From a virus, in the IMG/VR virus record IMGVR_UViG_3300027710_000078, positions 1 through 34,380 of that record: 34,380 nt of DNA; one strand, 5' to 3'. Positions within the stretch are counted from its first letter, which is position 1. Each line of letters opens with the position of its first letter. A program made the position numbers and the translations under genes. Shown piece after piece: positions 1-34,380 of this stretch. The notes under the pieces are model-generated. The model worked only from the letters and a program-made list of their open reading frames with translations, had not been told where the DNA came from and searched no databases.

Positions 1-312
1 TATTTCCTCATCTGTTAGCGTCTTTGCTGTTGCTGCCTTGTAGCCCTTATCAAAGCCTATAGCCTCAGCAATTCCTAAGTCGTGTTCGCTTGGGTGGGTG
101 TAAAGCGGCTCACCATTGCCGTGGTCATAAATGTCATAGATGTAACCTAAGTCAGACTTCCATCTGTACGCTACTGGTTCATTGCTCATTACGCTTGCAC
201 CGCTATCCACGATATGTGGGGGTGATGCGGTTACTTCGCCAGCGTTTACATTAACAGTCAATGATCCGTCTTTTTCTGCAAGAATACGATCTTCGGTTGT
301 AAAGGTTGTCAT
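1..312 (-). CDS. N-terminal part of junction-spanning hypothetical protein
   Basis: The reading frame starts with ATG at 312 and is still open when it runs off the left end, giving 104 residues. The last 18 bases repeat at the right end of the window, where the same frame continues for 41 more residues to a stop at 34237, so the whole protein is about 145 residues. Residues 42-47 (MSNEPVAY) and 69-74 (PLYTHP), and the LTDEEI motif at the very end, match the protein at 4623-4967, so the two are paralogues. Residues 1-41 have no counterpart there, so translation might instead begin at Met42. The ATG overlaps the stop of the zinc-ribbon gene upstream (ATGA). PLYTHP-type proteins are common in phages and have no known function. 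Confidence 0.8.
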   Translation of the reverse strand, partial: MTTFTTEDRILAEKDGSLTVNVNAGEVTASPPHIVDSGASVMSNEPVAYRWKSDLGYIYDIYDHGNGEPLYTHPSEHDLGIAEAIGFDKGYKAATAKTLTDEEI

Positions 313-461
313 GTAGTCACCTTGCTTTTATACCTTGGTATGTTGATCCGTTCAAAACAGGCAGTACATTTCCACCTGTTAATTTTTCCTGCTTTAATCA
401 TTTTGCCGTAGTCTGCTGGGCGCATTACTTGGCAGCTAGTACAGTATCGTTTTTCAGTCAT
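309..461 (-). CDS. Small zinc-ribbon-like protein, 50 aa
   Basis: A 50-residue basic protein with two cysteine pairs, C-T-S-C near residues 8-11 and C-T-A-C near residues 34-37. The spacing is typical of a small treble-clef or zinc-ribbon fold, so nucleic-acid or protein binding is plausible. The gene overlaps the gene before it by eight bases (ATGACTGA) and its stop overlaps the start of the junction-spanning gene (ATGA). These tight overlaps are the main evidence that it is translated. The exact family was not recognised. Function is inferred only from the cysteine pattern. Confidence 0.7.
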   Translation of the reverse strand: MTEKRYCTSCQVMRPADYGKMIKAGKINRWKCTACFERINIPRYKSKVTT

Positions 462-558
462 GGTTTACCCAAAAATATAAGATTGCAGCTAATACCATCA
501 TGGTTGCAAATACGGCAAATACACCGATTGCAAAGACCACCATTATGGTTTCAATCAT
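454..558 (-). CDS. Tiny single-pass membrane peptide, 34 aa
   Basis: A 34-residue peptide that is almost entirely one hydrophobic helix (about residues 4-30), with a short charged C-terminal end. It is predicted to sit in the inner membrane. The start ATG overlaps the stop of the secreted-protein gene upstream (ATGA), and its stop overlaps the start of the zinc-ribbon gene by eight bases, so all three appear translationally coupled. Phage peptides of this size often act on host membranes or as small holin-like or exclusion proteins, but nothing in the sequence identifies this one. Confidence 0.6.
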   Translation of the reverse strand: MIETIMVVFAIGVFAVFATMMVLAAILYFWVNHD

Positions 559-854
559 TGAAATACCCGAACACTAGGTGGGCTTGGTGGTGTCATTGGT
601 ACGGTGTATTGGGGAATACCAATAGCTGACCCTTGTGGTGTTACGATTTGGTTGGGGTAAACCGTCAATGGTTGGCCTACCGTATTGCCTTGCGGGGTTA
701 ATACATTGACCGTATTGCCGTTTTGTTGAATGTAGCCAGTAACTTGGCCTTGTGGGTTTGTAATTACATAGGTTTGGGCGTGTGCAGGTACACCATAAGC
801 AAACATCGCACCAATAATTGCACCTAATATGCAAGCACCTAATAAATCTTTCAT
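555..854 (-). CDS. Small secreted protein with PQG repeats
   Basis: A 99-residue protein with a clear signal peptide: positive start (MKDLL), hydrophobic core to about residue 20, and an A-H-A cleavage site near residues 24-26. The mature part contains loosely repeated units built on N/T-P-Q-G followed by V/I-G, and ends in a proline-rich stretch (MTPPSPPS). It probably works outside the inner membrane. Its ribosome binding site overlaps the palindrome at 864-875, which may regulate it. Its stop overlaps the next start (ATGA). No enzymatic motif is visible; the function is unknown. Confidence 0.75.
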   Translation of the reverse strand: MKDLLGACILGAIIGAMFAYGVPAHAQTYVITNPQGQVTGYIQQNGNTVNVLTPQGNTVGQPLTVYPNQIVTPQGSAIGIPQYTVPMTPPSPPSVRVFQ

Positions 855-863
855 GTCTATCTC

Positions 864-891
864 ACCTTTAAAGGTAGCCCCCGTAGGGGCT
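864..891 (-). promoter_or_regulatory. Tandem palindromes over a ribosome binding site
   Basis: The perfect 12-base palindrome ACCTTTAAAGGT (864-875) directly adjoins a hairpin with 6-bp arms AGCCCC/GGGGCT and loop CGTA (876-891). In the minus-strand transcript they fill the 46-base gap between the genes at 901-1044 and 555-854. The AAAGGT arm of the first palindrome contains the likely Shine-Dalgarno sequence of the downstream gene, so folding would hide it. No T-run follows, so this does not look like a simple terminator. Confidence 0.5.
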
Positions 892-900
892 GGTTAGTAA

Positions 901-1044
901 TTATTTGGTAATTTTGAAGTTGGAATGCTTAAACAAATCAACTAAGCGCAAGATTTCTTCAAACGATAAATCAGGGCAAATTTCTTTAATTTCGTTGTAC
1001 ATAGCTTGTGTAATTGTCCAACCGTCTTTTGTAATGTATTCCAT
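901..1044 (-). CDS. Small hypothetical protein, 47 aa
   Basis: A 47-residue protein with a strong Shine-Dalgarno AGGAGA at 1051-1056, six bases before the ATG. This is the best ribosome binding site in this part of the genome. The protein is mostly charged and helical, with no recognised domain. It is the first gene after the leftward promoter at about 1088-1116, which carries the 14-base operator in its spacer, so it is likely the first product of the leftward transcript. The leader would be about 37 bases. Function unknown. Confidence 0.75.
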   Translation of the reverse strand: MEYITKDGWTITQAMYNEIKEICPDLSFEEILRLVDLFKHSNFKITK

Positions 1045-1087
1045 TTTGCTTCTCCTTTTTCTATTTCACTCGTTATTGAGTAACACC

Positions 1088-1116
1088 AGTTTATTAAGTT
1101 ATCTTAACTATTGCAA
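1088..1116 (-). promoter_or_regulatory. Leftward promoter with operator in the spacer
   Basis: On the minus strand, TTGCAA (1116-1111) is followed after exactly 17 bases by TAAACT (1093-1088). The spacer contains the perfect operator TTAAGATAACTTAA (1107-1094), identical to the sites at 1854 and 3915. A repressor bound here would block RNA polymerase. The promoter would drive the gene at 901-1044 and the leftward genes beyond it. The assignment rests on motif matches and on the repeated arrangement at three loci. Confidence 0.65.
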
Positions 1117-1125
1117 GAACTATTT

Positions 1126-1144
1126 ATTAGGGATAAACCCTAAT
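1126..1144. promoter_or_regulatory. Perfect interrupted palindrome upstream of the leftward promoter
   Basis: ATTAGGG and CCCTAAT form perfect 7-bp arms around a 5-base centre, and the site ends ten bases upstream of the leftward -35 box. As DNA this is a good place for an activator or second regulator site. Read as plus-strand RNA, the hairpin is followed four bases later by seven T residues (1149-1155), so it could also be a terminator. No plus-strand gene lies just upstream to need one. Confidence 0.45.
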
Positions 1145-1192
1145 GTTGTTTTTTTGTCAGGATTGCAAGATTCAAGGGCATAGCTATCCCTA

Positions 1193-1297
1193 CTATGAGG
1201 AATAGCTTGTCAGTCTTGCTGAGTTCTGAGGTGTATATATTGCTTCGATGTCTTTGTCGTGCCTAGGTCTGTCGTTATCACTCATCGGTCTATCCAT
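1193..1297 (-). CDS. Doubtful small open frame, 34 aa
   Basis: A 34-codon frame starting at 1297, with a second ATG four codons later (MSDNDRPRHD). The composition is charged and looks more like protein than noise, and a weak AAGAAG lies upstream. It falls in the otherwise gene-poor segment between the repressor and the leftward promoter, and no overlap with a neighbour supports it. It may be chance. No homology was recognised. Confidence 0.25.
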   Translation of the reverse strand: MDRPMSDNDRPRHDKDIEAIYTPQNSARLTSYSS

Positions 1298-1575
1298 ACA
1301 GGACGGTTCTTCTTACTATCCAAGCAATAACGGATAGGGAAGGCGCAAATGCGCTAGTAGTTTCTAGGGGTATTTACAGCCTTTACCGTAGCAACACCAA
1401 TGAGTACGGGCTAGAAGCAGAAATAGAAAAACCCCTTTGGGTTGCTCTAAGGTGATGTTGCTTACAAAATGGGTCGGTAGTCATTTGGTAAACACTCAGA
1501 ACAACCCAAAAGGGTCTTGGTCACCAACCTAGTTATCCGCAGACATCACTCCGCTTACTGGTAGTGTACTACAAC
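1298..1575 (-). ncRNA. Gene-poor, hairpin-rich segment; candidate structured RNA
   Basis: No convincing gene is present. Several stems are visible: CTATCC/GGATAG (1316-1321 with 1332-1337), GCGCA/TGCGC (1343-1354), and a long stem of 14 pairs between 1431-1444 and 1502-1515. The single non-Watson-Crick position in the long stem is G-U in the minus-strand RNA but C-A in the plus-strand RNA. That favours a minus-strand transcript, downstream of the repressor gene. GTGATGT (1452-1458) could also pair with ACATCAC (1543-1549), crossing the main stem. It could be a regulatory RNA, a repressor 3' UTR, or an origin-like element. It is a candidate only. Confidence 0.4.
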
Positions 1576-1797
1576 TTATTCCAGTTCAGGCCAAATTAAT
1601 TTATGGTTGTGTGGAAATAAAGTTTTACGGGTAATTAGCCCATGTGATTCTTTTTCTAATGTTGCAGCTAGGATCACCAGCTTATCTTGCGGAATATCAC
1701 CGTTCTGCCACATAGATACGGCAGGTACAGATACCCCGACCAGCTTGCTTATACGGGTAGGGCCACCAAGTAATTTGATAATTGCTGTTGCGTTCAT
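1576..1797 (-). CDS. Cro-like helix-turn-helix repressor
   Basis: A 73-residue DNA-binding protein starting MNATAIIKLLGG. The helix-turn-helix spans about residues 11-35 (ISKLVGVSVPAVSMWQNG), and the C-terminal LFPHNHKLIWPEL resembles small Cro/YdaS-type regulators. The frame is open to 1833, but that upstream part lies on the -35 box of the gene's own promoter. The -10 TAAGAT at 1810-1805 would place transcription start near 1798, so ATG at 1797 is chosen and the mRNA would be almost leaderless. It likely binds TTAAGATAACTTAA sites, including one on its own promoter (1798-1811), and so would control both divergent directions. Whether it maintains lysogeny or only times early transcription cannot be told. 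Confidence 0.85.
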   Translation of the reverse strand: MNATAIIKLLGGPTRISKLVGVSVPAVSMWQNGDIPQDKLVILAATLEKESHGLITRKTLFPHNHKLIWPELE

Positions 1798-1833
1798 GTA
1801 AGGTATCTTAACAAATAAACAACACTTTTGCAA
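1798..1833 (-). promoter_or_regulatory. Repressor promoter with overlapping operator
   Basis: On the minus strand TTGCAA (1833-1828) and TAAGAT (1810-1805) are separated by 17 bases. A variant operator TTAAGATACCTTAC (1811-1798) covers the -10 box and the presumed start of transcription. It differs from the perfect palindrome at two positions. This suggests weaker binding, and hence repression of the repressor's own promoter only when it is abundant. The regulation is inferred from geometry. Confidence 0.6.
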
Positions 1834-1841
1834 ATAAACGC

Positions 1842-1870
1842 TTGACTATGAATTTAAGTTATCTTAATCT
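1842..1870 (+). promoter_or_regulatory. Rightward early promoter with operator
   Basis: TTGACT (1842-1847) is followed after 17 bases by TAATCT (1865-1870), and the perfect operator TTAAGTTATCTTAA occupies 1854-1867. The -35 box is preceded by ACGC, giving the 9-base string ACGCTTGAC that also begins the promoter at 3904. It would drive the block starting at 1930. The -10 box matches the consensus poorly, so its exact position is less certain than the -35 box. Confidence 0.6.
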
Positions 1871-1876
1871 TTACAT

Positions 1877-1911
1877 ACCGCACTTGCGGTGACAACTACC
1901 GCAGTTGCGGT
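1877..1911 (+). repeat. Two 14-base inverted repeats spaced 21 bases apart
   Basis: ACCGCACTTGCGGT (1877-1890) and ACCGCAGTTGCGGT (1898-1911) each have 6-bp arms, differ from each other at one base, and are offset by exactly 21 bases, which is two turns of the helix. They lie just after the rightward early promoter and before the ribosome binding site at about 1917-1923. They could be a pair of sites for a second DNA-binding protein, or two short hairpins in the 5' leader of the early mRNA. Confidence 0.6.
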
Positions 1912-1929
1912 GAAATAGAAAGGTAAATT

Positions 1930-2151
1930 ATGAGTGATTATGACCAGCAGTTAGCAGATCAAGTACAGATGCAGTTTGAACTTGATGAAGTATTCAAAGA
2001 CTTGGAAGAAGGTACATTTCTTACCGAGCGTCAAATAGACCTATTACGCCATTGCTGCGGATATGTCGCACCTAAACGCAATAACCATGTAAACCCTGTC
2101 ATTCGTGACATTGTGAATGATTTTGGTCAAATTTTTGGAGCAAACAAATGA
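1930..2151 (+). CDS. Hypothetical acidic early protein, 73 aa
   Basis: A 73-residue acidic, mostly helical protein with a Cys-Cys pair near residues 42-43. It is the first gene of the rightward early block, with AGAAAGG before its ATG. Its stop overlaps the start of the SSB-like gene (ATGA), so the two are probably translated together. No domain was recognised. Its place before an SSB-like protein and an exonuclease suggests a role in DNA metabolism or host takeover, but this rests on context alone. Confidence 0.75.
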   Translation: MSDYDQQLADQVQMQFELDEVFKDLEEGTFLTERQIDLLRHCCGYVAPKRNNHVNPVIRDIVNDFGQIFGANK

Positions 2152-2762
2152 TTATTACTGATACACAAAAAGATTTTAAAATCGCCCCTGCTGGCAACCA
2201 TATTGCTCGCCTGTACTCCATTATTGACCTAGGTCATCAAGCTACAGAATGGAAGGGCGAAACCAAGATCATGCACAAGGTTGTATTTACTTGGGAATTG
2301 CATGGCGATGACGATGCTGGATTGCCACTCAAGACCGATGACGGCAAGCCATTAATCGTATCTAAACGCTATACAGTCAGCCTTGGCGATCAGGCTCGTT
2401 TGCGTCAAGACCTTGAAGCATGGTCAGGCAAAAAAATGACTGCGGAAGATCGCAAGAACTTTGACCTTAAAGGTTTACTGGGTAAGTTTTGCATGGTTAA
2501 TATCACGCACTCGGAAGATGGCAAATACGCCAACATTAGCGGCATTAGTCCAGTTCCTAGCGCATTGCGTAGCGCACAACCCGAAGGCATTAACCCGACC
2601 AAGATGTTTTGGTTGCAAGAGTTTAGGCAAGATGAATACGATGCGTTGCCAAAATACTACAAAGAAAAGATTGCGGAAAGCAGCGAATGGCGGGGTCAGA
2701 AGTTGCGTGAAGCTGAAGCACCCAAAGTTGAAGATGACAACCTAAACGACATTCCGTTTTAA
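2148..2762 (+). CDS. SSB-like DNA-binding protein
   Basis: A 204-residue protein. The N-terminal two thirds look like a beta-rich domain (YSIIDLG, KVVFTWEL, KRYTVSL) compatible with an OB-like fold. The C-terminus turns acidic and ends D-D-N-L-N-D-I-P-F. Bacterial single-strand-binding proteins end with the same kind of acidic D-I-P-F tip, which recruits partner enzymes. It most likely coats single-stranded phage DNA. The exonuclease at 2959, one gene further on, supports a recombination or replication module. Start is fixed by the ATGA overlap with the gene before. The specific family name is not certain. Confidence 0.75.
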   Translation: MIITDTQKDFKIAPAGNHIARLYSIIDLGHQATEWKGETKIMHKVVFTWELHGDDDAGLPLKTDDGKPLIVSKRYTVSLGDQARLRQDLEAWSGKKMTAEDRKNFDLKGLLGKFCMVNITHSEDGKYANISGISPVPSALRSAQPEGINPTKMFWLQEFRQDEYDALPKYYKEKIAESSEWRGQKLREAEAPKVEDDNLNDIPF

Positions 2763-2771
2763 GGGGGCAAT

Positions 2772-2969
2772 ATGAAAGCATTTCCAACATCACAAAGCGA
2801 ACGCTATCCTCAAATCATAGAAGGCGGCATGGACTTGCGTGATTACTTTGCGGCTCACATTATTCAAGGGATACTTGCAAACAATGCAACCTGTGATAAC
2901 GATGAAACGGTAATTAAAGCAGCTTGGGGATTAGCCGACAAAATGATAAAGGCACGAAATGATAGTTAA
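2772..2969 (+). CDS. Conserved small phage protein, 65 aa
   Basis: A 65-residue protein with the core GGMDLRDYFAAHIIQG followed by a helical C-terminal half with AWGLADKMIKAR. Short proteins with an M-D/T-L-R-D-Y-F-A-A core and an A-x-x-x-A-D-x-M-I/L end are frequent in phages of proteobacteria and have no assigned function. A strong AGGGGG precedes the ATG by four bases. The last 11 bases overlap the start of the exonuclease gene, which suggests coupling to recombination functions. Confidence 0.8.
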   Translation: MKAFPTSQSERYPQIIEGGMDLRDYFAAHIIQGILANNATCDNDETVIKAAWGLADKMIKARNDS

Positions 2970-3720
2970 AGAAAAGGTGGTAGAAAATGGTCATTGGTAC
3001 ACAAAAGACGGCACTCCAGCCTATACAACCATCGGCAAGACTGGGGAAAGAGCCACAACGCTTCGTGACGCACGGAAACTTGGACTTTTGCCAAGTGTTA
3101 CAACAATTAACGGAATGTTATCGAAAGCAGGGCTTGATACATGGAAACAGCAACAAGTCCTCTTAGCCGCTTTAACCCTGCCTAGGTTGCCTTACGAACC
3201 TGAAAGTGAGTGGCTTTCCCGTGTAATGCAGGATTCCAAGGCTACGGGCCGTGAGGCTGCGGAACGGGGTACAGCCATTCATGCCATTATTGAGTCGTAC
3301 TTTGACCAAGTGTATATGCCTGAAAAGCCAGCGTATTTAGACGGCATTGATAAAGCCTTAGAAAAGGCGTTTGGAAGCCAGCTATGGCTCTCAGAGAAGT
3401 CGTTTGGGCATCCGCTAGGGTTTGGTGGCAAATGCGATCTAATGGCTAAACCAATCAACGGCAAGGGCAATGGGTTTATTGTTGATTTCAAGACCAAAGA
3501 TACCGACCTTGACAAAGTTGATGTGTATTTTGAACATGAGATGCAACTGGCAGCTTACCGTGAGGGCCTTGGCGTTCCAGCAGCAAGGTGCGCTATTGTT
3601 TTTGTAAATGGTACGACCAATCAGGTCAAACTCATTGAGATCGAGGAACAAAAGCTACAAAATGGCTGGGAATGCTTCCAACATCTACTGCGGGTTTACC
3701 AAATCAAGAACGGAATATAA
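2959..3720 (+). CDS. RecB/Cas4-type PD-(D/E)XK exonuclease
   Basis: A 253-residue nuclease of the PD-(D/E)XK superfamily. The RecB-type motifs appear in order: GTAIHAIIE with His108 and Glu112, GGKCD with Asp160, VDFKTK with catalytic Asp176 and Lys178, and QLAAYR with Gln196 and Tyr200. Such proteins degrade DNA ends in phage recombination or recycle host DNA. With the SSB-like protein upstream it forms a likely recombination pair, although no annealing protein was recognised. It is the last gene before the noncoding segment at 3721-3965. Confidence 0.88.
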   Translation: MIVKEKVVENGHWYTKDGTPAYTTIGKTGERATTLRDARKLGLLPSVTTINGMLSKAGLDTWKQQQVLLAALTLPRLPYEPESEWLSRVMQDSKATGREAAERGTAIHAIIESYFDQVYMPEKPAYLDGIDKALEKAFGSQLWLSEKSFGHPLGFGGKCDLMAKPINGKGNGFIVDFKTKDTDLDKVDVYFEHEMQLAAYREGLGVPAARCAIVFVNGTTNQVKLIEIEEQKLQNGWECFQHLLRVYQIKNGI

Positions 3721-3903
3721 TGGTAGTTCCTTCACGGGAACGGGGGAAAGCAAGAACGCTTCGCATATGGGAATGTGAGTACCCCAACTATTTTTAGGGC
3801 GTTAAGCCGCCAAAGTAGGATGCAGTAAGTATGGAATTTTGCGGCTTTCTGCCATACAGCTTGCAACTGCCAAATACTGCCCTGTTGCTTTTTGGTCACA
3901 TAA
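3721..3903 (+). other. Noncoding segment with crossing stem-loops
   Basis: No gene is visible between the exonuclease and the next promoter. GTTCC/GGAAC forms a small hairpin soon after the exonuclease stop. Further on, AAGCCGC (3804-3810) can pair with GCGGCTT (3841-3847), and GTATGG (3829-3834) with CCATAC (3852-3857). The two stems interleave, so they are either alternatives or form a pseudoknot. The segment may attenuate or process the early transcript. No run of T residues marks a standard terminator. Confidence 0.4.
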
Positions 3904-3935
3904 CGCTTGACGAATTAAGATAACTTAATTATTCT
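3904..3935 (+). promoter_or_regulatory. Second rightward promoter with operator
   Basis: TTGACG (3907-3912) and TATTCT (3930-3935) are 17 bases apart. The spacer holds TTAAGATAACTTAA (3915-3928), the exact reverse complement of the sites read on the plus strand at 1094 and 1854. The -35 region shares ACGCTTGAC with the promoter at 1842. It would drive the genes 3966-5401 under the same repressor. Confidence 0.65.
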
Positions 3936-3965
3936 GTTCTTACTTTAACTGAAAGTGAGATAGAA

Positions 3966-4169
3966 ATGAACATACAAAACTTAATACCCCGAACAAGTCA
4001 AAATGTAGAAGTGCGCTACATCCCTGAAGAAGAATGGTATCGCTTGACTGACGAACGAAATGAAGATGGTTATGGCGTTTTTCGTGATGGCAAATTGATC
4101 TATTCCAACCATGATCCAATCGAAGCAAGTTACGAATTTGACGAGGTAACACATGAACACACCCTATAA
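3966..4169 (+). CDS. Hypothetical protein, 67 aa
   Basis: A 67-residue acidic protein with several aromatic residues (EEEWYRLTDE, DGYGVFRDGK) that look like a small alpha/beta fold. It is the first gene after the promoter at 3904 and overlaps the start of the next gene by 17 bases. The ribosome binding site is weak (GAAAGTGAG). No family was recognised. It may modulate a host protein, as small early phage proteins often do, but this is speculation from position. Confidence 0.65.
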   Translation: MNIQNLIPRTSQNVEVRYIPEEEWYRLTDERNEDGYGVFRDGKLIYSNHDPIEASYEFDEVTHEHTL

Positions 4170-4626
4170 CACAGGCAAAGTAGAGATCGGCAAGTACTAC
4201 CAAAAGCCGTTACGCATTGAGCAAGACGATGACATGATTAAGGTTCAAGGCTGGCTTATTGGTGAAAGCAAAGAGGCCCGCATGGAACGCATAGCCAAAC
4301 GGATTTATTTTGGATTGGTGCTGGCTTTAACAGTAATACTGTTGTTTTCAAGCAACGCTAAAGCTGCGGCTATTGCGACTATGCCCAATGAAGGCGGTGG
4401 CAAGATCGTATTGACCGATGAGGTATGCAAAAACGATGGCAAGACTTACAACAAGTTAAGCCGTGCGTACAACTACACTACATCAGGCCACGGTAGTGAA
4501 GGCTGTTTTTACATTGAAGATGACACGGTTGTAGTCATTTGGGACACGGCAGCAGGGGTAAAAAGGATGCGCTACCCAGCAGAAAACTTCACCCTTATCA
4601 AGCGCAGCAAAGGTACGCAGATATGA
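4153..4626 (+). CDS. Membrane-anchored hypothetical protein, 157 aa
   Basis: A 157-residue protein with a charged N-terminal segment of about 50 residues, one hydrophobic helix at about residues 52-73 (FGLVLALTVILLFSS then A-K-A-A-A), and a C-terminal domain with Cys95 and Cys117, which could form a disulfide outside the cytoplasm. The helix looks like an internal signal anchor. The C-terminal domain resembles small phage proteins with a GCFY-x-D/E-D core and has no known function. Its stop overlaps the start of the next gene (ATGA). Confidence 0.7.
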   Translation: MNTPYNTGKVEIGKYYQKPLRIEQDDDMIKVQGWLIGESKEARMERIAKRIYFGLVLALTVILLFSSNAKAAAIATMPNEGGGKIVLTDEVCKNDGKTYNKLSRAYNYTTSGHGSEGCFYIEDDTVVVIWDTAAGVKRMRYPAENFTLIKRSKGTQI

Positions 4627-4967
4627 ACAATGAACCAGTAGCGTGGATAGATTCGTACGATTTAGAGCGTTTACCGCACCATGATTGCTGGGTAAACGGG
4701 CAAGAACATAAAAATAGCGTACCACTCTACACCCATCCAGCAGACCTAACAGATGAGGAAATTATTGAAAGTCTTGCTGAACTTGAGCATGACCAATGGA
4801 TGTCATGGGCTGATTCAATAATGAAATCTGAAAAGATTAGCGATAACAGGTTTGCAAGATGGGCTAGTTTAATGATTCCTTATGCTGAATTATCAGAAGA
4901 AATGAAAGAGCATGACAGAGTTTGGGCTAGGAGAGCATTAGCAATACTAAAAAAGACACAAAAGTGA
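4623..4967 (+). CDS. PLYTHP-type hypothetical protein, 114 aa
   Basis: A 114-residue protein starting MNNEPVAW, then S-V-P-L-Y-T-H-P near residues 31-38 and LTDEEI near 41-46, ending in ARRALAILKK. The same blocks in the same order occur in the junction-spanning protein at the window ends, so the two are paralogues. The frame is open further upstream, but the ATG at 4623 overlaps the previous stop (ATGA) and aligns with Met42 of the paralogue. Proteins with the EPVA...PLYTHP pattern are common in phages; their role is unknown. Confidence 0.75.
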   Translation: MNNEPVAWIDSYDLERLPHHDCWVNGQEHKNSVPLYTHPADLTDEEIIESLAELEHDQWMSWADSIMKSEKISDNRFARWASLMIPYAELSEEMKEHDRVWARRALAILKKTQK

Positions 4968-5401
4968 AATACAAGCAGTTTGACCAACGGTTACATGATG
5001 CGTGTGATCCACCAGCCCGTAATGCAGTAGCGGGTTGGCTTAAAACGGTTCACCATGTTGATGCTGTGCCTAACCCTGATAAGTACGCTGTAGACCTTGT
5101 TTTTAGTAAAAATGGGCAGGAAATAGGGTTTGGGGAAGTAGAAGTACGGGATTGGGGCATGGATTTTTGCCCTTACGAAACCATCCATATTGCCCAGCGC
5201 AAAGAAAAGCTGTTTAGTCACCCTCGTACTACGATGTATGTAGTCACTCGAAACCTAACCCATGCTTACTGGATCAGGGCCAGCAAGATCAAAGAATGTC
5301 CGCTAATAGAAGTACCAAATAAAGCAGTAGCTAATGAGGAGTATTTCTACGATGTACCCACGCATATGTGGAAATTTGTAGATTTACGGGATGTGTTTTA
5401 G
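4964..5401 (+). CDS. Possible PD-(D/E)XK-like nuclease, 145 aa
   Basis: A 145-residue protein that begins with GTG, overlapping the previous stop (GTGA). The central part reads D-K-Y-A-V-D-L-V-F, a short turn, then F-G-E-V-E-V-R. An acidic residue followed by a strand and an E-x-E/K signature is the arrangement of PD-(D/E)XK nucleases, here with Glu where Lys is usual. It could be an endonuclease acting in replication or host DNA breakdown, or a non-catalytic relative. It is the last rightward gene, and its stop overlaps the endolysin stop on the other strand. Confidence 0.65.
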   Translation: MKYKQFDQRLHDACDPPARNAVAGWLKTVHHVDAVPNPDKYAVDLVFSKNGQEIGFGEVEVRDWGMDFCPYETIHIAQRKEKLFSHPRTTMYVVTRNLTHAYWIRASKIKECPLIEVPNKAVANEEYFYDVPTHMWKFVDLRDVF

Positions 5402-5412
5402 GTTAAAACATC
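5390..5412. terminator. Weak hairpin across convergent stop codons
   Basis: Around the overlapping stops of the rightward block and the endolysin gene, GATG..TTTTA can pair with TAAAACATC across a 3-base loop, with a two-base bulge. The A/T arms would give a T-rich tail in either direction. The position where two transcripts meet fits a shared terminator, but the stem is weak. Confidence 0.3.
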
Positions 5413-5985
5413 CAAAACTTTATTGATTTTGGCTATTCTGTCTGCCATTCCAATAGTCCCGCCATTAATGCGTTTTGACATGGTTTCAATATCCATTGCA
5501 TCGGCTAACAGATTTAACTGTTTACGATTCCAAAACCACCCCGCAGAAAGAGCCGCATAGCGGGGTTGTTCAACAAGTTGGGGGTTAGCTACCAAGTCCT
5601 CACCAATCGCCTCGCCAAACGCCTTGTAGTTGTCTTTGCCAGTCAATTGGATTAGTCCACGCCCGATGTATTTAGCACCATCACCATCTTCCGTATTACC
5701 CATCCTGCCTGAATACACTTTATTGGCGATCATTTCAGGCTGACGGGCAAACTTTTCAGCAATATCAGCATCAGGAAAGCGTGAAGGCCATGTAGCCATC
5801 AGCGCTTTAGCCGAATAATTCAGGTTTTCTTTTAGGAACTTAAACCCGCCTGATTCGTGCATACATTGACCGATAAAACAGGCTTGGCGTTTAGGAGTGT
5901 TGATTTCGTACTTTTCAAAAGTTTCTACTAAAGGCTCAAACCATTTGCCTTCAATGCCTAAAGCTAAAAGCTGAGATTCAATCAT
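5398..5985 (-). CDS. GH19-type endolysin
   Basis: A 195-residue endolysin of glycoside hydrolase family 19 (chitinase-like lysozyme), which cuts the glycan strands of peptidoglycan. Glu44 in HESGGF is the likely proton donor and Glu53 the second acidic residue. The motif GRGLIQLTG near residues 108-116 and the ending with RINGGTIGM are typical of phage members. There is no signal peptide, so it needs a holin. It is the last gene of the leftward late block, directly after the holin-like gene, which fits a lysis cassette. Start overlaps the previous stop. Confidence 0.93.
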   Translation of the reverse strand: MIESQLLALGIEGKWFEPLVETFEKYEINTPKRQACFIGQCMHESGGFKFLKENLNYSAKALMATWPSRFPDADIAEKFARQPEMIANKVYSGRMGNTEDGDGAKYIGRGLIQLTGKDNYKAFGEAIGEDLVANPQLVEQPRYAALSAGWFWNRKQLNLLADAMDIETMSKRINGGTIGMADRIAKINKVLDVLT

Positions 5986-6488
5986 TTTTTAAGCATCCCT
6001 TCAATTTCTTTAGTTTTGTCTTTGCTGCCTTGGCTTGATCCAAAGTAAAAAGATAAGACTTGACCTGCGCTACTGGTAATAAATCCAAGCGCAAAGATCA
6101 CCATTTGCTGTTGATCTACAGGTACATCTTTAAACATCAAAATACCAATAAAACTAAACGCTAAAGTTACCGTACCAAGCGCAAGCAGGGGGACTACCGA
6201 CTTATCCAGCTTAGTAGCGTGTTCGCTTGTGGCTACGGCTGCGTACGCTTGGCGGGCAGAATCACGGTCTTGAGCGTCTAATTTGGCGTATTCAAGGTCA
6301 AGTTCCTTCAGCTTCATTGCCATCTCAGGATTGCCAGTCAAAGCGGCTGTAACGCCTTCTATTGTGTCATCGGGTATGCCTAGCTTAGAAGCGATCCAGC
6401 CCACAGCAGCACCCCCAGCAGGGCCAGCAACAGCAGTAGCCAAGACAGGAGCAACACCTTTAAGTAGTCCAAGTAAAGTTTCCATCAT
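5982..6488 (-). CDS. Holin-like protein (GTA 3TM holin type)
   Basis: A 168-residue protein with a hydrophobic glycine/alanine-rich N-terminal segment (about residues 8-34), a charged middle (about 55-95, with DRDSARQAYA), two membrane helices (about 98-118 and 128-147), and the C-terminal YFGSSQGSKDK. This order matches the three-helix holin family known from gene transfer agents (PF11351-like). It would let the endolysin reach the cell wall. It lies immediately upstream of the endolysin, sharing four bases. A structural role has also been suggested for relatives, so the holin function is likely but not certain. Confidence 0.75.
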   Translation of the reverse strand: MMETLLGLLKGVAPVLATAVAGPAGGAAVGWIASKLGIPDDTIEGVTAALTGNPEMAMKLKELDLEYAKLDAQDRDSARQAYAAVATSEHATKLDKSVVPLLALGTVTLAFSFIGILMFKDVPVDQQQMVIFALGFITSSAGQVLSFYFGSSQGSKDKTKEIEGMLKK

Positions 6489-6940
6489 TTATCACCCCAA
6501 ACAATAGCCCACGCTATCCAACCTGCTACCAGTAAGCACATTAACTGCGCCCTACGAATATTCTTTAAATCACCGTCATATTTCTGTTTTTCTTCTTTTT
6601 CCAGCTTTTCTAGTTCGTTCTTTATCTTCAAGATTTCAGCCCATTCTTTCTCGCCTAGCGCAGTATTCTTGAATTGTCGCAAGAACTCTACCTTTAAGGA
6701 ATACTCCTCATGGCTAATAAGTTTGCGCTGACGGTATTCAGCTAAAGCCTTGTGTATTGCTAAACGCTGCTTTACTTGTGCTTCTTTTTTAGCCCGTAAT
6801 CTATCTTTGGCTAGTTGTGTTGCTACATCCGTTCCGTCTTTTTGGAACGCTTCTACTTGTTTAGTTAATGACTTGGCACTTTCCCTAGCTGAATCAAGGC
6901 TGTCTGTAAGGGTTTTGACATCCACATTATTTATCGCCAA
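6485..6940 (-). CDS. Coiled-coil protein with C-terminal membrane helix
   Basis: A protein of up to 151 residues: a long charged coiled coil (about 15-125, rich in Lys, Glu, Arg) and a C-terminal hydrophobic segment (QLMCLLVAGWIAWAIVW). Its place between two holin-like genes suggests a lysis or membrane-control role, perhaps a spanin-like or antiholin function, but no family was recognised. The start is uncertain: TTG at 6940 or GTG at 6925; neither has a clear Shine-Dalgarno, and the gene is probably coupled to the one before, whose stop is at 6927. Confidence 0.7.
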   Translation of the reverse strand: MAINNVDVKTLTDSLDSARESAKSLTKQVEAFQKDGTDVATQLAKDRLRAKKEAQVKQRLAIHKALAEYRQRKLISHEEYSLKVEFLRQFKNTALGEKEWAEILKIKNELEKLEKEEKQKYDGDLKNIRRAQLMCLLVAGWIAWAIVWGDK

Positions 6941-7157
6941 ATAAGTGGATTACCCAACCGAATACGGTGCTGATTCCAGCAACAATGGTCATGCCTACCC
7001 AAAAGCCGCCCCTAGACCGTTCTGCCATGCCTACCAGCTTCTTTAGGTCAGCATCCATGTTGTCTATTTTCTTTTCCATAGAATCAAACTTGCGTTCGTA
7101 ATCTTCGACCTTTTGCCAAAGTACGCCATATTTGACTGGGTCAATTTCAAACGCCAT
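6927..7157 (-). CDS. XhlA-like small membrane protein
   Basis: A 76-residue protein with an N-terminal heptad-like helix (about residues 12-45, ERKFDSMEKKIDNMDADLKK) followed by one membrane helix (about 52-72, GGFWVGMTIVAGISTVFGWV). This layout resembles XhlA-type proteins, small coiled-coil and membrane partners in phage lysis. ATG at 7157 is preferred; the TTG three codons upstream is possible but lies inside the end of the previous gene. It probably works with the holin-like protein at 5982. Confidence 0.7.
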   Translation of the reverse strand: MAFEIDPVKYGVLWQKVEDYERKFDSMEKKIDNMDADLKKLVGMAERSRGGFWVGMTIVAGISTVFGWVIHLFGDK

Positions 7158-7158
7158 A

Positions 7159-7416
7159 TTAACCAACTAACGCTTTTACTTCGTCTTGTGTAAGACCTAA
7201 TGCGGCTAGTTTAGCTAGTGCAGAAGCCTTTGTATCTTTAGCGGCTTGTGCTTTAGCGGCTACTGTAGCTTGTGTAGATTCCCATAAAGCATCAAGTTCG
7301 TCTTGAGTAGGTTTTGGTGAAGAATCTAGCCAATCCAAACCATCATAAGATTCGCCATTTAATGACCATTGTTTACCAGCATAATTTTGCGTAAGGATTT
7401 GAGAATAATCAATCAT
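7159..7416 (-). CDS. XkdW-like tail-fibre-associated protein
   Basis: An 85-residue protein with the segment YDGLDWLDSSPKPTQDELDALW (about residues 23-44), then an alanine-rich helix and the ending LAALGLTQDEVKALVG. Short proteins of this kind accompany tail fibre genes in many phages and resemble XkdW; they may help fibre assembly. It lies between a fibre-associated gene (stop overlap at 7413) and the lysis genes, so it marks the end of the tail block. Confidence 0.7.
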   Translation of the reverse strand: MIDYSQILTQNYAGKQWSLNGESYDGLDWLDSSPKPTQDELDALWESTQATVAAKAQAAKDTKASALAKLAALGLTQDEVKALVG

Positions 7417-7988
7417 CCTGCAATCTCCATTAGGGTTAGAGTTGAAATTACTCGGTAAGAACCAGCATCATTTCCATCTGTTACTTCTCTATTTACATAA
7501 AGAGAACCTGTGCCAGCACGACCATAAACAGCGTAAGTTGTGGCAGAAGTTGTGGCAGGGGAATCTAAATAAGTTGCTTGGTTGCAAGCCATTTCGTATT
7601 GGCTTCTAGTATTTGCAGAAGCAGTTGCAGAAATTCTGCTTCCTGAAGAATCGCCAAGTGAACCAGTTACAATCGAACCATTTTTATACAAAGCCAATCC
7701 GCCATCCACATTGCTACCAACATCAGAACCTAAATAAACAGTAAACATCACTAAAACTTTGTTTGCTGAATTTTTTGGTGTAATTGATGCTGAAAGACCT
7801 GATATGGAAGCAAAAGAAGTTCCACTTTGAACTGTTGTATCTGTTTTTACCACTTGCACCACTTGCAATACGCTACCAGCAGGAAGCGTTGAGTATGGTA
7901 CTTTTCCTGAAACTAATGCTGAAGTGCTTTGAATAGTTCCGTCAGGGAATGTTATGGCATCAGTTGTGCCGTTAATAATTGTGGACAT
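7413..7988 (-). CDS. Tail fibre-associated protein, paralogue A
   Basis: A 191-residue beta-rich protein. An N-terminal F-P-D-G-T-I-Q segment, typical of short phage fibres, is followed by GSVLQVVQVVKTD, SASITPKNSANKVLV, LDSPATTSATTY and the ending STLTLMEIAG. The last four blocks recur in the same order in the protein at 9445-10032, so the two are paralogues with different middle parts. Both may be alternate fibre tips or receptor-binding knobs. Its start overlaps the stop of the small gene before it by one base (TAATG). Confidence 0.8.
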   Translation of the reverse strand: MSTIINGTTDAITFPDGTIQSTSALVSGKVPYSTLPAGSVLQVVQVVKTDTTVQSGTSFASISGLSASITPKNSANKVLVMFTVYLGSDVGSNVDGGLALYKNGSIVTGSLGDSSGSRISATASANTRSQYEMACNQATYLDSPATTSATTYAVYGRAGTGSLYVNREVTDGNDAGSYRVISTLTLMEIAG

Positions 7989-8152
7989 TATGCTTCCTCT
8001 GCTGGTAATGGTGTATTGCCTTCAGCTACCCATTTTAGGTAGGCTTGGTAGTCTGTGTTGGCTGGGTCGTATGGAATAAAAGCGTTATCGCTTGTGCGAA
8101 TAACCTCGTTTGCCAATTCGTTTGTGTAAGGGTTCATAAATAATTTATACAT
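7988..8152 (-). CDS. Small tail-associated protein, 54 aa
   Basis: A 54-residue protein starting [12 protein letters not shown] and ending [17 protein letters not shown]. The ending is common in short proteins next to phage tail fibre genes. The frame is open to 8182, but the ATG at 8152 has GGAG at a good distance and comes just after the previous stop. It may help fibre folding or attachment. Function not established. Confidence 0.75.
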
Positions 8153-8153
8153 T

Positions 8154-9191
8154 TTATAACTCCGCACTTGCAATCCAAGCAATAGTATTAGACGAACTTC
8201 CTAATTGCTTTGTTGCGTTGGTATTGTCAAAATATAAGAAACCAGTAGTTGATGGAAACGCACCTTGTGTACCACCTGCTGTTTGTGGGTAAAGTGTCAT
8301 TGTTGGAGTTGTTCTTTTTTGAACTAAAAATGACGGATTTGCATTTCCGTTAGTCAATCCTGTATTAGTGTATGCGGCAATCGTCCATGTATAGCTAGGC
8401 TCATAATAGCGTTGGCAAAGTTGCAATTCTGTTGTGTACTGTCTGTATTCAAATGAAGTAGCTTGTGTGCCTACCTCTAGCTGAACTCCAGTAATGTAGA
8501 AAGTTGCTCCGTTTGTACCAACTACGGATGTTGCGCCTGTGGCTGAAAAGTATGTTGCAGATGCCCATGCGCCAGCAGTTCCGCTATATGTTGAACCTAC
8601 ACCAAGCCCCCAATAAATCTTAATACCTGTTGTGTTGTTAGTTGTCCATGTTCCGCTAGTATCGCCAGCAACAGTAATAGTTTTTTGTTCCCAAGTATTA
8701 GCGGCTGAAATTGTATAAGTAAACGGATAACTTCTGCTTTGAGCATCATTTAAAAACGATGCGCCAAAAGTGCCTGTTAATGAACTCCGCACCCAAAAAG
8801 ATAAAGTAACCGTTTTAGCATTAGCAGTACCCCAACCTAAATCGGCAGTATTAAAACCTTCAATAGATTGACCTAGAATAAATAAATCAGCAGAACCTAT
8901 AGAATAAGCAGATGATGATGTTGCACCAAGATAGTTAGTAAACCCTGCTGGCGGTGTTACAGAACCAGCGTTTTGCTGAACCGTAAACTTAGATGCAGCA
9001 GAGCCATATCCATACCATCTATCTACAGTATATTGAACTGCGCCAGTATTATTCATCGTAACACTAGCACCAGCGTTTCTTTGGTCAATAACCATCGCAC
9101 CGTTGATGATGCGATTCCGCATGACTGAACTAATGGGTGCTAGAACTCCACCGCTTGCATCGTTTATTCGGTTTACTTGTAACTGGCTCAT
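8154..9191 (-). CDS. Tail fibre or spike protein
   Basis: A 345-residue beta-rich protein. Residues 1-12 ([12 protein letters not shown]) look like a virion-attachment tail, then [18 protein letters not shown] and VDRWYGYG introduce a jelly-roll-like domain with [11 protein letters not shown] and [15 protein letters not shown]. This pattern is widespread in phage and prophage tail proteins and resembles carbohydrate-binding modules, so binding to surface sugars is likely. The C-terminal 90 residues are a separate, more variable domain. It overlaps its neighbours by a few bases on both sides. Confidence 0.8.
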
Positions 9192-9448
9192 ACCGTTCCT
9201 TTCGGATACTTATCTTTTACTGCTTGAATTTGTGCTTTCCATGCGTCTAAACCGTCATGAAAGATGGTGTCAAACTGGTCTGCAAATGATGGGTATTCGG
9301 CTTGTCGTTTGTCTTTATAGGCATTGGCATCAATATAAGCCTGTAACGCAGCTTGGTCGTATGTGACTTCGTTACCATTAGCATCGTAAGCAACATCGCC
9401 ATTAGTTGTGACAATATTTGGATATAGTGTTCTTAATGCATCACTCAT
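9188..9448 (-). CDS. Conserved tail-fibre-associated protein, 86 aa
   Basis: An 86-residue protein with a conserved core of AEYPSFADQFDTIFHDGLDAW and a basic end KYPKGTV. Proteins with this core lie beside fibre genes in many phages, including marine ones, and probably aid fibre assembly; the exact role is unknown. Its start and stop overlap the adjoining genes by four bases each, so it is coupled to both fibre genes. Confidence 0.75.
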   Translation of the reverse strand: MSDALRTLYPNIVTTNGDVAYDANGNEVTYDQAALQAYIDANAYKDKRQAEYPSFADQFDTIFHDGLDAWKAQIQAVKDKYPKGTV

Positions 9449-10032
9449 GCCGCAATCTCCATTAAAGTAATTGTTGATGCAAACCTACCAACACCACCAT
9501 TGTCACCATCAGATTGGCTTCTATTAAAATAAAATGTTCCGCTTTCAATGCGGAATTGCAATTTATAAGTAGTAGAAGAAGTTGTAGCTGGCGAGTCTAA
9601 AAAATTAATTGATATACATTCAGATTGACCCGAATCAAGTTGGTAAGCATTTGTTGTTGCTGGTGACCTACTGCCTGCCGCATCTCCAACATCAATAGCC
9701 GTGCTTCCTCTTATTAACCTAATTATTGAACCACTAACACTAGCTTGACCGCTACAAGTAGCTGATGCCAATACAAGTATTTTGCTCGAAGAACTTGTAG
9801 GTGTAATACTTGCTGACATACCAGTAATATCGGTAAAAGCCCCAGTTGCAGAAGAAGTAAATGCATCTGTTTTTGTCACGCTAACCACTTGCAAAACGCT
9901 ACCAGCAGGTCTATTGCCTGTGGTGATAATAGTTCCGCTTACAGCAGGTAATGTCTGCGTAAAGTTACTAGCAGTTGCTGGCTCTTGGATGGTGATTTGT
10001 CCACCACCGCTGGATTGTAAAACTAGGCTCAT
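9445..10032 (-). CDS. Tail fibre-associated protein, paralogue B
   Basis: A 195-residue beta-rich protein starting MSLVLQSSGGGQITIQEP, then the blocks GSVLQVVSVTKTD, SASITPTSSSSKILV, LDSPATTSSTTY and STITLMEIAA shared with the protein at 7413-7988. The N-terminal 40 residues differ from that paralogue, which suggests attachment to another partner. ATG at 10032 is chosen because it overlaps the previous stop (ATGA); an ATG four codons earlier is less likely. Its middle differs strongly from the paralogue, as expected for a part under host-range selection. Confidence 0.8.
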   Translation of the reverse strand: MSLVLQSSGGGQITIQEPATASNFTQTLPAVSGTIITTGNRPAGSVLQVVSVTKTDAFTSSATGAFTDITGMSASITPTSSSSKILVLASATCSGQASVSGSIIRLIRGSTAIDVGDAAGSRSPATTNAYQLDSGQSECISINFLDSPATTSSTTYKLQFRIESGTFYFNRSQSDGDNGGVGRFASTITLMEIAA

Positions 10033-10604
10033 AATATGACCCACCTTTGTGTTGAAGGAATTGTTACCGTTACCCCTGAGTTTACTGTAATTGGGCCTAC
10101 CGATTCAGCATTTTTTCCAGTAGAAAGCGTGTAATTTGTTGTTACCGTTACACCGTTTTCAACGAAAACTTCGTCACCGCCACCACCAGTAGCACCACCG
10201 CCTAATTGACCCCATGCACCGCCTTGGTAGCCTTCAAATTGTGAAGTGTCTGTGTTGTAGCGGATTTCACCGTTTACTGGGCTTACTGGTCGTTGTGCTG
10301 TAGTTCCTTTTGGAATCAGCATAAAGCCTGTACCTGTAAATACAGGGTTTACAAAAGCAGTAGTAAATTGGGTGTATTCAACAGCATCACCAGCTACCGA
10401 ACCTGCAACTAAATTAACCGCTTTATGGGTATTTAAGTCTAAATTACCCGTCATTGGGGTTTGGCCGTCTGCCGCTACTGAATCAGTAAGAGCAGCAGCC
10501 AAGTCATTCATGGTGTTATTTGCCCATGATGAACTAATCGTAGTTTGGGTTACTACTGGATTACCTGCAGGGAGCGAATAAACTCCCGATCCGTTTCTTG
10601 ACAT
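10029..10604 (-). CDS. Tail fibre-like protein with shared C-terminal module
   Basis: A 191-residue protein starting MSRNGSGVYSLPAGNPVV, a common beginning of phage fibre proteins. A glycine-rich linker (GGGATGGGGDE) separates it from the C-terminal module SVGPITVNSGVTVTIP and the ending RWVIL. Almost the same module ends the large tail fibre at 23216-25453, 13 kb away. The N-terminus probably docks on the virion and the module may be a trimerising or binding tip. AAAGGGA precedes the ATG, so translation can start independently here. Confidence 0.8.
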   Translation of the reverse strand: MSRNGSGVYSLPAGNPVVTQTTISSSWANNTMNDLAAALTDSVAADGQTPMTGNLDLNTHKAVNLVAGSVAGDAVEYTQFTTAFVNPVFTGTGFMLIPKGTTAQRPVSPVNGEIRYNTDTSQFEGYQGGAWGQLGGGATGGGGDEVFVENGVTVTTNYTLSTGKNAESVGPITVNSGVTVTIPSTQRWVIL

Positions 10605-12400
10605 TATTTTTTCCCTTTTCTTAATTCTTCTGCCAGTTTTTCAGGCGTGAAATTAATGGCTTCCTGCACTTGTTTGCTTAATTTCTTCTTTTCTAACGCT
10701 TCTGATCCTACTTCAACCATTGGGCCTGCAAGCGGCATTTTATTCAATAATTTGTTCAAAACTTTATCGACTGCGCTTGAAGTATTAGAAGTGTTTGTGC
10801 CTCTAACTGGTGAATTAATAGCAATTACAGTATCTCGTAAGTTTCTAATTTCTTGTGCGCCAGCTTTTCCAAGTAAATAATCTAATTTGCCTGATTTATC
10901 AAGGTTTTTAACTATTACATCGAATTGTTTAGGATTAAAGGTGCGCTGACCTAAAGAATCGGTTTCAATGTTGCTGGTAATTGCATTTCTAAGGTTTTCA
11001 ATAGTTTGCCCTTTAAGTTCTGCCCAAGCCTGCTGACCTTTTTCGGTCTTTTTAAGGGTATACCCTAAAGATTTTAAGCTATCTAAATCAGCTTGCATTA
11101 CAGACTTGTCAAACACCTTTTCCAAAGCAACAACTCTGTCGTTAGAATTTGGTTTTTTGCTCAACAAATCATCAATTAAACCAATGTTTTCAAACTCATT
11201 GGCAAATTTAGTTCTCAACCTTCTTGCTTCTTTAAATAGATCGCCACCAGCGTTTTGTGTAGCCGTATCAATCATTGTTTTAATATCGCCACCAAACGCC
11301 ATGTTGCTAGGAGTATCGCCTGATAGCCTATTGACCATTTTGCGCACTTCTTCTACTTCATTTAAAGTCATTTCACCGTTTTTGGCTAGTTGATTTAACT
11401 TTATTTTTGCGGCATTTATAACTGGAGCATTAGTGGCTTCAGCTTCCATAGTGTCAAGTTGGTTAATAATTCCTTGAACATTAACTTTTTGCTGACCTTC
11501 TTCCGATGCTCTAGCAGTTGTGTAAGCACTTTTGTAAGCATTTTTAGCTTTATTGGCAGATTCTCTTAAAGCGGCATCTACAACTTCACCAGTAGGTCTA
11601 AAATAGAATGGATTAGCTACTTTTGCGCCTGTAGCATCTACATAAGCATCTAAGTTTTGACCAATTTGCGTATTTCTTAGTTCTTGAGCGGCAATTAACG
11701 GTCTACCCACATCTTCAGGGTAAGTTTTCATTGTTTCAACTTCAAACTGTTGTTGCCCTAAATCACGGGTTGCTTGACCTTTGCTGAGTTTAATAGGCAC
11801 TCGTAGTTGTTCTGCCATTTGCGCTCTTACAACTGCATTTGGCACTTCTGCTGCGCCTGCGCCCGACATGGTAGACATTGGCGGTTCAGGCTGACGCAGA
11901 ACTTGTGCAATGCGTGGGCCAACATCTTGTACTGTTTGTGCTGCTTGTCTTACCTGAGTAGGAGTTCCACCTGCTGCCCTTGCATAGCTTGGCAACATAC
12001 CAACGCTAGGAATAACAGGGGGTAATTTACTGGCTTCAAACACATTACCCATACTTTGAAGTATGTCTTGGCTTACAGGGCTTGTAGGCTGGTATTGAAA
12101 GCGTTGTGCAAATTCAGGGCTATCAACACGCTTACTAGTGCCTTGCCGTATGTTTTCTATAGCACCCGCACCTACCCCTAAAAATGGTGCGGCTGCGCCT
12201 GTAACGATAGCTGCTGGCACTTCGTATACAGCCTTTACCCGATCCATCATGGTACGGGGCGGTTCTTGTACTACAGGTGGGTTTGGAACTGAACCAACTA
12301 CGGTAGGAACATCGCTGGTAATGATGTTGCCTTGATCTATAACAAAGCCAGCGGGTAAACCGCTTTTTTCTTCAAGTACAAATCCTTTTGGAAGTGCCAT
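10604..12400 (-). CDS. Probable internal virion or ejection protein, 598 aa
   Basis: A 598-residue protein that begins with a duplicated motif (ALPKGFVLEEKSGLPAGFVID), followed by a proline-rich region, a hydrophobic glycine/alanine segment (about 58-80), and a long helical, charged C-terminal part. This resembles proteins packed in podovirus capsids that travel with the DNA into the cell. Its position between connector/tail and fibre genes fits. No enzymatic motif was seen. It starts one base into the previous stop (TAATG). The family is not certain. Confidence 0.6.
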   Translation of the reverse strand: MALPKGFVLEEKSGLPAGFVIDQGNIITSDVPTVVGSVPNPPVVQEPPRTMMDRVKAVYEVPAAIVTGAAAPFLGVGAGAIENIRQGTSKRVDSPEFAQRFQYQPTSPVSQDILQSMGNVFEASKLPPVIPSVGMLPSYARAAGGTPTQVRQAAQTVQDVGPRIAQVLRQPEPPMSTMSGAGAAEVPNAVVRAQMAEQLRVPIKLSKGQATRDLGQQQFEVETMKTYPEDVGRPLIAAQELRNTQIGQNLDAYVDATGAKVANPFYFRPTGEVVDAALRESANKAKNAYKSAYTTARASEEGQQKVNVQGIINQLDTMEAEATNAPVINAAKIKLNQLAKNGEMTLNEVEEVRKMVNRLSGDTPSNMAFGGDIKTMIDTATQNAGGDLFKEARRLRTKFANEFENIGLIDDLLSKKPNSNDRVVALEKVFDKSVMQADLDSLKSLGYTLKKTEKGQQAWAELKGQTIENLRNAITSNIETDSLGQRTFNPKQFDVIVKNLDKSGKLDYLLGKAGAQEIRNLRDTVIAINSPVRGTNTSNTSSAVDKVLNKLLNKMPLAGPMVEVGSEALEKKKLSKQVQEAINFTPEKLAEELRKGKK

Positions 12401-13830
12401 TACTTATTCCCCGCTGGTTTCCAATTAATGCCGCCATCCGTAGATACAATCCGCTGACCCGTTGTTGGGTTGGTAGCGTACATTGGTGCGCCAACAGATA
12501 CTTTGCCAGCTGATCTAACAGCTTCAGTTTTAGCTTCACCTTGCGTTTTTGTGCTGATGCTATCCCAATCACCTTCAGGATAATATTTTTTCTGCAAATC
12601 AATCATTTGATTAATTGTTGCTAAACGAGAAGGAACAGGAATATTTGGATTGCCTAAATCACCAGCCAGTTTTTGGTACAAAATAACATCCATTACACCT
12701 TGTGGGCCTTCAAACCTTGGCTGCTTCATTGTCAAAGCACCTGACAATAGATTTAATTGTGCATCAGCTTTAGATGCTTCTCCACCGCCACCAAAGAACT
12801 CCCTTGTACCAGTCACAATATTAGACAATCTGCCTGAACTTGGTGCTTCTGAACTTAACAAAGTTGAAGCAGATTTCATCAAATCAAAACTGTCTTTGGC
12901 GTTTCGTTGATTTTTAACCAATTCATCGCTAAATTTAGCTGCTGCTTCTTGGTTAGCTTTTGGTGACAAAGCAGGGTTGTATTGGTATTGCAACTGTACG
13001 GCAGGTGCAAATTTGTCTTTCGGTGCTTGTGAAGGCGCATTGGCGGCTGGAACGGTAGGAGCATTACCCATTGGCATACCGCCAGCAACAGGAACATTGC
13101 TTACAGGCATTGGTGCGCCAGCAGGAGCGTTCATTGGTGCGCCCGCAGGCATTCCACCACCAGCACCCATACCTGTGTTGTAGTAAAGGTTTGCTCTTGA
13201 AATAGCTTGATCGCCAGCTTTTAAGTTTAGGCTTGCTCTTTCGTAAGCAGACATTTCAGGCTTAACACCGCCAACTTGGAAAGTGCTAATTGGGTCAGGT
13301 GAATTAACATCAATAACACCTTCACGAGTTTTACCTGTTTTCTCATCGGTAAAGCTGGCTTTTTCCCATTTAGGCCCTTGCGTTAAATTCTTTATGCCAA
13401 CAGCTTGCAATGCAGGGTTAGATGCACTTGCAGCAAACAGATTAGCAGCTTGACGATCAGGCATATTAGACATTAATGGTGCGCCTGTAGGGGTAGGCCC
13501 TGCCATTTCGGTTTGTTTAGGATTAATTAAGTCTTGATATTGGCTTAACTCATCACCGTAACGCTTACGCAATGCAGCGGCTAAATCTAATGCTTTTTTA
13601 TCGCCTTGTTCAGCAAGGTCTTTACCTACATAAATATTGGCTAATCTAGCAAGGTTTTGAGTAAATGCAGGGGGGACATATCGACCACTAATCATTTGAC
13701 CTTGTGGCATCTGTTGGCCTTGTGCCATTAGCATTTGCGCCATTTGTTGCTGGCGGTTTAATTGCTGTTGCTGACCTAATATTTCAGGTGGTAAGTTGCC
13801 GCCTAGATTGATTGTTGGTATCGTAGCCAT
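12400..13830 (-). CDS. Probable internal virion protein, 476 aa
   Basis: A 476-residue protein starting MATIPTINLGGNLPPEI, then a Gln/Met-rich stretch (about 20-48), a helical region, and a long Pro/Gly/Ala/Met-rich linker (about 215-265). The ending GQRIVSTDGGINWKPAG is a small beta unit. The frame is open to 13878, but ATG at 13830 lies two bases after the previous stop and is preferred. The low-complexity linkers and the location suggest a virion protein involved in DNA ejection. No family was recognised with certainty. Confidence 0.65.
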   Translation of the reverse strand: MATIPTINLGGNLPPEILGQQQQLNRQQQMAQMLMAQGQQMPQGQMISGRYVPPAFTQNLARLANIYVGKDLAEQGDKKALDLAAALRKRYGDELSQYQDLINPKQTEMAGPTPTGAPLMSNMPDRQAANLFAASASNPALQAVGIKNLTQGPKWEKASFTDEKTGKTREGVIDVNSPDPISTFQVGGVKPEMSAYERASLNLKAGDQAISRANLYYNTGMGAGGGMPAGAPMNAPAGAPMPVSNVPVAGGMPMGNAPTVPAANAPSQAPKDKFAPAVQLQYQYNPALSPKANQEAAAKFSDELVKNQRNAKDSFDLMKSASTLLSSEAPSSGRLSNIVTGTREFFGGGGEASKADAQLNLLSGALTMKQPRFEGPQGVMDVILYQKLAGDLGNPNIPVPSRLATINQMIDLQKKYYPEGDWDSISTKTQGEAKTEAVRSAGKVSVGAPMYATNPTTGQRIVSTDGGINWKPAGNK

Positions 13831-13831
13831 A

Positions 13832-14122
13832 TTAGTACATTGCGTATTGATATGCTGGGTCTGTGTAAGCAGGCGCATCAGGCATAGGTTGGCTGTAATC
13901 AGTTACAGGAGCAGGCTTTTTAGGGTCTTGTTTACGCAACATTGCTGCCAATGCCATATTGTCATTTTTACCTTGTCCTAATTGACCAGCAGATTGGGTT
14001 AAACCTTGACCTTGTTGCATTGCCATATTTTGCATGGCTTGTTGCTGTGCAATATTTTGAAAGTATGGGCTTAGACCGCCTAAATCTTGCGGTTGCTGCA
14101 TTTGCATAATGTATGGGTTCAT
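13832..14122 (-). CDS. Gln/Met-rich small virion-associated protein
   Basis: A 96-residue protein with a Gln- and Met-rich N-terminal half (MNPYIMQMQQPQ, MAMQQGQG) and a Pro/Asp/Tyr-rich C-terminal half. Its composition resembles the N-terminus of the neighbouring protein at 12400-13830, which suggests that they are packaged together or arose from each other. Its start overlaps the stop of the S74 protein gene (ATGA). Function unknown; a minor structural role is likely. Confidence 0.65.
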   Translation of the reverse strand: MNPYIMQMQQPQDLGGLSPYFQNIAQQQAMQNMAMQQGQGLTQSAGQLGQGKNDNMALAAMLRKQDPKKPAPVTDYSQPMPDAPAYTDPAYQYAMY

Positions 14123-15171
14123 AATTGTCCGTAATCTACGGCTTTGTAGCCGTTATCAAGGGTTATTACAGCATTAGGGTACATAGCTTCTACTTCATGC
14201 GCCATTACGCCTGTGTGCGTTCCATGCCCTGCTAATGGGTGATCCTTAAATTCGGCTTTGTATTCGTATGTATATACAGGCAAGCCGTTAGGTAGCCAAG
14301 CAATTTGTTTAATGTTTTCTTTAGTGCGAATGTCGGATTTCATAATTCCAGCACCGCCTAAACCGTATAAACCTTCGTTAAAAGCGGCTTGTTGGGCAAC
14401 TTTAGAATTAAAATCACCCATTTGGGCGTTGTATTGCATACCAGCCGCACCCAATAAATCAGGGCCACTTGTGGTTGCTTGCTGTGCAGAATTAACGAAT
14501 TGTGGGCCTGTTACTTGTGAACCAGTACGCACCGCAGAAAGGGTGTTAAGTGGCTCGTTACGCAGATAAGCCTGCTCTTGCAGGGCAGATTGGCGGGCTT
14601 GCTGACCAACATTAAAGCCTTGAGTGGTAGCACCTAAACGCAAGTCATTTACACGCTGCCCTTGTTGCATCATGGCACGATTATAGGCTTCTGAACCAAT
14701 ATCAATACCTTTATTAGCTAATTGTTGTTGTAAACGCTGTTCGTCTTGTTCAATTTGTGGCTGTAAACGCTGCATATAAGCGTCTTGAAAAGACTGGCTA
14801 GGATTAAACCCTGTAGAAGGCAACGCACTTGTATCAAAAGGCGTGTTGAGCATATTCTCAACATAACTTACGCCTTTAGTAGCTACATCGCCTAGACTGC
14901 TACTTATTCGATTTTGATTTTCTAATAATCTTTGTTGATCGGGGCTTAAAGACTGGGTTGCAGTCCAAGTAGGGTTGCCGTATGGGTCTTGACCAGTAAC
15001 GGAGTAATCAAGTCTGCCGTATGGAGTTACTTGATTTACACGGTTTGCAGCCGTAGCCGCTCTTGCCGCATCTAAGTTTCCTGTTGCGGTTTCCCTAGCT
15101 GCTGCTGAATAGTCAGGCGCAGCAGGCGCACTAGCCGCAGGGCCTAATCCTAAAAATCCACCACCACCCAT
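14119..15171 (-). CDS. Virion protein with C-terminal S74 chaperone-peptidase-like domain
   Basis: A 350-residue protein. Residues 1-270 are Ala/Gln/Gly-rich and helical, with a glycine-rich start (MGGGGFLGLG). Residues 277-350 match the S74 intramolecular chaperone: S279-D280 in KSDIRTKENI, then LPVYTYEYK, GVMAHEVEAMYP and the ending KAVDYGQL. S74 domains usually trim themselves off after helping fibres trimerise, and the Ser-Asp pair is the catalytic dyad. Here the carrier looks like an internal or tail protein, not a fibre, and the domain is short (about 74 residues). GGGAGA, inside the end of the previous gene, is its ribosome binding site. Confidence 0.8.
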   Translation of the reverse strand: MGGGGFLGLGPAASAPAAPDYSAAARETATGNLDAARAATAANRVNQVTPYGRLDYSVTGQDPYGNPTWTATQSLSPDQQRLLENQNRISSSLGDVATKGVSYVENMLNTPFDTSALPSTGFNPSQSFQDAYMQRLQPQIEQDEQRLQQQLANKGIDIGSEAYNRAMMQQGQRVNDLRLGATTQGFNVGQQARQSALQEQAYLRNEPLNTLSAVRTGSQVTGPQFVNSAQQATTSGPDLLGAAGMQYNAQMGDFNSKVAQQAAFNEGLYGLGGAGIMKSDIRTKENIKQIAWLPNGLPVYTYEYKAEFKDHPLAGHGTHTGVMAHEVEAMYPNAVITLDNGYKAVDYGQL

Positions 15172-15172
15172 G

Positions 15173-15607
15173 TCATTCTCCCTTATTTAGAGGGCATCGG
15201 ATGTTAAGAAACCGACACTCCTCTTTACGCATAGCCATAATCACTAAATCCCCATCCATGTGAGCATCAGGTATTTCGGCTACCACTTTAAAACCAAGGT
15301 GTCGGTTTAATTTTAAGGCATCTTCATTATCGCCACAAATTTGACCTAGTATAACGCTAACACCTAATTTATTAAAGGGGTAATCAAATACCGCCCACAA
15401 AAAATCCCTACTTGCCCAATCCTCGCCAACGCTGCCAATGTGTATTTCGCAGGCCTTTGGCATAAAGTTGGTATATCCCGCTACTGCTACTAAATTACCG
15501 TCTTTGAGTTGTCCTATACATTGCGTAGTTTCAGGCAACGGATGGTTCAAAATGCGTACCAGCCAATCGCCCATATACCGTTGGTTTTCAGTAGTAACTG
15601 ATCGCAA
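15173..15607 (-). CDS. GNAT-like acetyltransferase-fold protein
   Basis: A 144-residue protein resembling phage GNAT-family N-acetyltransferases. Visible parts are the beta strands around LVAVAGYTNF, the CoA-side region with GQICGDNEDALKLNRHLGF, and a final strand DLVIMAMRKEEC. The position of N-x-x-A-x-x-x-N-x-x-L-G-F matches the end of the GNAT fold. The start is TTG at 15607, right after the previous stop (TAATTG); the first ATG (residue 12) would remove part of the fold. It sits between structural genes, so it may modify a virion or host protein; the target is unknown. Confidence 0.75.
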   Translation of the reverse strand: MRSVTTENQRYMGDWLVRILNHPLPETTQCIGQLKDGNLVAVAGYTNFMPKACEIHIGSVGEDWASRDFLWAVFDYPFNKLGVSVILGQICGDNEDALKLNRHLGFKVVAEIPDAHMDGDLVIMAMRKEECRFLNIRCPLNKGE

Positions 15608-17377
15608 TTACAGAATGCCCCCACGCTCCATTACAAAATCGGTACTTGCCCAATGAAACTCAATGCGCTGAGATACCACATTCATGCTGACTGAGCCTGC
15701 ATAGCCTAACCCCGTTACACCCTGCCATATCTTAGTAGTTACCAGTCCACCGCCCCAATTGGCGTTATCCCATGTGTCTAAATCCCATTCGCCAGTATTT
15801 AAAATTGACGGGTTAAATGATATTTGGTTGGTCAAATCTACAGTATCAAAGTCGGTACTTATGCCGCAAAGCACGGTAGGTAAGCCGTTATCCGTTTGAA
15901 GGATTGGGCGTACCAAAGTAAAGCGTTTTTGCTGACCACGACTGTCAAAATAGGAATACGCCTGCTGCACGAATGCTTTTATGTTATTGCCATCATCGGC
16001 AAAAGTATCGTAAAACCTGCCTACAAAGCCTGTACCGCCAAAATAAATGTCATCACCGCTTAATTCCCAGCAATTTGCGTTGATATTGGTAAATCTTGCC
16101 CATGATTTCGTAATGTTGTGCATTACATACTGCTCTGAGCCGCCAGTTACGGGTACATTGACGATCAACATATTCTTTTTAGCAAAATAATTCATCTGCC
16201 AGCCAAAATTAGTCGAATAAAGGTCAGCCGCTTGGCTAATAGCAAAGAAAATCTTGTCAGTAATGTTTACACGGGGATCTAAACGGGTAGATTGCAAGCC
16301 TGCGGATAGCGGTACAAGACCATCTTCCGTCAAAAGTAGCAAATCACCGCCAAACTTAAACAAGCATTTACGAGCAAAAGTCTGCCCAACACTCCAAATA
16401 CCAACTAATGCCCAATCATTTGGGTCGGAAGGGTCAGAACCCTTATAAACAGCAACTTCACCGTTAGAAGTAGCAAAAACAGCAAGATCATCTACCCCGT
16501 AACCAGCGTCAATAGTCCATGTACCCATAGCTTGCAGGTAACCGCCCTTCTTAAATATACCGCCAAGAGGGAACTCGGTTACTGCACCATTAATTGAATC
16601 TACGGGTAAATACCAAAAGCTAAGACTGTTCTTTTGCACAAAATACAGGCGTTCTTTAAACAGATTGATATGTGCAAACTGATTAGAATTTAAGCCTGTT
16701 ATGTAGTATTTGACGGTATAAGTGCCTACGGTTGAAGCATCACCGCTTGGGGCGGTTGCCATCGTGTAGGTAAAAGTATCTGTACCTGTTACGGTAATAC
16801 GGTATGCACCGTTGAAATCGGCTGGTACTGCGCCTGCTACCGTAACCGTATTGCCAGTCACTAAACCATGCGCCACAGCCGTTGTAAGGGTCGCTGTAAG
16901 GTTTCCTGTGCCACCCCTTGTAATGCTACTAATTGTCTGTGCGGTGCTTGTAGTGGCTGATCTTGACCATACTGTGCCGTCATATACAACCATTGGGTCT
17001 ACACCGTTTACAGCGGGCATAAATGAGCCACCAGCCGTTGTAATCATGGTATGAATCCACTTGCCATCCGTATTACCAGTAAGGCTTGCAGTTGCCGTAG
17101 AAGTGCTTACATTGTAGATAGTTGTGGCATTAGAGCCAAACATCGTATTACCCGATGGGCTGCTGTAATTCATCAAAGCCAAAACTGCACCTGAAATGCC
17201 AGTTGAAGTCTTAGTAAAGCCTTTACGCAGGGTTACATCGGTAGGTGTAGGAAAGAAATTGACCATCTGAACCGCATCTAGCGGGTTCATTTCAGCCAAA
17301 GAATCCCGTGCATTCCAACCGCCAATAGGGGCAGGCAGGCTAGTAGTAACGGCTCTGCGTTGCTGTGCGACTGCCAT
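15608..17377 (-). CDS. Tail hub or tubular protein (gp10/tail tube B-like)
   Basis: A 589-residue beta-rich protein. The start is typical of podovirus tail proteins: SLPAPIGGWNARDSLAEMNPLDAVQMVNFFP (about residues 14-44). Repeated beta-blade-like segments follow (VVYDGTVW, ERLYFVQKN, LLLLTEDGLVPLS), which suggests a propeller-like fold. A segment at about 150-225 resembles an Ig-like insertion. It would attach below the connector and form the tail nozzle or stabilise packaged DNA. It follows the head-tail adaptor gene directly, as in related phages. Confidence 0.75.
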   Translation of the reverse strand: MAVAQQRRAVTTSLPAPIGGWNARDSLAEMNPLDAVQMVNFFPTPTDVTLRKGFTKTSTGISGAVLALMNYSSPSGNTMFGSNATTIYNVSTSTATASLTGNTDGKWIHTMITTAGGSFMPAVNGVDPMVVYDGTVWSRSATTSTAQTISSITRGGTGNLTATLTTAVAHGLVTGNTVTVAGAVPADFNGAYRITVTGTDTFTYTMATAPSGDASTVGTYTVKYYITGLNSNQFAHINLFKERLYFVQKNSLSFWYLPVDSINGAVTEFPLGGIFKKGGYLQAMGTWTIDAGYGVDDLAVFATSNGEVAVYKGSDPSDPNDWALVGIWSVGQTFARKCLFKFGGDLLLLTEDGLVPLSAGLQSTRLDPRVNITDKIFFAISQAADLYSTNFGWQMNYFAKKNMLIVNVPVTGGSEQYVMHNITKSWARFTNINANCWELSGDDIYFGGTGFVGRFYDTFADDGNNIKAFVQQAYSYFDSRGQQKRFTLVRPILQTDNGLPTVLCGISTDFDTVDLTNQISFNPSILNTGEWDLDTWDNANWGGGLVTTKIWQGVTGLGYAGSVSMNVVSQRIEFHWASTDFVMERGGIL

Positions 17378-17379
17378 GA

Positions 17380-18282
17380 TTAACTGCCGTAGCCAGTATC
17401 GGGGATGTTAGCCCAGCCAATCAGCACGGCACTTGGGCTAGGTGCGAATGACAAGGTAGCAGAGCCTTTATCGTTAGCTTTGGCAACGCTTAAATAGCGA
17501 CTGTAATCTTGTTGCAATGCGGTAGTGTCAAACGATTTGACTTGGAAATACTTTAATTTGGTCAGCAATACCATAACTGTATCGTCTAATACGGTTGTGT
17601 CGGTATCTGCTGTAAAGCTGTTCTTTACTTGATTTGTTGCGCTTCTTGCCCAACCCTTAGAACGGTATTCAAAACCTAGGTATTCAAGGGTGTTGTAAGG
17701 CGGCCAAATCTGAAACTCATTGCCAAGAATACGCCAACGAACCCGAGGGCCTGTTGAAATATAGCCTGACTTTAGCCATTGCCATTGCTGGGCATCAACT
17801 GGGCCAAGCATTTGCCAATGTTTTGTCTTATCCCAATGGGTATTGTCTGTAACGGTTTCATAATCAGGCGGTAAGGGATATTTCGTTTTACTGAAAGTCA
17901 CAGTACCGCCAACGCTTGTAGCCGAGGCTAACTGGGTAGTCGTTACGGTTGATCCTGAAACTGAATTGACATAGGTATCTTGGGGGATAGCTGTGCCAAC
18001 GATTGAGTAGGTATCATCCAAACCTGCGGTATTGGCAACATTTAGCAGGTCATAAGTGCCGTTAATGGTGTCGCAGGTTGTGGTGATAGCTGTGGTGTAG
18101 AAACGGTATTCCAACTCCAATGCTTGCCAATTATGTTCCTTAACAAGGTCATACCCTGCACGGTTCATCAACGCCAAGACTTGTTGCACATCTTGGTTAG
18201 TGTTGCCTTGCACATAAGTAGGTACAGCTAAGTTAAGTTCAGCGGTGACTTGCTGGACTAATTGGAGCATTGTTGATGACAT
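17380..18282 (-). CDS. Head-to-tail adaptor protein (gp4/tail tube A-like)
   Basis: A 300-residue protein with a helical N-terminus (LQLVQQVTAELNLA, VLALMNRAGYDLVKEHNWQ) and a C-terminal part with FQIWPPYNTLEYLGFEYRS, a common feature of podovirus adaptor proteins that bind under the portal. An Ig-like insertion appears at about residues 65-130. It is placed between capsid-associated genes and the tail hub, the expected position. Family assignment is by pattern and order. Confidence 0.75.
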   Translation of the reverse strand: MSSTMLQLVQQVTAELNLAVPTYVQGNTNQDVQQVLALMNRAGYDLVKEHNWQALELEYRFYTTAITTTCDTINGTYDLLNVANTAGLDDTYSIVGTAIPQDTYVNSVSGSTVTTTQLASATSVGGTVTFSKTKYPLPPDYETVTDNTHWDKTKHWQMLGPVDAQQWQWLKSGYISTGPRVRWRILGNEFQIWPPYNTLEYLGFEYRSKGWARSATNQVKNSFTADTDTTVLDDTVMVLLTKLKYFQVKSFDTTALQQDYSRYLSVAKANDKGSATLSFAPSPSAVLIGWANIPDTGYGS

Positions 18283-18283
18283 A

Positions 18284-18934
18284 TTAGGCTTCCTCTGTGG
18301 CTACCGTTTTCTGTTTACGGGGTTTCTTTTCACCAACAGCAGCAAGTATAGTTGCCATTTGCTCTTGCATTAAGGCTAACTTCGCTTCCGTTTCTGCCTT
18401 CATTTTAGCAGTTTCTAGTTCCTTTTTGGCAAGTTCTTCTTTCAAAGCGTTAATTTCTGCTTCACGCTTGTCGGTTTCGGCTGCCGTTGTTGCTAGATTT
18501 AAAAATGCCTTTGCCTTGTCACGGAACGCATAGGGTGACATTCCTGCCGCCATACCCATACGCTGTAACTGTTGATCTGAAGCATTTGCAATAGATTCTA
18601 CCGTGTGGAACTTCATTGCCCGCATTTCTTCAGCTTGGCTTTTTGATACTAAAGGCCATTCTGATAAAGGCGTTCCAACCACTTCCTCGTCATGCGCTCC
18701 TACACGGTTCATGTAGTTAGCCCATTGGATCGGAAAGCGTTGTTTATGGCTATTTAGCGCATAAGTGTCAATTTCGGTGAGGGTATCGCCAGCAACGCAA
18801 ATATGTACAAAATCAAACTCTTTGAATATTGGTCTGCCAGCTTCTATGGATTCCTGCTCTTGTTGTACGGATTTCTTGTAAAAACGCACCTGTAAGCGTG
18901 AATCTGCTCCTTGTGTATCTGAAGGTAAAGCCAT
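18284..18934 (-). CDS. Conserved capsid-associated protein with coiled-coil tail
   Basis: A 216-residue protein. The N-terminal 90 residues (RPIFKEFDFVHICVAGD, KQRFPIQWANYM, GTPLSEWPLVS) match a common phage protein encoded near capsid genes. Residues 95-150 look like a helix-hairpin-helix-type bundle (TVESIANASDQQLQRMG), and the rest is coiled coil (AEINALKEELAKKELETAK) with a basic tail. It may connect head proteins or bind DNA. It begins after the terminator at 18969 and has its own AGGAGA site, so its expression may be lower than that of the capsid gene. Confidence 0.7.
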   Translation of the reverse strand: MALPSDTQGADSRLQVRFYKKSVQQEQESIEAGRPIFKEFDFVHICVAGDTLTEIDTYALNSHKQRFPIQWANYMNRVGAHDEEVVGTPLSEWPLVSKSQAEEMRAMKFHTVESIANASDQQLQRMGMAAGMSPYAFRDKAKAFLNLATTAAETDKREAEINALKEELAKKELETAKMKAETEAKLALMQEQMATILAAVGEKKPRKQKTVATEEA

Positions 18935-18968
18935 TTTTAATTCTCCTAAGGTATTAGGTTGTTAAAAG

Positions 18969-19005
18969 GAAAAAGGGGCTACCAGTTAAGGTAACCCCCT
19001 GTTTT
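18969..19005 (-). terminator. Rho-independent terminator after the capsid genes
   Basis: On the minus strand, GGGGTTACC pairs with GGTAGCCCC over a 6-base loop (TTAACT), with one internal mismatch, and is followed directly by TTTTTCCTTTT. T residues also follow on the plus strand, so it could work in both directions. It lies between the decoration-like gene at 19021 and the gene starting at 18934, so it would limit read-through from the highly expressed capsid genes to the tail genes. Confidence 0.75.
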
Positions 19006-19020
19006 TACTACATATTGCTA

Positions 19021-19317
19021 TTAAACACTAGTGGCTGCAAACCAAGCATAATCACCTGAAGCTACGGCAACGGCTGGGGCTGCATATGAGCCACCTGAAG
19101 CTGTAACAACGAATGTAGAAGCATTGATTGAGCAAGTTGCTGTGGAAGCTGTAATAGCTGCACCAGCAACGCCCAGTACATAACGCTTACCGTCAGAGCC
19201 AAACACTTGTGAACCAAGTGGGCCATTGACAGGAACGCCAGTACCAGCAGAGTTTGGGTTAGTTTGGACTACAGCATCCAAATTAATACCCGAGGTGGGG
19301 GTAATGTTATATGACAT
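19021..19317 (-). CDS. Small decoration-like capsid protein
   Basis: A 98-residue beta-rich protein with little charge: SQVFGSDGKRYVLG and the ending ASGDYAWFAATSV. Small proteins of this type right after the major capsid gene often decorate or stabilise the shell. AAAGGA precedes the ATG, and a strong terminator follows the gene, so it is probably expressed at a level similar to the capsid protein. No enzymatic motif. Family uncertain. Confidence 0.7.
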   Translation of the reverse strand: MSYNITPTSGINLDAVVQTNPNSAGTGVPVNGPLGSQVFGSDGKRYVLGVAGAAITASTATCSINASTFVVTASGGSYAAPAVAVASGDYAWFAATSV

Positions 19318-19344
19318 AATATTTTCCTTTATTTAGTCAGTTGA

Positions 19345-20325
19345 TTAAGTACCGCTCAAAATACCTTGCAAGGATGCGTTAGAGCAGGTTAAGTTACCAG
19401 CCCAACCGTACAACTTCACGATTGCATCTTGATTGATAGATTGACGCTCGCCACCGATAGGAACAAAATTACGCTCTTTGTGTGGACGGAAGAAGATGTA
19501 ATTGGTGTTCAAGAGGTACATATACAATGGGTTCTCTTGTGCGCCAATACCACCACCTAGTACTACATCAGCAGACATACCACCACCGTAGAACTTGAGG
19601 GATGCGAAACCTGCTGCGCCTTCGTCTACGCCAGCAATACGCTGAATTGCTTGCAAAGAAGCTACATAACGCTGATACAAAGTGTTACCAGCAATAATAA
19701 GGTCTACCTTATCAGTACCACGAACAGATTTGATTGCAGCAGTTGTCATAGCAGCTTGGATCAATGTGGAAGAATCAGCACCCGTAGTTGCTTGGTTCTG
19801 CCAAAATGCCCAGTTTGCACGATTAATACCACCGTATGTACCAGTGGTTGGTGAAGTGCTGACAGCAGCGGCTAGACCTGTGATGTTCTTACCACCGTTA
19901 CCAGTACCGTCACCATACAAGTCACCCGAAATGCGGTTAAGCAGACGAGCCTCAGAAACTTGCATACGACCATCAAGAAGGTCGATGATTGCTTCTTTGC
20001 TGCTGTTTTGGAGCATTTCTAGACCGCTCATGGTTACTGAGTCAGCATACTGCGTAATGCTGAACTGAGCAGCCGAGATTGGGCTATCAGGAGTGATGTT
20101 CAGCACTTCATAGCCGCTATACGAGTTAGCGTTATTGGTTGCTGGGTCGTTGTACATGATTTCTTCCAAAATCACATTACCGCCTGAAAATGGGCGTACA
20201 TTACCTTTGGAACTTAAACGCTGCAAAATTGCATTGTTTTGCGTTAAGTTGTCTGCCAATACTCCGCTACGACTTTGAATGGTGGTAGCGATAATATCGG
20301 TGATTGCGCTATTTGCGAATGCCAT
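19345..20325 (-). CDS. Major capsid protein
   Basis: A 326-residue protein with the order of a HK97-fold major capsid protein: an N-terminal arm with IQSRSGVLADNLTQNNAIL, an extended loop (GGNVILEEIMYNDPATN), the spine helix region (EAIIDLLDGRMQVSEARLLN), and a C-terminal axial domain with VDLIIAGNTLYQRYVASLQ. It follows the scaffold gene and precedes a decoration-like gene. AAGGAAA lies before the ATG. The family resembles capsid proteins of phages of beta- and gammaproteobacteria; assignment is from gene order and pattern. Confidence 0.88.
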   Translation of the reverse strand: MAFANSAITDIIATTIQSRSGVLADNLTQNNAILQRLSSKGNVRPFSGGNVILEEIMYNDPATNNANSYSGYEVLNITPDSPISAAQFSITQYADSVTMSGLEMLQNSSKEAIIDLLDGRMQVSEARLLNRISGDLYGDGTGNGGKNITGLAAAVSTSPTTGTYGGINRANWAFWQNQATTGADSSTLIQAAMTTAAIKSVRGTDKVDLIIAGNTLYQRYVASLQAIQRIAGVDEGAAGFASLKFYGGGMSADVVLGGGIGAQENPLYMYLLNTNYIFFRPHKERNFVPIGGERQSINQDAIVKLYGWAGNLTCSNASLQGILSGT

Positions 20326-20348
20326 GATATTTCCTTTATTAGATTAAG

Positions 20349-21440
20349 TTAAACCCGACCGCCTTCTGCATCGGCTAAATTAGCCATCAACAAAGACCGT
20401 CTATCCTTTGCATCTGTGCTTTTCACTTGACCGCTAGGAGTAACGGATCGTGGACTAACAGCAGTTGCTTTAGCTTTAGCTACTTGCTGTGCCTTAGATG
20501 CTTGGGTACTTACTGACTTCAGGAGTCGATCCTGCTCCAGTTTGTACGCTTCATCGTTCATACGCACCGCTTTGGCATAAGCCGTTTCTAGGTTTGGGGC
20601 TAAACCTCGCTCAAGTAATTGAGCCATATCTTCCCGTACCATTTCAAAGTGCGGAAACCGCTCTTTGTCACTACTTACTCGTTGAATTTCTTGGTTCAAA
20701 CGAGCATTTTCCTCTTGCTCCCGAATCGCTGACAGTTGCTGAACTTGTTGCTGTGTAGCTTGAAGTTGCTGCATTAACTGTTGTTGATACGGGTCTACAT
20801 ACGCCTGTTCAGGCATTTGTAAGCTATCTGAATTTAATTGTATTCCATAATCTTGTGCAAGTCTATGAAACATCTGCACCTTTTCTTGGTATGGTGCTTT
20901 GGTCAAAATCATGTGCGCTCGACCAAGGTTATTGATCCAAGCTACAGGGTGAATGTTTTGCGCTTGAAGTTCAGGTGCAAATTGACCTATGGCTTCGGTA
21001 AGCTGTCGTGCATTGTCGGCTTCTGCTTTGTAGGCAGAAACGCCCTTTTTATACTCGGCTTCACGCTGGTTGGCATATTCAGCAAACTTAGCAAACTCCG
21101 CTTTATCTAGCGGCTTGCCTTCCTGCATCTTGTTCCATACCTCGACATACTCTTTTTTCCAAGTAGTTGGGCGTTTTATTTCCTCGTCAGGAACATCACT
21201 AGCTTCTGCCACCAAGTCAGGTTCTTCAGCGGAATCCTGCTCGGGACTGGCTTCTTGGGCTTTGAAACGACCTTTTTCGTCACGGTCGTTGCTTTCTTCA
21301 ACGCTATCTTCTTCGCTGGTGTTTTCGGCTTGGATTGGATCGTCATTTACTTCAATCTCCTTTTCAATAGGTGCTTCGAGTGTGCCTTCTTCGGCTTGGT
21401 CTAAGGCTGCTTCAAGTAATTCTCTGCGGTCATCTGACAT
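20349..21440 (-). CDS. Scaffolding protein
   Basis: A 363-residue, highly charged helical protein. The N-terminal 85 residues are acidic and probably disordered. Residues 90-270 are helical with a Gln-rich stretch (DPYQQQLMQQLQATQQQ), and the C-terminal end is basic (KSTDAKDRRSLLMAN). This layout, directly upstream of the major capsid gene, is typical of podovirus scaffolds that guide shell assembly and then leave. AGGAA precedes the ATG. No protease motif is seen, so removal of the scaffold is probably by exit, not cleavage. Confidence 0.82.
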   Translation of the reverse strand: MSDDRRELLEAALDQAEEGTLEAPIEKEIEVNDDPIQAENTSEEDSVEESNDRDEKGRFKAQEASPEQDSAEEPDLVAEASDVPDEEIKRPTTWKKEYVEVWNKMQEGKPLDKAEFAKFAEYANQREAEYKKGVSAYKAEADNARQLTEAIGQFAPELQAQNIHPVAWINNLGRAHMILTKAPYQEKVQMFHRLAQDYGIQLNSDSLQMPEQAYVDPYQQQLMQQLQATQQQVQQLSAIREQEENARLNQEIQRVSSDKERFPHFEMVREDMAQLLERGLAPNLETAYAKAVRMNDEAYKLEQDRLLKSVSTQASKAQQVAKAKATAVSPRSVTPSGQVKSTDAKDRRSLLMANLADAEGGRV

Positions 21441-21448
21441 GGTTGTTC

Positions 21449-21847
21449 CTATCGGTAGTTAAGTTTGGAGTAAGCAATCTCAGCAATCTGCCGTTTACGG
21501 GCTTCTTGCTCTTTACGGCTAAATTCAATGGGTTTTTGCTGCATTGGCACATCATTACCGATTTCTACGCAATTATTCCGTTTAAGGTTTTCACGGTGCT
21601 TAGATCGACTAGACACCCATGTACCGTCAGCCATGCTTATGTGGCCTTCAATGTCAGGAATAACCATAGGTGCTTCTTTTGGCGTCATTTCCAGCTTTTG
21701 CCGCCATGCTTTATCCGCTTCTTCCCCTTCAAACGGTAAGTTCCAATAAGCAAGGTACTTTTCACGGTCATCAAACTGCTTTTCGTCATATTCTTCGTGC
21801 GCTACCTTGCAGCATGGGCAAGTTACGCTGATTTTTACCAACGCCAT
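21449..21847 (-). CDS. Conserved zinc-ribbon-like head-region protein
   Basis: A 132-residue protein with C-P-C-C near residues 10-13, then a helical acidic part and the conserved segment WVSSRSKHRENLKRNNCVEIGND. The segment is common in phage proteins encoded beside the scaffold and portal. The cysteines suggest a metal site, although a second pair is not evident. The ribosome binding site AAGGAGA is formed by the last codons of the glycosyltransferase gene, and start and stop overlap (TAATG), so the two are coupled. Confidence 0.75.
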   Translation of the reverse strand: MALVKISVTCPCCKVAHEEYDEKQFDDREKYLAYWNLPFEGEEADKAWRQKLEMTPKEAPMVIPDIEGHISMADGTWVSSRSKHRENLKRNNCVEIGNDVPMQQKPIEFSRKEQEARKRQIAEIAYSKLNYR

Positions 21848-22755
21848 TACATTCTCCTTAAAATTTCAGGTAATTGATCGTATTCATCAGGCCTAAGTAG
21901 GCAAATACTGTCGTACCAACGGGCATTTTTCCACCGCCAGCATACAAATTCTTCTTTAGGCAGCAAAACTACGCATTTAACGCCCAAAGCACCTGCCAAG
22001 TGTGCTGTTCCTGTGTCTACCGTAACCACGCCCCGCATAGCCTTCATATGTTTAGCGGTAATTGACCAGTCTTTCTTCCATCCATCGTTAGGCAATGGCC
22101 TAAAGTTGCCATCAGTTTCAGGGTTTAGGCTGTAAACATCGTCACCCACCAGCTTTTCCATGTGTTCTGCGGATATAGACTTAATCCATTGCAAATTGCC
22201 CTTGCTTGCTGACCAATTTACGCCTATCTTTTTGGGAATATTACTGGGTTCAGCCTCAAAATAACCCTCTGATCCGACAATTTTCTTCGAATTTACGGGA
22301 AATAATGCCTTAACATACGGCATAGCGCAGTCAATGTAATACGGTAGCGACATTGATCCAATCCAGTAGTCGCATTCATGGGCTGGCCCTGCTTCTGTAA
22401 GGTTCGTAAGCTGGTCAATACACTCCATTTGCCCTAACACGCCAAACAATGCAGGTATAGTCAAAACTACCACCTTTTTTGCACCTAAAACCTTTAGGGC
22501 TGGCAGGAATCTAGCGTATTGGAATATATCGCCAAAGCCTTGTTCCATCTGCACTACGATGGTTTTATCTAACAAGGATTCACCCTGCCATGTTTTAGGG
22601 GCTACGGGCAGTCTTGCATACGGAATGATTTGGTTGGCAAGTATGTCTTTATGCCAGCGATACTCAAATAGCCTAAATCCAGCAGCGTACCTGCCAGCGT
22701 GTAAGTTGTCGTAGGCTAACTTATATTGTGCGTGTGGGTTTAAAGCAGTAGTAAT
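21847..22755 (-). CDS. GT9-like glycosyltransferase with TPR-like N-terminus, unusual start
   Basis: A protein of about 302 residues related to TPR-glycosyltransferase (GT-B, heptosyltransferase-like) proteins. Core motifs are VVQMEQGFGDIFQYARFLP, VGVNWSAS-like I-G-V-N-W-S-A, and GVVTVDTGTAHLAGALG, the nucleotide-sugar binding end. The upstream codons keep the family pattern (LNPHAQYKLAYDNLHAGRY, FRLFEYRWH), so translation must start before the first TTG at 22575. No ATG, GTG or TTG occurs between that segment and the in-frame stop at 22767. ATT at 22755, with GAGG seven bases before it, is the best candidate. It may glycosylate a virion protein or host surface sugar. Confidence 0.75.
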   Translation of the reverse strand: MTTALNPHAQYKLAYDNLHAGRYAAGFRLFEYRWHKDILANQIIPYARLPVAPKTWQGESLLDKTIVVQMEQGFGDIFQYARFLPALKVLGAKKVVVLTIPALFGVLGQMECIDQLTNLTEAGPAHECDYWIGSMSLPYYIDCAMPYVKALFPVNSKKIVGSEGYFEAEPSNIPKKIGVNWSASKGNLQWIKSISAEHMEKLVGDDVYSLNPETDGNFRPLPNDGWKKDWSITAKHMKAMRGVVTVDTGTAHLAGALGVKCVVLLPKEEFVCWRWKNARWYDSICLLRPDEYDQLPEILRRM

Positions 22756-23216
22756 ATTGCAGCCTCATCGTCAAGTTCCTCTTGGCGTTTGGCTTCTAAC
22801 ACTTGTAACTCGTATTGGATTCGAGCCACTTCGTTTCTGTAAGCTACTGCCGCAAGGATGTTATCCCGTTGTCGTTCAAGGTAGCTTATAGACCGCTGTA
22901 AATCTTCTGTTTCAGCTAACGGTATATCAGCTTTAACCTCTTGTTTAGATTGTACTTTAGGTTGCTTAACTTTAGCAACAGGATCAATCAAATTCTTAAA
23001 TGCTTGCTTGCGTGAAGCGTTGGCATCTTTGGTAGCTTTTTCTAACAGGCGTTGGCGTTCAGCAATCTTCTGCTGTAGCTTTCTGATCCGCTTTAGTTCT
23101 TCAGGAGTCCAGCTTGCATCATCACCACCTACCTTTTGGTTATCAGGCGGTGGCGGGTTATAGACTTGGAAAGCGTTATTTTGAAACGCATTAGCCTGAA
23201 AAGCGGTAGAAAACAT
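22740..23216 (-). CDS. Coiled-coil virion-associated protein with AFQ repeats
   Basis: A 158-residue protein starting with a repeated A-F-Q-x-N/V pattern (FQANAFQNNAFQV), a proline stretch (PPPP), and then long coiled coils (about 38-75 and 100-148). The ending DDEAAILLLL is hydrophobic. Proteins with the AFQ-type N-terminus are encoded near phage fibre genes and are likely minor virion parts. Its end overlaps the start of the glycosyltransferase frame, and its ATG overlaps the stop of the tail fibre gene. Confidence 0.75.
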   Translation of the reverse strand: MFSTAFQANAFQNNAFQVYNPPPPDNQKVGGDDASWTPEELKRIRKLQQKIAERQRLLEKATKDANASRKQAFKNLIDPVAKVKQPKVQSKQEVKADIPLAETEDLQRSISYLERQRDNILAAVAYRNEVARIQYELQVLEAKRQEELDDEAAILLLL

Positions 23217-25453
23217 TACAGAACGACCCAGCGACTTCCACTTGGTACGGTAATTGTTACCCCTGACGATACGACTACAGGGCCAACAGAACTTGCTGCA
23301 TAACCGCTTGGAATACTGTAACTGGTAGCAATCGTCATGTTATTAACCACCAAACCATTTGATGCTTCTACGGCAGGTACTCGCAATGCGCCTGTGCCTG
23401 TGGTGTATGTAAAACTTGCCGATTGGTTCGGGGTAGTCGTGCCTTGACCATACGGTACATAGTTGGTTGTGTAGGTTACGGCTGGTGCTTTATTGTTAAA
23501 GGTAGTCCAGTCCGTACTGCTCAAAGCACCTCGATTGACTGACGATGCGGTAGGTACATTTAATGTAATAACAGGTGTAGTAGTGCTATTTGCTACGGTA
23601 GAACTAAGGTCTGTACCTGTTGTGCCTAATGTAAGCGCAGCTACCGATGTAACCGTACCTAATGTGGAATCGTTAGAAGTAATCGTAAAATTAGGGTAAG
23701 TACCAGTTACCGTAGTAGTTCCTGCCCCAGTTAATGCAACTACTTGGTCGGGTGCGGTATTAGTAACAGTAAAGTTAGGGTATGTGCCGCTAGTGCTAAT
23801 CCCTGTGCCGCCTGTAATGCTTACGGTTTGATCGGGTGCGGTATTTGTAATTGTTACATTGCCTGTACTTGCCGATACGCTAATACCAGTACCAGCCGTA
23901 GCTTGGGTTACGCCTGTATTGGCTATGGTAATTGCGCCAGCACCGTTTGTAACGGAAATTGCAGTACCAGCCGTTAATGTGGATTTTGTTAAAGTATTAC
24001 CCGTGGAATTACCAATTAACAGTTGCCCATCGGTATAAGTTGTTTGACCTGTGCCACCTTGGTCTACAGCTACCGTGCCAATAATATGGGTTGTTTCTGT
24101 AGATACAATTTGTACTGAAACAAGCAAAGTGCCAACACTAGGGTTTGCCCTAAGAATTACGCCTACTTGAATTGAATAATTTGGTCTTGTAGGTTCTGTT
24201 ACTGTATATGTTCCAGCAGTCGTAGCCGATAAAAATACAGCATCACCTTCAGCAAACGCAGATGTATCTAAGCCGTTTACTAAACCACTTATGGTTACAT
24301 ACCCAAAACCGTTGTTTGCAATAGTTGTAGTTGTAACGCCAATAATGTCAGAAGTTGTAAAGCTGGTTGCTATTGCTTTAGCAATAGTAGGTGTATTGCC
24401 AGTTGCACCATTTACATAAACCACCGTGCCATTATCTATAGTTGCGCCAGTTTGATTTCTAACTCGTACAATTTGTTCTTGACCGATGTTTACGGTCATT
24501 TGACTATTGTCGTTGTAATACGCTAATGTTTTAGCATCGGTATCGTAAAAGACTTTGCCTTCTAAATAAGTTGGCGGTGTAATTGGGGTAAAGTTTTCTT
24601 CAATAACACCAGTAACAACACCTGTGTCGCTTACCGTTACTATGCTGTTCTGCAACAATTTACCTGTTGTGCCATCAAAACGGGCTATTGCGTTGTCTGT
24701 AGCGGAAGCAGGGCCTACTACATTGCCATCAAATTCATCGTTAGAAGTAATGGTGAAATTAGGGTATGTTCCGCTAATTGTGGTTGTTCCAGCACCAGTT
24801 AAAGCTACAACTTGATCGGGGGCAGCATTGGTTACTACGCCTGTTGTATTGTCATAGCTAATGCCTGTGCCAGCACTTATGGAAGTTCTTGCCCTAGCTT
24901 GGGTAAAGTATTCGTTTGTACCTTCGGCAATGTTGGTAGTGGTTAATACGACTACGCCTGTTTGACCGTTTACAGATACTACGGCATCGGTATTGTCTAC
25001 TTTTTGCCAAATACTTCCATTAAAGATAGCCCAATCGCCAATAACCCAATCAGTAATCCCATTAAGATTTGTATTTCCTGATACATCAACAACATAGTAA
25101 TAACCCTTAGTTCCTACTGAACTTGTTAGCGTTGGTGTGTTGGTTGAAGCGTTCCATGTACCTTGATAATTTAAATCGCCCATTAAAGGGATTTGGCTTT
25201 GCGGTACTTTACCGCCTGCATCGAGGGTAGCTACGCCTAATGCTGCGCCCTTTTCCGTTGTTGGAATGTAACCAGTAACGGTTACGCCTGACATTGTGCC
25301 GCCAGTAATAGCCACATTGTTGGCATTTTGCTCTGCCATAGTGCCTAAACCAATTAATTGGTGGTCGGCATTCCAATCTGACGGTTCTACAAGTGTGTCA
25401 TCCCCAGCATCAGGAACGGTTGATACCTTTAAATGCTTGACTGTTATAGGCAT
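23216..25453 (-). CDS. Long tail fibre protein
   Basis: A 745-residue beta-rich fibre. The N-terminus (HLKVSTVPDAGDDTLVEPSDWNADHQLIG) is a frequent virion-attachment part. The shaft has VSVNGQTGVVVLTT and three copies of an APDQ-V-x-x-T-G unit followed by G-T-Y-P-N-F-T-I/V-T, whose DNA copies at about 23690, 23770 and 24750 are already diverged. The C-terminal SVGPVVVSSGVTITVP and RWVVL match the C-terminus of the protein at 10029-10604. It probably recognises the host. It lies between portal and scaffold genes, apart from the other fibre genes. Confidence 0.88.
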   Translation of the reverse strand: MPITVKHLKVSTVPDAGDDTLVEPSDWNADHQLIGLGTMAEQNANNVAITGGTMSGVTVTGYIPTTEKGAALGVATLDAGGKVPQSQIPLMGDLNYQGTWNASTNTPTLTSSVGTKGYYYVVDVSGNTNLNGITDWVIGDWAIFNGSIWQKVDNTDAVVSVNGQTGVVVLTTTNIAEGTNEYFTQARARTSISAGTGISYDNTTGVVTNAAPDQVVALTGAGTTTISGTYPNFTITSNDEFDGNVVGPASATDNAIARFDGTTGKLLQNSIVTVSDTGVVTGVIEENFTPITPPTYLEGKVFYDTDAKTLAYYNDNSQMTVNIGQEQIVRVRNQTGATIDNGTVVYVNGATGNTPTIAKAIATSFTTSDIIGVTTTTIANNGFGYVTISGLVNGLDTSAFAEGDAVFLSATTAGTYTVTEPTRPNYSIQVGVILRANPSVGTLLVSVQIVSTETTHIIGTVAVDQGGTGQTTYTDGQLLIGNSTGNTLTKSTLTAGTAISVTNGAGAITIANTGVTQATAGTGISVSASTGNVTITNTAPDQTVSITGGTGISTSGTYPNFTVTNTAPDQVVALTGAGTTTVTGTYPNFTITSNDSTLGTVTSVAALTLGTTGTDLSSTVANSTTTPVITLNVPTASSVNRGALSSTDWTTFNNKAPAVTYTTNYVPYGQGTTTPNQSASFTYTTGTGALRVPAVEASNGLVVNNMTIATSYSIPSGYAASSVGPVVVSSGVTITVPSGSRWVVL

Positions 25454-27732
25454 TACTGTACCCCAATAATCTTACCGTCTTGACCCCGAACTACCTGCTT
25501 CGGTCTATTGTGGTTCTCGTTAATTGTATTGACCAAATCACCCAAAGCTAGGGTCATTTGCTGGTTGCTCATGGCAATAGCATCGGCAATAGGCTGCATT
25601 GGGTGTTGCATAGAAGCTGCCATATCCATTTCCGTCATATAAGCCTGTTCACCGCTAGATTCGTCAGCACCAATACGGGCAACTTCAATCTTTGCACCGT
25701 TGTTAATGTGTGCCAATAAGACCTGAGTATTGCGCTCGGTGTGCATCTTCATCTGTGCGACCTTAACTTCCATCTCACGATCCATAGCATTGCGCTGTTC
25801 TTCAAGCTGGAATTTAAGCTGGTTTTCTTGGGCTTGGTACTCTTGTTTAGCCTTTTCAAGTTCCATCTGCATCTGCATCTTTTGTTGGTCAATTTGCATC
25901 TGCATCTGCATTTCAGCTTGTTTAGCCTGAATCTTGGCTTGTTCGATCTGCATGGTCATTTCCATCTTCTGCTGTTCAGGTGATGGTGGCTTTGGTTGGC
26001 CTTTAGTTTGTTCAGCTTGCTGTCTAAACTGATCGGCTGTTTCGTCAATCAAACCTTCTAAGCCTTTACCAGCCTTAAATGCGGTTACGCCAAACTTGAG
26101 CATCTCCATAAGCAATGGGGTAAGTTCAGGTACGCCTTGTGCTACTGGCAATGCGGTCTGCATAAAGCCACTAACTGCTGTTAGGAACTCAACACGGTCT
26201 TGCTTTTCTTGCTGCTCATCCTGATAAATCATGGAATCCGTAGTTACTTCAATACGGAAATTCTTGGCAGGCTCATCTTTCAAAAGTGCAAGGGCTTGCG
26301 GTATAAGCTGTTGATCTTGCGGGCTTAATTGCATTGCCCCGCTGATCTTGACGATGGTATCTTCAGTAAAGTGCTGGCAAATAATCTGCGCTTTGATCTG
26401 CAAAAGAGCGGTAGCAAAGTTCACCACTTCATGCTGCATAGTCTTTAAACGCCCTGAAGCGTTGTTGGACTTAATGATCTGTGCGCCAAGGGTTTCGTTC
26501 GGATCGGTCTGACCACGCTGAATGTCAGCAATGCCCATGATCTCGTAGATTTGACCCTTGACTTGATCCATAGCTTGATAAGCCATTTGCAAGCCTTCAG
26601 CAATAGGTCGAATGTCTACAAGGTTAATTGCGCCTTGTAAGCCACCTTTTTCGCTAAATGCACCGTAGTTCTTAACTGGCAGCAATGCGTTGTTCTCGCC
26701 TTCAGTAAACAAACGCTCCAAACTAGGCTCTGCCGCATCGTAAACACCACGCACTTTAAGGGCATGAATAAAGCCATCAATACGGTCTGCAAGGGTGTCC
26801 AGCTGTCTTGCTTGATCTTGGTACAGTACAAAGTCAGGTACAGGAATTAGGCTGTCGGTTGTGAGGGTTGAAAACATGGGTTTTGGGCAAGGCCAAAAGT
26901 TTTCAAGCTGCAACGGATCGTCACGGGTATCAAGAATCTTACCCATTGACTTGGATAGCCAAAGCACTTGACCTGTGGTTTTGTCCCAAATCTCATAAAT
27001 CAAGGCTTCTCGTGAACCTTCGGTCATCTTCTCGTTAAATGATTTAGATGTGTCAGGCTTAGTATCTAACGGGATTCTGCCGCCAAGTTCCTCACCAAAT
27101 CGTTCAACAAGGGCAGGGCGCTCCATATAAACCTTACGCCATACTGCGGTGACTTCTTCCCATGTACGGGCTACGGTCATACCAAAGTCACGCCAGTAAA
27201 CATAATCTACTGGGGCGCATTCGTACTCAATACGCTCTTGATCTTCACGGTAAATACCGCCTTCGGTTTCTGCTTCGTCTGTATCTTCGGTAACTTGCAG
27301 GCCATCATCAGGCATATCTTCTGCTTCACCACCAGCCATACCGACAATATGTGGCTCATAACGCACCCAAGCTGTACCACGCCCACCCAGTAAACGGTCT
27401 TGAACCGCTTGCTTCATTGCGCTGGCATAGTCACCATAATGCTCAATTTCGTACTCCAATGCCCGTTCTAGCATCATTGACGCTACACGACCAATTGGGT
27501 CGTTGTCACGGAATCTACGGCTTACATCAGGTCTTGGAAGGCGGGCAAATACCGCAGGGGTAATGGTTTGTACATTGCTCCACAGAATATTGAACTTAGC
27601 GTTTGGATTGTTGCGGCTGCGGGATTCGTCACGGTATCGTTTAACGATCTTATCGGCACGACCTTCCCATTCCTTAAATGTACGCTCGTACTGGGCGATG
27701 CAGTTGTACCAATCTTCGTATGTATGATCCAT
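25453..27732 (-). CDS. Portal protein
   Basis: A 759-residue portal protein of the P22-like type. The N-terminal part holds the wing and stem regions (ARLPRPDVSRRF, YECAPVDYVYWRDF, LIPVPDFVLYQDQARQLD), with the segment MGIADIQRGQTDPNETLGAQ before the long stem helix. The C-terminal 200 residues are a Gln/Met-rich coiled coil (about 560-690), like the barrel of P22 portal. It forms the DNA entry ring and docks the terminase. It directly follows the large terminase, with AGGA before the ATG. Its size is usual for the group. Confidence 0.92.
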   Translation of the reverse strand: MDHTYEDWYNCIAQYERTFKEWEGRADKIVKRYRDESRSRNNPNAKFNILWSNVQTITPAVFARLPRPDVSRRFRDNDPIGRVASMMLERALEYEIEHYGDYASAMKQAVQDRLLGGRGTAWVRYEPHIVGMAGGEAEDMPDDGLQVTEDTDEAETEGGIYREDQERIEYECAPVDYVYWRDFGMTVARTWEEVTAVWRKVYMERPALVERFGEELGGRIPLDTKPDTSKSFNEKMTEGSREALIYEIWDKTTGQVLWLSKSMGKILDTRDDPLQLENFWPCPKPMFSTLTTDSLIPVPDFVLYQDQARQLDTLADRIDGFIHALKVRGVYDAAEPSLERLFTEGENNALLPVKNYGAFSEKGGLQGAINLVDIRPIAEGLQMAYQAMDQVKGQIYEIMGIADIQRGQTDPNETLGAQIIKSNNASGRLKTMQHEVVNFATALLQIKAQIICQHFTEDTIVKISGAMQLSPQDQQLIPQALALLKDEPAKNFRIEVTTDSMIYQDEQQEKQDRVEFLTAVSGFMQTALPVAQGVPELTPLLMEMLKFGVTAFKAGKGLEGLIDETADQFRQQAEQTKGQPKPPSPEQQKMEMTMQIEQAKIQAKQAEMQMQMQIDQQKMQMQMELEKAKQEYQAQENQLKFQLEEQRNAMDREMEVKVAQMKMHTERNTQVLLAHINNGAKIEVARIGADESSGEQAYMTEMDMAASMQHPMQPIADAIAMSNQQMTLALGDLVNTINENHNRPKQVVRGQDGKIIGVQ

Positions 27733-27734
27733 GT

Positions 27735-29084
27735 TTATATCCTGCGATTAACTATTTTGGGGGTTTCTTTCCACATCTCGTTCAGGGTTACTTCCGTTTG
27801 CCCGACATGAAGTCCTTTAATGTTTGAATCTTTGAGGATAGGGCTGTCCTCATCTTTCCAAACAAGGCTGAGATAGCGGAACGCATCTGCTGAGTGGCTT
27901 GTCCAATCGTGTTTCGGGCGATCCCTAAATACTTTTTTATCATCATCCCACTCCCTTTGATATTGGCGCAAACATTCAATGCCTTCTTCACATCTATTAT
28001 CAAACCAAGCCCTAGTTAATGCAAGCCTTGTTGCCTGTATTCCGTCTTGTAATGACAGATTTGGAACAATTTTTAGGTGTTTTATGTCAATTTTTGCAGC
28101 AATTTGCTCAATTATGCTCTTACCACCGCTTGCTAGTGTTTTTGCTCTAGCGTCATGTGGCAGGTAATGGTAGCCATATTTGTACCCAAACTCATCTTCT
28201 TTTTGTTGCAATAGCATGGTGTAAAACGGTATGGCTTGACCGTTACTGGAATGATGATCGAGTACCCGTATCTCACCATAAACCACCTGAAACCACCAAA
28301 TACTTGTGGAATCGTTAAATCCTAAGTCCCAAGCTGTATGGCATGGGAACATTGGGTCATAGTCCACAGTAGTAATCCGTTCAAGGTCGGTAAGCCTACG
28401 CATTTCCTGACCATAAAACGCCCCAAGAATGGCAGCTTCAAAGCTACATAAGAACTCTTGCTCGTATTGGTTGTCTGACATGGTGGCTTGTGCATCCATC
28501 AATTCAGACTGTGGCAATAAGCCTGACTGGTCGGCTCGTAAGGTTTTGACATACCAGTTTGGATTCTTTTGGGCTTCGTTATATATGTCGTAAAAAGCGT
28601 TATGGCCCTTTGGCGTACCAATAAAGGTAGCCCAGCCTTGTCTATCTGTTAGCAATGGGCGCACAATCTCTCCCCAAAGCCTAGGTTTCATGTCGGCATA
28701 CTCATCCAGCACTACGCCATCAAGGTATAAACCCCGTAAGGCATCGGGATTATCAGCACCAAATAACCGTATTTTTGCCCCATTTACTAGTTCTACCCAT
28801 AATTCCGATTGGTTAGCCTTGACAATGGCTGGCTCTGCAAACTTGAGCAGGTAATCCCAAGCAATGTTTTTGGCTTGTGCGTAGTACGGTGCAATATAGG
28901 CATACCTAGCATCAGACTTATTCTCGGTGACTGCCCTGCGGATCGTGTCGCATATGGTGGCTACGGTCTTTCCTGCCCTGCGGTGACAGACTAAGACTGC
29001 CCAGCGTTGATTCCGTCTGTGGAAGTCTAGGAACGCATCCCTAGCCTTGTACGGGTATTCGTACCGCTTTACTAACTCTTTCAA
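27735..29084 (-). CDS. terL: Terminase large subunit
   Basis: A 449-residue DNA-packaging motor. The ATPase domain has Walker A at about residues 33-40 (C-H-R-R-A-G-K-T) and Walker B at 124-129 (V-V-L-D-E-Y). The nuclease domain starts near residue 240 with A-W-D-L-G-F-N-D, and later acidic residues include D in HSADAFRYL. It cuts concatemeric DNA and pumps it into the capsid through the portal encoded next. The start overlaps the small-subunit stop (ATGA). The type of ends it makes cannot be told from this gene alone. Confidence 0.95.
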   Translation of the reverse strand: MKELVKRYEYPYKARDAFLDFHRRNQRWAVLVCHRRAGKTVATICDTIRRAVTENKSDARYAYIAPYYAQAKNIAWDYLLKFAEPAIVKANQSELWVELVNGAKIRLFGADNPDALRGLYLDGVVLDEYADMKPRLWGEIVRPLLTDRQGWATFIGTPKGHNAFYDIYNEAQKNPNWYVKTLRADQSGLLPQSELMDAQATMSDNQYEQEFLCSFEAAILGAFYGQEMRRLTDLERITTVDYDPMFPCHTAWDLGFNDSTSIWWFQVVYGEIRVLDHHSSNGQAIPFYTMLLQQKEDEFGYKYGYHYLPHDARAKTLASGGKSIIEQIAAKIDIKHLKIVPNLSLQDGIQATRLALTRAWFDNRCEEGIECLRQYQREWDDDKKVFRDRPKHDWTSHSADAFRYLSLVWKDEDSPILKDSNIKGLHVGQTEVTLNEMWKETPKIVNRRI

Positions 29085-29413
29085 TCTAGGAACTTGTGTT
29101 CGTGAATGATCTTGACTGGCTGATCTTCGTCACCTGTATGCTCTGTGCGGGCTAACTTAGGCAGGTGATATTCCATGACGCTCTGCAACATACCAAAAGC
29201 CTTTTCAGGATTAGGTAAAACAATGAATTTATCGTCATCGTTTTTAACGCCTTTAGCGACCTGTTCTAGCCACTCTTGCATTTTGTGGGCGTTACCATCA
29301 ACGAACTGTGCAATCGCTTCTCTAGCCATTGCTGTGGATTTGTTAGGCACTCCCTTGGGTCTACCCGATCTATTAAGGTTGCCTTCAACAGTTTTCGATA
29401 CTTTATTACTCAT
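29081..29413 (-). CDS. terS: Terminase small subunit-like protein
   Basis: A 110-residue protein with the N-terminal GRPKGVPNK motif, typical of DNA-binding proteins encoded before the large terminase (DUF5681-like), then a helical region. It probably recognises the packaging start in phage DNA and delivers it to the large subunit. The ribosome binding site is poor. A variant of the repressor operator lies 19 bases before its start, so terminase expression may be repressor controlled. Function is inferred from the motif and position. Confidence 0.82.
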   Translation of the reverse strand: MSNKVSKTVEGNLNRSGRPKGVPNKSTAMAREAIAQFVDGNAHKMQEWLEQVAKGVKNDDDKFIVLPNPEKAFGMLQSVMEYHLPKLARTEHTGDEDQPVKIIHEHKFLD

Positions 29414-29417
29414 ATTT

Positions 29418-29445
29418 AACCAAGTGGTTGATTAAGATAAGTTAA
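29418..29445 (-). promoter_or_regulatory. Operator variant before the terminase genes
   Basis: TTAAGATAAGTTAA (29432-29445 on the plus strand) differs by one base from the perfect operator found at 1094, 1854 and 3915. It sits in the only gap (34 bases) in this part of the leftward block. A small inverted repeat, AACCA/TGGTT (29418-29429), lies between it and the start codon. No good -35 box accompanies it, so it may act as a roadblock to transcription and not at a promoter. Confidence 0.5.
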
Positions 29446-29447
29446 TT

Positions 29448-30155
29448 CTACTCTATTTTGTTGATTTGCTGTTCTATTAGTTCTTTACGGCTTGGGTTAA
29501 AAATAATGGTTTTGTTCTTAACCAATTCATTTACACGCTTTAGCCCTTCTTTTAAAGGAATGCTATCAGGGCCAAGTGTGTCTTTAGCATATACATCCTT
29601 CAGATACTCTTGAAAGCCTTTTTTGGTAGGTATATCGCCAGCACCGTTAATCCATCCAGTAAGCTCTCGTCTTAATACATCGTCTAAAGATGATTGGGGC
29701 GCACTTGGAAAGTAAGTTTTAGCAATCTTTTCATAAGCAGGTGACATCTTTTCAGGAACAAATGCAACGGCTTTAGGGCTGCTTGGAACTATACTTGGCA
29801 TCATTCCTTGTTTTGCCATGTAGTTTTCAGCCATCTGCCCTGCTTTGGGGGCAAGTGCTTTAGCTCCTGCTACTGTAGCTGGGGCAGCTAAAGGCAATAC
29901 CATACCTGAATAACCTACTGGTTCGCCTTGACTGTAGCCTTGCATATAGGGTGCTTGGTTAGGGTCTAACACGCTCATCTCTTGCGCTGGTAGTCCTGTA
30001 GCACCTGCCGCAAAGCCTGTTTCCCTTGGCAATGGGTTGTTTCCTGTAATTGCCTGAGTAAATGCTTGCGGATTAGTCATAAATCGTTGTGCATTGCTAG
30101 GCAAATTTACAACTTTGTCTGCACCTTGACGCAAAAGTTCAATTAATTTTTCCAT
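29448..30155 (-). CDS. Hypothetical virion-region protein, 235 aa
   Basis: A 235-residue protein. The N-terminal third contains NPLPRETGFAAGATGLPAQE and a hydrophobic Ala/Pro/Leu stretch (about 85-105), the middle is rich in Pro and Lys, and the C-terminal half is helical (KGFQEYLKDVYAKDT, EGLKRVNELVKNK). Similar glycine- and alanine-rich starts occur in proteins that accompany the DNA in the capsid, but no family was recognised. Its ATG overlaps the previous stop (TAATG). It could be an internal virion or injected protein; this is an inference from composition. Confidence 0.6.
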   Translation of the reverse strand: MEKLIELLRQGADKVVNLPSNAQRFMTNPQAFTQAITGNNPLPRETGFAAGATGLPAQEMSVLDPNQAPYMQGYSQGEPVGYSGMVLPLAAPATVAGAKALAPKAGQMAENYMAKQGMMPSIVPSSPKAVAFVPEKMSPAYEKIAKTYFPSAPQSSLDDVLRRELTGWINGAGDIPTKKGFQEYLKDVYAKDTLGPDSIPLKEGLKRVNELVKNKTIIFNPSRKELIEQQINKIE

Positions 30156-30301
30156 TATTTAACCTCTTTATCCAAGTCTTTAAGTTTGTTAGCAATAGCA
30201 GCTCTACGCTCTAAACGCAAACGCTGTTGCTTTTCAAGGGTAGATTCTTTGTGCGGTTGCAGCAAAGAGTTCTCAGGTTTGATCTTTTCTTTTTTAAACA
30301 T
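30155..30301 (-). CDS. Small basic protein, 48 aa
   Basis: A 48-residue highly charged, basic, helical protein (MFKKEKIKPENS, LEKQQRLRLERRAAIANKLKDL). It begins in the stop of the gene before (TAATG) and ends in the start of the next (TAATG), so it belongs to the chain of small basic proteins from 30155 to 30931. It could bind nucleic acid or cover DNA. No family recognised. Confidence 0.7.
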   Translation of the reverse strand: MFKKEKIKPENSLLQPHKESTLEKQQRLRLERRAAIANKLKDLDKEVK

Positions 30302-30483
30302 TACATATCCTTCATCTTGGATTCAATCATTTCTCTGCGTGTAGGCTTGGCAGTTTTAGCAGCATCTTTAAAGTCTTGTGCGCTTGGTGCGCCTTTAGCA
30401 CCAGCTTTCTTCATTTTCTCGCCCGATCCCGCTTTAATGCGTTCCCGTTTAGCGTGAATATTGGCATATAGTCCGTTTTTCAT
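30301..30483 (-). CDS. Conserved small basic phage protein, 60 aa
   Basis: A 60-residue basic protein beginning MKNGLYANIHAKRERIKAGSGEKM, a pattern found in many unrelated phages upstream of terminase genes. The rest is basic with a proline (PTRREMIESKMKDM). ATG at 30483 overlaps the previous stop (TAATG) and is preferred over the in-frame ATG four codons upstream. Its function is unknown; a DNA-binding or packaging role is possible. Confidence 0.75.
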   Translation of the reverse strand: MKNGLYANIHAKRERIKAGSGEKMKKAGAKGAPSAQDFKDAAKTAKPTRREMIESKMKDM

Positions 30484-30749
30484 TAGCATTTCCACCTTGC
30501 TCTAGCTGCTTTGCCTCGTTCCCCAGTCCAGCCTGCCGACCTTGCACAAAAGCTATCATGCCTTGGGCCACTAGATTGGGGTGCTTGTAAATTAGCGTTG
30601 TTTTTGGCGTTGTATGCTTTGCGACCTGCTTCGGTCATACCTGCGCCTTCTTCTACTGATTGGTAATGACGGCCTTTGCCTTTAGTTGTCTTGGCAATAG
30701 GCTTATCGTGCTTTTCTACTGCGGCACGAATGTCATCTTTTCTACTCAT
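30483..30749 (-). CDS. DUF6321-like conserved phage protein, 88 aa
   Basis: An 88-residue basic protein with GAGMTEAGRKAYNAKNNANLQAPQ near residues 35-58 and an end with CARSAGWTGERGKAARARWKC. This pattern, including the final W-x-C, resembles the DUF6321 family of phage proteins. The two cysteines near the end might form a metal site. It is translationally coupled to both neighbours. Function not established. Confidence 0.75.
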   Translation of the reverse strand: MSRKDDIRAAVEKHDKPIAKTTKGKGRHYQSVEEGAGMTEAGRKAYNAKNNANLQAPQSSGPRHDSFCARSAGWTGERGKAARARWKC

Positions 30750-30931
30750 GCTTTTTCTTCAATGTATTTAGCGTAGGCATCTTCCAGCTTGGCTTTGCGA
30801 TCACCTTTGGCGTTTTCACGCTCAACGCTGAGTGCAATGGCTACGGCTTGTTTCTTAGGCTTGCCAGCTTTCATTTCGGCTTTAATGTTCTTGCCGACTG
30901 CTTCTGCGCTACCTGATTTGACGAGTGGCAT
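30746..30931 (-). CDS. DUF6496-like conserved phage protein, 61 aa
   Basis: A 61-residue basic protein. The core MPLVKSGSAEAVGKNIKAEM followed by AGKPKKQAVAIALSVER resembles the DUF6496 family of small phage proteins. AAAGGA lies seven bases before the ATG, making this the entry point for ribosomes into the chain of small basic genes. Its role is unknown; its position just before packaging genes suggests virion assembly or DNA handling. Confidence 0.8.
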   Translation of the reverse strand: MPLVKSGSAEAVGKNIKAEMKAGKPKKQAVAIALSVERENAKGDRKAKLEDAYAKYIEEKA

Positions 30932-30941
30932 AAATATCCTT

Positions 30942-31298
30942 TTATTTCAAGAACTTAAGTTTGTAAGTGGTAGTGTTGATAAGGTCTGCGATCTCATCAA
31001 TAATGTTTTGCAATTCGCTGTCTTGCGGCAGGTCTTGACGGGCTTCTTTAACAAAACTTTGCAAAGATTCTAGGTAGCGGATTGGGTCTTTAGGCTGGTG
31101 GTACACGCTTGGAAATGCGGTGAACTTACCGTACTTGCCCATATAGGATTCAGCAAAAGCATCCGTTAAATCAATGATGCTGTCGTAATACTTGGCGAGT
31201 GCCTTGTGTTTGGCGTAAGAATCAGTAGACCAATGGAAAAAATGGGTGTTAGTCGCTGAATGAAGCATTGTAGCTAAGAATAAAGCGCAATTTTCCAT
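30942..31298 (-). CDS. DUF5856-type protein with Dps-like residue pattern
   Basis: A 118-residue helical protein resembling the DUF5856 phage family. Residues His19, His31, Asp46 and Glu50 have the same spacing (12, 15 and 4) as His51, His63, Asp78 and Glu82 of the iron-oxidising site of E. coli Dps. The fifth Dps residue, Asp67, is replaced by Ala35. The context THFFHW and DAFAE also resembles Dps. It may be a mini-ferritin-like protein that binds iron or DNA, but it is shorter than Dps and the similarity is by eye. AAGGA precedes the ATG. Confidence 0.75.
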   Translation of the reverse strand: MENCALFLATMLHSATNTHFFHWSTDSYAKHKALAKYYDSIIDLTDAFAESYMGKYGKFTAFPSVYHQPKDPIRYLESLQSFVKEARQDLPQDSELQNIIDEIADLINTTTYKLKFLK

Positions 31299-31306
31299 AC
31301 AAATCC

Positions 31307-31684
31307 TTATTTTATGGGGGTAGTTTCCTCTATTTTATCAAGAATATCAATACAAACCAAGCAACCGCCACCTTTTTTTATTTCGCCACGCTCGATCAAT
31401 AAAACATCTATTTGCTCGTCATCGTCAAATACCCCAGCATCACCTAACGCATCCCATAGGGCCTTGATGCGGTTGTCAATGTCTTGCTTGCGTTTGTCAC
31501 GGGGGTATAAAACCACCTTCATTTCAAGCCGTGCTGATCCCAACTTGGGTACACGGTACTCGACCACATAGTTGCTAACCTGCGCCTTAAATTCTTTTCC
31601 AGCCTTGCTTATACCCATCCTATTACGGAATATGGTGCGGTAGCTGTTTACGCTAGGCGGCAGGGGTAAGTTAAGTACGATCAT
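31307..31684 (-). CDS. rusA: RusA-family Holliday junction resolvase
   Basis: A 125-residue resolvase that cuts four-way DNA junctions, probably as a dimer. RusA hallmarks are LPLPPSVNS at the start, then Asp68 and Asp70 in Q-D-I-D-N, Lys74, and the acidic cluster D87-D89 in V-F-D-D-D. It would resolve branched recombination or replication intermediates before packaging. Its first codons overlap the end of the PAPS-reductase-like gene by 14 bases. Confidence 0.93.
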   Translation of the reverse strand: MIVLNLPLPPSVNSYRTIFRNRMGISKAGKEFKAQVSNYVVEYRVPKLGSARLEMKVVLYPRDKRKQDIDNRIKALWDALGDAGVFDDDEQIDVLLIERGEIKKGGGCLVCIDILDKIEETTPIK

Positions 31685-32417
31685 TTATGTCCGATTCTGC
31701 CATATGACAGAAAATGCCACATTCAATTGATTGCTCAGTTGGGTAGTCACCAGCATCTAAAGGCAGTTCTGTAAGCCAAATACGCTCACCTTTATGTTTA
31801 AGGATTTTAGCCCCAACCGTGCGCTCAATACCTGCCATGCGGTCAAATTGTTCAGGAAAGTCGTGCCGTATCTTATTCCAATAGCCTAAACCACCCTTAA
31901 CGCACCCTATACAGTTGTTGTTTTGGTAGCCTAGCTTATACATTGCTGGCAGTTCAATACCTGCCCTGTCAATCATAGCCAAACAATCTGACTTGCCAAG
32001 TCCTTTATCTATAAGGATTGACCATAAATTAACATTGTTGTTAGCGTCAATAAAACGGTCTACACGGTCTTGTTCTTCTGCGGTGTACCCAAATACCTGC
32101 CTGTCATTAGGCAATTCAAACGCTTTTCGCATATCTTTTTTAAGGTGTACGGTACAGGGCGCACCACCAATACCTACAATATATTTACGCTTTTCAAACA
32201 CCTCGTAAATGCTGCCATTGTATTTTTCGTTTTCAATGACTTTTATTGGCTGACCGAACCATTTTTCGCAGTCTTTCATAAACCGCAAGTTGTCAGGGTG
32301 TTCTTCCTTGACATGGCAATAAACCACCTCTACTGGCGTTTTGCTTTCAGCAATAGCCAGCTTAGTTGCTACGGCACTTGCCGCACCACAGGAAAACCAC
32401 GAAATAACCCTAGTCAT
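31671..32417 (-). CDS. PAPS-reductase-like / PP-loop ATP pyrophosphatase
   Basis: A 248-residue protein of the adenine-nucleotide alpha-hydrolase (PP-loop) superfamily related to phage PAPS-reductase-like proteins. The loop reads S-C-G-A-A-S-A (residues 9-15), where classic members have SGGxDS. Cysteines 88, 169, 172 and 233 or 237 could hold an iron-sulfur cluster, as in sulfur-transfer members. The reaction may be activation of a substrate by AMP followed by sulfur or another modification of nucleic acid. The true substrate is unknown. Its start overlaps the Ref-like gene stop (ATGA). Confidence 0.8.
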   Translation of the reverse strand: MTRVISWFSCGAASAVATKLAIAESKTPVEVVYCHVKEEHPDNLRFMKDCEKWFGQPIKVIENEKYNGSIYEVFEKRKYIVGIGGAPCTVHLKKDMRKAFELPNDRQVFGYTAEEQDRVDRFIDANNNVNLWSILIDKGLGKSDCLAMIDRAGIELPAMYKLGYQNNNCIGCVKGGLGYWNKIRHDFPEQFDRMAGIERTVGAKILKHKGERIWLTELPLDAGDYPTEQSIECGIFCHMAESDINDRT

Positions 32418-32707
32418 TTAAGTAGTTCAAGTGTCTTAGCGAGTAGTGATTCTTCAGTAATGCCATATTCTGCCTCAAATCTTCTACGCCCCATTCCGTG
32501 AATACTGGTATTTGACCCCCGATGATGGTATGGGCAGAGCGGGATAACAGGGGCATCACTTCGTCTACCAGTTCTTCTAATGTGATGGAGTTCGCACCCA
32601 CAATCATCGGTTTCGTACCCAATGTGCCTGCAGAGTATGCACCCCAATCTCGCCACTCGACCATAATGTTCCTTTTTTTGTTTAGGTGTTAAATTTTCTA
32701 GCGTCAT
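32414..32707 (-). CDS. Ref-like HNH nuclease
   Basis: A 97-residue HNH-type protein resembling the nuclease domain of phage P1 Ref, a RecA-dependent DNase. Visible are C23-x-x-C26, the His-His pair 41-42 in L-H-H-I-R-R-T-G, C58-P-Y-H-H, and GMGRRRFEAEYG. The cysteine and histidine set would bind zinc and metal at the active site. It could make cuts used in recombination. Its first 26 bases overlap the end of the NUMOD4 endonuclease gene. Confidence 0.85.
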   Translation of the reverse strand: MTLENLTPKQKKEHYGRVARLGCILCRHIGYETDDCGCELHHIRRTGRRSDAPVIPLCPYHHRGSNTSIHGMGRRRFEAEYGITEESLLAKTLELLK

Positions 32708-33209
32708 AAGTTTTACTGTGCTTAATTCTTAAAATTGTAGTTTGGCCTACGCCATACAATTTAGCCAACTTTTTTGATGAACTATTTGAATTTTTTATTT
32801 CTTGCGCTTGTTGATTAGTTAATTTTGCATTGCCATTATTTTCACCACCTTGCCATGTTTCATGGTTGCGTTTGTCTAAAGCATTGTTGCTTCTAGTGTC
32901 CCAACGCAAGTTAGTTAATTTTGCATCTGCTCTTATTCCGTTGTTGTGGCAGGCTTCCATGCCTTCAGGTGCTTTACCAACAAATGCTTCTAAAACCAGC
33001 CTGTGTAAATAAAATTGTTTTCTGTAACCTTTAAAAGTAAGGTTTACTGCTGGATAGCCAACTGTGGAAATAAATGGTTTTATTACATTGCCGCCATAAG
33101 TCCTTTTGCCATATAAAGTAACGCCTTCACGGACTTTAGATCGTATGTTTCCTAAATCAGAAACTTCGTAATAATCTTCTAACCCAACAATATTTTTCCA
33201 AGATTCCAT
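32682..33209 (-). CDS. NUMOD4/HNH homing-type endonuclease
   Basis: A 175-residue homing-type endonuclease. Residues 1-50 are a NUMOD4 motif (W4, EDYYEVSDLGNIRS), 60-108 an HNH domain (His69-Arg70, H88-N89-N90, LTNLRW), and 115-165 a NUMOD-like and helix-turn-helix DNA-binding end (GGENNGNAKLT, KLAKLYGVGQTTILRIK). Such free-standing genes spread by cutting DNA that lacks them. It has its own strong AAGGGG site. Its 3' end runs 26 bases into the Ref-like gene, which suggests insertion between two once adjacent genes. Confidence 0.92.
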   Translation of the reverse strand: MESWKNIVGLEDYYEVSDLGNIRSKVREGVTLYGKRTYGGNVIKPFISTVGYPAVNLTFKGYRKQFYLHRLVLEAFVGKAPEGMEACHNNGIRADAKLTNLRWDTRSNNALDKRNHETWQGGENNGNAKLTNQQAQEIKNSNSSSKKLAKLYGVGQTTILRIKHSKTYDARKFNT

Positions 33210-33239
33210 ATAATCCCCTTATGTGGTGATTACATCATA

Positions 33240-33404
33240 TCAGACATTGGCATTGTCTACGCTGCGTTGTTCTAGTTTTTCTGCTGATTCTGCAATATCT
33301 ACTGCAATTTCCATAATAAGCACTTTATCGTTCTTGGCTAATGCGGTTTCGTACATCTTGATAAGTGTTTTAAGTATAAGTAATTCTTCAGCTAAGTTAA
33401 TCAT
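33240..33404 (-). CDS. Small helical protein, 54 aa
   Basis: A 54-residue acidic helical protein (MINLAEELLILKTLIKMYE, EIAVDIAESAEKLEQR). ATG at 33404 overlaps the stop of the gene before (ATGA), and the endonuclease gene starts 31 bases after its end. No family was recognised. It may be a small partner of the protein encoded upstream, with which it is coupled. Confidence 0.7.
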   Translation of the reverse strand: MINLAEELLILKTLIKMYETALAKNDKVLIMEIAVDIAESAEKLEQRSVDNANV

Positions 33405-33730
33405 TTCATAATCCTATCTTGGTTTCGGTTTGATACTTCTAAAGTTTGCCATGTAGCGTGTCTAAGTCGTGCAGCTTCTAATTCCCATTTTAGTTTTTCA
33501 GCGTTTTCAGTAGCCGTTCCAATCGCTTTGCATAAATCTTGATATTCCTGACAGGCATAGGCTTCACGCTCTTGCGCTCCTATTGTCTGTTCTCCTGACT
33601 TCTGCATCATTATGGCTTTAAGGCTGCTTTTAAATGTTTCTAGCTGGGCCAACTCACCTTTAGCGGCTGCATATTTACCAGCGTTTTCAAGGATAAAGTC
33701 TATACATTTATTGGGGTCTATCTCTCTCAT
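33401..33730 (-). CDS. Conserved helical phage protein, 109 aa
   Basis: A 109-residue helical protein: PNKCIDFILENAGKYAAAKG, LKAIMMQKSGEQTIGAQEREAYA, and the ending R-H-A-T-W-Q-T-L-E-V-S-N-R-N-Q-D. This pattern (a K-x-I-D-F-I-L start, A-Q-E-R-E-A-Y-A core, and S-N-R end) recurs in phages of many proteobacteria next to replication genes. The function is unknown. It overlaps both neighbours by four bases. Confidence 0.8.
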   Translation of the reverse strand: MREIDPNKCIDFILENAGKYAAAKGELAQLETFKSSLKAIMMQKSGEQTIGAQEREAYACQEYQDLCKAIGTATENAEKLKWELEAARLRHATWQTLEVSNRNQDRIMK

Positions 33731-33930
33731 TTACTTAACTTTCTTTTAATTTCTTGCTTCATTTCATTTTCAACATCAGGGTATTGAGCAAGCAAATGCA
33801 CAACAACATCCCACCCCCTGCGCTTTGCAACACCGATGTACCAGCTAGAAAGGTAATCAAGCCTGTTCTTCCAATTGCTTAATTCTTTGGCTGATTCTTG
33901 CCCGCCATTGCTGCCAACCTTCTCCTGCAT
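33727..33930 (-). CDS. Hypothetical protein, 67 aa
   Basis: A 67-residue protein with WKNRLDYLSSWYIGVAKRRGWD and a basic C-terminal end. It overlaps the preceding gene by 74 bases in another frame, which is long for this genome. No alternative ATG, GTG or TTG start was seen inside, and no Shine-Dalgarno precedes the ATG. It belongs to the set of small proteins after the replication-like gene. No family was recognised. The upstream part may be not translated. Confidence 0.6.
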   Translation of the reverse strand: MQEKVGSNGGQESAKELSNWKNRLDYLSSWYIGVAKRRGWDVVVHLLAQYPDVENEMKQEIKRKLSK

Positions 33931-34240
33931 ACGCCTGTACTCCTATTTCTTGGGCTTTTTTGATCGTTAGTTCCTCGCTAGAATACCAAGGCAATTCGGG
34001 CTTTTTGACCTTTTTAACTTCCATGTCCAGTTCATCTTCCCAGCGACCTTGATTTAGCCAAGTAGCAGGATGGGGTATGAAGTCTTTTTCGGTCTGTTTT
34101 AACTTCCAATATTCCAAGTGCGTAGAAAGGGCTAGGAACGCATCTTCTTGCTCTTGACGGGTTAGCCTGTCCCATGACTTCTCGGCAGCCCTGCGCCCTT
34201 GTTTGCGAGGATAAAGCGCATAAAAATCAGCAAAGTTCAT
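33857..34240 (-). CDS. Replication protein-like, phage O/DnaC-partner type
   Basis: A 127-residue protein with YPRKQGRRAAEKSWDRL and FIPHPATWLNQGRWEDEL. These motifs (Y-P-R-K...A-x-K-x-W, and I-P-H-P-A-T-W-L-N-x-x-x-W) end many phage replication proteins of the O type and helicase-loader partners. The N-terminal origin-binding domain of those proteins is absent. It probably assists loading of host replication enzymes. It is coupled to the junction-spanning gene before it (ATGA at 34237-34240), which is evidence for the circular map. Confidence 0.78.
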   Translation of the reverse strand: MNFADFYALYPRKQGRRAAEKSWDRLTRQEQEDAFLALSTHLEYWKLKQTEKDFIPHPATWLNQGRWEDELDMEVKKVKKPELPWYSSEELTIKKAQEIGVQAYAGEGWQQWRARISQRIKQLEEQA

Positions 34241-34380
34241 TTCTCACTCGCTTTCTTTAGTATTGCTCTAGCAAATAACTCATCTATCCAAGACAACTCA
34301 AACTCGGCTTGATATGACAACACGCTGTAGTATTCTTTTAGCGCCTCTCTTTTTGCTTCTTTTATTTCCTCATCTGTTAG
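34237..34380 (-). CDS. C-terminal part of junction-spanning hypothetical protein
   Basis: The frame enters from the right edge, repeats the 18 bases (LTDEEI) of the left edge, and continues for 41 residues to a stop at 34237. The end, ARAILKKASEK, resembles ARRALAILKK of the paralogue at 4623-4967. Together with 312 to 1 it makes one protein of about 145 residues. Its stop overlaps the start of the replication-like gene. Confidence 0.8.
   Translation of the reverse strand, partial: LTDEEIKEAKREALKEYYSVLSYQAEFELSWIDELFARAILKKASEK
34363..34380. repeat. 18-base terminal overlap with bases 1-18
   Basis: The last 18 bases are identical to the first 18. The most economical explanation is a circular map, with the overlap left by assembly. 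The junction restores an open frame with no gap. The overlap lies in a LTDEEI coding segment that also occurs, with DNA changes, at about 4748 in the paralogue, so a chance match is a weak alternative. Confidence 0.8.

Follow-up and report, generated by a model that had tools for sequence, protein, structure and literature searches.

A Cro-like protein and putative strong and weak operators at dispersed promoters of an uncultured virus

A 14-base palindrome that recurs at far-apart places in the genome of an uncultured freshwater bacterial virus raises the question of whether one small repressor controls promoters in several parts of it. The sequence analyzed here, referred to as the window, is an IMG/VR virus record of 34,380 nt; an 18-bp direct terminal repeat (TATTTCCTCATCTGTTAG) at positions 1-18 and 34363-34380 suggests that it is probably a closed genome. 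An earlier note on this DNA had placed exact copies of the 14-mer TTAAGTTATCTTAA at 1094, 1854, and 3915 and variants at 1798 and 29432. All five are present, the copy at 3915 on the minus strand, with two mismatches at 1798 and one at 29432. Over the whole window, we counted 18 matches with up to three mismatches, compared to 6.4 expected from shuffled sequence; with at most one mismatch, there were 4 matches against 0.03 expected (dinucleotide-preserving shuffles of the window). A ranking matrix built from relatives only, from which the window and its 100% relative were excluded, placed 3915, 1854, and 1094 at the top by a wide gap, followed by 29432, 11074, and 1798. Equally good sites inside genes were also looked for, and the single comparable match was that at 11074, inside a coding gene; it was rejected as a real operator, with 0.2 to 0.3 matches of such a score expected by chance. 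The putative operators, their promoters, and the gene for the candidate repressor are as follows.

1088-1116, minus strand: predicted leftward promoter, TTGCAA (1116-1111), 17-base spacer, TAAACT (1093-1088), followed by the leftward gene block; seen in the sequence and conserved in relatives.
1094-1107, no strand assigned: OL, putative strong operator with perfect arms in the leftward promoter; exact match, at the same place in most relatives.
1576-1797, minus strand: gene for a 73-aa P22-Cro/YdaS-like helix-turn-helix (HTH) protein, the putative sole repressor; identified from Pfam, phrog_35, AlphaFold, and a fold search.
1798-1811, minus strand: O1, putative weak operator covering the -10 of the repressor promoter up to the ATG, with 9 of 10 arm bases matching; one arm mismatch in 79/79 relatives.
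1805-1833, minus strand: predicted repressor promoter, TTGCAA (1833-1828), 17-base spacer, TAAGAT (1810-1805), 7 nt from the ATG; seen in the sequence.
1842-1870, plus strand: predicted rightward early promoter, TTGACT (1842-1847), 17-base spacer, TAATCT (1865-1870); seen in the sequence, with the positions of TTG and the -10 conserved.
1854-1867, no strand assigned: OR, putative strong operator within the rightward early promoter, with 10 of 10 arm bases matching; exact match, perfect at the same place in relatives.
3907-3935, plus strand: predicted second rightward promoter, TTGACG (3907-3912), 17-base spacer, TATTCT (3930-3935); from a promoter scan.
3915-3928, no strand assigned: O3, putative strong operator in the second rightward promoter; exact match, conserved.
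29432-29445, minus strand: Oter, putative weak operator with 9 of 10 arm bases matching, located 18 bp ahead of the gene that precedes the terminase large subunit gene; one mismatch in 76/78 relatives.
29445-29450, minus strand: -10-like TAGAAT overlapped by Oter; TAGAAT, TACAAT, TAAACT, or TATACT at the same place in relatives.

The promoter directions proposed earlier, one leftward and two rightward, are borne out, with 1094 in a leftward promoter and 1854 and 3915 in rightward ones. Each copy was also said to fill the 17-base spacer of its promoter, which holds for 1094 and 3915, both wholly inside, but only approximately for 1854, which runs into the first 3 bases of the -10. Promoters predicted by a generic scan of the window were not separable from those in shuffled sequence; we accept the predicted promoters at the operators because they are conserved in relatives and not because of the scan. 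Just upstream of the leftward promoter, at 1125-1145 (plus strand), lies a palindrome of another kind, TTAGGG-N5-CCCTAA, with a T-run on the plus strand. In relatives, many OL and O3 promoters have a similar palindrome on their upstream side, and such palindromes are candidate backstop terminators or activator sites.

In IMG/VR, genes for relatives of the 73-aa protein turned up on about 300 stretches, and the best 80 loci among them were examined in detail; an alignment-based search gave the same best 80. Among relatives, the motif is TTAAG-N4-CTTAA, in which the arms are constant and the central four bases vary freely. We therefore rejected the 14-mer as a fixed motif, and the exact 14-mer was likewise rejected as a diagnostic string, as an IMG/VR search with it returns many unrelated contigs. 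Perfect TTAAG-N4-CTTAA occurs 1 to 4 times per contig in 29/29 contigs, one of which (G028) was picked up by the 14-mer scan instead of the repressor search and may carry its single site by chance; the reversed control pattern was found 0 times. In 11 complete or long genomes with 6 to 12% noncoding sequence, 32 of 34 perfect sites are intergenic, and the remaining two fall in short open reading frames that are probably not genes. Perfect sites stand at early promoters across the 80 loci (beside the repressor gene, ~0.7 kb to the left, and 1.8 to 3.3 kb to the right, with the left site, OL, missing in a minor subclade), but the loci are related and the site counts are therefore not independent events. 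A noncircular test, in which leaders were chosen solely for the hairpin and ribosome site that follow and the operator was not used, gave a perfect site in 33/34 leaders on the left side and 34/34 on the right. Per genome there are about five sites, at promoters.

The two remaining sites in the window depart from the perfect arms, and they do so consistently among relatives. At O1, the number of arm mismatches is exactly one in all 79 loci, never zero or two, and it arises from 11 variants, all in the arm on the start-codon side. Drift is unlikely because O1 keeps one mismatch in eleven different variants, though the loci are related. The repressor -10 lies 5 to 9 nt before the ATG in 79/79 loci, and no Shine-Dalgarno sequence or ribosome site precedes the ATG in any of the 79. 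Since the -10 is so near the ATG and there is no ribosome site, the repressor mRNA is probably leaderless, as is the lambda cI mRNA (PMC3293720). At Oter, exactly one arm base is mismatched in 76/78 loci, at differing positions. We read the one-mismatch sites at the repressor and preterminase promoters as probable selection for weak sites. The operators would then fall into two tiers, a strong one at the early promoters and a weak one for autoregulation and at the preterminase promoter, with the mismatch expected to weaken binding.

It is possible, if somewhat doubtful, that Oter is a conserved late-promoter start region that resembles an operator by chance, a reading that concerns this site only and leaves the main explanation intact for the other four. 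Its conservation exceeds the operator arms, extending to the centre and to the downstream CAACCACTTGG, and because of this a further constraint may act at Oter besides the operator. A -35 for the preterminase promoter was sought, and none was recognizable. In addition, three relatives have a ParB-like/DNA methylase gene with an operator-like element of its own in front, TTAAGCATCATTAA (G001 21748, G007 9261, and G017 30319), which has one mismatch, at a position other than that in Oter. A chance resemblance fits poorly, however, with the retention of 9 of 10 arm bases in nearly all loci around mismatches that differ in position. It also fits poorly with two sister contigs without the repressor, L422 and L423 (the latter too short to reveal its own repressor), in which the Oter palindrome is lost while the adjoining CAACCACTTG stays.

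We next consider the protein. The 73-aa product matches Pfam P22_Cro with an E value of 1.4e-6 and 28.4 bits, against a curated cut-off of 30.2, and YdaS with 20.8 bits, against a cut-off of 30; it also matches the phrog_35 transcriptional repressor (E = 5e-9). Its AlphaFold model has a pLDDT of 87, and the closest folds are YdaS (8c7k and 8co2 among the closest solved structures), Xfaso1 Cro, N15 Cro, and P22 Cro, all with weak significance (Foldseek E > 0.01; VIA Z for P22 Cro a middling 5.2), so that no family is excluded by these searches. YdaS of prophage CP-933P, a Cro analogue, represses both its own promoter and the divergent one (PMC8630535). Unlike the window protein, YdaS acts opposite a CI analogue, PaaR2, and has another operator sequence. 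The Cro of Acinetobacter Vieuvirus phages is 45% identical to the window protein but lies on the rightward side, adjoining LexA-like CI and CII, and has the half-site TTAGG (TTAGG-N4-CCTAA beside its gene).

The closest parallel in operator sequence is immC of Salmonella phage P22, which has the same TTAAG-N4-CTTAA operator; P22 OL1 and OR3 match it exactly, and the core of the DNA in the P22 c2-operator crystal structure, CATTTAAGATATCTTAAATA (PDB 2R1J; PMC9976882), is the window motif. P22 also shares the small Cro-like HTH protein and a leftward repressor gene between OL and OR, which are ~0.77 kb apart. As far as can be judged from sequence, the window resembles the P22/lambda immunity region in having predicted divergent promoters at OR, a leftward repressor gene with a leaderless-type promoter, and a leftward promoter beyond OL. 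In contrast, P22 has clusters of two or three operators at both OL and OR, whereas the window has one at OL and two (O1 and OR) at OR. P22 also has a two-domain c2 repressor and lysogeny, while the window lacks c2 and has a Cro-like protein in its place. The window further differs from P22 in having a third early promoter and a preterminase site, with one site per promoter. A lambdoid immunity region was rejected as the class of this locus, as operator clusters, CI, and tyrosine integrase were not found.

The gene's placement raises the main rival explanation, that the 73-aa protein is the immunity repressor of a nonintegrated (plasmid-like or pseudolysogenic) prophage, with all five sites serving as operators of lysogeny. 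In its favor, the gene occupies the CI/c2 position, flanked by OL and OR and pointing away from the rightward promoter; like lambda cI, it is probably leaderless; OL and OR are 760 bp apart, compared to about 770 bp in P22; and a site before the terminase would be under control. Against this, neither a tyrosine integrase (PF00589) nor an S24 CI/c2-type domain (PF00717) was detected in 15 records (the window and 14 relatives), with the controls detected, and the four HTH_3 signals in these records are all in the region of the 73-aa repressor gene. No partition gene was found among the window proteins scanned, and a host search of 84,980 species genomes gave one fragmentary match only, with no prophage evidence. 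In addition, the homologues in temperate Acinetobacter phages are Cro proteins beside a separate CI. We consider an immunity role unlikely. Because no tyrosine integrase and no CI-type repressor were found, we prefer to see the protein as Cro-like, timing lytic transcription, and not as a repressor for lysogenic immunity, a preference that only these missing genes suggest.

Several observations link the sites to this protein. The half-site is of the P22 Cro/c2 type expected for the protein family. More distant homologues retain a one-mismatch site abutting the ATG, and those 50 to 68% identical to the MW202520 protein have, besides the site at the ATG, another one farther upstream. Finally, sister contig L422 (13.4 kb) amounts to a natural operator swap: it shares the late genes, but its HTH protein is another one, of 66 aa (L422:12599-12799, minus strand), and no TTAAG operator was found in it, even allowing one mismatch. 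Taken together, these observations tie the sites to the 73-aa protein, which we infer binds them. That the palindromes are instead read by a host regulator or a second phage regulator is quite improbable. The AT-rich motif and the occurrence of the exact 14-mer in many unrelated contigs would leave some room for such a reader, but every relative with the repressor gene also has the sites, one of them abutting the start codon of that gene, and they disappear in a sister contig where the HTH protein is a different one.

The answer to the opening question is that the 73-aa Cro-like protein likely reads TTAAG-N4-CTTAA in two tiers, from strong early sites and from weaker sites at its own and the preterminase promoters. 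The protein would bind as a dimer, with one recognition helix per TTAAG half-site, and the central four bases would not be read specifically. At OL, OR, and O3, the repressor would occupy the interval from -35 to -10, or reach slightly beyond it, and exclude RNA polymerase. At O1 it would cover the -10, the start point, and the edge of the ATG, and at Oter the -10-like hexamer, again acting by simple polymerase exclusion. The perfect-arm sites OL, OR, and O3 would fill first and shut the leftward and both rightward early transcripts. O1 and Oter, each with one arm mismatch, would fill only at higher repressor levels; filling of O1 would give negative autoregulation, and filling of Oter would bring the packaging genes under control later or in part. 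The earlier proposal that one small repressor controls early, leftward, and late genes from far-apart sites thus stands in part: a Cro-like HTH protein is accompanied by conserved palindromes that look like its cognate sites, and these occur at its own promoter, at both leftward and rightward early promoters, and ahead of the terminase genes. Its "late" component is more guarded, the site there being a conserved one-mismatch variant whose putative function is the least certain of the set.

With about even confidence, we suggest that, in a whole lineage of freshwater phages, a P22-type switch has been pared down to one Cro-sized protein at the CI position. Clustered operators would have given way to one per promoter, in two affinity tiers, and the protein would close the early promoters first and then, at a higher level, its own and the packaging promoter, without CI or integrase. 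The novelty would lie in a Cro-sized protein at this position, in promoters with a single site each, and in site strengths conserved as two tiers. Operator strength could in this way encode the order of gene shutoff with one small repressor, and the dozens of natural versions (perfect versus one-mismatch arms, free centres) make affinity and timing directly testable. The findings also suggest that operator recognition of the P22 type occurs in uncultured freshwater phages without CI as well.

Dispersed operators are themselves an old theme, as P1 C1 shows: one repressor there also acts at operators dispersed over many transcription units, but through 22 asymmetric 17-bp sites (PMC8546580), compared to about five symmetric 14-bp sites here. 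The earlier note had likened the present sites to the stoperators of some mycobacteriophages. L5 stoperators are also dispersed sites for one repressor, more than twenty in number; they are asymmetric 13-mers bound by a monomer that block elongation, and many are found outside promoters, in the short gaps between genes (PMC9283540). Although the window's sites are far apart in one genome and Oter lies inside the leftward gene block, elongation-halting stoperators are highly improbable here and the comparison is not supported, as the sites number about five, have symmetric arms at every early site and nearly so elsewhere, follow no orientation rule, all stand at promoters, and have a P22-type sequence.

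The transcripts from the early promoters share further features, listed here with the noncoding region behind the repressor gene.

1066-1083, minus strand: 5'-terminal leader hairpin, TTACTC-aataac-GAGTGA; supported by covariation.
1108-1575, minus strand: structured noncoding region from the repressor stop codon to OL, with a terminator-like hairpin at 1443-1430; RNA fold z = -5.9.
1877-1890, plus strand: leader hairpin 1, ACCGC-actt-GCGGT; covarying stems in relatives.
1898-1911, plus strand: leader hairpin 2, ACCGC-agtt-GCGGT; same sequence class.
3938-3960, plus strand: 5'-terminal leader hairpin, TCTTACTTT-aactg-AAAGTGAGA; supported by covariation.

At every early promoter, a hairpin lies at the predicted RNA start in a TAC...GTG frame and is followed by GAGATAGAAAAGG or a similar sequence. 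Complementarity of the inner two pairs was seen in 94% for a set of 32 distinct hairpins, compared to 47% with shuffled partners (maximum, 70%). The leader hairpins possibly serve in mRNA protection or antitermination or form a recombination cassette. T4-type promoter-early stem-loop (PeSL) cassettes likewise place an early promoter and a stem-loop ahead of variable early genes, a resemblance that serves only as a lead; those cassettes are not known to contain a repressor operator.

The noncoding region behind the repressor gene is 340 to 590 nt long in relatives, with fold z scores of -2.3 to -7.0 in 27/27 nonredundant relatives. It consists of a conserved, covarying 5' module that ends in the terminator-like hairpin and, in relatives, several exchangeable 3' modules. 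In two relatives, the 3' module is the Rfam RF02932 Betaproteobacteria-1 RNA (L021:3701-3822 and L030:6379-6500), which hints at a possible betaproteobacterial host. The leftward block of the window also contains a gene matching a "starvation-inducible transcriptional regulator" PHROG (30942-31298), a PAPS-reductase-like gene (31671-32417), and a NUMOD4-HNH endonuclease gene (32682-33209), all on the minus strand.

Follow-up and report, generated by a model that had tools for sequence, protein, structure and literature searches.

DUF5856, the phage protein family that includes T4 RI.-1, as a probable pared-down branch of the Dps lineage

The window considered here is the whole stretch of DNA that was analysed, a virus record of 34,380 bases. 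On its minus strand, an ORF that opens with the ATG at 31298 had been assigned by the first-pass annotation to the family DUF5856, and the assignment was borne out by Pfam (PF19174, E = 1.9e-26; 93.4 bits against a gathering score of 34.6). The protein also matches PHROG_858 (E = 1.8e-27), whose description, 'starvation-inducible transcriptional regulator', hints that earlier annotators had perhaps already seen a link to Dps. The ORF is preceded by a ribosome-binding site and flanked by two close neighbours (Table 1); the gap between its end and the next gene is 10 bases, and the lysine-rich protein encoded there has no Pfam match at E up to 0.01. Once 16 loci repeating earlier contigs (L142-L157) had been removed, a RusA homologue was counted within 60 bp upstream of the DUF5856 gene in 51 of 168 loci (the window's clade) and a homologue of the lysine-rich protein within 60 bp downstream in 113 of 189 (again the window's clade). 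Elsewhere in the window, positions 32682-33209 encode a protein with NUMOD4 and HNH_3, the make-up of a free-standing homing endonuclease, and this gene adjoins those for a RecA-dependent nuclease (32414-32707) and a PAPS-reductase-domain protein (31671-32417).

Table 1. Features of the DUF5856 locus and codons of the residues discussed in the text (positions are those of the window).
Feature	Position	Strand	Basis
DUF5856 / PHROG_858 protein, 118 aa, probable Dps-like mini-ferritin	30942..31298	-	ORF, profile matches, model
His22 codon, counterpart of E. coli Dps His51 (helix A)	31233..31235	-	profile alignments
His19 codon, choice of the first-pass annotation, one turn off	31242..31244	-	conserved in 153/155
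His31 codon, counterpart of Dps His63 (start of helix B)	31206..31208	-	alignment, conservation
Asp46 codon, counterpart of Dps Asp78	31161..31163	-	alignment, conservation
Glu50 codon, counterpart of Dps Glu82	31149..31151	-	alignment, conservation
AAGGA ribosome-binding site	31304..31308	-	5 nt before the ATG, overlaps the RusA stop codon
RusA Holliday-junction resolvase, directly upstream	31307..31684	-	PF05866, E = 3.1e-12
61-aa lysine-rich protein, directly downstream	30746..30931	-	homologue within 60 bp in 113/189 loci

DUF5856 is widespread among phages: at a threshold of E up to 0.01, it was matched in 1411 of the 50,697 phage records, and its carriers include Straboviridae (the T4 relatives), Ackermannviridae, jumbo phages and environmental phages. 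Among 16 phage members collected by tblastn, a set obtained without any pattern containing the ligands, the invariant residues are Met1, His22, Tyr28, His31, Asp46, Glu50, Ile103 and Leu114, while His19 is found in 15. The same picture emerged from 155 distinct members (225 loci): His22, His31, Asp46 and Glu50 are each present in 155/155 and His19 in 153/155, so that the conservation across the family by which the earlier proposal was to be judged is indeed found; the 155/155 is not an unselected count, because the viral contig scans recruited members via motif patterns, some of which contained His22, His31, Asp46 or Glu50. Since many of the contigs are near-identical, smaller counts were taken from 33 members sharing less than 80% identity. 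At the position of the fifth Dps ligand (Asp67), these non-redundant members have Gly in 18 cases and Asp or Glu in 9, and the window protein has Ala35. The statement that the fifth ligand is missing is thus right for the window protein and wrong for the family, in which the loss is a trait of some clades and not of the whole.

The distribution outside phages was approached by scanning genome contigs with motif patterns, which depends on conserved short motifs and reaches close relatives only; it gave 21 pattern matches and no relatives. Recent transfer from bacteria was set aside on this result, with which distant cellular homologues are compatible. A scan with the Salicola protein found nothing. 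When the Pfam DUF5856 profile was run against 14 control genomes, a match below the cut-off appeared in one, Bacillus subtilis.

Several lines of sequence evidence connect the family to Dps, a bacterial protein with a role in iron storage and in the defence of cells against peroxide. A profile of the 16 members searched against the PDB sequences has as its top match the Dps of S. aureus (2d5k, E = 1.3e-6), followed by many other Dps entries; in the same search, designed helical bundles reached values as good as E = 4e-6 through repeated weak matches, and further tests of homology were therefore used. A profile of 54 members also retrieved 2d5k (9.1e-6) together with other Dps proteins, and hhalign of the family against nine Dps gave E = 1.1e-6 and 3e-6. 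Moreover, a single member, L140, finds on its own the Dps-family protein HP-NAP in the PDB at E = 2.4e-6, with an alignment that needs no gap between the helix-A His and the Glu and with Dps as its sole find; the window protein alone reaches HP-NAP only at E = 0.24. The family of full-length phage Dps proteins, PHROG_3636, is linked in both directions, as 2 of the 4 phage Dps proteins tested match PHROG_858 (6.2e-5 and 2.4e-4) and one of the two DUF5856 members tested, again L140, matches PHROG_3636 (5.2e-6). In a control, the 16-member profile placed 7 of the 9 Dps above all 1829 unrelated frames, and three column-shuffled profiles failed to do so. After masking of positions 19, 22, 31, 46 and 50, two Dps still rank first and second, with E-values of only 0.049 and 0.19, which indicates that most of the Dps signal sits at the ligands. 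The Pfam Ferritin profile (PF00210) did not report the window protein at E up to 10, and on the relatives it gave 1/16 at 0.0081 and 0/54 at 0.01. Taken together, we regard the homology of DUF5856 to Dps as very nearly certain. A classical ferritin di-iron centre was also considered and ruled out: the ExxH motif of the intra-subunit di-iron site of classical ferritins and bacterioferritins does not occur in the conserved columns of either alignment.

The first-pass annotation had recognised in this protein four Dps ferroxidase residues, His19, His31, Asp46 and Glu50, at exactly the 12-15-4 spacing of E. coli Dps. These residues do occur at the positions given and with those distances. The pattern H-x11-H-x14-D-x3-E is moreover uncommon by chance, being absent from 1630 non-family reading frames (100 residues or longer) in the loci of the dataset and present in 0.095% of 20,000 shuffles of the window protein. 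The equivalences hold for His31, Asp46 and Glu50, but not for His19, since it is His22 that aligns with His51. In fact, the alignment of the 16-member profile with 2d5k puts the His at position 22 on the His of the HW motif, makes the Dps A-B loop three residues longer, and sets His31, Asp46 and Glu50 on the Dps His, Asp and Glu; the His22 register was repeated by the 54-member profile and by hhalign to the nine Dps, and, if helix A is matched to that of E. coli Dps with no gap, residue 22 comes onto residue 51 by simple arithmetic. The nine plasmid and phage Dps proteins have as invariant columns Met1, His38, Trp39, Gly43, Phe46, His50, Asp65 and Glu69, which include the same four ligands. 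His19 was accordingly discarded as the equivalent of His51: it is replaced by Lys in SP18 and by Arg in L115, whereas His22 is invariant. Its column in the nine Dps holds His, Lys, Arg or Trp, and the position corresponds to Lys48 of E. coli Dps.

It follows that the match in spacing is not exact: the true spacing here is 9-15-4, the A-B loop being three residues shorter, and the 12-15-4 of the window protein results from this three-residue deletion together with the presence of a neighbouring His. A full-length loop is retained in 5 of the 155 members, such as L140 (HWGVKGVGAYSAH) and phage Cognac (HFGVTGPGSYAKH), and these five show 12-15-4 when counted from the His22 position, the other 150 being three residues short. 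L140 (L140:2022-2390), a DUF5856 member that keeps the full Dps A-B loop (VKG), can be regarded as a link sequence.

The window protein was modelled with AlphaFold as a four-helix bundle (pLDDT 96.4, pTM 0.89) with helices at residues 2-24, 28-56, 72-87 and 94-116. The first four Foldseek matches of the model are Dps proteins (probability 1.00, E 0.11-0.20). In VIA, the model aligns with MsDps2 at Z 13.7 (2.3 Å over 118 residues) and with E. coli Dps at Z 12.7 (model residues 1-118 on residues 30-166), with the caveat that a Z near 13 also occurs among unrelated helical bundles; identity to Dps in the structural alignments is low, about 10-15%. The structure prediction proposed earlier as a check thus turned out as anticipated, since among solved structures the predicted bundle of four helices is matched best by Dps and by other ferritin-like proteins; these other proteins score close behind, hence the fold by itself is not specific to Dps. 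A second model, that of a Tequatrovirus member with the same sequence as the DUF5856 protein of ECML-363 (pLDDT 91.6), reached Z 14.1 to MsDps2; its top Foldseek match is a different ferritin-like domain, and CopM also ranks high. In BFVD, proteins with predicted structures similar to the window model are seen in giant viruses (Pithovirus LCPAC404, Fadolivirus) and in a phage (cr106_1), where the protein is named DpsA.

Two elements of Dps are lacking in the window model. No helix is present between residues 57 and 71, where the BC helix would lie, and for this reason DUF5856 is classed as a Dps-like branch and not as a canonical Dps. Furthermore, there are no tails, helix A beginning at residue 2 and helix D ending two residues from the C-terminus. 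Binding of DNA through tails was therefore ruled out, the proteins being acidic as well (pI 5.9 for the window protein and 4.4-6.1 in 16/16 members), and the earlier suggestion of DNA protection, in so far as it implies DNA binding, is not supported. The basic DNA-binding tail is an optional feature in the Dps family.

In Dps, the ferroxidase site is built by two His of one subunit, which meet the Asp and the Glu of the two-fold partner. In the window model His31 and Asp46 both lie in helix 28-56, 15 residues and therefore about 22 Å apart (at 1.5 Å per residue); this geometry rules out a metal site within one chain, so that any site would have to form between subunits. The first-pass annotation had taken a large distance between the residues in a predicted structure as an argument against its proposal; this does not apply, because the Dps site is shared by two subunits. 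Two DUF5856 subunits would then pair on a two-fold axis, and His22 and His31 of one chain would bind metal with Asp46 and Glu50 of the other, giving two sites per dimer. Metal binding at the subunit interface is very likely. The bound iron(II) would be oxidised, preferably by peroxide, and both iron and H2O2 would be removed from the infected cell, or from the DNA packed in the virion; Fenton damage late in infection may be limited in this way. The same four ligands could instead hold zinc or another metal. A dodecamer and the storage of iron should not be assumed, because the protein has neither tail nor BC helix and has lost some of helix C, and a hollow 12-mer storing iron is the most uncertain part of the proposal. 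On the whole, the mini-ferritin-like reading of the first-pass annotation gains support from the sequence profiles, the predicted fold and the conserved ferroxidase set, and DUF5856 (PHROG_858; RI.-1 or MobD.6 in T4-like phages) is probably a phage-specific, pared-down branch of the Dps lineage with iron and peroxide detoxification as its main function.

The comparison with Dps, MrgA and HP-NAP (PF00210) shows what has been kept and what has been lost. Common to them and DUF5856 are the four-helix bundle, the aligned His51, His63, Asp78 and Glu82, and an aromatic residue at the F/Y position of the A-B loop; in addition, some Dps proteins have, like DUF5856, an HxxH pair with a His at the His19 position. 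On the other hand, Dps proteins are about 150-170 aa long, whereas the window protein has 118 aa and no tails; the A-B loop carries the three-residue deletion in 150/155 members, the BC helix is absent, helix C is reduced to 16 residues, Asp67 is replaced by Ala in the window protein, and the Trp that follows the helix-A His, although kept in the window protein, is found in only 11 of the 33 non-redundant members. The full-length Dps proteins of phages, gathered in PHROG_3636 as 'DNA binding protein' (Proteus P59, Aeromonas BUCT695, Streptomyces Kenrey, Synechococcus S-SRM01), resemble DUF5856 in being phage-encoded and in the cross-matches between the two PHROGs (2/4 of those tested with PHROG_858, and L140 with PHROG_3636), but are longer (132-154 aa), have the full loop and form a separate PHROG. 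In both Grimontviridae examined the PHROG_3636 gene adjoins that of the anaerobic ribonucleotide reductase, being located directly before it (L232:347-805 and L233:341-805), an adjacency suggesting that oxygen or iron is linked to this reductase.

T4 RI.-1 (MobD.6) shares with the window protein the Pfam family, the PHROG and the four residues, and the fold recurs in the T4-like member that was modelled; it differs in an N-terminus 10 residues longer and in its location after rI, and in ten T4-like members the position of the fifth ligand is occupied by Asp, Glu or Asn. BFVD gives the RB43 member of the family the name RI.-1. In a comparison of T4 stocks, rI.-1 (MobD.6) is described as a gene of 387 bp that is frameshifted in some of them (PMC8573959), which suggests that it is dispensable in those laboratory stocks.

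The alternatives to this detoxifying protein differ in how much of the Dps relationship they accept. According to the most radical one, the four-helix bundle would resemble Dps by convergence only, and the His, Asp and Glu residues would make up a zinc or structural site. The low identity in the structural alignments (about 10-15%) and the weak Foldseek E-values (best 0.11) are what could be expected from it, but convergence leaves aside the sequence links at E of about 1e-6, obtained both with profiles and with a single member, as well as the loop signature (VKG in L140) and the ligand positions that the two families have in common, and it is highly improbable. Another explanation accepts both the Dps fold and the metal site and assigns them to lysis timing, with RI.-1 tuning lysis inhibition together with the RI antiholin, for instance as an iron- or peroxide-sensing partner. 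The genomic context in T4-like phages speaks for it, since the DUF5856 gene lies directly after a small gene in 11/11 T4-like loci, and this small gene is annotated as rI, lysis inhibition or antiholin in nine of them (unnamed in the other two). Furthermore, over-expression of rI.-1 slightly delays the collapse of lysis inhibition, although the review reporting this effect regards it as possibly non-specific (PMC6832632). Outside this group, neither the window phage nor the Ackermannviridae and jumbo phages have an annotated rI beside the gene, and RaK2 has a homologue yet, according to its authors, lacks T holin and RI. A role in lysis timing is unlikely.

A further possibility is that the mini-ferritin is packaged with the particle, either to carry iron (Ferrojan horse) or to protect the packaged DNA. 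Members of the family have been detected in two published virion proteomes (PMC10892097; PMC13119998), and a virion role for family members is possible; the storage of iron for tail parts, suggested by the first-pass annotation, would be one conceivable form of it. In CsCl-purified virions of Sajous1, gp217 was detected with 10 spectra and was modelled by Phyre2 as 'Ferritin' with 96.7% confidence (PMC10892097); this protein corresponds to the gene at 154947-155300, and its sequence, which is the same as that of the L102 member, places it in DUF5856. Among the 40 high-confidence virion proteins of the ValerieMcCarty phages are gp108 of ValerieMcCarty03 (26 spectra) and gp100 of ValerieMcCarty04 (27 spectra), again from CsCl-purified virions (PMC13119998); gp108 is of the DUF5856 type by motif, and its gene adjoins a lysis-inhibition gene. 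Against packaging, the spectra are few beside those of the capsid protein (26 versus 1126; PMC13119998), hosts deficient in TonB or FeoB were infected with similar efficiency (PMC10892097), an iron-filled cage may simply co-band with phage in CsCl, and the window gene adjoins RusA and not tail genes; packaging as the main function is accordingly quite doubtful. It may also be imagined that these elements are combined, in a miniature ferritin that assembles without BC helix or tails, is virion-borne or accumulates at lysis, and couples iron and peroxide chemistry to lysis inhibition beside the RI antiholin gene in T4 relatives. We give little credence to this combination; if true, iron or the oxidative state would set lysis timing. 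The detoxifying Dps-lineage branch is the preferred reading.

Part of this relationship is already in print, namely the resemblance of one member to ferritin (PMC10892097). Public records, for their part, contain annotated Dps proteins of full length from phages. The member concerned, Sajous1 gp217, is a DUF5856 protein that had been likened to ferritin, and 'dps' does not occur in the main text of that paper (PMC10892097). It is the present analysis that connects gp217 with DUF5856 and with RI.-1 and that supplies the ligand register; our literature searches did not find in print a description of DUF5856/RI.-1 as a Dps branch with the register His22/His31/Asp46/Glu50.

In the Pfam copy used, DUF5856 is listed as of unknown function, despite its presence in 1411 phage records out of 50,697, T4 relatives included. 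Its reading as a Dps-type metal protein would provide a biochemical role for RI.-1, an unexplained gene of a well-studied phage, and would place the handling of peroxide and iron among the functions kept by unrelated phages. Moreover, the unusually small size that DUF5856 would have for a Dps-like protein would make it a useful subject for finding out what the cage requires.
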